From a virus: a stretch of 25,099 nucleotides of DNA. A program made the translations under genes and the position numbers. This document shows, piece after piece, positions 1 through 25,099 of this stretch (positions are counted from its first letter, which is position 1; every line of letters begins with the position of its first letter). The notes under the pieces were generated by a model. The model saw only the letters and a program-made list of their open reading frames with translations. It searched no databases and was not told where the DNA came from. The stretch lies in the IMG/VR virus record IMGVR_UViG_3300027708_000278, positions 1-25,099 of that record, one strand, 5' to 3'.

Positions 1-394
1 CAGCGTTTGCGATTGCAGCTGGCGAGTTGTCAAGCATTCCGGAGCGGTAGCGACGCGCTAGAGGAGATAGTTCCTTTATACGTGCTAGTTGATCTATAGG
101 TATACCAGGACTCTTTGGCTTACGAGGTACGTAGCCTTTTGGTTGAATCTTGATCTTAGGTTTTACAACGGGGGCAAGCAACGGAGAGTAGTTATGCTCA
201 CGTACAACCCACGAACGAACCGTTGAGCGGGGACGTGGAGGACTGAACGCGTTGCCGATGGCCTGTAAGGTCCAGCCTTCGTTATAGAGATCTCTAATGC
301 GCGTGTATAGCGAGTCCTCGGTTAGTGAAGATAGAAGACTTATTTCAGAGATAGGAAGTGGCTGCTTACGAGCGAAGCGGCGCTTGGTTTCCAT
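1..394 (-). CDS. HTH protein, partial (3' end outside window)
   Basis: The reading frame opens at ATG 394 and runs off the left edge with no stop (131 codons visible). Residues about 40-65 contain a helix-turn-helix-like stretch (GWTLQAIGNAF...RSTVRSWV), followed by a basic, proline-rich linker and a segment LARIKELSPLARRYRSG. The HTH and this last segment both resemble parts of the protein at 1835-2407 (GWTLDSIGQMVGLSRERIRQ and LTRLLELQPLAQQVRSYG), so the two are probably paralogues flanking terL. It starts 38 bases after the terL stop. The start has little Shine-Dalgarno sequence, and TGTTATGGT lies just upstream as a weak extended -10. Role unknown; DNA binding is inferred. Confidence 0.72.
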   Translation of the reverse strand, partial: METKRRFARKQPLPISEISLLSSLTEDSLYTRIRDLYNEGWTLQAIGNAFSPPRPRSTVRSWVVREHNYSPLLAPVVKPKIKIQPKGYVPRKPKSPGIPIDQLARIKELSPLARRYRSGMLDNSPAAIANA

Positions 395-397
395 AAG

Positions 398-420
398 GTA
401 CACCATAACATGATGTGTAC
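398..420. repeat. Inverted repeat, candidate operator
   Basis: GTACAC and GTGTAC arms of 6 bp surround an 11-base centre, placed directly in front of the HTH gene that starts at 394 and behind the terL stop. It has no T-run, so it is not an obvious terminator. An operator for one of the flanking HTH proteins is a guess from position. Confidence 0.35.
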
Positions 421-432
421 AACTTTTATGCT

Positions 433-1827
433 TTAGCGAACCTTAAATACCGTAGAACGAAGAGAGGGGATGCGCCGATTTGAGTGAGACTTGGCGGTGA
501 TGTGTCCACCAACAAATCCTGCAGGAGGTTTGATGAGGAGCGCGGTTAGCGCGTGAACTAAAGCGTCAACGCGGTCAGGAGACTTACCTTCACCTGGAAT
601 CCAGCTCATCATTTGAGATTCAAGATCAGCTAGGTAGCCGATGTGGTGAACACGTCCTTGCTCATACGCAAGGGTGATAGGCTCCGCACGTAATTGCTTT
701 CCAACCTTAGAGTGAACCTCTAAAACCTTTACGCTTGGGTCAATCGTGTTAATTGCATTGCGAACGAGCGCACCGCCTTGGTTTACCTCGGCAATAACTG
801 GGCAACCCCACTTGCGTGCCATCTCGACAACGCGGTTAGCCCAAACGTCTGGGGAGCCAAGAATTGATGCGTCCTCAAGTACCCAGGACTGCCTCTTGTA
901 AAGATCTCGCTCGCCGGTTGATGCAACAACAACGATACCGCACTCGTCTCGTGGATTTTCAGCGACCGATGGGTCAACGCCGATGCAGCGTAGAGGTGTT
1001 CCTCCAGGAAGAGCGCCCTGGCGATTTCGTTCAATAAGTTCCTCGGTCCAGAGAGCGCCTTCAACCTGATCTAGCATCTCGCCGTAAAGTTCCTGCTGCG
1101 CTAGGCGCGTTCCCTCGTAGACGCCCTTGATTGCGTCAAGGTACGCGGCTGAGAGGTTTCCGGAGTTGTCCATAGTTGAACCACGGGTAATGATTACCTT
1201 GCCGGTCTTTTCAGCCTCGGCCATAAGCGCGTAGAGAAGAGGAACTCTCTTAGGAGTCGTCGTAACCACGATCTTTGGGTTAAGTCCAAGACGAGTACCA
1301 ACACGTAGGTTATCAAACGCTGTCATACCTGCCGCGTCGGGAGTCTGCCTCCAGGCGGCAACCTCGTCACCCCAGGCGTGCGTGAATTGAGGACCACGGA
1401 GTGAATCAGGTTCATCCGCGGTAAAACATGTGGCGGTGTTTCCGTTAGGCCAGGTTAGTCTTCGCTTTGACGGTTCGTATAGTGGGCGCTCGCTTGGAGG
1501 CGTCACGTTAATAATTCCGGACTCACCTTCAACGATAACGTCACGAACGTCAGCTGCGGTACGAGCAACGAGCGCAAAGCGTCTCTGTCCGGTGTTCGTG
1601 TACTTCGCAGTCTCGCGAACCCACTCAGCTGCCGTGCGTGTTTTACCAGCACCGCGACCGGCGATGTACGCCCAGATATTCCAGTCATCAGGCGTAGGAG
1701 CCTGTTGTTCAGGACGTCCCCACAGCGACCAGTCAAATAGAATTTGGTCTGGATCCATACCTTCAAGTACGGCTGCACGTTCCTCGTCACTGAGAAGCGC
1801 GAGTTGCTCCATGATGCTCTTTGCCAT
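433..1827 (-). CDS. terL: Terminase large subunit (TerL)
   Basis: This is the ATPase-nuclease motor that packages phage DNA into the prohead and cuts it. The 464-residue protein has Walker A GRGAGKT at residues 57-63, Walker B ending in D154-E155 (HAWGDE), a coupling motif TTTP at 189-192, and an RNase H-like nuclease start CIGVDPS with a likely metal-binding D285. Length and motif order fit complete phage terminases. ATG 1827 follows AAGGAA, and the gene lies 7 bases after the stop of the upstream HTH gene, so the two are probably co-transcribed from the promoter at 2414-2422. No frame break is seen. Confidence 0.93.
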   Translation of the reverse strand: MAKSIMEQLALLSDEERAAVLEGMDPDQILFDWSLWGRPEQQAPTPDDWNIWAYIAGRGAGKTRTAAEWVRETAKYTNTGQRRFALVARTAADVRDVIVEGESGIINVTPPSERPLYEPSKRRLTWPNGNTATCFTADEPDSLRGPQFTHAWGDEVAAWRQTPDAAGMTAFDNLRVGTRLGLNPKIVVTTTPKRVPLLYALMAEAEKTGKVIITRGSTMDNSGNLSAAYLDAIKGVYEGTRLAQQELYGEMLDQVEGALWTEELIERNRQGALPGGTPLRCIGVDPSVAENPRDECGIVVVASTGERDLYKRQSWVLEDASILGSPDVWANRVVEMARKWGCPVIAEVNQGGALVRNAINTIDPSVKVLEVHSKVGKQLRAEPITLAYEQGRVHHIGYLADLESQMMSWIPGEGKSPDRVDALVHALTALLIKPPAGFVGGHITAKSHSNRRIPSLRSTVFKVR

Positions 1828-1834
1828 GAATAAA

Positions 1835-2407
1835 TTATTCCTTATTTAGTGGAAAGCGATTTTCCTCAAAGATGGGAGTGTAGGCGCGAGATGCTCCGCC
1901 GCCTGGCTTGTATCCGTAGCGTGCAAGTCTAAAACGAAGAGCGCCGTGCGTAACACCTAGACGCTTAGCAAGACGGTACAGGGTTACGTTTTCAACGGTG
2001 TGAGCGTAGTGAAGTAGATACGTATACTCCTCAGCCTCCTTGCGAAATGACTTGCCGTATGAGCGAACCTGTTGAGCTAGAGGTTGAAGCTCTAGTAGAC
2101 GTGTAAGAGTCTCGGGGGTTGGCTCGATGAACTCGCGCTTAGGTTTAGCACCTTCAACGAGTGGAGGCTCGGGAATATCAAATCCTGCACCTGCAACTCT
2201 GAGCGCCTCGGTAAACTTAGTGGCATTACAGATCTGGCGAATTCTCTCACGGGAAAGGCCAACCATCTGTCCGATGGAATCAAGTGTCCAACCTCTTTCA
2301 CGGAGGGCCTTGATGTATGCGTCGCGGTCTTCGTCATCCTTCAGCGCGGTGAAAGTTTCACGCACGGAGTCAGGAAGTACATGATGAATCTTCTTATATT
2401 TTGCCAT
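1835..2407 (-). CDS. HTH DNA-binding protein upstream of terL
   Basis: A 190-residue protein with two helix-turn-helix-like regions: residues about 37-60 (GWTLDSIGQMVGLSRERIRQ, similar to sigma region 4 type HTH) and about 142-165 (LYRLAKRLGVTHGALRFRL). It lies immediately before terL, so it could be a small terminase subunit, or a regulator. The paralogue at 1-394 argues somewhat for a regulator. The transcript is predicted to be leaderless: a perfect TGATATAAT ends so that +1 falls on the A of ATG 2407, and no Shine-Dalgarno sequence fits. Confidence 0.85.
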   Translation of the reverse strand: MAKYKKIHHVLPDSVRETFTALKDDEDRDAYIKALRERGWTLDSIGQMVGLSRERIRQICNATKFTEALRVAGAGFDIPEPPLVEGAKPKREFIEPTPETLTRLLELQPLAQQVRSYGKSFRKEAEEYTYLLHYAHTVENVTLYRLAKRLGVTHGALRFRLARYGYKPGGGASRAYTPIFEENRFPLNKE

Positions 2408-2413
2408 GTGAAT

Positions 2414-2422
2414 ATTATATCA
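2414..2422 (-). promoter_or_regulatory. Extended -10 promoter, leaderless start
   Basis: TGATATAAT read on the minus strand; six bases separate the hexamer from ATG 2407, so transcription should begin at the start codon. Upstream lies an imperfect inverted repeat (TTATCGTCATAT at 2425-2436 against ATATGATAA at 2447-2455) and CACGT/ACGTG arms at 2421-2441, a possible operator shared with the divergent methyltransferase gene. Confidence 0.75.
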
Positions 2423-2447
2423 CGTTATCGTCATATACGTGACTCGA

Positions 2448-2453
2448 TATGAT
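2448..2453 (+). promoter_or_regulatory. Candidate -10 box for the methyltransferase gene
   Basis: TATGAT lies 11 bases before ATG 2465, so the message would be nearly leaderless. AAGG at 2454-2457 could instead serve as a weak ribosome-binding site on a longer transcript. It has no TGn extension, so it is weaker than the leftward motif. Confidence 0.4.
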
Positions 2454-2464
2454 AAGGTATTCAC

Positions 2465-3040
2465 ATGACTGACTATCCAAACTGGTTTGAGACCTCAAAC
2501 GCCAAGACTCCATTTGTTCTCTACATGGAGGAGTTCTACGGCAAGCCTGACCTAAACTTTTTGCAGATCGGCGCGTACTGTGGTCACGCGTCAACGTGGC
2601 TATTGGCAAACGTGTTGAACGAGAAGGGCTCCGTATTACACGACGTGGATACGTGGGAAGGCTCAAACGAACCTGGCCACGACGGAATGGATTTCAGCGA
2701 GGTAGAGAAGATCTACGACAGCAACATGAATCTCTTCACAAACGTAAACAAGTACAAGATGACAAGCACGGAGTACTTGCTGAGCGCTCGCGATGAGCGA
2801 TTTGACTTTATCTACATTGATGGCGCCCACAGCGCAGAGCAGGTGATGGAGGACGCAACACTAAGTTGGCCACTCCTCAAGAGTGGTGGCATCATCGCGT
2901 TTGACGATTATCAATGGCCAAGTCCCGATGGAAACGAAATGAACTCGCCTAAACCTGCGGTTGACTTCTTTCTTCGGTTGCATAAGCATGAAGTTGATGT
3001 CCTGCACAATGCGTGGCAGGTTTGGCTTCGTAAACACTAA
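2465..3040 (+). CDS. Class I SAM-dependent methyltransferase (Methyltransf_24 type)
   Basis: A 191-residue protein with a Rossmann-type SAM site: motif I FLQIGAYCGHAS at residues 32-43, an acidic post-motif position in HDVDTWEG near 59-66, and FDFIYIDGAHSAEQVMED at 113-130 followed by LLKSGGIIAFDDY. This pattern matches the Methyltransf_24 family, whose members often modify small molecules or sugars; the substrate here is unknown. It is one of only two rightward genes in the window and diverges from the terL operon. A T-rich terminator follows at 3125-3160. Transfer as a separate unit is possible because of its isolated orientation. Confidence 0.85.
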   Translation: MTDYPNWFETSNAKTPFVLYMEEFYGKPDLNFLQIGAYCGHASTWLLANVLNEKGSVLHDVDTWEGSNEPGHDGMDFSEVEKIYDSNMNLFTNVNKYKMTSTEYLLSARDERFDFIYIDGAHSAEQVMEDATLSWPLLKSGGIIAFDDYQWPSPDGNEMNSPKPAVDFFLRLHKHEVDVLHNAWQVWLRKH

Positions 3041-3124
3041 CTGCGCTCTAATTTAAGTGTACAGAAGGATAAAAGTAGTACATTAAGGCTAATTGCCTTG
3101 GACGTGAGAGTGAGAGGTAGTATA

Positions 3125-3160
3125 TTGGAGACACTCTTCAAAACGTCTCCAACCTTTTTT
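3125..3160 (+). terminator. Rho-independent terminator after methyltransferase gene
   Basis: Perfect 8-bp stem TTGGAGAC/GTCTCCAA, 12-base loop, followed by CC and six Ts. It is correctly oriented to end the rightward methyltransferase transcript, 85 bases beyond the stop. Confidence 0.8.
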
Positions 3161-3290
3161 AGCCTTCAGGTGGCATTTGTTTTTCTCCCAGATTCTTGAG
3201 CGTGAAGGCAGGCATGCCTTGCCACTGTGCCTACATAAAAAATAGTCTTTAGGACAGCCCCCTAGAAATACAGGTAAACATTCCTACAGG

Positions 3291-3330
3291 TAACCTTTGG
3301 GTACCTTTGGTTACCTTTGGATACCTTTTA
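3291..3330. repeat. Four tandem 10-bp iterons
   Basis: Units TAACCTTTGG, GTACCTTTGG, TTACCTTTGG and ATACCTTTTA follow each other without gaps. The consensus NTACCTTTGG varies mainly at the first base. A TACAGGTAA word occurs twice just to the left. A 10-bp period puts each copy on the same DNA face, as expected for binding of a repeated protein such as an initiator or regulator. Confidence 0.7.
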
Positions 3331-3589
3331 GGAAGCCTACAGGCTGGCTAGCCTATGGGTCAGGCTAGGCTTGGACAAGTTACCTATAGGCAACCTAGCA
3401 TCTAAGTAGAAGTAGAGCTGGGTAGCATCGAGCTAGCTGGGCTGGATCTTCCTAGTGGAAGTTGGGTTGGGATGCCCCTGAGCTAGCCTGTCCTTGAGTA
3501 GCTCCTGGGTTTCTGGGAACTCCAGGGAATGTGCCTATGGGTTGTTATAAAAATGTTATGGCCAAGAAAGGGCGTATTTGGAGTATGCC

Positions 3590-3598
3590 TGTTATAAT
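3590..3598 (+). promoter_or_regulatory. Extended -10 promoter, rightward copy
   Basis: TGTTATAAT on the plus strand, the only rightward exact copy of the window's promoter motif. The predicted start near 3605 gives a leader of about 36 nt ending in GGAG and ATG 3641. CCTAGGAACCTAGG just downstream is a short direct repeat. Confidence 0.7.
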
Positions 3599-3640
3599 TA
3601 TTACAAGCCTAGGAACCTAGGTACTTGATTGGAGAATCAA

Positions 3641-3871
3641 ATGGTTGTAATACAGAAGGACTATGGGTACGGCGTCAAGGTTACTACCAAGACCCAGGAT
3701 GGAAAGAACCCAGAGTCTGCCGCAGTTAAGTTTGATGGAAACAGGAGCCGCACCTTTCTAGGTCAGGGTGCTAGTGAGTACGCCCTAGAGTTTGTGAATG
3801 AACTCATCGGTGAGTATCGCCGCAAGGAAGCTCACGCACTGACCAAGGTGTTTGGCCTCATGAAGTTCTAA
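3641..3871 (+). CDS. Small protein of unknown function
   Basis: A 76-residue protein (MVVIQKDYGYGVKV...) I do not recognise. It begins with probable beta strands and ends in a helical, basic segment (LIGEYRRKEAHALTKVFG). ATG 3641 is chosen over the in-frame TTG 3629 because GGAG lies six bases before it. It has its own rightward copy of the promoter and is closed by the hairpin terminator at 3888-3922. It is convergent with the cell-wall cassette. Confidence 0.75.
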   Translation: MVVIQKDYGYGVKVTTKTQDGKNPESAAVKFDGNRSRTFLGQGASEYALEFVNELIGEYRRKEAHALTKVFGLMKF

Positions 3872-3887
3872 CCCGCAGGTATAAAAA

Positions 3888-3922
3888 GGAAGGGACCCAC
3901 CGCAAGGTGAGTCCCTTTCTTT
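3888..3922. terminator. Bidirectional Rho-independent terminator
   Basis: An 11-12 bp stem with one mismatch closed by a GCAA tetraloop (GGGACCCACC-GCAA-GGTGAGTCCC). T-rich tails follow in both directions: TTTCTTT rightward and TTCCTTTTT leftward. It ends the rightward small gene and the leftward cell-wall cassette, which converge here. Confidence 0.88.
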
Positions 3923-3932
3923 ATGTTTGGTA

Positions 3933-4379
3933 CTAGAGCTCTACGACCACATTAGGGTCGCCCGCAAATAGGCTGGAGAATGTTTGTTCGTCCATTAGCC
4001 CATCGCCTTCAATGCCCTTATCCTTTTGGAATGACGCCACCGCATTGAGGGTAAGGTCACCGTAGAATCCGTCGATGTCGCCATCAGCCTCAGGGTAGCC
4101 AAGCTCAGCAAGGCGACGTTGTAGGTGATGAACCGTAAGGCTCTTTTGGCTGTGCATGTTTTTGTACACGCAGGCGCTAAGCTTTACCGTATCGACGTCA
4201 TTACCAGAAACCACGATTGGCTCTGGCTCTGGGACGTAGGTGTAGGTTGGGGCAGGAGCTGAGACTTCCTCAACTACCGCAATAGATTCCTCAGCCGCAG
4301 CTGGCTCGTGCCAGTCTGCCGCAGGGATCTCTTCAGCTAAAGCTGTCTCCAGCTCTAGGTCATCTTCGTTATGTGCCAT
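3933..4379 (-). CDS. Peptidoglycan-binding domain protein
   Basis: A 148-residue protein. The first 60 residues are acidic, low-complexity and Ala/Pro/Glu-rich. Residues about 80-140 form a PG_binding_1 domain (LTVHHLQRRLAELGYPEADGDIDGFYGDLTLNAVASFQ, then DGLMDEQT), which binds cell-wall peptidoglycan. No catalytic domain or signal peptide is seen, so it may target a partner enzyme or be part of the virion. It starts 17 bases after the transglycosylase gene with AGAGGA upstream and is the last gene of a three-gene cassette ending at 3888-3922. Confidence 0.85.
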   Translation of the reverse strand: MAHNEDDLELETALAEEIPAADWHEPAAAEESIAVVEEVSAPAPTYTYVPEPEPIVVSGNDVDTVKLSACVYKNMHSQKSLTVHHLQRRLAELGYPEADGDIDGFYGDLTLNAVASFQKDKGIEGDGLMDEQTFSSLFAGDPNVVVEL

Positions 4380-4395
4380 AAAATAAATTCCTCTG

Positions 4396-5025
4396 TTAGT
4401 AAGGTCCAGGTCCTGGATACATTTTAAGCCACTTGGTTACCGTTGTGCCGCGTTCACGATACGCGTTCTTACCGATACCCCAGGCTCCAAAGTCTGTTCC
4501 ACGAGACATGAAGTATGCAGCCTCCGCATTGCGGACGGGGTCATACAGGTCGTTGTTCGTCGACATGAGGAACTTGTTACGACGATCTCGTCCCATAGTA
4601 TCTAGCATGTTGATCTGAAATAACCCGTATGAGTTATCACCTGTTCGTTTGTTCATGTTGTGAGACAGTGGGTGTGCGTTGCTCTCGCGCATAACGATTG
4701 CATAGGCGATCTTCAAGTTGTTACCCTCGAAGCCAACTGCCGCTAACATGTCAACCAACTGGTGTGGTGTCAGCTGCTCCTTGTACCCTCTAAACTTATC
4801 AAGGATGTGATCCTTGTGAAGCATGACGGTCTTCAAAGAAACTGTCTTTGTCAATGGTGTCAATGGTGTCACTTCTGTCATTGGTGTCATTGGTACTACT
4901 TGTACTGCTGTTAAGGCATTTGCCTTAGTTACATTGTCGTGCGCGGTTACAAGTGTTGCAACCGTTACTAACGCTACCGCGTAAGCTACTGACGTCAAAG
5001 CTACTTTCTTTTCTGAAAGTCTCAT
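4396..5025 (-). CDS. Lytic transglycosylase-like protein (SLT fold)
   Basis: It probably cleaves peptidoglycan glycan strands. Of 209 residues, 8-28 form a hydrophobic signal or anchor segment, and 45-62 form a Thr/Pro repeat linker (VPMTPMTEVTPLTPLTKT). Residues 105-200 resemble an SLT/lysozyme fold: AYAIVMRESNAHP with likely catalytic E114, then NSYGLFQINM at 131-140 and a C-terminal AWGIGKNAYR. The start has a strong AAGGAGG ribosome-binding site. The linker DNA carries near-repeats of GGTGTCA. Either an endolysin or a virion enzyme is possible; the export segment suggests it acts outside the membrane. Confidence 0.82.
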   Translation of the reverse strand: MRLSEKKVALTSVAYAVALVTVATLVTAHDNVTKANALTAVQVVPMTPMTEVTPLTPLTKTVSLKTVMLHKDHILDKFRGYKEQLTPHQLVDMLAAVGFEGNNLKIAYAIVMRESNAHPLSHNMNKRTGDNSYGLFQINMLDTMGRDRRNKFLMSTNNDLYDPVRNAEAAYFMSRGTDFGAWGIGKNAYRERGTTVTKWLKMYPGPGPY

Positions 5026-5066
5026 CGCTAGTTCGCCTCCTTGATGTAGGGGACAGGGTCAACAGT

Positions 5067-5465
5067 TCAGCTAAGTGCCTTACTGTGTTCTTCGCTTGCG
5101 TCGTCCCACTCAGCGTCGTAGCCAATTGCGTTGCCACGGGCACCGCTATCCTCTACGTCGTGCATGATAGACCACACGCTTCCCAACGTGTGCGCGAAGC
5201 TTTTCCCTCGGGTTACAGCTACCTGTGATTTGTAGTTGCTGTAGTCGAGGAAATCTATTGAGTCAGAAACCCACTTACCGAACATGTCCTTCGTTGCGAC
5301 AACACGGTATGGGTAATCTGCGTTTGGTGTGTTCATGATGTCCGTGTCGCATAGGCTAGCCAACGGCATTAGCGATTCACGGTCGCGTGCGCGAACCATC
5401 AGAGTATCTTTTAGTCCCGCATGTTGAACGGCACTGACAAATCCTGTTTCAGTAAATAACCACAT
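5067..5465 (-). CDS. Conserved actinophage small protein (MWLFTETGF family)
   Basis: A 132-residue protein beginning MWLFTETGFVSAVQH, with ARDRESLMPLASL and YRVVATKDMFGKWV. I recognise this pattern (xWLFTxxGFxSxVxH followed by VRARxR) from actinobacteriophage and actinobacterial hypothetical proteins of unknown function. It is the first gene of the cell-wall cassette, with a variant extended -10 at 5498-5506 and GACGAGG before the start. Nothing in it points to a lytic role. Confidence 0.75.
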   Translation of the reverse strand: MWLFTETGFVSAVQHAGLKDTLMVRARDRESLMPLASLCDTDIMNTPNADYPYRVVATKDMFGKWVSDSIDFLDYSNYKSQVAVTRGKSFAHTLGSVWSIMHDVEDSGARGNAIGYDAEWDDASEEHSKALS

Positions 5466-5497
5466 AGGTGGTACCTCGTCTCTTCGTCATGGGCTTA

Positions 5498-5506
5498 ATA
5501 ATAACA
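5498..5506 (-). promoter_or_regulatory. Variant extended -10 promoter for cell-wall cassette
   Basis: TGTTATTAT on the minus strand, one base different from the standard hexamer and lacking the CC immediately upstream. Predicted start near 5491 gives a leader of about 25 nt. The difference may reflect separate timing for these genes. Confidence 0.5.
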
Positions 5507-5567
5507 TCAAGTCCTGTTTTATGGAAACCAATAGACATAAATGTCAAATGGTGATTCATCTTGATAG

Positions 5568-5585
5568 TCTAGCCGTTAGGCTAGA
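5568..5585 (-). terminator. Short hairpin over a stop codon
   Basis: A perfect 7-bp stem TCTAGCC/GGCTAGA with loop GTTA overlaps the stop codon of the gene ending at 5576. No T-run follows, so termination is uncertain; it may act as a 3'-end stabiliser. Confidence 0.4.
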
Positions 5586-5752
5586 TCTACTCCCTCAGGC
5601 AAGCTATCAACCGCGTCAACCGATACGGTAAATAACTCTTCCTTTAGGGATTTAGCTATAAGTCGGGCACTGTCTGGTTTGACATAGCCTTCATACGCTA
5701 AGTTACCTTTATCGTCCTTTGCGACGATGTGGTAGGCAATTGGATCTGCCAT
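5576..5752 (-). CDS. Small protein of unknown function
   Basis: A 58-residue protein (MADPIAYHIVAKDDKGNLAYEGYV...). ATG 5752 is preferred to an upstream in-frame ATG because AAGGAGG precedes it, and because the promoter at 5778-5786 lies inside the longer version. Predicted beta-rich N-terminus (YHIVAKDDKGN) and a helix around SARLIAKSLKEE. Function not recognised. It is probably transcribed alone. Confidence 0.72.
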   Translation of the reverse strand: MADPIAYHIVAKDDKGNLAYEGYVKPDSARLIAKSLKEELFTVSVDAVDSLPEGVDLA

Positions 5753-5777
5753 CTTGCCCTCCTTTCCTATGGGTAAA

Positions 5778-5786
5778 ATTGTATCA
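5778..5786 (-). promoter_or_regulatory. Variant extended -10 promoter
   Basis: TGATACAAT on the minus strand in front of the gene at 5576-5752. One base differs from the standard motif. It begins 10 bases beyond the preceding stop codon. Confidence 0.55.
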
Positions 5787-5795
5787 CCCGTAGAT

Positions 5796-6359
5796 CTATC
5801 GGCCGAACTTCTTCCGGCACTCTGGTCCAAGTTGTAGCTCACGGCTGGTTGGATCTGTTAGTTCAGCTCCGCAGCTACCACAGCAGCTGTAAACCGTACC
5901 GAAAAGCTTGGCGTACTTGTATGGATCCTTAGCCACGATGTTAACTAATGTTAACGCATCCTCGTTAGCCAGTCTCCAACGGGTAAACCCACCGAGAGCA
6001 CCCGTAAGGCGCTTCATGTAGAGTCGACCCATGTATTCGCGTATCTCCACGAACATCATGTCACCTGAAAGCTTGGTGCTAGTCAGGCTAATGTCAATTT
6101 CTTCATTAGGAATTGCGTACTTAGATTTAGGAGCTTTCAAAAGTGCTTCCTGAATCGAGCCGCTTACCACAATTTTTGTGGTAGCCTTTGGTAGCTTGAG
6201 CAGCATGTCAATAAGGGAAGACGCTGTCTTCTTGTCCATCGATAGCAGGGCTTGCTTCCAAGCTAGCCGTGCACCCTCCTCCAGCTCCCGTTCCTCGAGT
6301 AAGCTGTTGATGAATCCCACCTGCTTCTCCGATGGGCCAAACAATGTCGCTGTCGTCAT
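5796..6359 (-). CDS. DUF6011-like zinc-binding protein
   Basis: A 187-residue protein. The N-terminus (LFGPSEKQVGFINSLLEER) is a helical motif seen in several actinophage proteins. The C-terminus holds CCGSCGAELTDPTSRELQLGPEC near residues 158-181, which matches the DUF6011 pattern of CxxC...LTDPxS...GPxC and probably binds zinc. Such domains occur in phage proteins with presumed nucleic-acid roles. ATG 6359 follows GGGGAGGAG. The ribosome-binding site is one arm of a 12-bp inverted repeat that flanks its promoter. Confidence 0.8.
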   Translation of the reverse strand: MTTATLFGPSEKQVGFINSLLEERELEEGARLAWKQALLSMDKKTASSLIDMLLKLPKATTKIVVSGSIQEALLKAPKSKYAIPNEEIDISLTSTKLSGDMMFVEIREYMGRLYMKRLTGALGGFTRWRLANEDALTLVNIVAKDPYKYAKLFGTVYSCCGSCGAELTDPTSRELQLGPECRKKFGR

Positions 6360-6362
6360 TGG

Positions 6363-6415
6363 GTTCTCCTCCCCGTAGTTGATAGGCTAATTATATCAGG
6401 TAGGGGGAGGAGAAC
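6363..6415. repeat. 12-bp inverted repeat flanking a promoter and covering the SD
   Basis: GTTCTCCTCCCC (6363-6374) and GGGGAGGAGAAC (6404-6415) are perfect complements with 29 bases between them. On the minus strand the downstream arm is the ribosome-binding site of the gene starting at 6359 and the spacer contains its promoter. Only transcripts that read through from upstream contain both arms. Confidence 0.8.
6390..6398 (-). promoter_or_regulatory. Extended -10 promoter
   Basis: TGATATAAT for the DUF6011-like gene at 5796-6359; predicted start near 6383, leader about 24 nt. Confidence 0.75.
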
Positions 6416-6423
6416 TCCAAACG

Positions 6424-6594
6424 TTACGCCCTTTGGGCCAGGAGACCCATAGTTACGCCTGCCAAGGCAAGAGTTAGTGCCTCTATCGGCCTCTCAGGGC
6501 GTGTGAAGGCCAGGATAAGCGCGAGCAGGGTAAATACCGTAGCACCTACGGCTGGCCACACCAAATCGCGTAGGCGTGAGAATAGATCTGGCAT
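6424..6594 (-). CDS. Small two-helix membrane protein
   Basis: A 56-residue protein with two hydrophobic segments, WPAVGATVFTLLALILAF (13-30) and ALTLALAGVTMGLLA (39-53), joined by a charged turn TRPERPIE. It starts 7 bases after the HTH gene that ends at 6601, with AAGTAGG as a weak ribosome-binding site, so translation is probably coupled. Last gene of a seven-gene operon from 8050. Size and topology would allow a holin-like or membrane-regulatory role, but there is no direct evidence. Confidence 0.75.
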   Translation of the reverse strand: MPDLFSRLRDLVWPAVGATVFTLLALILAFTRPERPIEALTLALAGVTMGLLAQRA

Positions 6595-6600
6595 GTTAAC

Positions 6601-6900
6601 CTACTTTACCGGGCGTGTTCGGCCCTTGAGGCGGGTTGAGGCATCACGAATGGTTGTTCCTGATGCGTCAATGAGCTTGCGAGCCTTACCGTAGGTAACG
6701 CCTAGTTCCTTAGCTACTTCGACGACTGGCATACCCTTTGCGTATAGCTGGGCAGCAGCTTGTGGTGTTACATCTGTCATGCTGTTTCCTTTCGTCATTT
6801 CGGCTGGCGGTTCTTCCGCAAGCCAGGCACGAGACCTCACGATGAGATCCCTTGCCTCGTTGAGTAACTGCAGCTGCGAGCTACCCAAAGTTATCGACAT
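6601..6900 (-). CDS. HTH DNA-binding protein with possible second start
   Basis: A 99-residue protein. Residues about 46-78 hold a resolvase or repressor-like helix-turn-helix (AAQLYAKGMPVVEVAKELGVTYGKARKLI) and the C-terminus is basic. ATG 6900 overlaps the stop of the zinc-ribbon gene (ATGTCGATAA), typical of coupling. However, an in-frame ATG at 6780 is preceded by GACGAAAGGAAACAGC, the leader found before many genes here. A 59-residue short form made of the HTH alone is therefore likely too. The extra N-terminus is an amphipathic helix (LQLLNEARDLIVRSRAWLAEE) that could mediate dimers. Confidence 0.78.
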   Translation of the reverse strand: MSITLGSSQLQLLNEARDLIVRSRAWLAEEPPAEMTKGNSMTDVTPQAAAQLYAKGMPVVEVAKELGVTYGKARKLIDASGTTIRDASTRLKGRTRPVK

Positions 6901-7055
6901 GTTGAACAGTAGTTTCCAACACGTATGTTTTTCATTGCGATGTCATAGACCTTGCCGCAATGATGACACGCTACCTTTATCAAGTCTCCGCGTTTAGGCT
7001 CACGCTTCTTAAGCTTAGGAATGTTTGGTAATGGAATCCTTATGGTGATAATCAT
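6891..7055 (-). CDS. Zinc-ribbon microprotein
   Basis: A 54-residue basic protein with CHHC at residues 30-33 and CSTC at 50-53, a four-ligand treble-clef or zinc-ribbon pattern, after a Lys/Pro-rich N-terminus. ATG 7055 overlaps the stop of the gene upstream by ATGA, and its own stop lies inside the start of the HTH gene at 6900. A nucleic-acid or protein-binding role is inferred from the fold only. Confidence 0.8.
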   Translation of the reverse strand: MIITIRIPLPNIPKLKKREPKRGDLIKVACHHCGKVYDIAMKNIRVGNYCSTCR

Positions 7056-7372
7056 TTTGTTTCATCGCCTCCTGGAGCTGTAGCCTTGAACGCACGGTAC
7101 GTAGCCGTATCAGCTGGGAGAAATCCATCGTCCGCGTGACATGAGAAACAGAGATACTCGTTGCGTCGATGCGACGGGTCACGAACTACCTTGTCATGTT
7201 TTCCGCATCGGTCGCAGATCGGGTCCTTTGGTTTAGTGCGAGCCCACTCGCGATAGCAGTAGGCACAGATCAAGTTATCAGCCGCGTTGTAGATAAGAAC
7301 GTTGTCTTCGTTGCACGTTACACATGTACCGTAGACATAGAGCTTGTCACGCTGTATGGTTCCTTGTGTCAT
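7052..7372 (-). CDS. Double zinc-ribbon protein
   Basis: A 106-residue protein with four CxxC pairs: CVTC (17-20) with CAYC (36-39), and CDRC near 53-56 with CFSC near 75-78. This makes two consecutive zinc ribbons. The second (CDRCGKHDKVVRDPSHRRNEYLCFSC) resembles small HNH-like or recombination-endonuclease zinc motifs, but no catalytic His-Asn-His set is clear. AGGATC lies before ATG 7372. Middle of the operon from promoter 8095-8103, with ATGA coupling to the next gene. Confidence 0.8.
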   Translation of the reverse strand: MTQGTIQRDKLYVYGTCVTCNEDNVLIYNAADNLICAYCYREWARTKPKDPICDRCGKHDKVVRDPSHRRNEYLCFSCHADDGFLPADTATYRAFKATAPGGDETK

Positions 7373-7407
7373 AATTAGATCCTAATCCTTTTACCTGAAC
7401 TTGTAAA

Positions 7408-7668
7408 CTAGTCTACTTGACTTTCTAGAACACGCATTTTTCGTGGTCCGTATTGTGAGGTAGGTAGTCCAATGTTAATAGATACCTGACAGTCGATGTA
7501 GTCGGTGTGTCGAGCTGAGATCCTGAGGTTACCCTTAGCCTTTAGTCCAAGGTTCACGAACTCGATGTCCTGTGGGTTGTAGATGTAGTGACCGCAGGAG
7601 ATGCAGACCTCAAACGTGTTGTCGTCTCTGCGACGAGGCACGCGCTCGTCCTTTGCTATGAACTTCAT
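7408..7668 (-). CDS. Small protein with one CxxC pair
   Basis: An 86-residue protein (MKFIAKDERVPRRRDDNTFEVCISCGHYIYNP...). CISC at 22-25 is the only close cysteine pair, with a single later Cys, so it may be a half zinc site or a redox pair. The C-terminal part is beta-rich. ATG 7668 overlaps the stop of the upstream membrane gene by ATGA. Function not recognised. Confidence 0.72.
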   Translation of the reverse strand: MKFIAKDERVPRRRDDNTFEVCISCGHYIYNPQDIEFVNLGLKAKGNLRISARHTDYIDCQVSINIGLPTSQYGPRKMRVLESQVD

Positions 7669-7820
7669 CGCTTGTCCTTAGGCTTTACCACGCCAAGGAT
7701 TGGCTGGATCTTAATAATTGACTTTCGGTACTGGTAGTACTTGTATCCAACGATGGAGGCAAGTGCCAGTGCCGCTACTACTAGGTGACCCCAGGTGAGG
7801 TCGAAGCTGACATGTATCAT
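7665..7820 (-). CDS. Single-pass membrane microprotein
   Basis: A 51-residue protein with a hydrophobic segment LTWGHLVVAALALASIVGY (8-26) followed by a basic tail KYYQYRKSIIK, which suggests N-out/C-in. Both ends overlap neighbours by ATGA (start 7820, stop inside start 7668), so its translation depends on coupling. Unknown function. Confidence 0.75.
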   Translation of the reverse strand: MIHVSFDLTWGHLVVAALALASIVGYKYYQYRKSIIKIQPILGVVKPKDKR

Positions 7821-8050
7821 TTGGTTCCTCTCAATGAACGCTCTGCGATTTCATCTAACGATGCTGCAAGTAAAAGGGCTGGGAAGCAGCCAACGATTGC
7901 TGATAGAACTGCTGCCGCTAAGCTAAGCCAGCGCGGTCCTGCTAGAAAAATCATTGCTGAGATGAAGAGCCATGAGGCTGCAAGTACTTTCATTCCCGCT
8001 GCGTAGCGGCGGAATCGGTAGACCTTGTCTGTCTTGTATGTAATCTTCAT
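7817..8050 (-). CDS. Two-helix membrane protein
   Basis: A 77-residue protein with two hydrophobic segments, VLAASWLFISAMIFLAG (22-38) and LSLAAAVLSAIVGCFPALLLAA (42-63), and basic N-terminal residues. ATG 8050 is chosen because GACGAAAGGA precedes it at the usual distance; an earlier in-frame ATG at 8071 lies within the leader. It heads a seven-gene operon down to 6424. Size and topology would fit a small holin or a membrane-associated anti-host protein, but neither can be shown. Confidence 0.75.
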   Translation of the reverse strand: MKITYKTDKVYRFRRYAAGMKVLAASWLFISAMIFLAGPRWLSLAAAVLSAIVGCFPALLLAASLDEIAERSLRGTK

Positions 8051-8094
8051 GTTAGTCCTTTCGTCATTCACCGTGGGGTTTCGGTGATAGGTTA

Positions 8095-8103
8095 ATTATA
8101 ACA
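8095..8103 (-). promoter_or_regulatory. Extended -10 promoter with 5' hairpin
   Basis: TGTTATAAT driving the operon 8050-6424. Predicted start near 8088; the transcript would begin with a CACCG/CGGTG hairpin (8069-8073 and 8082-8086) and continue into the ACGAAAGGA leader. Confidence 0.75.
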
Positions 8104-8109
8104 GGTAAA

Positions 8110-8316
8110 TCAGGCAGATGCTAGCAACTGAAGGGTTTCAGTTTCATTTAATTTTCGATAGTCTACCTTCGTGTAGGTATGAATCTGTTCAGTGACCTCG
8201 AGCTTGTTGATGGCTCCAGTAGTTCCTGTGACCAGTTGCTTCACGAACTCGGCTGAGTCAACGTGATACCCATAGGTGGTTCCGTTAACCGTGATTGCTA
8301 CTCCGTATGATTTCAT
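8110..8316 (-). CDS. Small protein of unknown function
   Basis: A 68-residue, beta-rich protein (MKSYGVAITVNGTTYGYHVDSAEFVKQLV...). ATG 8316 follows the leader ACGACGAAAGGA. It has no copy of the -10 motif in front; instead a hairpin with a UUCG loop lies between it and the gene ending at 8378. It is therefore probably read from the promoter at 8627-8635. Not recognised. Confidence 0.75.
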   Translation of the reverse strand: MKSYGVAITVNGTTYGYHVDSAEFVKQLVTGTTGAINKLEVTEQIHTYTKVDYRKLNETETLQLLASA

Positions 8317-8347
8317 TTATTTCCTTTCGTCGTTTTGGGTGGGGGAA

Positions 8348-8371
8348 GGCGGGGAGCCGAAGCTCCCCACC
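8348..8371 (-). terminator. GC-rich hairpin with UUCG tetraloop
   Basis: On the minus strand GGTGGGGAGC-TTCG-GCTCCCCGCC, 10 bp with one mismatch, and no T-run after it on that strand. It sits between two genes that share a promoter, so partial termination, processing or 3'-end protection are possible. On the plus strand CTTTT follows the stem. Confidence 0.6.
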
Positions 8372-8377
8372 CTTTTA

Positions 8378-8584
8378 CTAATCTTCGTCTTCTTGCTCTT
8401 CGTGGTTCAAGAAGTCTTCAATCGCTCCTTGGACCGCGTCACCGACCATCTCTGAAAGTCGGTCGAGCTGCTCATCGGTAAAGGTTACCTTTGGCTCATC
8501 GTCATTCATGTAGTTGGCCATTTCCTCAATCATGTCAACTGTTAGTACTGACTCAACTACCTTGTAGTCTTTGCTGTATGCCAT
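8378..8584 (-). CDS. Acidic small protein, paralogue of the one at 14409-14621
   Basis: A 68-residue, very acidic protein. YSKDYKVVESVLTVDMIEEMANY and FTDEQLDRLSEMVGDAVQ align with the protein at 14409-14621 (YSKDYKIINSSLTVDELEELTTY, FTNDQINELSNDIEEAIQ). The C-terminus is a run of Glu/Asp. ATG 8584 is chosen because GGAG lies before it and the promoter lies inside any longer form. Function unknown; acidic helices suggest a protein-binding or DNA-mimic type surface, which is speculative. Confidence 0.78.
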   Translation of the reverse strand: MAYSKDYKVVESVLTVDMIEEMANYMNDDEPKVTFTDEQLDRLSEMVGDAVQGAIEDFLNHEEQEDED

Positions 8585-8626
8585 TTTCGGATCTCCAATT
8601 CCCACGGCGTTTCCGTGTATAGGTTA

Positions 8627-8635
8627 ATTATAACA
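8627..8635 (-). promoter_or_regulatory. Extended -10 promoter with 5' hairpin
   Basis: TGTTATAAT; predicted start near 8620, so the RNA opens with CACGG/CCGTG (8603-8607, 8613-8617), 5 bp with a five-base loop, only three bases from the 5' end. Confidence 0.75.
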
Positions 8636-8655
8636 GGTAGGTGTCTAGAACCTGA

Positions 8656-8832
8656 CTAGCTCTTAGTTCCCCAGGTCACCAGGGTGATGACCTTGTCCGC
8701 AAGAAAGTTGCTACGGCGATAAGCTTCAGCCCAAGATTCGGCCTCAGCTTCTGAACGGCAGTACTGGTAGACGGTTTCCCCGCTACTCAAGGTGTAGTAA
8801 TACTTAGTTTGGTTTCCTGGTACATTTTTCAT
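8656..8832 (-). CDS. Small protein of unknown function
   Basis: A 58-residue protein (MKNVPGNQTKYYYTLSSGETVYQYCRSEAEAES...). The pattern of a short beta hairpin and then a helix (SEAEAESWAEAYRRSNF) with terminal strands fits a compact alpha/beta microprotein. ATG 8832 is chosen for GGAG at the right distance; its promoter lies upstream at 8864. Transcribed alone. Not recognised. Confidence 0.72.
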   Translation of the reverse strand: MKNVPGNQTKYYYTLSSGETVYQYCRSEAEAESWAEAYRRSNFLADKVITLVTWGTKS

Positions 8833-8863
8833 TTGGATCTCCAATCCGTTAGCGTATAAGCTA

Positions 8864-8872
8864 ATTATAACA
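8864..8872 (-). promoter_or_regulatory. Extended -10 promoter
   Basis: TGTTATAAT for the gene at 8656-8832; predicted start near 8857, leader about 25 nt with GGATTGGAG. Confidence 0.75.
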
Positions 8873-8878
8873 GGTAGG

Positions 8879-9058
8879 TTAGGACCTAGGCTTGCGCTCT
8901 GGACTTCGCCTGGAGATTTCACAGGTATCTGGTTTTATACCCTGAGACTTTAGCCAAGCCTTCGCCGCATCCTCGTTCATGAACTGCCCTACCCAGCTTC
9001 CGCTGGGGAGGAACACGTTCACAAGCTGATACAGCGTGTTGGTTTCCTTAGTACTCAT
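8879..9058 (-). CDS. Small protein of unknown function
   Basis: About 59 residues (MSTKETNTLYQLVNVFLPSGSWVGQFMNEDAAKAWLKSQGI...). The same strand-strand-helix plan as the neighbour at 8656-8832 (beta hairpin and then an acidic Ala-rich helix) suggests a similar fold, but the sequences are not clearly homologous. Two adjacent ATGs (9061, 9058) could start it; both lie inside the end of the 34-residue membrane gene, so translation is coupled. Confidence 0.7.
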   Translation of the reverse strand: MSTKETNTLYQLVNVFLPSGSWVGQFMNEDAAKAWLKSQGIKPDTCEISRRSPERKPRS

Positions 9059-9152
9059 CATCGCCAATGTGAATCGGGAACTTATTAGCAAATGAAACTA
9101 CTGCTACCGTACCAATGGTGCATGCTGCAACTATAATTAGAATTAGAAACAT
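9048..9152 (-). CDS. 34-residue single-pass membrane microprotein
   Basis: MFLILIIVAACTIGTVAVV forms one hydrophobic helix at the N-terminus, followed by SFANKFPIHIGDDEY. It starts one base after the stop of the gene at 9154, with GGAG in the end of that gene, and overlaps the next gene by 11 bases or more. Too short for most gene finders, but the coupling and the clean membrane segment support it. Unknown role. Confidence 0.7.
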   Translation of the reverse strand: MFLILIIVAACTIGTVAVVSFANKFPIHIGDDEY

Positions 9153-9153
9153 A

Positions 9154-9372
9154 TTACTCTCCTAGTCCGAACATCTCTGTCCAACATTTTGGGTGGTACC
9201 CAGTTTTTAATTGTTCACGCTTGGGTTTTGGCATCTCAGGGAATGCATCTTGAATGAGCATACCGCTTGTCCAAGCTTCATAACCTCGAGCATCAACCTC
9301 AAGGGAGTCTGATAAACCGCACCATGAACATGGTGGAGTTTCTACAAGATAGATTTCATTTTCCAGAGCCAT
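9154..9372 (-). CDS. Conserved actinophage small protein with Cys pairs
   Basis: A 72-residue protein: TPPCSWCGLSD at 12-22, a central AWTSGMLIQDAFPEM, and TGYHPKCW near 57-64. This arrangement (PPCxxCG...LIQxAxP...GxHPxCW) is a family I recognise from actinobacteriophages; the three Cys and the His could hold zinc. ATG 9372 has the ACGACGAAAGGA leader. It heads a three-gene unit (9372-8879). Confidence 0.8.
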   Translation of the reverse strand: MALENEIYLVETPPCSWCGLSDSLEVDARGYEAWTSGMLIQDAFPEMPKPKREQLKTGYHPKCWTEMFGLGE

Positions 9373-9398
9373 GATTATCCTTTCGTCGTTATAGGGTA

Positions 9399-9407
9399 AT
9401 TATAACA
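9399..9407 (-). promoter_or_regulatory. Extended -10 promoter
   Basis: TGTTATAAT; predicted start near 9392, leader about 20 nt and almost entirely ACGACGAAAGGA plus spacer, one of the shortest leaders that still has an SD. Confidence 0.75.
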
Positions 9408-9413
9408 GGTACC

Positions 9414-10010
9414 CTACTCGTCTTTTAGCTGAGCTAGGACCGTGAACGGTCCACCTGAGCCGGAGTCTAGTTTAGCTCCAATGGCTAGGGATTCCTTTAC
9501 TATTTCTTTAGCCGTATCAACGGTGAGCTTTCCCTTAGCTGGAAGATACGCATAGAGAGCTCCAATGGCGTAGTCACCACCAGTTCCCATACCGTATAGA
9601 CCAGTCGCATCTTTAACCCAGGCGTAATCCTCGCCGAGCTCGTAGATAGTTCCATTGACAACAACAAGAATCATTGAACCTTGTGATGCAGCTTCTTTTG
9701 TTTCTGGTCCAAGAGTTCTATCCGCGTATCCGTGGTCCTCGAAACATTTACGAAGAGCTGGCACGAAATCATTTGTAATGAATGCGTCGAGTTCACGACC
9801 GTATAAACCACTTGCGTCTGGTGGTGTGAACGTGTGTTCAAGAATGTTTATTGCACGCATGTCGCCTGCAGCACCAAATAAGTATTCGTCGTTAGCTACA
9901 ATTTTTCCGTAACCCTTTGACATCGTATAGATACGACCTTCATCGGTGATACGTGAATCTGAACCTACGACTGCCCAGCCTGGTCCCTGCACAGCAATTA
10001 TTGTAGTCAT
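9414..10010 (-). CDS. Ntn hydrolase, proteasome beta/HslV-like
   Basis: A 198-residue protein resembling HslV and 20S proteasome beta subunits, the threonine proteases. The sequence starts M-TTIIAVQGPGWAVVGSDSRIT. If Met is removed, Thr2 becomes the N-terminal nucleophile, D18 takes the position of Asp17, and K36 (GYGKIV) aligns with Lys33. FGAAGDMRA near 45-53 matches the conserved glycine loop, and GMGTGGDYAIGALYA near 140-154 matches the GSGxxxAxxAxxA helix. No propeptide is seen. It lacks the standard promoter; GAGAGGA precedes ATG 10010 and an inverted repeat lies upstream. No HslU-like unfoldase adjoins it; the nearest ATPase in the window is at 19554. Possible targets are host or phage proteins. 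Confidence 0.82.
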   Translation of the reverse strand: MTTIIAVQGPGWAVVGSDSRITDEGRIYTMSKGYGKIVANDEYLFGAAGDMRAINILEHTFTPPDASGLYGRELDAFITNDFVPALRKCFEDHGYADRTLGPETKEAASQGSMILVVVNGTIYELGEDYAWVKDATGLYGMGTGGDYAIGALYAYLPAKGKLTVDTAKEIVKESLAIGAKLDSGSGGPFTVLAQLKDE

Positions 10011-10023
10011 TGGCGTCCTCTCA

Positions 10024-10055
10024 GCGGTAGGTTCATTCTATCCTATACCTACCGC
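10024..10055. repeat. 9-bp inverted repeat in Ntn hydrolase leader
   Basis: GCGGTAGGT and ACCTACCGC, perfect arms with a 14-base centre, occupy the place where other genes have the promoter motif. A TAGAAT-like -10 (minus strand) lies within the centre. Operator or hairpin; it is 13 bases before the start codon. Confidence 0.55.
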
Positions 10056-10072
10056 CAGAGAACAGGGTCTTA

Positions 10073-10408
10073 TTAGACTAAATCTACAATTGAGGTAGGT
10101 ACCACAATCTCTGAGGAGACCACCTCACCGTTAGGAAGATACTTGGCAAATCGACCTACAGGTACGTCGAGTTTGACAACAATCTTCTTTTGGCGAATGC
10201 CAACAACCTTACCTGTATGTCCGATAACATACCGCGTGCCACAGGAATCATTGAAGCGAACTGAGTCGCCGATACCGAAGTCACGGGTGGTTTGGGTTGC
10301 GCGAACCTTCTTCATTCTTGCGTCTACTGCGTCCTTGACTTTAACCAGGTCCTTGTCTAGGATTCCTGAGTCTAGGGCCGCTTGAACTGCCTCTAGGGTC
10401 ATGTCCAT
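10073..10408 (-). CDS. Small protein with predicted beta-barrel C-terminus
   Basis: A 111-residue protein: an acidic/basic helical N-terminus (LEAVQAALDSGILDKDLVKVKDAVDARMKKV), then GDSVRFNDSCGTRYVIGHTGKVVGIRQKKIVVKLD, a pattern of short strands and glycines like KOW/SH3-type RNA-binding barrels. That assignment is tentative. ATG 10408 has the ACGACGAAAGGA leader. Transcribed from 10439-10447. Confidence 0.75.
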   Translation of the reverse strand: MDMTLEAVQAALDSGILDKDLVKVKDAVDARMKKVRATQTTRDFGIGDSVRFNDSCGTRYVIGHTGKVVGIRQKKIVVKLDVPVGRFAKYLPNGEVVSSEIVVPTSIVDLV

Positions 10409-10438
10409 TTGGTGTCCTTTCGTCGTTTGGTAAGGCTA

Positions 10439-10447
10439 ATTATATCA
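10439..10447 (-). promoter_or_regulatory. Extended -10 promoter that doubles as stop codon
   Basis: TGATATAAT for the gene at 10073-10408. Its TGA (10447-10445) is the stop codon of the upstream zinc-ribbon microprotein. Predicted start near 10432. Confidence 0.78.
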
Positions 10448-10588
10448 GGTAGGTTGCTTGAATCCTAGGTTGCTCAGGTGAGAATCATAGGTGTCCTTTG
10501 ATTCTTTAAAGCACGGGTCACAGGTTACCTTACTCAAACTAAAGCTTTTGTTCTTTAACCGCAGGTGACAGCGGACACAGGTTATCAT
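10445..10588 (-). CDS. Zinc-ribbon microprotein
   Basis: A 47-residue protein with CVRC (4-7) and CDPC (23-26) separated by a basic stretch, a compact zinc ribbon, then an unstructured tail. ATG 10588 overlaps the stop of the upstream gene as TAATG. Its own stop is the TGA of the next promoter. Missed by a length cut-off but well supported by overlaps and zinc ligands. Confidence 0.78.
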   Translation of the reverse strand: MITCVRCHLRLKNKSFSLSKVTCDPCFKESKDTYDSHLSNLGFKQPT

Positions 10589-10896
10589 TAGTTATCTAAG
10601 TCTGAGTACTTGTATTGTGGGTACATTTTATAGAAGCCTTGCATGTCCCAGTTCATATCCGTATTGCAGATAGAGCAGTTATTAGGATAGATGTCGTCAG
10701 GGTCACTCATGTCAAGTTCAACTAACTGAAGGCCGCACTCACCAAACCCAGCAGCAAGGTTCTCGAATATCGCATAGCGATTTTCCTCGGGGCTTTTACG
10801 AAACGTAATTGCCAGACGCTCCTCGCCAGTCAGTTCCTTCCAAGGGACTGCTGGACCACGGCACCACATAGATACCATAACCTTTTCAGTACTCAC
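10588..10896 (-). CDS. Small protein with one CxxC motif
   Basis: A 102-residue protein. The only close Cys pair is CSIC near residues 74-77 (NNCSICNTDMNWDMQGFY), and the N-terminal half reads like an alpha/beta domain (MWCRGPAVPWKEL...LAITFRKSPEENRYAIF). GTG 10896 gives a 4-base GTGA overlap with the upstream stop; the preceding GTG at 10899 is the alternative. GAGGAG lies just upstream. Unknown function. Confidence 0.72.
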   Translation of the reverse strand: MSTEKVMVSMWCRGPAVPWKELTGEERLAITFRKSPEENRYAIFENLAAGFGECGLQLVELDMSDPDDIYPNNCSICNTDMNWDMQGFYKMYPQYKYSDLDN

Positions 10897-11132
10897 CACA
10901 GTTCTCCTCTCAATGCGTGTTCGTATTGGTCACCGCGGTACGAGTTAGAACCAAAGGAGATGTCGCCCATAGCAAGCTTGTCCAAGTTAAAGACAGCGGT
11001 ATGACCTTCGTTCTCAAACATGACAACAAGCATGTCGCCTTCACCTTCGTGTTTCACGATGGCAACTTGAAACGGTAGACCTGAAACGCCATTTCGATGA
11101 AAGTCAGAGTCGGTGACTGTTATGTTATCCAT
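10893..11132 (-). CDS. Small protein of unknown function
   Basis: A 79-residue acidic protein with alternating strands (PFQVAIVKHEGEGDMLVVMFENEGHTAVFNLDKL). ATG 11132 overlaps the stop of the upstream gene by 8 bases (ATGGATAA). It is the third of five coupled genes between 11743 and 10445. Not recognised. Confidence 0.72.
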   Translation of the reverse strand: MDNITVTDSDFHRNGVSGLPFQVAIVKHEGEGDMLVVMFENEGHTAVFNLDKLAMGDISFGSNSYRGDQYEHALRGELW

Positions 11133-11391
11133 CGTAGCCATCATCCTCATACTCTCTTTCAAAGTCGGAGCTAAGACCACAGGTTGGGCACTTCCAAGTC
11201 CAAGACTCGAACACCACGTTCCAACTGTGAAACTCTTTTGTTAGAGTGATTTCTCGCTCTTCAACGATATCAAACTCAACGCACTCGTCGTTTTGGCATG
11301 AAGCCTCACGGTGGTCGATGTCCTCGCTTGAGTCGTAGCCAGCAATCTCAGGTTCGTTACCTGAGACTCCAGGAGGATAGTTGCTCGACAT
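11125..11391 (-). CDS. Actinophage YPPGV-family zinc protein
   Basis: An 88-residue protein starting MSSNYPPGVSGNEPEIAGYD, a signature I recognise from many actinobacteriophage small proteins. Residues about 32-36 (CQNDEC) and 67-70 (CPTC) supply four zinc ligands flanking a WTWKC strand. ATG 11391 lies one base after the upstream stop. The family's function is unknown; a zinc-ribbon adaptor role is possible. Confidence 0.82.
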   Translation of the reverse strand: MSSNYPPGVSGNEPEIAGYDSSEDIDHREASCQNDECVEFDIVEEREITLTKEFHSWNVVFESWTWKCPTCGLSSDFEREYEDDGYDG

Positions 11392-11392
11392 C

Positions 11393-11743
11393 TTAGGCAA
11401 GTCCTGCTCTAACAAGAACATCCTCGCGACTCTTTGGAGAAACTCCAAGAAGTTTGGCAACGAGTTCTACCGCGCGAAACTTACTTCCACCGATGTTCCA
11501 GTCAATTCGCTCGTTCATCGCTGGGGTTCCAAGTTCGTATCTCTTCCAGTCATAGATCTCTGCGTCTGTTCCATCCGCAAAGCGAATACACCAAGATACG
11601 GTGAGTTTTCCATCACCTGAGAAATCTACAACAGATGAGTCAAACGTTGGTTCTCCAAATACCTTTTCAATCTCTGCTCGGGTTACATCGAAGATGTATC
11701 CCATGAGGCTTCCGCCTGCAGTTGTGTCGTGTATGAAATCCAT
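11393..11743 (-). CDS. Conserved actinophage protein (IYDWKRYE family)
   Basis: A 116-residue protein with the pattern FDVTRAEIEKVFGEPT, IRFADGTDAEIYDWKRYE and DWNIGGSKFRAVELV, a family I recognise from phages of actinobacteria. It is a small alpha/beta protein of unknown function. ATG 11743 follows AGGAGAAGGAA. First gene of the coupled group 11743-10445, with its own promoter at 11775-11783. Confidence 0.82.
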   Translation of the reverse strand: MDFIHDTTAGGSLMGYIFDVTRAEIEKVFGEPTFDSSVVDFSGDGKLTVSWCIRFADGTDAEIYDWKRYELGTPAMNERIDWNIGGSKFRAVELVAKLLGVSPKSREDVLVRAGLA

Positions 11744-11774
11744 TTCCTTCTCCTATCGTTTCGTCGTTGGTATA

Positions 11775-11783
11775 ATTATATCA
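11775..11783 (-). promoter_or_regulatory. Extended -10 promoter
   Basis: TGATATAAT for the five-gene unit 11743-10445; predicted start near 11768. Confidence 0.75.
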
Positions 11784-11793
11784 GGTAGGTACT

Positions 11794-11913
11794 CTACCCT
11801 TTGTGCCAACAATCACAGCCACATCTCTTGGCACAATACTCGTGTTCACCTTCAACACAGTTATGGCACTTTGGCTTGACCACTGTTGTACCTTCAATTT
11901 TAGTTATTTTCAT
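11794..11913 (-). CDS. 39-residue cysteine-rich microprotein, leaderless
   Basis: MKITKIEGTTVV followed by KCHNCVEGEHEYCAKRCGCDCWHKG: six cysteines and three histidines in the last 25 residues, enough for one or two zinc sites. ATG 11913 is exactly at +1 of the promoter at 11920-11928 with no ribosome-binding site, so translation should be leaderless. No close family recognised. Confidence 0.75.
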   Translation of the reverse strand: MKITKIEGTTVVKPKCHNCVEGEHEYCAKRCGCDCWHKG

Positions 11914-11919
11914 AGGATA

Positions 11920-11928
11920 ATTATATCA
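11920..11928 (-). promoter_or_regulatory. Extended -10 promoter, leaderless start
   Basis: TGATATAAT with exactly six bases before ATG 11913. Confidence 0.75.
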
Positions 11929-11944
11929 GGTAGGTGTAGAGAAA

Positions 11945-11970
11945 GGTACCCTACTTGTGAGTAGGGTACC
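11945..11970 (-). terminator. Hairpin terminator
   Basis: Perfect 10-bp stem GGTACCCTAC/GTAGGGTACC, six-base loop, followed on the minus strand by TTTCTCT. It lies 13 bases beyond the stop at 11983. Confidence 0.75.
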
Positions 11971-11982
11971 CTCAACTTCTAT

Positions 11983-12321
11983 TTAGTCTTCTACTATTTC
12001 TTTTAGATTATCAAACCACTCATCAAAGATTTCTTGGTATTCATCTGACCATGTATCTATGTCTGTGGTGGTTATGGTTTCTTGACCATCAACATATTCA
12101 TTATTTTCTATTGATAGTGAGTGGTACTTATTGTCTGAAGTCTTAAGAATGTATGAAGACCACTCGTCACTTGGGTCTACAACAACTGCTGCTACATTTG
12201 TAGGTATGATGTATGGTAGGTTTTGATCTTTTAATACATCTACTAGGTGTTCAACTGTTGATGAATACATTGGGTTTTGTAGGAGGTTACTAAAGAGACC
12301 TTCAATTTTGTTTGAGTTCAT
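11983..12321 (-). CDS. Acidic AT-rich protein of unknown function
   Basis: A 112-residue, acidic protein ending WSDEYQEIFDEWFDNLKEIVED. Its DNA is visibly more AT-rich than the neighbours (frequent TAT, AAT and TTT codons), and its promoter alone lacks the usual CC upstream of TG, so it may be a recent arrival. ATG 12321 follows GGATTCCAA, with a hairpin at the 5' end of the leader. Closed by its own terminator. Not recognised. Confidence 0.75.
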   Translation of the reverse strand: MNSNKIEGLFSNLLQNPMYSSTVEHLVDVLKDQNLPYIIPTNVAAVVVDPSDEWSSYILKTSDNKYHSLSIENNEYVDGQETITTTDIDTWSDEYQEIFDEWFDNLKEIVED

Positions 12322-12365
12322 TTGGAATCCAATCTATCTTACTAACCCTTGTGGTTAATAAGATA

Positions 12366-12374
12366 ATTATATCA
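12366..12374 (-). promoter_or_regulatory. Extended -10 promoter with 5' hairpin
   Basis: TGATATAAT, preceded by ATA instead of the usual CC. Predicted start near 12359; TAACC/GGTTA pair over a five-base loop within the first 20 nt of RNA. The stretch 12375-12443 beyond it is AT-rich and holds no gene. Confidence 0.7.
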
Positions 12375-12443
12375 TATAGAACCCTAAAAATCAGGTAAAT
12401 AGAGTAAAATAGAGTGGTCAGTTTTATGACTTGACCAGGTCAT

Positions 12444-12478
12444 TTCTCAGGGGAGGATTGGAGTACTCACCCTGAGAA
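12444..12478 (-). terminator. Hairpin after the WGR-like gene
   Basis: TTCTCAGGG/CCCTGAGAA, 9 perfect bp around a 17-base loop, five bases past the stop at 12483. No T-run on the minus strand. A palindrome TGACCAGGTCA lies just to the left. Confidence 0.5.
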
Positions 12479-12482
12479 GCTT

Positions 12483-12725
12483 TTAGACCGCGTAGGCCAG
12501 TTCGTATCCCTTGTCCAGCTTTTCCTGAACCTTCATGAATGCGAGTTGACGAGCGTAGCTTTCTGAGTAAACGTTCTTTACCTCAGATTGACGGGTAGCT
12601 TTTTCAGCCATTCCCCAGCTTGTGCGAACGATGGTTCCGTCCACTGTAACTTCATAAACCTTCTTGCGTCCAGCGGCACCGCGGCCACCGTCCGATTCCT
12701 TCAACAAACACCATTTCTTTTGCAT
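12483..12725 (-). CDS. WGR-like domain protein
   Basis: An 80-residue protein, nearly all one domain: KVYEVTVDGTIVRTSWGMA, then NVYSESYARQLAFMKVQEKLDKGYELA. This follows the WGR pattern (Y-x-V...V...WG...Ax..F.K....K...GY), a fold that binds DNA ends or partner proteins in PARPs and bacterial regulators; Arg of the name motif is replaced (WGM). ATG 12725 gives the usual seven-base spacing from GGAAGGA; an ATG at 12731 overlaps the ribosome-binding site. Neighbouring gene at 12776 may be an ADP-ribosyltransferase-like protein, which makes the pairing notable. Confidence 0.75.
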   Translation of the reverse strand: MQKKWCLLKESDGGRGAAGRKKVYEVTVDGTIVRTSWGMAEKATRQSEVKNVYSESYARQLAFMKVQEKLDKGYELAYAV

Positions 12726-12769
12726 TTGCATTCCTTCCGTCGTTTCACCGGATATTCGGTGATGGGATA

Positions 12770-12778
12770 ATTATATCA
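12770..12778 (-). promoter_or_regulatory. Extended -10 promoter that doubles as stop codon
   Basis: TGATATAAT; its TGA ends the upstream gene at 12776. Predicted start near 12763, followed at once by a CACCG/CGGTG hairpin (12746-12750, 12757-12761). Confidence 0.78.
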
Positions 12779-13189
12779 GGCAGGTTGGTTGAGAGCGCCC
12801 ATAATGTCTTCCCTTGAGAAAACTTTTACACTTGATAAGGCACCGCGTTCAATTTCCTTTGAACCGTATGCCCAGCTCGTTGCGTCCCCAAAGAACGAGG
12901 CACTGTGGTCAGCACCAGGAGACCAGAGCTTCCTCGTGGTTAGCCGCGTATCAATTTCCCACACGTACACATAGTCATGGGGAACTAGGTTCACGATTGG
13001 ACCGATCTCTGAATCCATCGTGCCGTGCACGTGGTCAAGGACGCGGAACCACATGAAGGTGAGAGCGTGGGCTACTGTTTCAGCCGCATAGATTTCTCCC
13101 CAGTTAGATTTCAATCCCTCTGCGTTTATGTCACCAAACACGCACTCAGGCGCACAGTGATAAAGATATCTTGGCATCTTGTTACTCAT
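12776..13189 (-). CDS. Possible ADP-ribosyltransferase-fold protein
   Basis: A 137-residue protein. PRYLYHCAPECVFGDINAEGLKSNWGEIYAAETVAHALTF (residues 6-45) follows the pattern YHxT-like / IxxxGL / G.IYLA.....A..F that is common in small ADP-ribosyltransferase-like and KptA/DarT-like folds, and VYVWEIDTRLTTRKLWSP continues it. A clear catalytic Glu cannot be fixed by eye, so the call is tentative. It overlaps the basic gene upstream by 8 bases and stops inside the next promoter. Targets could be host proteins or nucleic acid, if active. Confidence 0.6.
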   Translation of the reverse strand: MSNKMPRYLYHCAPECVFGDINAEGLKSNWGEIYAAETVAHALTFMWFRVLDHVHGTMDSEIGPIVNLVPHDYVYVWEIDTRLTTRKLWSPGADHSASFFGDATSWAYGSKEIERGALSSVKVFSREDIMGALNQPA

Positions 13190-13340
13190 CTACTGCCTCC
13201 CGCATCGCGTTACGTTTCTTATCTCCTCGAGAACGATTTCTCTTGGTTCCTTTGTGTGCAAAGATCGAGACACGCTGGTTCAGCTTCGGGCCAGAGGTTC
13301 CTCTGATGAGCCGTAGCAGCGGGTTCTTGTTCTTGTTCAT
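13182..13340 (-). CDS. 52-residue basic protein, leaderless
   Basis: MNKNKNPLLRLIRGTSGPKLNQRV then KGTKRNRSRGDKKRNAMREAVDE: strongly basic, resembling small nucleic-acid-binding proteins. ATG 13340 coincides with the predicted +1 of promoter 13347-13355, so the message should be leaderless. Its stop overlaps the next start (ATGAGTAA). Confidence 0.75.
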   Translation of the reverse strand: MNKNKNPLLRLIRGTSGPKLNQRVSIFAHKGTKRNRSRGDKKRNAMREAVDE

Positions 13341-13346
13341 AAGCTA

Positions 13347-13355
13347 ATTATAACA
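13347..13355 (-). promoter_or_regulatory. Extended -10 promoter, leaderless start
   Basis: TGTTATAAT with exactly six bases before ATG 13340. Confidence 0.75.
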
Positions 13356-13367
13356 GGTGGGCCAAAT

Positions 13368-13400
13368 GAAAAAGAGCTACCACTTCTCCTTGGTAGCTCT
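13368..13400 (-). terminator. Rho-independent terminator
   Basis: Perfect 10-bp stem AGAGCTACCA/TGGTAGCTCT, eight-base loop, followed by TTTTT on the minus strand. It ends the gene at 13417-13716. Confidence 0.88.
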
Positions 13401-13416
13401 CTTCCTGGACTTTTAC

Positions 13417-13716
13417 TTAGGCAGCTTTAGCTTTAACCTTTGTGAAAGTTTTCTTGCCGCGACGAATCGCAGACATAGTTTGTGATGCTTCCTTAGTCGA
13501 AGCAACCTGCATCTTCTCTCCTGTCGAGGTATTGAAGATAACATAGTGCGAGCGATCTGCCGCACGTAGTACAGCTAGCGTCTTACGCTTGCGGAAGTAC
13601 GCTGGGGTGTAGCCGTTTGGAAGCTTTACGCCTTTAGGAAGCTCAGGAAGAGCTTCAGTGCGTTGATAAGGCTTCGCCCGAACGACTACCTTAGGGGTAG
13701 TGTTTTTAGTAGCCAC
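13417..13716 (-). CDS. Basic protein of unknown function
   Basis: A 99-residue, Lys/Arg-rich protein (ATKNTTPKVVVRAKPYQRTEALPELPKGVKLPNGY...). The central part NGYTPAYFRKRKTLAVLRAADRSHYVIFNTSTGEKMQVAS looks like a small alpha/beta domain, and the tail TFTKVKAKAA is basic. Start is GTG 13716; the GACGAAAGGA leader lies 11 bases before it, farther than usual, with AGG nearer. Own promoter and own terminator make it a monocistronic unit. Confidence 0.75.
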   Translation of the reverse strand: MATKNTTPKVVVRAKPYQRTEALPELPKGVKLPNGYTPAYFRKRKTLAVLRAADRSHYVIFNTSTGEKMQVASTKEASQTMSAIRRGKKTFTKVKAKAA

Positions 13717-13739
13717 AGGGTTACCTGTCCTTTCGTCTT

Positions 13740-13910
13740 TTAATGCACCGCAGGCGACTTGCTTGCGGACTGATCTATTATAACAAGGTTCTTCCTGAAA
13801 AGTACAATCAGGAGAAGTCTGCCGTAATAGCCAATGATAAATCTAAGAGCACCGATCTCGCCGTCACTGTAGCGGCCCGTGGTCTCCATCATTCCTTCGT
13901 GTAGACTCAT
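13740..13910 (-). CDS. Single-pass membrane protein
   Basis: A 56-residue protein with a hydrophobic segment ALRFIIGYYGRLLLIVLF (20-37) and a basic flank RK. ATG 13910 overlaps the upstream stop as TAATG. Last of four coupled genes from 14621. Its end overlaps the leader of the gene at 13716. Unknown role. Confidence 0.7.
   Translation of the reverse strand: MSLHEGMMETTGRYSDGEIGALRFIIGYYGRLLLIVLFRKNLVIIDQSASKSPAVH
13777..13785 (-). promoter_or_regulatory. Extended -10 promoter inside a coding region
   Basis: TGTTATAAT for the gene at 13417-13716; predicted start near 13770. Unlike most copies it lies within the preceding gene (13740-13910), where it encodes part of the protein. Confidence 0.7.
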
Positions 13911-14161
13911 TAGTCGATTGCCGACTGGTCGCACGTAGGTAGAGCGTGGGTTCTCCAGTCAATGAGGATACGCTCTAGCACCTCTTTGTAGTCTGGCGGA
14001 AGAATCTTAATTGCGTTCTCAACCATGATGATGTCGATAAGTGTTCCCTGACTCGATTGAGCACAGTCAAGCAGCGTCATCGCGCACGTGTCGCAGTGAT
14101 TGGTCATCAGCGGGTTCGCCTCTTCTTCAGGCGTGTCCGGACTGAACTCTTGCTCTGTCAT
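13910..14161 (-). CDS. Small Cys-containing protein
   Basis: An 83-residue acidic protein with HCDTC at 22-26 and further single Cys residues at 33 and 77, possibly a zinc site; the C-terminal half (LIDIIMVENAIKILPPDYKEVLERILIDW) is helical. ATG 14161 overlaps the upstream stop (ATGA). Not recognised. Confidence 0.72.
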   Translation of the reverse strand: MTEQEFSPDTPEEEANPLMTNHCDTCAMTLLDCAQSSQGTLIDIIMVENAIKILPPDYKEVLERILIDWRTHALPTCDQSAID

Positions 14162-14412
14162 ATTTCCTCCCAGTATTTTGGATGTACGGAGTCGTAATCA
14201 TACTCACCGTCTGGATACTTTGTAAAAAAGTCTGTAGGTCGACCAAGGCGAACCCACACCGTGATGCGCTTAGCCATCTCCACCCGTGAGTTGTCATTGG
14301 TCTCCATGATGATGTCAAAATCAGACTGTTCCCACCGATCGGTTTCAATCAGCTGGATGTTTGACGCGTCGCCAAAGTTGCCGTCCTCGGCAAAGTAGTG
14401 TACCTGTGTCAT
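14158..14412 (-). CDS. Small conserved phage protein
   Basis: An 84-residue protein, MTQVHYFAEDGNFGDASNIQLIETDRW..., of a type I associate with actinobacteriophage genomes (HYFAEDGNYGDA start). No known function. ATGA overlaps at both ends couple it to the neighbours. Confidence 0.75.
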   Translation of the reverse strand: MTQVHYFAEDGNFGDASNIQLIETDRWEQSDFDIIMETNDNSRVEMAKRITVWVRLGRPTDFFTKYPDGEYDYDSVHPKYWEEI

Positions 14413-14621
14413 GAGTTTACGTTCAAGAAGTTCGAGATGATTTCTTGAATCGCCTCCTCAATGTCATTGGACAGCTCGTTGATTTGGTCATTGGTAAATG
14501 ATCTACGGTCTTCCTCTGAGCCACCGTAGGTCGTCAATTCCTCTAGCTCGTCGACCGTCAAGCTTGAGTTGATAATTTTGTAATCCTTTGAGTAAGGAGT
14601 GTCGGTAATCTGTATTGTCAT
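14409..14621 (-). CDS. Acidic small protein, paralogue of the one at 8378-8584
   Basis: A 70-residue acidic protein. YSKDYKIINSSLTVDELEELTTY and FTNDQINELSNDIEEAIQEIISNFLN match the protein at 8378-8584 over almost the whole length. ATG 14621 follows ACGACGAAGGGATCC. It heads a four-gene operon. Two copies about 6 kb apart indicate an old duplication or separate acquisitions of one family. Confidence 0.78.
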   Translation of the reverse strand: MTIQITDTPYSKDYKIINSSLTVDELEELTTYGGSEEDRRSFTNDQINELSNDIEEAIQEIISNFLNVNS

Positions 14622-14654
14622 TTCGGATCCCTTCGTCGTTGGGTTGATAGGCTA

Positions 14655-14663
14655 ATTATAACA
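14655..14663 (-). promoter_or_regulatory. Extended -10 promoter
   Basis: TGTTATAAT for the operon 14621-13740; predicted start near 14648. Confidence 0.75.
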
Positions 14664-14669
14664 GGTGCC

Positions 14670-14897
14670 TTAGGCAGATTGGCGCTCCCAGACTGGACCC
14701 AGCCATAGGAAGCCTTCCTCATCGTGAATGGCGAGAGCTTGGAGAACAAGAGAGTCCTTGTTCCGTTTGGCGTGATGACCGCAGAATAAAAGCTGACCGT
14801 TGAGAAAAATTGCGCGAACCTTTGCCGCTGCACTACATGTGTCGCATCGGTCCTCAGCCGTCAAGGCTGGAACCTCAGGCTTGGTTTGTGTTTGCAT
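14670..14897 (-). CDS. DUF7455-like zinc-ribbon protein
   Basis: A 75-residue protein. LTAEDRCDTCSAAAKVRAIFLNGQLLFCGHHAKR (13-46) matches the actinobacterial small protein family with LTAADRCDRCGAQAYVR...LLFCGHH (DUF7455-like); the two CxxC/CxxH sets would bind zinc. Its presence ties the phage to actinobacterial hosts. ATG 14897 lies inside the end of the upstream gene, after GGGAGGA. Confidence 0.82.
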   Translation of the reverse strand: MQTQTKPEVPALTAEDRCDTCSAAAKVRAIFLNGQLLFCGHHAKRNKDSLVLQALAIHDEEGFLWLGPVWERQSA

Positions 14898-15093
14898 CGA
14901 TGTCCTCCCACTCCGTAATGAATCGTGCCTCAAAGTCTTCAATCGGACGCTTGAGTCCGAGGTGTGCCATCTGAAGGTATCTCTCAACGTCCGCACGCTT
15001 GCGTGCCCGAAACTTAGAGATACGTTCGCCCGTGTAGACGTCAACGATTTCCCAGACGCCCGCTGATGCGTTCTTCTTTCTAGTCGCCGACAT
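14875..15093 (-). CDS. Small protein of unknown function
   Basis: A 72-residue protein: basic N-terminus MSATRKKNASAGVWEIVDVYTGERISKF, then RARKRADVERYLQMAHLGL and an acidic end. A strand-turn-strand-helix plan. ATG 15093 overlaps the upstream stop by 14 bases. Member of the operon 15600-14670. Confidence 0.72.
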   Translation of the reverse strand: MSATRKKNASAGVWEIVDVYTGERISKFRARKRADVERYLQMAHLGLKRPIEDFEARFITEWEDIDANTNQA

Positions 15094-15457
15094 AGATGTG
15101 AACCTCGCCCGCTCTTGCCGATGCTAGCTTTGCCGCTAGCTCTTGGAGCTGGGTAACCCATGCTTGTGACAGTGGGTGGTTGTATCCGTCATCGTCCGGA
15201 GCGCCGGTGACAACGATGTTGCCCATGATGACGTCCGTCATGCCGAATGCCTTCTCCCAAAGATGCGTGCCGATGATGTTTGGTTCCATACCGTTGATGA
15301 GCTTGCCCTCTTCGTTCACCCAGATGGTGAGGTCGTCCCGCAGGTCGACACATTGAATGAGTCCGCCAACCGCATCGCGCAGTTGCTCGTAGCTCTCAGT
15401 CTCGAGGTCAAGGACCTCGGTGGTGAAGTCGGTGTTGATGCGTAGTGCCGTCTTCAC
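15080..15457 (-). CDS. DUF3846-like protein
   Basis: A 125-residue protein following the DUF3846 pattern: YEQLRDAVGGLIQCVDL (23-39), IWVNEEGKLINGMEPN (45-60) and DVIMGNIVVTG (75-85). This family is common in actinobacteria and their phages; function unknown. Start is GTG 15457 with a GTGA overlap to the gene upstream. Confidence 0.85.
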   Translation of the reverse strand: MKTALRINTDFTTEVLDLETESYEQLRDAVGGLIQCVDLRDDLTIWVNEEGKLINGMEPNIIGTHLWEKAFGMTDVIMGNIVVTGAPDDDGYNHPLSQAWVTQLQELAAKLASARAGEVHIYVGD

Positions 15458-15600
15458 TCTGTCACCGCGAACTTATGAATGTTGCCGTCCGCATCCTCGC
15501 GAACGCCGGTGTAGATGATAACCTGTCCGTCGTTGTCCTGGTCAAGTACCGCGTTAGGGAGTACCTGTAGGATCTGTCCAACCATTTCATCGAATGTCAT
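15454..15600 (-). CDS. Small conserved phage protein
   Basis: A 48-residue protein MTFDEMVGQILQVLPNAVLDQDNDGQVIIYTGV..., a family of short proteins (xxxDEMVxxILxVLPNAxxxxDNDGQxVIYT) I recognise from actinobacteriophages. ATG 15600 has the leader ACGACGGAAGGA. First gene of the operon 15600-14670. Confidence 0.78.
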   Translation of the reverse strand: MTFDEMVGQILQVLPNAVLDQDNDGQVIIYTGVREDADGNIHKFAVTE

Positions 15601-15628
15601 TTTGTTTCCTTCCGTCGTTGTTAGGATA

Positions 15629-15637
15629 ATTATATCA
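15629..15637 (-). promoter_or_regulatory. Extended -10 promoter whose hexamer holds a stop codon
   Basis: TGATATAAT; the TAA inside TATAAT (15632-15630) is the stop codon of the upstream gene, whose last residues Leu-Ile are also encoded by the motif. Predicted start near 15622. Confidence 0.78.
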
Positions 15638-15881
15638 GGTGGGTTTTACTGATCTCCTGTGCCATCCGCTTTAGCTCCTCGTCACTTGTCGGGTTTGCCG
15701 CAAGAACGGTAAGCGAGTGGACGAGCATCTTTAGCTCGTTCCCATCCAGTTCTATCACGTACTCATTAAGAAGTTTGTCGACCTGGTCTGCAAACTTCTC
15801 CGGGTTATCACGTGTAGCTCTAGCCAGTGTCACTAAAGCCACGGCGGCAGTGAAGCCTGCCGGGTGTTCGAGCTTTGTCAT
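15630..15881 (-). CDS. Helical small protein of unknown function
   Basis: An 83-residue, all-helical-looking protein (EHPAGFTAAVALVTLARATRDNPEKFADQVDKLLNEY...). ATG 15881 overlaps the upstream stop as TAATG; an alternative ATG at 15899 would add six residues. It ends inside the next promoter's TATAAT. Not recognised. Confidence 0.72.
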   Translation of the reverse strand: MTKLEHPAGFTAAVALVTLARATRDNPEKFADQVDKLLNEYVIELDGNELKMLVHSLTVLAANPTSDEELKRMAQEISKTHLI

Positions 15882-16162
15882 TACATCTCGCAATCGCATT
15901 TAGTAAGCCAGCATTGTGGGCAGGCTTGGACTTGTGGGGCAGGGGTTGTTTGCTTTCTTGCCTTGGTGAGCCCGTTGGCTCCAAGATAAGTTTGGACGGC
16001 ATAGTAGGTACGCCCAAGAATAATTGCAATGTCGGTGACTGAAACGTTAGCCTCACGGAGATCTTTTAGCTTATTGATCTCTGTAATGGTCCACTCGTTT
16101 CCAGCGGACACTGCAGCAAGGAGGGTAAAGTTTTGGTACTGGTGCTGGTATTCATTATGCAT
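15881..16162 (-). CDS. Myb/SANT-like HTH protein with zinc tail
   Basis: A 93-residue protein. Residues about 23-60, EWTITEINKLKDLREANVSVTDIAIILGRTYYAVQTYL, match the Myb-like HTH of small phage and bacterial proteins (W...E...L..L...G.s...IA..LGRT..AV). The tail CPQCWLTKCDCEM adds four Cys that may bind zinc. ATG 16162 follows GGAG by seven bases; the in-frame TTG upstream is less likely. DNA binding inferred. Confidence 0.82.
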   Translation of the reverse strand: MHNEYQHQYQNFTLLAAVSAGNEWTITEINKLKDLREANVSVTDIAIILGRTYYAVQTYLGANGLTKARKQTTPAPQVQACPQCWLTKCDCEM

Positions 16163-16191
16163 ATGGATCTCCAATCCGGTTCGTTAGGATA

Positions 16192-16200
16192 ATTATATCA
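16192..16200 (-). promoter_or_regulatory. Extended -10 promoter
   Basis: TGATATAAT for genes 16162-15630; predicted start near 16185, leader about 23 nt. Confidence 0.75.
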
Positions 16201-16205
16201 GGTGC

Positions 16206-16523
16206 CTATCCTACCTGGAGCAGGTCTCCACAGAGACCGCAGTAGTACGCATCGCCTAACCTGGAGTTCTCATCGAACTCGTGGACCATGTCGTCCTTTG
16301 GGTGTATGCACACTGGCTTGCCGTCATCATCGTTCACAAGTGTCGAGACACTGAAGTCAAGTTCGATACCGCGGTTGCGTTCCTGTGCATTGGGCAAGTC
16401 GGAGATGTTGATCTCGTCGTTCTCTGCCTGGCGCATGAGTTCTCGTGCGTGCGCGTCGCTGTCTGCCTCGAACCAGACCTGGTTCATTGAGACCTCGTTG
16501 AATCTAAACGTGTATGTTGCCAT
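16206..16523 (-). CDS. Small protein with C-terminal zinc-ligand set
   Basis: A 105-residue protein. N-terminus ATYTFRFNEVSMNQVWFEADSDAHARELMRQAE is a strand-strand-helix module like that seen in several neighbours; the C-terminus supplies C70 and H72 (VCIHP) and YYCGLCGDLLQVG, consistent with a C/H-C-C zinc site. ATG 16523 follows ACGACGGAGGGA. It has no promoter motif of its own; a strong GAAA-loop hairpin lies upstream. Confidence 0.77.
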   Translation of the reverse strand: MATYTFRFNEVSMNQVWFEADSDAHARELMRQAENDEINISDLPNAQERNRGIELDFSVSTLVNDDDGKPVCIHPKDDMVHEFDENSRLGDAYYCGLCGDLLQVG

Positions 16524-16549
16524 GCTGTATCCCTCCGTCGTTGTGTGTA

Positions 16550-16579
16550 GTGTGACTGGGTCTTTCGACCCAGCCACAC
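16550..16579 (-). terminator. Strong hairpin with GAAA tetraloop
   Basis: On the minus strand GTGTGGCTGGGTC-GAAA-GACCCAGTCACAC, 13 bp with one mismatch. No T-run. It lies between an interrupted gene and the gene at 16523, which lacks a promoter, so it is better seen as an attenuator, processing site or stability element than a full stop. Confidence 0.6.
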
Positions 16580-16624
16580 CGTAGTGCACTTTTGGAACTC
16601 GAGCCACGTACTCCGACCTAAGCC

Positions 16625-16828
16625 TCACTTGCCGAACAAGAAGAGAGCGACTCTTCCGCTAACGTTCGGTAGACTGTTGACTAGGTCTGTGCCCTCCGCA
16701 ACTGCGACCTGCGCCGCATACCCACCACGCCTCAAGGCGCTAGGGAACTCTTCATCCTGATTGCCCTTCTCCGGAGTACTCTGCCAGAAGCAGAACCGTT
16801 ATGGTCGGTCAGGAATCCGTTCCTCCAT
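16625..16828 (-). pseudogene. Small gene interrupted by one in-frame TAA
   Basis: From ATG 16828 the frame reads MEERIPDRP, then TAA, then RFCFWQSTPEKGNQDEEFPSALRRGGYAAQ and on to a normal stop at 16625. The part after TAA is protein-like in composition and uninterrupted for 57 codons. No other start codon lies close after the stop, except TTG much further in. A single base (TAC or TAT to TAA) would restore a Tyr in PYRFCFW. The promoter at 16847-16855 is intact, though the leader has no SD. Mutation, sequencing error or readthrough cannot be told apart here. Confidence 0.6.
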
Positions 16829-16846
16829 ATTTAGTTTGTTAGGATA

Positions 16847-16855
16847 ATTATATCA
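16847..16855 (-). promoter_or_regulatory. Extended -10 promoter that doubles as stop codon
   Basis: TGATATAAT; TGA (16855-16853) is the stop of the gene upstream. Predicted start near 16840, 12 nt before the ATG of the interrupted gene; it can also feed the gene at 16523. Confidence 0.78.
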
Positions 16856-17122
16856 GGTCGGCATACTATTGGAGTCGCCTGGAGTAATACGAAGCATGAT
16901 GTTGCCGTTGTGTGCATGATACTGACTCAACACGTCGTAAAGAAGATTTGCGATGTCTGGCTTTAGCTCGTACTCCGCGGAGCCTTCATCACTGGTGTAT
17001 AGGAACGTGTTGGCAGAGATTGGAAACTGCTGGCTGCCGCTTCGAATGAAGACAACACGCTCATCGTGCATTCGCTCATAGCCTTGTTCAAGGCCGTCAA
17101 GATTTATGTTCTGGTCTGACAT
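16853..17122 (-). CDS. Small protein of unknown function
   Basis: An 89-residue protein (MSDQNINLDGLEQGYERMHDERVVFIRSGSQQFPISANTFLY...). Mixed strands, then a helix PDIANLLYDVLSQYHAHNG and a last strand. ATG 17122 follows CGAAAGG. No promoter motif; a terminator-like hairpin at 17151-17173 separates it from the gene upstream, so expression probably depends on readthrough. Not recognised. Confidence 0.72.
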   Translation of the reverse strand: MSDQNINLDGLEQGYERMHDERVVFIRSGSQQFPISANTFLYTSDEGSAEYELKPDIANLLYDVLSQYHAHNGNIMLRITPGDSNSMPT

Positions 17123-17150
17123 GGGTGCCTTTCGGTTTGGTTGTGAGAAA

Positions 17151-17173
17151 ACCCGCTGGGGTTACCAGCGGGT
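17151..17173 (-). terminator. Hairpin terminator or attenuator
   Basis: Perfect 9-bp stem ACCCGCTGG/CCAGCGGGT, five-base loop, followed on the minus strand by TTTCTC. It lies 15 bases past the stop at 17189 and 28 bases before the next start, with no promoter between. Confidence 0.7.
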
Positions 17174-17188
17174 CTCTCTTGCAGACTC

Positions 17189-17539
17189 TTAGAGAGTCTT
17201 GATGAATGTGTAGGGTGTTGATACCAATGTTGCGTCGTAAGCTTCTGGGAAAGCAGACTGTAGAACCTTACGGTCAATCTTGGAATTTGATGAGTGAGCA
17301 AGCTTGAAGCGTTCCACTCCGCGGATTACTCCGACTTCAGCGTCTCCAAGAAGAACGCGAAGACGAGCTTCAGCTTCTTCCTTTTGAGTTTCAAGGGCCT
17401 TGATGGCTTCCTTTGCAGCGATGAACTTTGCCAAAGCCTTTTCAGCATCTGTAGCTGTAAGGTCAATGACGGGTGTTGCGATTGTTGCAGTCGTTGCAGT
17501 TGTTACTGTTGTGACTGCGGATGATGTCTTTGTAGACAT
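17189..17539 (-). CDS. Coiled-coil protein, possible recombination accessory
   Basis: A 116-residue protein. N-terminus is Thr/Ala/Val low-complexity (SSAVTTVTTATTATIATP), then a coiled coil AEKALAKFIAAKEAIKALETQKEEAEARLRVLLGD (36-70), then GVERFKLAHSSNSKIDRKVLQSAFPEAYDATLVSTPYTFI. The last part resembles the small proteins or tails near YqaJ-type exonucleases in phages (NSKIDxKxLxxxxPE...), but no exonuclease is in the window. ATG 17539 follows GACGAAGGGA. Confidence 0.7.
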   Translation of the reverse strand: MSTKTSSAVTTVTTATTATIATPVIDLTATDAEKALAKFIAAKEAIKALETQKEEAEARLRVLLGDAEVGVIRGVERFKLAHSSNSKIDRKVLQSAFPEAYDATLVSTPYTFIKTL

Positions 17540-17592
17540 TTGGTGTCCCTTCGTCATTTTCACCGGAACCGGTTGGTTTCGATGTTAGGATA

Positions 17593-17601
17593 ATTATATC
17601 A
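17593..17601 (-). promoter_or_regulatory. Extended -10 promoter
   Basis: TGATATAAT for the gene at 17189-17539; predicted start near 17586, leader about 47 nt with a possible 5' stem CATCG/CGGTG. Confidence 0.75.
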
Positions 17602-17608
17602 GGTAGGG

Positions 17609-17655
17609 CCCGACAAGGGCGGGACAATCTGACGGAAGGTTACCGCCCCTGTCGG
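17609..17655 (-). terminator. Inverted repeat after the VWA gene
   Basis: CCGACAAGGGCGG and CCGCCCCTGTCGG arms pair with one mismatch around about 20 bases, 10 bases past the stop at 17665. No T-run; a U-less terminator, as often seen in actinobacteria, is possible. Confidence 0.5.
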
Positions 17656-17664
17656 AGATTAGGT

Positions 17665-19449
17665 TTAGGCTGCCGTTCTAGCGGTAACCTTGGTTAGCGC
17701 CTGGGCTGCAGCCTTTCCGATTTCGGTGGCTGCCGTAGCAGGGTTCATGTCACCCTCTAGGACGACACCATCGGTGTTCTGTAGAATATGGCGAGGTTGG
17801 TATGAGTGGTCGAATGGGAGCCACAGAACTGCAACGCCCATGTCGTGGCAACGCTTCATCCAATGCTTTGCCTTCTCTGTCTCCTCCGGAGTGTAGCACC
17901 CATCACTTACAACTACAAGTAAGCGAGCGCCACGCCCATGCAAGAGATTTAGTGAACCGTCTAAAGCTTTGAACGCCTTGTTGAACTTTTCAGTTCCATC
18001 AGGTGCAGTGTAGACATTTACCTCAGGAAGGTGTTGCCCTGCCTTGAGTGTTGGGAATACATCTGAACCGTAGTACACCATCGCTGCGCGTCCTTGAACT
18101 CGACGAACCGCTTCACTCATAACCCAGGCAGTCACTGCCATTGGTTGCATAGCAGAACTCATTGAACCTGAGATGTCTACCATCACGCCAACAGTAAGTG
18201 TTGGGTCCTCGGTGTGCTTACGAACAGTGCGCTTCCAAGGTTCTGTGGTTGCCATCGCACCCTTTGCCTTTAGAGCAGCAGCTTGAACTGCAGCGCGGGT
18301 GTTCAACTTTCCTGGAGGAAGCATTGATGATACCTCGACTGCATCACGCTCACGATACTTTGCACGTTCTAGCATCGTTGCAACCTTTACGGCTGCCGCG
18401 CGCTCTGGTCCAGTTGGCATACGCTTCTCTGAGAGACGTGAACCTGTCTTTGTAAAAGGTTGTGGGCCGGTGCCACGAGAGAATACATCGACTGCAGTGT
18501 CCTTGTGGTCCTTAGCTTCTTTTGATTCGCTAGCTTTTGTCTTAGCGATTTCCTGCCACTCTTCAGTTGTCTGTTGGTCATCAACATCTTCCTGTGCATT
18601 GATACCGCATACCTCGGCAGCATCTGCTAAAGCGTCAAGTAGATCTTCAATAAACTGTTGTCCTGCTTCATCAGGAGTTCCTCCCTCTGTTTCACCACGC
18701 TCTGTGGCAGCATCCTCAACAAGCTTTGCCCACTCCTTTGCAAGTTCATAGAGTGGCTCAGAGTTGTAGTGGATGTCGTGCATTTGGAAGCGACCCCACA
18801 CTGAGCGAAGTTTGACAAGTAGGTCCTCGCCAATAAACTCCTCAAGTAGTTCTGCAAGTTCCTCAACGTCCTCACGCTCTAGAACGTCAGCGTCAAGGCG
18901 AGCAAGTGTAAGCGCAGCAAGATGCGCTGCCGCACGAGTAGATGAAAGTTCTTTTAAGTTTTCGCGGGCATCTGCAAGTACGATGTCAAGAGCACAGGAA
19001 CGAAGGAACGCACGATTTTGTGGAGTCTCTGTGACGCCATGTGCTTCGATTCGTGATTCCTCAAGGATACTGATCGCGTGGAACTCAGCTTTGCTTAGCT
19101 CTGCGTTCGCTTTTGCAAGATCCCATCGTGAGTACTTGGCATGTAATGCCTCGTGGAAGATCGCACCTGAGGCGCGAGGAAAGTCGAATTGTGTTTCACG
19201 TAGTGTGATGTCGCCAATTTGTTCAGGGGTTACACCCTTTCCAAAAGCAATGTCAACGTTTACCTCAACCTCAGCAAGTGGTGGGTTGAAGCAGGCTGGT
19301 GCGTCTCCTCCAGCTCCGGGTCCAACGTAGGCAACGATGTCTGAGCGTCCTGCCCATTCGTTTACTAGTCGACCAAGCTGGGCTCCGGTGCGTAGCCACT
19401 CCGGTGGAGTTGCCGCAGCGCGGGTACCTTCGATCTTGATGTGAGCCAT
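17665..19449 (-). CDS. VWA-domain protein with HExxH metallopeptidase-like region
   Basis: A 594-residue protein, the largest in the window. Residues 99-103 are HEALH (FHEALHAKYSRW), followed by ILEESRIEAHG at 128-138, a zincin-like set matching the metallopeptidase region of VWA proteins such as DUF2201/CobT-like families. The middle (180-350) is acidic and helical. The C-terminal VWA domain has a MIDAS D425-I-S427-G-S429 and VVVSDG with D516. Such proteins work with MoxR/CobS-type AAA ATPases, and one lies directly upstream (19554-20534). Start ATG 19449 has the leader ACGGAAGGA; a longer frame to 19518 overlaps the promoter. Likely an ATP-driven protein-remodelling or metal-insertion machine; target unknown. 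Confidence 0.87.
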   Translation of the reverse strand: MAHIKIEGTRAAATPPEWLRTGAQLGRLVNEWAGRSDIVAYVGPGAGGDAPACFNPPLAEVEVNVDIAFGKGVTPEQIGDITLRETQFDFPRASGAIFHEALHAKYSRWDLAKANAELSKAEFHAISILEESRIEAHGVTETPQNRAFLRSCALDIVLADARENLKELSSTRAAAHLAALTLARLDADVLEREDVEELAELLEEFIGEDLLVKLRSVWGRFQMHDIHYNSEPLYELAKEWAKLVEDAATERGETEGGTPDEAGQQFIEDLLDALADAAEVCGINAQEDVDDQQTTEEWQEIAKTKASESKEAKDHKDTAVDVFSRGTGPQPFTKTGSRLSEKRMPTGPERAAAVKVATMLERAKYRERDAVEVSSMLPPGKLNTRAAVQAAALKAKGAMATTEPWKRTVRKHTEDPTLTVGVMVDISGSMSSAMQPMAVTAWVMSEAVRRVQGRAAMVYYGSDVFPTLKAGQHLPEVNVYTAPDGTEKFNKAFKALDGSLNLLHGRGARLLVVVSDGCYTPEETEKAKHWMKRCHDMGVAVLWLPFDHSYQPRHILQNTDGVVLEGDMNPATAATEIGKAAAQALTKVTARTAA

Positions 19450-19483
19450 TTGGTTTCCTTCCGTCATTTGTACTGATGGGATA

Positions 19484-19492
19484 ATTATATCA
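19484..19492 (-). promoter_or_regulatory. Extended -10 promoter
   Basis: TGATATAAT for the VWA gene; predicted start near 19477. Confidence 0.75.
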
Positions 19493-19505
19493 GGTGCCCC
19501 AGTTT

Positions 19506-19533
19506 GGAGGGTAGGCACCCATACCTACCCTCC
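19506..19533 (-). terminator. Perfect 10-bp hairpin after the AAA gene
   Basis: GGAGGGTAGG/CCTACCCTCC with an eight-base loop, 21 bases past the stop at 19554 and just before the next promoter. No T-run. Confidence 0.6.
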
Positions 19534-19553
19534 AGGGCAGCCAAGGTCTAGCC

Positions 19554-20534
19554 CTAGATCTTGGCTGGTCGGCAGTCTTCGCCGAACGCCCTAGTGAACA
19601 CGTCCGCAACGACGGGGCGGTCGAGTTCAGGCGACGCGGCGAGTAAGTTCGCGATTGCGAACTTGGTGCCGAAGTCTTTTGCAATGTCGCGGAAGGCAAG
19701 GAGCTCACGCATTTGTGGAGCCCATGAGGTTTCACCTGCCAGTTGCTTCTTTGCAAGATTTTGTGCAGCGGTAACGATTGTTGTTGGAGCACCAAGCTTA
19801 CGAGCAAGTGTCCAGTCAGTGGTCATCTCTGCTTGAAGTACAAAGCGAGATAGAAGAGCTTCCGATAGTCGAACTCCGGGAGCGTTTGGGTTGGTTGCTG
19901 CGATTACGTAGAACCCATCTTTTGCTTTGACAGTTCCACGCTCTGGGTTTGCAGTGACTGTGTACTCCTTGGTTCCGTCCATCAGAGAGTAAGTTCCTGC
20001 TAGAACCTTTGGATCAACGAGACCGACCTCGTCGATGAAGAGTGGCTTACCTTCCTCGGCAGCACGAAGTAGTGGACCATCGACCCACTCGTATCCACCT
20101 GAAGGTGTTTGGATGTATCCGCCAATGAAGTCTGAAAGTTCAGTGTCTCCTGTACCGAGAACTGTTTCAACCTCATCGAGGAAGGCTGCTTGGACAAGTG
20201 CTGTCTTACCGCAACCGGGTGAACCGTAGATAAGAATTGGTTGGTTATTAGTGCGCGCCTTGCGAAGAACCTGCACGTCATCGTGCTCGCCCCACTTACG
20301 TGCAAAGTAGTACTCGCCATTTGGTCGAATGTACTTCTCTTCACCAAGCATTGCGTCAGCAGAGATCACAGGGACAACTTTCTTTGGAGCGGCAGTTCGG
20401 GCAGTTGCTCTTCCAGGTGCTGGCATGAGCGCATCAAGCTTCGAACCTAGTTCGGAGTTGACGCTCTGGGTTGTGACGCCTAGTAAGGCATCTGTCAATC
20501 CAGGGTACAACTTATCGTACTCTGAAGTTTCCAT
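19554..20534 (-). CDS. MoxR/CobS-type AAA+ ATPase
   Basis: A 326-residue AAA+ protein. Walker A GSPGCGKT at 104-111, a DFIGGYI loop near 136-142 and LRAAEEGKPLFIDEV with Walker B at 165-169, sensor 1 IAATNPNAPGVRLSEALLSRF at 211-231 with the arginine finger region, all in MoxR/CobS order. It precedes the VWA protein, its presumed partner. ATG 20534 sits seven bases after AAAGGA, as for other genes; ATG 20537 is adjacent. It could also supply unfolding power to the Ntn hydrolase at 9414, but that is speculation. Confidence 0.9.
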   Translation of the reverse strand: METSEYDKLYPGLTDALLGVTTQSVNSELGSKLDALMPAPGRATARTAAPKKVVPVISADAMLGEEKYIRPNGEYYFARKWGEHDDVQVLRKARTNNQPILIYGSPGCGKTALVQAAFLDEVETVLGTGDTELSDFIGGYIQTPSGGYEWVDGPLLRAAEEGKPLFIDEVGLVDPKVLAGTYSLMDGTKEYTVTANPERGTVKAKDGFYVIAATNPNAPGVRLSEALLSRFVLQAEMTTDWTLARKLGAPTTIVTAAQNLAKKQLAGETSWAPQMRELLAFRDIAKDFGTKFAIANLLAASPELDRPVVADVFTRAFGEDCRPAKI

Positions 20535-20575
20535 CATTACTTCCTTTCGTCGTTTGGCTGGGTGGCCGTAGGATA

Positions 20576-20584
20576 ATTATATCA
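20576..20584 (-). promoter_or_regulatory. Extended -10 promoter that doubles as stop codon
   Basis: TGATATAAT for the AAA gene; TGA (20584-20582) ends the upstream gene. Predicted start near 20569. Confidence 0.78.
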
Positions 20585-21043
20585 GGCGAATAGAGACTCG
20601 CCGAAGTTTAGAGCGCGGCGGCAACGAGTGATGCGACCGAGAATTTTGTAAGGAGTCTTACCTTGGCGGATATCTTGCATATCCTCAGGGGTTACCTCAA
20701 CTGCAATTGGTTGCTTGTACAACGTGTAACCTTTTGCGATGAGCTGGTTGAACAGGTTGTTTGTAAATGAGATGCGATCTGGGAACGTAGCTTTTGCGTG
20801 GTCAGTTCCAAGTTGTAGAATTGCCCCAGATGATGAGTCAACTTCACTGATAGTACTTGAAGCGATTGCGCGCCATGATCTACGTGGTGTTGCCGCAGAG
20901 ATACTTCTACGGTAGCATGTCATTGGTACTGTCTTACCTGCAATGGACGTTAGTCCCTCAGGGGTAATGATAACCTGAGTTGTTTGGGAACCGGACCTCA
21001 ATTCGAGATACAGCGCCTTTCCGACAACTGATGTGTTTGTCAT
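20582..21043 (-). CDS. Protein of unknown function upstream of the AAA/VWA pair
   Basis: A 153-residue protein with strands at the N-terminus (ALYLELRSGSQTTQVIITPEGLTSI), a Ser/Arg-rich middle and TDHAKATFPDRISFTNNLFNQLIAKGYTLYKQPIAVEV. The motif NLFNQLIAKGY with a preceding acidic region suggests a compact alpha/beta fold. Not recognised. Its stop is shared with the AAA promoter. ATG 21043 follows ACGGAAAGGA. Confidence 0.75.
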   Translation of the reverse strand: MTNTSVVGKALYLELRSGSQTTQVIITPEGLTSIAGKTVPMTCYRRSISAATPRRSWRAIASSTISEVDSSSGAILQLGTDHAKATFPDRISFTNNLFNQLIAKGYTLYKQPIAVEVTPEDMQDIRQGKTPYKILGRITRCRRALNFGESLFA

Positions 21044-21082
21044 GGGTGTGTCCTTTCCGTCGTTTGGTGGTGCGTTGGGATA

Positions 21083-21091
21083 ATTATATCA
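21083..21091 (-). promoter_or_regulatory. Extended -10 promoter
   Basis: TGATATAAT for the gene at 20582-21043; predicted start near 21076. Confidence 0.75.
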
Positions 21092-21093
21092 GG

Positions 21094-21255
21094 TCAGTCT
21101 TCAGAGTCAATAGGGTAAAGGTAATTGCCTAGGTCGATGTCGAGTCCTGTTTTGATTAGGACCTCGCCGTTCTCATAGACAACCTTTGCTGTGGGAAGTC
21201 TCTCCGCCATGTACTCGCGAAGATGATCAAGAGTTTCTACCTCGGCGATCTTCAT
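21094..21255 (-). CDS. Small acidic protein
   Basis: A 53-residue protein MKIAEVETLDHLREYMAERL...NYLYPIDSED with a helix followed by short strands. ATG 21255 overlaps the upstream stop (ATGA). Ends three bases before the next promoter. Not recognised. Confidence 0.72.
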   Translation of the reverse strand: MKIAEVETLDHLREYMAERLPTAKVVYENGEVLIKTGLDIDLGNYLYPIDSED

Positions 21256-21548
21256 GCGTTCACCGTAACGTAGACGTCCTTGCGACGAAGTGCCGCGGAT
21301 GTTGTGACGAACCCTGGAGAGCATGGACACATTGAGCATCCTGCGTTTCGGTTCCAGCTTAGTTGAATGTCCTCATAGCCAAGTTCAGCTAGAGCTGCAG
21401 TCGCGTATGCGCGCCACACCTTGATTGGACGGTTGCGTCGATTTTGTAAGTTCTCAAGAATTGTTTCATCAGCGATTGAAACGTAGATGCGTCCTTTGTC
21501 CGCACGCTCGTTCCAGCTGCGTGTTCTTACTTGGGTGTTCAGGTTCAT
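21252..21548 (-). CDS. Conserved actinophage Cys-rich protein (CSMCPCSPGF)
   Basis: A 98-residue protein. RIYVSIADETILENLQNRRNRP, then LSWNRNAGCSMCPCSPGFV near 63-81, a motif I recognise from small actinobacteriophage proteins (KAGCSMCPCSPGFI). Three Cys in six residues suggest metal binding. Function unknown. ATG 21548 has leader ACGACGGAAGGA and promoter 21585-21593. Confidence 0.82.
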   Translation of the reverse strand: MNLNTQVRTRSWNERADKGRIYVSIADETILENLQNRRNRPIKVWRAYATAALAELGYEDIQLSWNRNAGCSMCPCSPGFVTTSAALRRKDVYVTVNA

Positions 21549-21584
21549 GGGCTTTTCCTTCCGTCGTTTGTTTGGTACTGGATA

Positions 21585-21593
21585 ATTATATCA
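21585..21593 (-). promoter_or_regulatory. Extended -10 promoter whose hexamer holds a stop codon
   Basis: TGATATAAT; TAA in the hexamer (21588-21586) ends the upstream 51-residue gene. Predicted start near 21578. Confidence 0.78.
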
Positions 21594-21741
21594 GGCTGGG
21601 CTTCTCCATAAGGTCGTTACCCACGAGTATTGAAGTAATGAACTCGATCTTTTCATAGTCAGCTCTATTTCCTTCAACGACATAGACTATGTCCTTTAGG
21701 ATAGCTTCGTAGATCTCTTCCCAATTTCTATCTGTTGGCAT
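21586..21741 (-). CDS. 51-residue protein with structured leader
   Basis: MPTDRNWEEIYEAILKDIVYVVEGNRADYEKIEFITSILVGNDLMEKPSLI, mainly helical and acidic; not recognised. ATG 21741 follows GAAGGAAGGA. The last residues and the stop are encoded by the next promoter. Its mRNA would start with an 80-nt structured element (21767-21845), unusual for a gene this small. Confidence 0.77.
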   Translation of the reverse strand: MPTDRNWEEIYEAILKDIVYVVEGNRADYEKIEFITSILVGNDLMEKPSLI

Positions 21742-21766
21742 ACGTTATCCTTCCTTCAATGTTAGG

Positions 21767-21845
21767 TATACACGGGGCACCGGGATTGTTTCCGCCCCGC
21801 ATGCGTTCCGAGCGTTCAGGTGACCACCGGTGGACCCCGTGTATA
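21767..21845 (-). ncRNA. Structured 5' leader RNA
   Basis: TATACACGGGG (21767-21777) pairs with CCCCGTGTATA (21835-21845), and CACCGG (21778-21783) continues with CCGGTG (21827-21832), giving about 17 bp with a two-base bulge. Inside are a CGCTC/GGGCG stem and a GCATGC palindrome. The predicted transcript start (21844) falls at the base of this helix. It could be a regulatory leader, a riboswitch of unknown type or a small RNA; I do not recognise a known class. Confidence 0.6.
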
Positions 21846-21850
21846 AGCTA

Positions 21851-21859
21851 ATTATATCA
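21851..21859 (-). promoter_or_regulatory. Extended -10 promoter for structured leader
   Basis: TGATATAAT; predicted start 21844, the first base of the structured leader. Confidence 0.77.
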
Positions 21860-21861
21860 GG

Positions 21862-22521
21862 TCAGGCTAGAAGCTTTTTGAACTGTTCTAGCTTGGCATT
21901 AGCCTCGTTCAGTTGATTCTGAATGTCAGCCGTACGTTCCGCAACTAGCTTTTCGATTAGGAAATCGAGCGCCGCGTTTGTTTCGGTCATTGACCGATCG
22001 ACTCCAACAGCTTCCTTTGTGGTAGCTCTTGGCTTATACTTCTTTGTGCTTGCCTCTTTAGGCTTGCGAGGTGAGTCGACACCTTTGAGAATGATTCCGG
22101 GGACAACCTCAACCTCGGTACGAGGTGGAACCACTGAGTATGTTGAGTAGAGAACGGCAGGTTTGTTTAGAGTAACCTTCGCGCCGTTACCTCGGAGTGT
22201 TCGCTCCTCGGCTGTCTCCTTGCGAGTGAATAGTTTCTTGTCTGCAACAAGTGCGTCCAATCCGTATCGAACTCGAGGTTCGTTGTAATCCGTACCTAGT
22301 ACCTGGTTAAGGAAGGCCGTGATCTCTGGTACTGTCATTGGCTGGCCGTGTTCAGCGACCGCTGCCAATGTCAGATCACGAAGCGTCATTGCCGCATCGT
22401 GTCGCAACATCTGCACTTTCATAAATGCAGGATTGTTTGGGTTACCGCGTCTGACAGACGTCGACGCACTATCCTCGGTTACCGTCCGAGTGATGCGTGC
22501 GATTTCTCGTAGTTTCGTCAT
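21862..22521 (-). CDS. Winged-helix-like DNA-binding protein, leaderless
   Basis: A 219-residue protein. Residues about 46-102 look like a winged helix (LRDLTLAAVAEHGQPMTVPEITAFLNQVL, then EPRVRYGLDALVADKKLFTR). A basic linker follows (PRKPKEASTKKYKPR), and 187-219 is a coiled coil (LVAERTADIQNQLNEANAKLEQFKKLL), suggesting dimers or oligomers. ATG 22521 is one base after the predicted +1, so the mRNA is essentially leaderless. As a likely regulator with a separate translation mode it is a candidate controller of the accessory block. Confidence 0.82.
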   Translation of the reverse strand: MTKLREIARITRTVTEDSASTSVRRGNPNNPAFMKVQMLRHDAAMTLRDLTLAAVAEHGQPMTVPEITAFLNQVLGTDYNEPRVRYGLDALVADKKLFTRKETAEERTLRGNGAKVTLNKPAVLYSTYSVVPPRTEVEVVPGIILKGVDSPRKPKEASTKKYKPRATTKEAVGVDRSMTETNAALDFLIEKLVAERTADIQNQLNEANAKLEQFKKLLA

Positions 22522-22528
22522 TGGTGCA

Positions 22529-22537
22529 ATTATAACA
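22529..22537 (-). promoter_or_regulatory. Extended -10 promoter, leaderless start
   Basis: TGTTATAAT with seven bases before ATG 22521. Confidence 0.75.
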
Positions 22538-22754
22538 GGCGGGTATGACATTTGCGGCATATGAAACACCTAGTGCGAGACTATTTTTTAGAGGAACTCC
22601 CTGTCAAGGTTTCCAAGCTCGATGCCGTCCTCTACACGGAAGTTAGCTGGCTAGAGCCGAGCTAGCCGCCTCGTGCCGCTATGTCCGATTTGTCCGTTAT
22701 AAGCTGGATTCGGGGAACAGATCTGTACTTCCACACGGAAGTTCTAGCTAGCTG
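22538..22754. other. Noncoding gap with CTAG-rich hairpins
   Basis: About 215 bases without a credible gene. It holds AACTTCCGTGT twice (minus strand, near 22733 and 22641), the first as a hairpin ACTTCC-GTGT-GGAAGT, a GGCTAG/CTAGCC hairpin at 22649-22667, and five CTAG sites. GCTGGCTAG and GAGCTAGCC are shared with the noncoding region at 3343-3488. A TTGACA near 22602 (minus strand) has no convincing -10. Confidence 0.55.
22649..22667 (-). terminator. GGCTAG/CTAGCC hairpin
   Basis: Six-bp perfect stem with a seven-base loop, about 90 bases past the lysin stop. No T-run; termination uncertain. Confidence 0.35.
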
Positions 22755-23501
22755 CTAGCTGTCGATCGAGAACAAGCCCGTCTCACGTCCAAGCCGTTTG
22801 AGTGATGGGACGTCGAATCGTCCGTGCCCGTCAATGTATCCAATGCTACGTTGCCACCTAGCAAACGCAGACGTGGTTTCCCCGTCTACCTTGCCCGTGA
22901 TGCTATGCAGGCCGGTCTTTAGTACGAGCGCCCGTTGTACTAGCTCGACGCTAGCGTGCCGCTTGCCCGTCTGTAGATGAGCGAGCCTGATCTCCTTGCC
23001 CGTCATATCCGTGCCGCCTTGTTGGACAGGCCTGAACGTTGGCCGTCCGAATCCTAGTACCTCGTGCCTGTACCGTACACGCCGATACACGCCGTCATTG
23101 AGCTGGCTGCCCTTGGCAAGCCCGCTAGCTACCTGGCCTTCAATTGTTTCAACCAGTCCGTGCCGTTGCCAATCCTGCGTGCCCGTGACGATTCCGACAT
23201 GGGGCATCCCGAAGTTCTCATCCGTTGGAAAGGTAAGGAACACGATGTCACCCGGCCTAGGCCGTGCATGCCACCGTCTCTTGTAGATGAACTCCGCCAA
23301 GCCCGCCGGTGAATATACGCAGGCCGGTAGTTCCATGCCCGCCTCACGTGCCACCACATCGATGTACGCGCCCGACCAAATACTTCCCTGGTAACCGACC
23401 GTGCCGCCGTAGATAGACTGCATGCCGGCCCGTGCCGTGTACCCGAGGTGTTGTGTTGCCGTCTCTAGGAACCGTGCCTGCAGCTCGTTGTTTGTGCGCA
23501 T
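22755..23501 (-). CDS. CHAP/NlpC-like lysin with peptidoglycan-binding domain, leaderless
   Basis: A 248-residue protein. N-terminal domain (1-150) has the CHAP-like order GYQGSIWSGAYIDVVAREAG, PRPGDIVFLTF and FGMPHVGIVTG with H101. The position normally held by the catalytic Cys is Ser43 (WSG for WCG), as in some actinophage relatives, so amidase/endopeptidase activity is uncertain. Residues 175-245 resemble a PG_binding_1 domain (ASVELVQRALVLKTGLHSITGKVDGETTSAFARWQRSIGY). ATG 23501 is one base after predicted +1, hence leaderless. GC-rich composition with many ACGGGC words differs from the accessory block. Confidence 0.82.
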   Translation of the reverse strand: MRTNNELQARFLETATQHLGYTARAGMQSIYGGTVGYQGSIWSGAYIDVVAREAGMELPACVYSPAGLAEFIYKRRWHARPRPGDIVFLTFPTDENFGMPHVGIVTGTQDWQRHGLVETIEGQVASGLAKGSQLNDGVYRRVRYRHEVLGFGRPTFRPVQQGGTDMTGKEIRLAHLQTGKRHASVELVQRALVLKTGLHSITGKVDGETTSAFARWQRSIGYIDGHGRFDVPSLKRLGRETGLFSIDS

Positions 23502-23508
23502 CAGGCTA

Positions 23509-23517
23509 ATTATATCA
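23509..23517 (-). promoter_or_regulatory. Extended -10 promoter, leaderless start and stop codon
   Basis: TGATATAAT for the lysin. TGA (23517-23515) ends the gene upstream, and seven bases separate the hexamer from ATG 23501, so stop, promoter and start fit in 19 bases. Confidence 0.78.
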
Positions 23518-23691
23518 GGCTAGGCTTTGAATAAAAACGTCGTAGGCAAGTTGGGCCAAGGCCTCCGCCTCGTTTGCCCGTGCCGATATGCGGACGTGTT
23601 CTTCCCGGTCCTTGCATAGCTCGATGTCATTGGCTAGGTTATCCGCCAACGCCCGTGCCTGAACCTGAATGTCCTCTAGTGACAAGCTCAC
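23515..23691 (-). CDS. 58-residue helical protein
   Basis: MSLSLEDIQVQARALADNLANDIELCKDREEHVRISARANEAEALAQLAYDVFIQSLA: continuous amphipathic helix, coiled-coil-like. Start is GTG 23691 with a GTGA overlap to the upstream stop. Ends at the TGA of the lysin promoter. A lysis or packaging accessory by position, otherwise unknown. Confidence 0.75.
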   Translation of the reverse strand: MSLSLEDIQVQARALADNLANDIELCKDREEHVRISARANEAEALAQLAYDVFIQSLA

Positions 23692-24629
23692 TGAATCTCT
23701 CCCTCTTCAATTTCATGAACCTCTACGATTTCCTCAGCGTCACTAATGTCAATGTCTTCGTCCTGCTGTACCTCAACACCCGTCGAGGCCAATGATGCCG
23801 CCACGGTAATCGCGCCGCCTGCCAGTCTGTTAAGCCGTTCGGCAATTATCTGTGCAGCTGGGCGGTCGTCGATTACCTTGACGTTAGCGTCGAACTCTAT
23901 ACCGCCTCGAACTCCAGCTCTGTCTAGAATCTCCGTGGATGCTTTTAATTTTACCGGCTCTGAAACAGCGTTCTGCATGAGATCCTCAAGAACATCAACC
24001 GCATACGGCGCGGCCTGTGTAAGCTTAGCGCGTGCCCGCTCGATGTCGTCGCCGGGGCGTCTCTTAACTGAGCGAAGGTGTATCCGGCAAAGACCGTCAT
24101 CCTTAATTCTTCCGCTGCTCCAAAGCATGCAGCGAACACCGTCATCCTTGATAGCTCTGCATCGATGCGGAAGCGCGGTTGGCTTCCTCTTTTCAGACGC
24201 GATCGGTTCGTCCTGCTCCTTAACCCACATCTTTGTCGCGCCGATGACCCAGGGAGGAACGAGGTAGTCCGTCGCCGTCTCGATCAGAAGATCCGTGCCG
24301 GTTAGGTAGTCGGAGTTAAGAGACTCCGGATCAACCATGATCGGACGCTTCTCCGCTAGGGAGAGGAGTCTACGCTCCTTTTGCATCTCGAGTGAGCGGG
24401 CCATGATGAGACCGGTAGGAACTCCATTTGATGCGTAGACCGTGTCCCAGCCCATCTTAGCTCGACGGAGGATGCCGCGGTTCTCGTATGTATCCTCACA
24501 CACGCCACGGTCATGCTCAATGATTCCGATGAGGGAAAGGTCAGGGCGAAGATCGATGGGTTCGTCAATGCGAACCGACTCGTCCTCGTCGTCGTCCGGC
24601 GAGCGAAATAGATCAGGAGTTGTACTCAT
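23688..24629 (-). CDS. Zinc-motif phage protein, possible terminase small subunit
   Basis: A 313-residue protein. The acidic N-terminus is followed by a central CRAIKDDGVRCMLWSSGRIKDDGLCRIH (154-181), a Cys3-His pattern typical of actinophage proteins with RCxxxxxxGxRCxxxxxxGxxxCxxH. Next comes AKLTQAAPYAVDVLEDLMQNAVSEPVKLKASTEILDRAGVRGG, which resembles the helical region of small terminase-like proteins (...ILDRAG). The C-terminus is acidic. It is about 22 kb from terL, so the terminase call is tentative. The start lacks an SD; TACTAT lies just upstream as a possible leaderless -10. Confidence 0.7.
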   Translation of the reverse strand: MSTTPDLFRSPDDDEDESVRIDEPIDLRPDLSLIGIIEHDRGVCEDTYENRGILRRAKMGWDTVYASNGVPTGLIMARSLEMQKERRLLSLAEKRPIMVDPESLNSDYLTGTDLLIETATDYLVPPWVIGATKMWVKEQDEPIASEKRKPTALPHRCRAIKDDGVRCMLWSSGRIKDDGLCRIHLRSVKRRPGDDIERARAKLTQAAPYAVDVLEDLMQNAVSEPVKLKASTEILDRAGVRGGIEFDANVKVIDDRPAAQIIAERLNRLAGGAITVAASLASTGVEVQQDEDIDISDAEEIVEVHEIEEGEIQ

Positions 24630-24662
24630 GAGAAAAATAGTATCTTTACTTAGAAAAGGAGA

Positions 24663-24704
24663 CAGACCCCATACCGCCGGGGAGAGGACTGGGTATGGAG
24701 TCTG
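24663..24704 (-). terminator. Rho-independent terminator
   Basis: CAGACCCCATACC and GGTATGGAGTCTG pair with one mismatch over about 13 bp, and TCTCCTTTTCT follows on the minus strand. It ends the holin-like and Lys/Ala-rich gene pair. Confidence 0.8.
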
Positions 24705-24730
24705 CCTCGTCTTAGAGCGAGGAGCTGGTA

Positions 24731-24913
24731 CTAGCCGAAGAGCTTACTAAGAAGCGATTTCTTCTTGGCAGGAGCTACACTCGCAGTGTTGGATGCCGCT
24801 GCTGCCTTTTTCTTCTTGGCTGGTGCCTTCGTAGCTGGAGCCTTCTTGGCTACCGGCTTCTTGGCGGCAGGGGTCTTTTTCACTGCCGTCTTAGTGTCTT
24901 TCTTTTCTGCCAT
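24731..24913 (-). CDS. Lys/Ala/Pro-rich basic protein (histone H1-like)
   Basis: A 60-residue protein made of repeats of AKKPVAKKAPATKAPAKKKK type, similar in composition to histone H1 tails and to bacterial and phage nucleoid-binding tails. It ends in SLLSKLFG, a short amphipathic patch. Probably binds DNA or another polyanion nonspecifically; membrane association through the end patch is possible. It starts 3 bases after the holin-like gene. Confidence 0.78.
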   Translation of the reverse strand: MAEKKDTKTAVKKTPAAKKPVAKKAPATKAPAKKKKAAAASNTASVAPAKKKSLLSKLFG

Positions 24914-24915
24914 AA

Positions 24916-25099
24916 TTACTTACCTGCACCGATTCCGAATGATGCGTCCTTAGGGTTAAGGGCACGTAGTAGTGGTCCTGCGACTGCACCGAGTGCGCCG
25001 TAGGCTAGTGTCTTTGTATCTGTGTGACCAGACATGTAAAGACCGAGTGCCGCTGATAGAGCGGTACGAGCGTATGAGGCAACGATTGCCTGCAATGCT
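24916..25099 (-). CDS. Holin-like or virion membrane protein, partial (5' end outside window)
   Basis: The last 60 residues of a protein that begins beyond the right edge. The visible part is AIVASYARTALSAALGLYMSG, then TKTLAYGALGAVAGPLLRALNPKDASFGIGAGK: two small-residue-rich hydrophobic helices followed by RALNPxDxSFG. I recognise this ending (L.RxLNPxDxAFG) from actinobacteriophage membrane proteins usually annotated as holins. Proximity to a lysin supports that. Confidence 0.72.
   Translation of the reverse strand, partial: ALQAIVASYARTALSAALGLYMSGHTDTKTLAYGALGAVAGPLLRALNPKDASFGIGAGK

Follow-up and report, generated by a model that had tools for sequence, protein, structure and literature searches.

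The window analysed here, a stretch of 25,099 nucleotides (IMG/VR record IMGVR_UViG_3300027708_000278), is, judged by its relatives, part of an uncultured freshwater phage whose genome measures about 130 kb and which is probably actinobacterial. Between positions 6,388 and 23,520, its minus strand carries 24 TATAAT hexamers (25 on this strand over the whole window) embedded in a recurring motif with the consensus ACCTG(A/T)TATAATTA(T/G)CC(T)A. All 24 have TG at -15/-14, one base before the hexamer, as in extended -10 (TGn) promoters; CCTG is present in 22 and ACCTG in 17. The conserved stretch extends from -18 to about +2, beyond the sigma contacts, with a weak CC at -21/-20. No -35 element was detected in the aligned array sites, where no column from -58 to -23 carries more than 0.2 bit, and -35/-10 pairs are not above shuffle level (14 observed versus 16.9 shuffled, positions 6000 to 25099). 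An earlier note, made from the letters of the window, had described 24 leftward extended -10 copies in this span, without a shared -35 and with conservation reaching past the sigma contacts. Our analysis bears this out, the count including two weaker copies (12364-12377 and 13775-13788). We also recovered the additional copies that the note had placed near 2414 and 3590. One is a divergent minus-strand copy, ACGTGATATAATAT (CGTG; 2412-2425), whose hexamer is followed after 6 nt by the ATG of an HTH-protein gene (1835-2407), and the other is the sole rightward copy, GCCTGTTATAATTA (3587-3600, plus strand, one mismatch), which precedes the ORF at 3629-3871.

The remaining copies, all on the minus strand, are distributed gene by gene and stand before almost all genes of the block. 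Promoters with the form ACCTGATATAATTA lie at 6388-6401 (an exact copy, with the ATG of gene 5796-6359 30 nt past the hexamer), 10437-10450 (gene 10073-10408), 11773-11786 (gene 11393-11743), 15627-15640 (gene 15454-15600), 16190-16203, and 17591-17604. The form ACCTGTTATAATTA is found at 8093-8106, 8625-8638, 8862-8875, 9397-9410 (gene 9154-9372), and 14653-14666 (gene 14409-14621), and GCCTGATATAATTA at 12768-12781 (gene 12483-12731) and 21583-21596 (gene 21252-21548). The two weaker copies are ATATGATATAATTA (ATATG), which serves gene 11983-12321, and CCTTGTTATAATAG (CCTTG...AG), which precedes a GTG-start ORF (13417-13716). Further promoters belong to the gene of an AAA ATPase (20574-20587; gene 19554-20537), to gene 20582-21043, encoding a 153-aa protein (21081-21094), and to a VWA gene (19482-19495), whose ORF is listed as 17665-19518, the used start being downstream of the promoter. 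Leaderless arrangements occur at 11918-11931 (39-aa ORF, ATG 6 nt past the hexamer), 13345-13358 (gene 13182-13340, 6 nt), and 23507-23520 (7 nt), the last in front of an endolysin-like gene (22755-23501) with a weak CHAP match. The gene that we call REG (21862-22521) is likewise preceded by a leaderless promoter (22527-22540, ATG 7 nt past the hexamer), with a divergent downstream flank, GCCTGTTATAATTG.

An ATG of an ORF of at least 35 aa follows within 45 nt of 21 of the 24 hexamers, against a background of 31% of span positions, and the distance is mostly 26-44 nt. Besides the copy before the GTG-start ORF, the exceptions are the promoter at 21849-21862, whose ATG (ORF 21586-21741) follows a 109-nt leader that is probably structured, and that at 16845-16858, which has no ORF of at least 35 aa within 130 nt and may drive a structured RNA or a long leader.

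Exact ACCTGWTATAATTA occurs 17 times on the minus strand and not at all on the plus strand, and the pattern read backwards is absent. With up to three mismatches there are 29 matches on both strands versus 2.86 expected, a number reached in no shuffle. All 24 window matches to the 14-mer with at most two mismatches hold TATAAT. The chance level of TGNTATAAT is a mean of 0.24 per strand and a maximum of 2 (Markov-1 simulation, 200 runs). In G001, a near-identical 44 kb contig (99.7-99.8%), all 24 copies of TGNTATAAT, counted on both strands, fall within 24,824-44,003, with none in the first 24.8 kb, which supports the earlier proposal of one dispersed regulon.

The position of start codons points to genuine promoters. 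Among 656 sites in 32 contigs, window included, 80 have an ATG within 15 nt past the hexamer, at 6 nt in 42 cases, at 7 nt in 18, and at other distances in 20. When nine contigs with a drifted matrix were omitted, the distribution was 31, 14, and 14, respectively (485 sites, 23 contigs). Because 60 of the 80 near ATGs sit 6-7 nt past the hexamer, as expected of leaderless mRNAs, the array repeats are very probably real promoters, and transcription would start about 7 nt past the hexamer, on the conserved A.

Many relatives carry arrays in the same gene block, and their flanks are genome-specific, forming what we term dialects that change in concert within a genome. The VWA promoter, present in all 32 contigs, illustrates this: its flank identity is 0.627 to promoters of its own genome versus 0.468 to orthologues, with the own genome closer in 31 of 32 (0.649 versus 0.455 and 23 of 23 without the drifted contigs). 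Within class I alone, the gap is small (0.637 versus 0.586; own genome closer in 13 of 15). In the backbone tree, dialect classes I and II are each confined to one side of a branch, so that common descent accounts for much of the pattern. In class II, several dialects have neither TGn nor a -35. Flanks can also differ within a genome: in Actinomycetia phage DSL-LC01 (OQ999401), the block promoters read GATTCTAAAGaTGTTATAAT, versus ACCTGTTATAAT at the thymidylate kinase and pyrimidine-dimer glycosylase genes.

REG, encoded at the head of the array block, is a 219-aa protein with a predicted winged helix followed by a long C-terminal helix, and we consider it the candidate reader of the flanks. 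It is present in all 26 contigs with arrays, in none of nine without, and in none of three unclear ones. Of the window ORFs with 50 aa or more that lie on the block strand and recur in half or more of the array contigs, no other separates array from no-array contigs perfectly. In 24 of the 25 loci shown, the start of REG has an array site no more than 90 nt away; the matrix applied to L088 is unspecific. In the structural model (mean pLDDT 89-97, residues 31-110), the predicted fold is a helix-turn-helix with a beta wing, which matches Zur (3mwm) with Z 10.3 and an rmsd of 1.2 over 70 residues, and several PadR/LmrR chains with Z about 9. Since the best Foldseek E-value was only 8.5e-3, we assigned no family. 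REG has no match in PHROG, among PDB sequences, or above cut-off in Pfam, and a tblastn search of 50,697 phage records (E up to 1), which remote homologues would escape, returned DSL-LC01 as its sole match.

Distance tests did not pick out REG, which is not the best dialect correlate. Its partial correlation with dialect given the AAA protein is 0.420 (0.379 if extracted like the other ORFs), alongside 0.616 for the 153-aa protein, 0.470 for VWA, and 0.486 for a 95-aa ORF (10893-11180; 19 contigs); given the 153-aa protein, the value for REG drops to 0.017. As we read the trees, about two events in which array and REG were gained or lost together would be enough.

Promoter architecture differs with the presence of REG. 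Contigs without it carry many ordinary TTGACA/-10 promoters: TTGACA-16..18-TANNNT counts are +43/-3 in nine REG-negative loci (188 kb) versus +5/-2 in 27 REG-positive loci (516 kb), and those of TGNTATAAT are +1/0 versus +342/-11. Three contigs (L143, L144, and L159) have -10-type arrays without a REG match and also TTGACA-type promoters (+22/-1); in L144, TGNTATAAT occurs 13 times on the plus strand and never on the minus strand. The TTGAC type is absent throughout REG-positive genomes, beyond the block as well, which may point to a host- or polymerase-wide cause. As to the reader, the earlier note had suggested a host sigma factor or a phage-modified polymerase. Searches of 15 records yielded no sigma region 2 of phage origin, which fits host sigma-A; a search for single-subunit RNA polymerase gave no match, nor did its positive control. 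Host sigma alone is probably incomplete, because the flanks are genome-specific and concerted and a winged-helix protein of the phage accompanies the array.

We give an even chance to a joint explanation in which host sigma-A reads the extended -10 while the flanks (about -22 to -13 and -6 to +2) form a second, phage-specific signal that marks one gene block and is read by REG, probably as an activator replacing -35 recognition. Host sigma-A RNA polymerase would recognize TGn-TATAAT without a -35, and REG, which we infer to bind the flanks, would read them jointly with the polymerase and activate in place of -35 contacts, in the manner of MotA of T4, an unrelated protein. It would also control its own gene, and flanks and REG would be forced to change together, giving rise to lineage-specific dialects.

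That host sigma-A polymerase suffices, with flanks tuned to each host's polymerase (through the discriminator and contacts upstream of the -10) and REG merely an inherited neighbor, seems unlikely to us, although consensus extended -10 promoters work without an activator, and both the match of dialect classes to the backbone tree and the genome-wide loss of TTGAC-type promoters suit it. T4 early promoters, read by host polymerase, also have a consensus exceeding sigma contacts, according to a 2010 review (PMC2988021). Against it stand the two kinds of flank in DSL-LC01, presumably read by the same polymerase, the dialects devoid of both TGn and -35, and the 26/26 versus 0/9 split of REG.

Somewhat less probable again is a repressor function of REG, with the flanked -10 as its operator, in a dispersed regulon silencing genes singly as in cluster A mycobacteriophages. 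The conserved stretch is centered near the -10, a position at which bound protein would obstruct polymerase, the predicted C-terminal helix could allow dimerization, and stoperators are a known many-site motif that varies between relatives as the repressor does (PMC6550527). However, the sites are asymmetric and oriented with the genes, and dyad symmetry reaches p<0.05 in five of 32 dialects, with about two expected. The lack of a general dyad disfavors a plain dimer operator, and repression leaves the missing -35 elements in the presence of REG unexplained. Recombination between short repeats, or the spread of promoter-gene cassettes, could make copies alike without selection by a protein and would fit the greater similarity of own-genome copies in 31 of 32 genomes, but we regard it as very improbable: similarity drops sharply at about -22 and +2 in a fixed register, and exchanged tracts should drag neighboring sequence along.

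The preferred reading, with REG as activator, would add a case in which a phage protein replaces the -35 in phages not of the T4 type, for which the 2010 review knew of no sigma appropriation (PMC2988021). A literature search found no description of a transcription programme in this uncultured phage group, for which our data offer a specific candidate reader and matched promoter/regulator pairs. In the related phages, a separate version of these gene-by-gene promoters accompanies a DNA-binding protein that may read it, and a regulon of some 20-60 near-identical promoters changing in concert constitutes a natural experiment on reader/site co-evolution. Tentatively, and below an even chance, this freshwater actinobacterial phage group may have evolved its own sigma appropriation, unrelated to that of T4, in which a winged-helix protein takes over from -35 recognition at some 20 to 60 promoters, drifting with them into dialects, possibly private regulatory codes.

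Several known systems share parts of this organization. Cluster A stoperators, which can reach 30 sites in a genome (PMC6550527), resemble the array in number and in motifs that differ between relatives, but a stoperator is a 13-bp core that stops elongation, whereas the array site holds a -10 hexamer just before gene starts. Cluster K SAS/ESAS repeats likewise precede many non-structural genes, mostly in one orientation, with an ESAS consensus that varies between genomes (PMC3203893, PMC11373665). In contrast to the array hexamers and their typical distance from the ATG, the 13-bp SAS sits 3-9 bp upstream of the start, overlapping the ribosome-binding site, and the ESAS comprises -35/-10 hexamers and a 17-bp inverted repeat, neither a -35 nor a general inverted repeat being present in the array. 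T4 early promoters, similar in their extended consensus, differ in having UP and -35 elements. DSL-LC01 shares the block order AAA, VWA, HslV-like, and terminase, a REG gene (annotated as hypothetical), and an array of its own with 35 block sites, but in another dialect, TCTAAAGaTGTTATAAT; the main text of its description does not contain the word "promoter" (PMC10611076). The T4 middle promoters (MotA/AsiA sigma appropriation), nearly 60 in number, combine a strong host -10, which carries TGn in about half of them, with an element of the phage that, together with its activator, takes the place of the sigma -35 (PMC2988021). The MotA box is centered at -30, 12±1 bp from the -10, whereas the window flanks abut the -10 and no conserved column or element lies at -30; comparable spacing is confined to class III relatives, in which a TTTGTC-like element stands about 12 nt upstream of the -10.

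The window is a 25,099-base record of an uncultured virus, with a terminase gene at its left end and an extended block of small, leftward genes. Within the span 6,388-23,520, the minus strand contains 24 TATAAT hexamers, and TG occupies the extended -10 position in 24/24; the hexamer context is CCTG in 22/24 and ACCTG in 17/24, and TA directly follows the hexamer in 22/24. The chance expectation for TGNTATAAT is about 0.24 per strand, and a 14-mer search with up to three mismatches gave 29 matches on both strands, compared with 2.86 by chance. The near-identical extended -10 copies described in the earlier note are thus present far above chance, with TGn in all 24. The conserved positions are -18 to about +2, and a CC at -21/-20 is weakly conserved. 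Because no column from -58 to -23 exceeds 0.2 bit among the window array sites, we find no -35 element, in agreement with the original claim that a shared one is absent. Among 23 window sites compared at positions -13 and -4, T occurs at -4 in 12/16 TGA copies and in 0/7 TGT copies. A divergent copy is located at 2412-2425 on the minus strand, and a copy in the opposite direction at 3587-3600 is oriented with its own gene. The latter, the sole rightward array promoter, is directly preceded by a stretch with no listed gene (3041-3590) that contains 10-base tandem repeats (GGTAACCTTT-like, 3289-3328) and palindromes.

The array sites are very probably promoters, as they are closely tied to gene starts. 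Downstream of 21/24 hexamers, an ORF of 35 aa or more opens with ATG within 45 nt, compared with a fraction of 0.31 for positions in the span. At four of the span sites (11918, 13345, 22527, and 23507) and at 2412, the ATG follows the hexamer by 6 or 7 nt, which is too short to hold a leader. The earlier note had proposed a motif search in the full genome and relatives, counting copies upstream of starts against shuffled sequence; across 656 sites in 32 contigs, the window and Actinomycetia phage DSL-LC01 (OQ999401) included, the ATG lies at 6 nt in 42 cases and at 7 nt in 18, and the remaining distances between 0 and 15 nt add up to 20, so that 60 of the 80 ATGs within 15 nt fall in the peak. 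Removal of nine contigs with drifted matrices (see below) leaves 31, 14, and 14, respectively (485 sites), and the 103 opposite-strand sites have nine ATGs within 15 nt, three of them at 6 nt. Such a sharp peak would be expected for leaderless mRNAs whose first base is the A of the AUG, and the start site would thereby be located in silico.

Two regions downstream of array promoters may carry structure. No ORF occurs in the first 130 nt after the array promoter at 16845-16858 (minus strand); the 307 nt that follow this promoter (16540-16846, minus strand) fold better than 100/100 shuffles (z -2.9) and end in a 14-bp hairpin shortly upstream of the next gene, making this stretch a candidate structured RNA or leader. 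The leader of ORF 21586-21741 (21741-21850, minus strand) contains a long stem, ACACGGGG...CCCCGUGU (z -2.0), although 6/200 shuffles fold equally well. It has no match in Rfam, where the search gave two matches in all, both far under gathering scores.

Two contigs, the 44-kb G001 and one of 17 kb, match the window at 99.7-99.9% identity in the stretches compared, and in G001 all 24 TGNTATAAT copies lie within 24,824-44,003, with none in the first 24.8 kb. The closest named genome found is DSL-LC01, a circular 129-kb metagenome assembly that shares the window's gene order of AAA ATPase, VWA protein, HslV-like protease, and terminase, and for which passages of the describing paper give a predicted Actinomycetia host (PMC10611076). 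WhiB genes occur in 14/15 records, as expected of actinobacterial phages. In the window, the AAA gene (19554-20537) adjoins a gene whose product weakly matches VWA (CoxE-like) (17665-19518), both on the minus strand, and the two are present in 38/38 dereplicated contigs; the HslV/proteasome-like peptidase (9414-10010, minus strand) is found in 14/26 array contigs. Bacterial genomes yielded no protein closely related to the AAA ATPase. Six cultured Microbacterium and Gordonia phages reached via the AAA gene (~41 kb each) contain 0-2 TGNTATAAT per strand and no CCTGNTATAAT. A literature search, thin on subscription journals, found no published description of this array.

Among 14 long records, nine show 12-25 copies of TGNTATAAT on one strand against 0-3 on its complement, and backward-pattern controls in these nine strand-biased records gave 0-4. 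Counted above the best score in reversed sequence, block sites number 18 to 59 per record: 18 in G004, 19 in G002 and G012, 20 in G005, 22 in G001, 23 in G003, 24 in the window, 26 in G008, 29 in G011, 35 in DSL-LC01, and 59 in G009. The same refinement returned only other words in G006 and G007, and G010, outside this count, has 22 versus 1 TGNTATAAT between strands.

In many of the AAA-centred loci from the viral collection (best 80 of 119), this block again holds a -10 array biased to one strand, with flanks that differ; we call these flank types dialects. Class I, the window type, reads (A)CCTG(A/T)TATAAT followed by TATCCTA, AGTACTA, TAACTTA, or TAGAA, with ACATG instead of ACCTG in some. 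Class II is mostly CTA(A/G)(A/G)G-NNNN-TATAAT, as in DSL-LC01 (GATTCTAAAGaTGTTATAATaGAATCA), L103 (AATCTAgGGATTGTATAAT), and L092 (TTCCAGAG-tTTa-TATAAT), and L089 has a TAAAAT-like core. Class III (L152-L154) has TTTGTC about 12 nt upstream of (GG)TATAAT; a TTTGTC-like element at this distance, which equals the spacing of the T4 MotA box, is also seen in L143, L144, and L158/L159. On the backbone tree, the AGTACTA-like downstream flank of class I (L085/86, L107/117, L108/112/114, and L127/133) recurs on separate branches interleaved with branches of TAAnC-type flanks. The 14,055-base locus L148, which lacks REG (described below), contains a dispersed repeat in both orientations (TGCTACTAA x23 and its complement TTAGTAGCA x17); in L149, a copy of this repeat is located upstream of VWA.

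The flanks change in concert within a genome. Dialect matrices were built from seed words chosen by hand for each contig, and 46 dialect contigs were reduced to 32, all of which (32/32) have a VWA promoter. Nine matrices with more than 15% opposite-strand sites (L088, L092, L099, L100, L108, L110, L111, L152, and L153) were regarded as drifted, and counts were repeated without them. Over 18 positions, hexamer excluded, the VWA promoter flanks have an identity of 0.627 to promoters of their own genome versus 0.468 to orthologous VWA promoters, and own-genome copies are nearer in 31/32 contigs (0.649 versus 0.455 and 23/23 without the drifted contigs). The gap is found within class II (0.671 versus 0.480; 8/8) and is small within class I (0.637 versus 0.586; 13/15). 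In DSL-LC01, the thymidylate kinase and pyrimidine-dimer glycosylase promoters are ACCTGTTATAAT, whereas block promoters are TCTAAAGaTGTTATAAT. Together, the concerted flanks and this difference suggest, at the sequence level, that the flank is the mark of a regulon and not merely of that host's polymerase.

A candidate reader of the flank is REG, a 219-aa predicted winged-helix protein encoded at the head of the block (21,862-22,521, minus strand). Members of its family were found in each of the 10 fully read long array genomes, but not in G006 or G007. Of the 80 loci, 56 extend at least 4.5 kb upstream of AAA, and these were dereplicated to 38 contigs at 3% AAA distance; REG is present in 26/26 with arrays, 0/9 without, and 0/3 unclear. 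Array status was assigned by eye from script output: L088 was entered as array, as other data show one, though the script called none; L140, L149, L155, and L157 were entered as array-less with 6-15 script sites (A-rich, or few); and L143, L144, L158, and L159 were entered as unclear. Of all window ORFs shared by half or more of the array contigs, only REG gives this perfect split, the runner-up being a 59-aa ORF at the window edge (25/26 versus 1/9). REG matches nothing in PHROG or among PDB sequences, and no Pfam family above cut-off. Its predicted model (mean pLDDT 78.4, pTM 0.53) comprises a confident winged helix within residues 31-126 and a long C-terminal helix, and lies near Zur (Z 10.3, rmsd 1.2 over 70 residues) and PadR/LmrR chains, a modelled likeness that defines fold, not family. 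In 24/25 loci shown, the REG start has an array site no more than 90 nt away, which points to possible autoregulation. At this site DSL-LC01 keeps the CTAAAG flank with a TATAGT hexamer, as if the flank mattered independently of the hexamer.

REG-less loci have many classical -35/-10 promoters in the corresponding block. In nine REG-negative loci (188 kb), TTGACA-16..18-TANNNT occurs 43 times on the coding strand versus 3 on the other and TGNTATAAT 1 versus 0; only L139 is without TTGACA-type strand bias (2 and 2). The respective counts for the 27 REG-positive loci (516 kb) are 5 versus 2 and 342 versus 11, and in the three unclear loci 22 versus 1 and 15 versus 0. Since REG-positive genomes are without TTGAC-type promoters across the whole genome, a polymerase-wide or host-wide cause is also possible.

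REG is a good candidate reader, and no more than a candidate in view of higher correlations of other ORFs, classes that follow the tree, and strand-biased sites in a locus with no REG hit. In a Mantel test, REG correlates with dialect given AAA (partial r 0.420, p 0.0002), but a 153-aa block protein (0.616), a 95-aa ORF (0.486), and VWA (0.470) exceed it, and given the 153-aa protein the dialect signal of REG is lost. When REG is extracted like the other ORFs, it scores 0.379 and five ORFs score higher, versus three before, one of the five being a frame overlapping the VWA/AAA genes. We therefore dropped distance-matrix co-evolution as evidence for REG. In a backbone tree of 1,339 columns, class I and class II each form one side of a branch, and by our reading the distribution can be explained by about two events in which array and REG changed together. 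An apparent REG/dialect swap in L127 and L133 came from a weak tree that included a short, incorrect VWA segment, and disappeared with the 1,339 columns. REG hits are absent from L143, L144, and L158/L159, and all 13 TGNTATAAT copies of L144 sit on a single strand. As for other readers, a phage sigma factor was rejected (Sigma70_r2 matches 0 in 15 records, controls positive in 10/14), as was WhiB, which does not track the array since it is also found in the array-less G006, G007, and G013. A single-subunit RNA polymerase had no match, in a search where no control matched either.

That REG acts as an activator is the reading we favour, at roughly even confidence, because REG-positive loci are without -35 elements, TGn is missing as well in some dialects, and the sites are asymmetric and oriented with the genes; dyad operators were discarded as a general feature (p<0.05 in only 5/32 dialects). 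The centre of the conserved stretch falls close to the -10, which would suit a repressor, a role we consider unlikely given the same asymmetry. Consensus extended -10 promoters function unaided, and host sigma might thus read these promoters alone. T4 early promoters likewise bear extra consensus, according to passages of PMC2988021. We regard host sigma alone as rather unlikely: the earlier note's dispersed regulon stands, in that the flank would mark one, but host polymerase as sole reader, which it had also allowed, fits poorly with the different flanks of block and non-block promoters in DSL-LC01. It is very improbable that the copies are alike simply through homogenisation by recombination.

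We call the system a regulon of dispersed phage promoters that has a lineage-specific signal and, in REG, a candidate reader encoded by the phage. T4 middle promoters, the cluster A stoperators with their repressor, and the cluster K SAS/ESAS each share part of this anatomy, but each departs from it in at least one defining feature tested here.

Follow-up and report, generated by a model that had tools for sequence, protein, structure and literature searches.

The DNA analysed here encodes what appears to be a new phage RNA family, family A, for which no earlier description was found in Rfam 15 or the open-access literature. On the comparative evidence below, we give slightly more than even weight to the reading that its members are stand-alone, homodimerising small RNAs that often double as the 5′ leader of a gene. 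The copy under study lies on the minus strand of the window (the whole stretch of 25,099 nucleotides), an IMG/VR record that is a fragment of a large tailed phage. The phage's terminase and AAA ATPase are 78% and 68% identical, respectively, to those of DSL-LC01, a 129-kb phage from a Dishui Lake metagenome with its host listed as Actinomycetia (PMC10611076), and their next-nearest relatives belong to Microbacterium and Gordonia phages. Given these affinities, the host is probably a freshwater actinobacterium.

A conserved RNA fold in related actinophages

On the minus strand, the promoter TGATATAAT (21859-21851) is followed by TAGCT, the fold (21845-21767), CCUAACAUU, the Shine-Dalgarno (SD) sequence GAAGGAAGGA and an ATG at 21741. 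The features, all on this strand, are as follows:

21851-21859, minus strand: extended -10 promoter TGATATAAT, TGaTATAAT type, hexamer at 21856-21851; supported by the repeated motif and by its spacing in homologues
21767-21845, minus strand: the whole family A RNA; supported by folding, covariance-model matches, covariation and an independent consensus fold
21835-21845, minus strand: P1 5′ arm, 11 bp, from the predicted +1; pairs with 21767-21777
21767-21777, minus strand: P1 3′ arm; perfect complement of 21835-21845
21827-21832, minus strand: P2 5′ arm CACCGG, 6 bp; pairs with 21778-21783
21778-21783, minus strand: P2 3′ arm CCGGUG; covariation with 21827-21832
21815-21826, minus strand: internal loop, 5′ side, UGGUCACCUGAA; near-invariant columns, consensus about UGGYCAMMYNAA
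21784-21792, minus strand: internal loop, 3′ side, GAAACAAUC; near-invariant columns in the family alignment
21810-21814, minus strand: P4 5′ arm CGCUC, 5 bp; covariation with 21793-21797
21793-21797, minus strand: P4 3′ arm GGGCG; covariation with 21810-21814
21798-21805, minus strand: 8-nt palindrome CGCAUGCG, with GGAA before it; proposed homodimer kissing site
21586-21741, minus strand: 51-codon open reading frame (ORF), SD GAAGGAAGGA at 21757-21748; downstream, predicted to be co-transcribed, not conserved with the RNA

The RNA is predicted to form a rod of about 80 nt, made up of P1, a 2-nt bulge, P2, the internal loop, P4 and a 12-nt loop, GGAA-CGCAUGCG. A first-pass annotation of this DNA had described a 17-bp interrupted helix and a GCATGC palindrome; the former resolves into P1 (11 bp) and P2 (6 bp), and the latter is contained in the 8-nt palindrome CGCATGCG (21805-21798). 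The minimum free energy of 21845-21767 is -38.4 kcal/mol, with a z-score of -3.2 against dinucleotide shuffles that drops to -1.5 once the flanks are included in the fold. Since the z-score weakens in this manner, we dropped folding energy alone as proof and used covariation instead; it is the comparative evidence that lifts the fold well above chance.

Related actinophages yielded family A homologues, on about 60 IMG/VR contigs in all, with one or two copies per record. A covariance model built from five sequences gave 28 matches in a set comprising the window, locus L055 and 80 loci gathered solely via the neighbouring ATPase. Through a 14-mer from the internal loop, four more phages sharing the core were recovered; of the 119 stretches that the first 14-mer scan returned, most were set aside as chance matches. 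The rebuilt covariance model yielded 37 matches at E <= 2e-7 in 91 sources and none from there to E = 1, and two pattern scans added a second phage set (24 loci, E <= 7e-14); four of the nine records tested from this set encode a terminase that shares 79-81% identity with that of the window. Because parts of the internal loop served as search pattern, some of its conservation follows from the search itself, the members found next to the ATPase being freer of this bias; pattern scans also miss members whose internal loop has diverged, and the family may therefore be more widespread. Many related records do not carry the RNA, and the covariance model found no match in the complete records of the related phages DSL-LC01, Pumpernickel, Cece, A3Wally, Forza and GMA2, indicating that the RNA is accessory rather than core. 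Beyond these phages, a pattern scan of GTDB contigs returned five chance matches only, all without the structure, no family A RNA was found in 395 bacterial genomes (the class of an Arthrobacter genome), and a similarity search against annotated phages, with 13 variants joined as the query, gave no convincing match for the RNA.

Among 43 distinct homologues, in an alignment fitted to the model and hence biased toward it, 92.4% of the pair cells were standard, as compared with 33-40% when partners were slid by 1-3 columns, and the covariation score was 0.713 (slid partners scored 0.04-0.13, shuffles 0.218). The first-pass annotation had proposed a covariance-model search from homologous leaders, and had held that a lack of compensatory changes would speak against the structure; the search did recover homologues with such changes, and 20 of the 22 pairs had changed on both sides with pairing kept, a clear result in favour of the fold. 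Double-sided changes affected all 11 pairs of P1 (96% of cells paired), five of six in P2 (85%) and four of five in P4 (92.5%), the last helix occurring as CGACU/GGUCG, CCACU/GGUGG, GAGU/GCUC, CAACC/GGUUG and GGGGU/GCCCC. An independent RNAalifold consensus contained 17 pairs, 16 of them with double-sided changes, and recovered P1, the P2 core and P4. Taken together, these comparisons establish P1-P2-internal loop-P4 as a conserved RNA fold, as judged from the sequences.

Both the palindrome and the long inverted repeat are also present in the DNA, and one could imagine a palindromic DNA site for protein binding, recombination or replication that merely resembles an RNA. We consider this hardly probable. 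The helices of the transcribed strand contain 28 G-U against 3 A-C pairs, a one-strand bias to which a single, mostly U-G column contributes 22 of the 28 (6 G-U against 2 A-C without it). Moreover, the element lies at a fixed distance from either of two promoter types and keeps its pairing while the sequence changes, and the palindrome varies in a way that a sequence-specific protein would not tolerate.

The terminal-loop palindrome

The last 8 nt of the terminal loop, directly 5′ of the P4 3′ arm and preceded mostly by AA or GA, read in one register CGCAUGCG, CGCUAGCG, CUCUAGAG, CUCUAGGG, CUUGCAAG, CCUGCAGG, CUGCGCAG, UCCUAGGA or (a)CCUAGG(g) in different members. Eight of the 11 distinct 8-mers are self-complementary over four symmetric pairs (one via G-U) and a ninth over the inner six, and A-U, U-A, G-C and C-G all occur at the two neighbouring positions in the centre. 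When the columns of the 11 8-mers were shuffled, the observed self-complementarity score was reached in 0 of 200,000 trials (2 of 200,000 for an earlier set of nine), a figure that somewhat overstates the evidence, as the distinct 8-mers are not fully independent. The palindrome was absent from every search pattern. Computed self-duplex energies of the loops lie between -8.6 and -14.3 kcal/mol, whereas the random median is -1.5. The alignment thus demonstrates that the loop stays palindromic as its sequence varies, in keeping with the first-pass suggestion that GCATGC could form a kissing loop.

Because the adjacent central bases covary in Watson-Crick fashion, which is impossible inside one strand, we infer that this pattern is best read as homodimerisation through kissing loops. 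As in kissing loops of the retroviral type, a self-complementary 6-8-mer follows unpaired, mostly purine bases. In two kinds of phages that carry two copies of the RNA, each loop is predicted to pair well with itself and not with the other (CGCAUGCG/CCUGCAGG in one kind, CUGCGCAG/UCCUAGGA in the other). A sub-class (L149, L151 and L153) has its palindrome, UUCUGCAGAA, in a shifted register. In two further copies (L195:2461-2536 and L291:9020-9097) the terminal loop is shortened and the 8-nt palindrome missing, the latter copy keeping a short self-complementary GUAC; these may be decayed or monomeric variants. The sub-class and these two copies count against the proposed homodimer.

A palindromic kissing dimer is likewise seen in the structure of the hatchet ribozyme (PMC7357161), and family A has further traits that would suit a self-cleaving ribozyme of unknown class: a length of about 80 nt, closure by P1, a conserved internal loop and a GAAAC adjoining P4. 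Nevertheless, we hold this to be very improbable, as there is no Rfam ribozyme match and, with P1 at +1, there is no 5′ leader for cleavage to remove. A hammerhead ribozyme has a three-way junction with CUGANGA and GAAA boxes. Reading through the aligned members, we found GAAA after P4 and neither CUGANGA nor a third stem, and a hammerhead-like reading of GAAAC with AUA/AUC was rejected on this ground.

Position at the promoter and independence of the downstream gene

The motif CTGATATAATTA, allowing up to two mismatches, occurs 26 times in the window, as compared with 1.4 expected. Its general form, CTG[A/T]TATAATTA, is an extended -10 with no obvious -35 and stands upstream of many genes of the window phage (e.g., at 21849-21860, 21583-21594 and 20574-20585, three of the 26 sites); the related phage set has TTGAC-type -35/-10 promoters in its place. 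P1 starts 5-6 nt past the -10 hexamer in the window, at the expected +1, so that the structured leader which the first-pass annotation had placed at the predicted start holds up. Leaving aside six members without a cleanly scored spacing, P1 starts 5-8 nt past TATAAT in 28 of the 29 TATAAT-type members and 7 nt past the -10 in the eight members with a TTGACT-type -35/-10 promoter. These spacings firmly place P1 at the predicted +1 behind two promoter types; the transcription start, length and abundance of the RNA are themselves predictions. In the window, 109 nt separate the end of the -10 from the start codon. According to a heuristic table in which some starts are missed, most other leaders with a recognised start measure 26-60 nt, and for two, of 157 and 176 nt, an upstream start was apparently missed.

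As the first-pass annotation had noted, the fold precedes a gene of 51 codons, an ORF with its own SD sequence. Control of this particular gene fell away on comparison, since the ORFs that follow the RNA in homologues are many and unrelated: a different ORF of 56 codons in L140, 54 codons in L137, 97 in L138, 111 in L055 and many others. In L163, L174, L295 and L302 a new promoter follows the RNA. A terminator-like hairpin comes next in L139 and the second copy of L140 (and, by eye, in L232 and L242), with a new promoter behind it, and L298 has a strong terminator-like hairpin after the RNA. Pairs of close relatives are most telling: L302 and L293 are 94-95% identical on both sides, yet the ORF right after the RNA is gone in L302, and L298, 98% identical to L294, has no downstream ORF and keeps promoter and RNA. 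The suggestion that the leader might bind the neighbouring winged-helix protein, which itself had no convincing match among annotated phages, fared no better. RNA and gene often occur apart, 24 of 45 sampled winged-helix loci having no RNA in the sequence examined and many RNAs lying far from the gene, and we rejected this gene as a partner. These genomic comparisons establish that the RNA is independent of its downstream gene. The further option of a separate small RNA thus gains ground, the RNA staying in place while downstream genes swap or vanish. At most loci, an SD and ORF lie close behind the RNA with no terminator between, which is the pattern expected of a cis leader and counts against a stand-alone RNA.

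A riboswitch, or another leader that senses a ligand or protein and controls translation of the next gene, would account for an internal loop of aptamer-like size and an SD within about 20 nt of P1. We find it improbable. Such a leader would be constantly associated with one gene or pathway, whereas the downstream genes here are mutually unrelated and sometimes cut off from the RNA by their own promoter. The earlier statement that no known riboswitch class is recognised agrees with our Rfam 15 scans, in which no family reached its gathering score in the window, a permissive scan of the local stretch (E up to 10) gave chance matches only (e.g., Entero_5_CRE at 15.5 against 46 bits), and eight related loci had no match.

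The stronger competitor is a general-purpose cis element in which a leader at +1 blocks 5′-end-dependent decay, or acts as a put-like antiterminator, for any gene. It fits an RNA that is always promoter-proximal, at the predicted +1 and mostly upstream of an ORF, and it has a precedent in put RNA, which works in cis on RNA polymerase (PMC9378689). Long simple 5′ hairpins (>=8 bp) are also modestly enriched at these promoters (13 observed, 1.7 expected). However, the RNA is kept without a downstream ORF (L302, L298) and before a terminator or new promoter, and a 5′ clamp needs neither a covarying palindrome nor a conserved internal loop. A simple 5′-hairpin cap as the full account was rejected, given the modest enrichment of plain hairpins and the palindrome that it leaves unexplained. 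We keep the cis element as a possible, less probable alternative, because unrelated structured leaders (families B, C and D) also sit at +1 in the same phages.

Several such structures were observed, all four families being present in phage L157. Family B occupies the same +1 position (L157:8808, L164:8788, L170:10800, L206:3708, L174:14569, L176:8875 and L190:3791) and consists of P1 followed by GGAYAUGAAACC - hairpin - CAGACUUUCUUCC. The P1 and inner hairpin of this family both show pairing changes, and its L157 and L190 copies matched nothing in Rfam. Family C is a 60-nt leader, AAGCUCACCGGAACG...CCGGUGAGCUC, at +1 (L157:14072, L146:4835). Family D, a leader of about 115-125 nt closed by GUUCAAGGG/CCCUUGAAC, lies directly 3′ of a promoter (L157:14954, L195:8676, L162:4665, L146:5717) and its L157 and L162 copies likewise matched nothing in Rfam. 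Transcripts elsewhere in the window seem to begin with plain 5′ hairpins (12365-12330 and 12769, minus strand), such as UAUCUUAUUAACC-ACAAG-GGUUAGUAAGAUA after the promoter at 12365. In addition, an apparent long noncoding RNA of about 250-300 nt, GGUUGGACUUGCCAGG..., at L175:7493-7760, directly follows the family A RNA with no ORF and ends at a terminator-like hairpin; it also occurs in L162, L146, L158, L195, L167, L163, L164, L206 and L168, with 70-81% identity among phages and no Rfam match in L175 and L164.

Proposed role and comparison with known RNAs

We arrived at the hypothesis that the selected product is the RNA itself, which would act, in trans or as a ribonucleoprotein, on some factor of the host or the phage while infection proceeds. 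Two copies of this putative stand-alone RNA would kiss via their loops into a long symmetric rod presenting two conserved internal loops, through which a partner might be contacted. P1 at the extreme 5′ end would guard the RNA against 5′-dependent decay, and where a gene follows, the RNA would merely be the first part of that transcript. As a bolder extension, which we regard as rather unlikely, the RNA could be a phage weapon or shield, i.e., a strongly expressed, near-continuous homodimeric rod with two identical internal-loop faces that would trap a host factor such as a dsRNA sensor, ribonuclease or RNA polymerase, or act as its decoy, and would be one of several promoter-fused cassettes swapped between genomes. 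Functional RNA homodimers have been described as rare in nature (PMC7357161), and family A would add evolutionary evidence for self-pairing in an RNA of phages that probably infect freshwater actinobacteria. These phages also seem to hold at least three more uncatalogued 5′-end RNA families, a promising source of new RNA biology.

Some features of family A are shared with known RNAs. Like the put RNA of HK022 (PMC9378689), it is a structured phage RNA near a transcript start; the likeness noted is one of position, and unlike put, a cis antiterminator, family A persists before a terminator or without a gene, which also speaks against put-like antitermination. The pRNA of phi29 (PMC7357161) is likewise a small phage RNA and oligomerises by loop-loop pairing, as we propose for family A. 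However, pRNA uses two different loops and serves the phi29 packaging motor, whereas the palindromic loop of family A would pair with itself, and no comparable link to packaging genes was seen. The self-complementary hairpin loop recalls the HIV-1 dimerisation initiation site, with its 6-nt self-complementary loop and purine flanks (PMC7357161), in another type of virus and RNA. Unlike that site, the family A palindrome (6-8 nt) occupies the 3′ part of its loop and differs greatly between members, and a conserved internal loop interrupts the helix below.

Also among the nearest known systems are GOLLD, ROOL and OLE, ornate RNAs which homo-oligomerise partly via symmetric kissing loops, the first two being phage or prophage RNAs of unknown function (PMC12286853). 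For OLE L9.3 and GOLLD L21a, covarying adjacent palindrome bases were argued to pair only between molecules (PMC12286853), and the family A loop carries a sequence signature of this kind. The Rfam covariance models of GOLLD, ROOL and OLE gave no match to the window or to eight related loci. Phage homo-oligomeric RNAs such as GOLLD, at hundreds of nucleotides, are difficult to study. Unlike GOLLD, ROOL and OLE, which have pseudoknots and are all hundreds of nucleotides long, family A is a single, promoter-fused rod and a possible 5′ leader, and at only ~80 nt, it is suited to direct biochemical and structural work.
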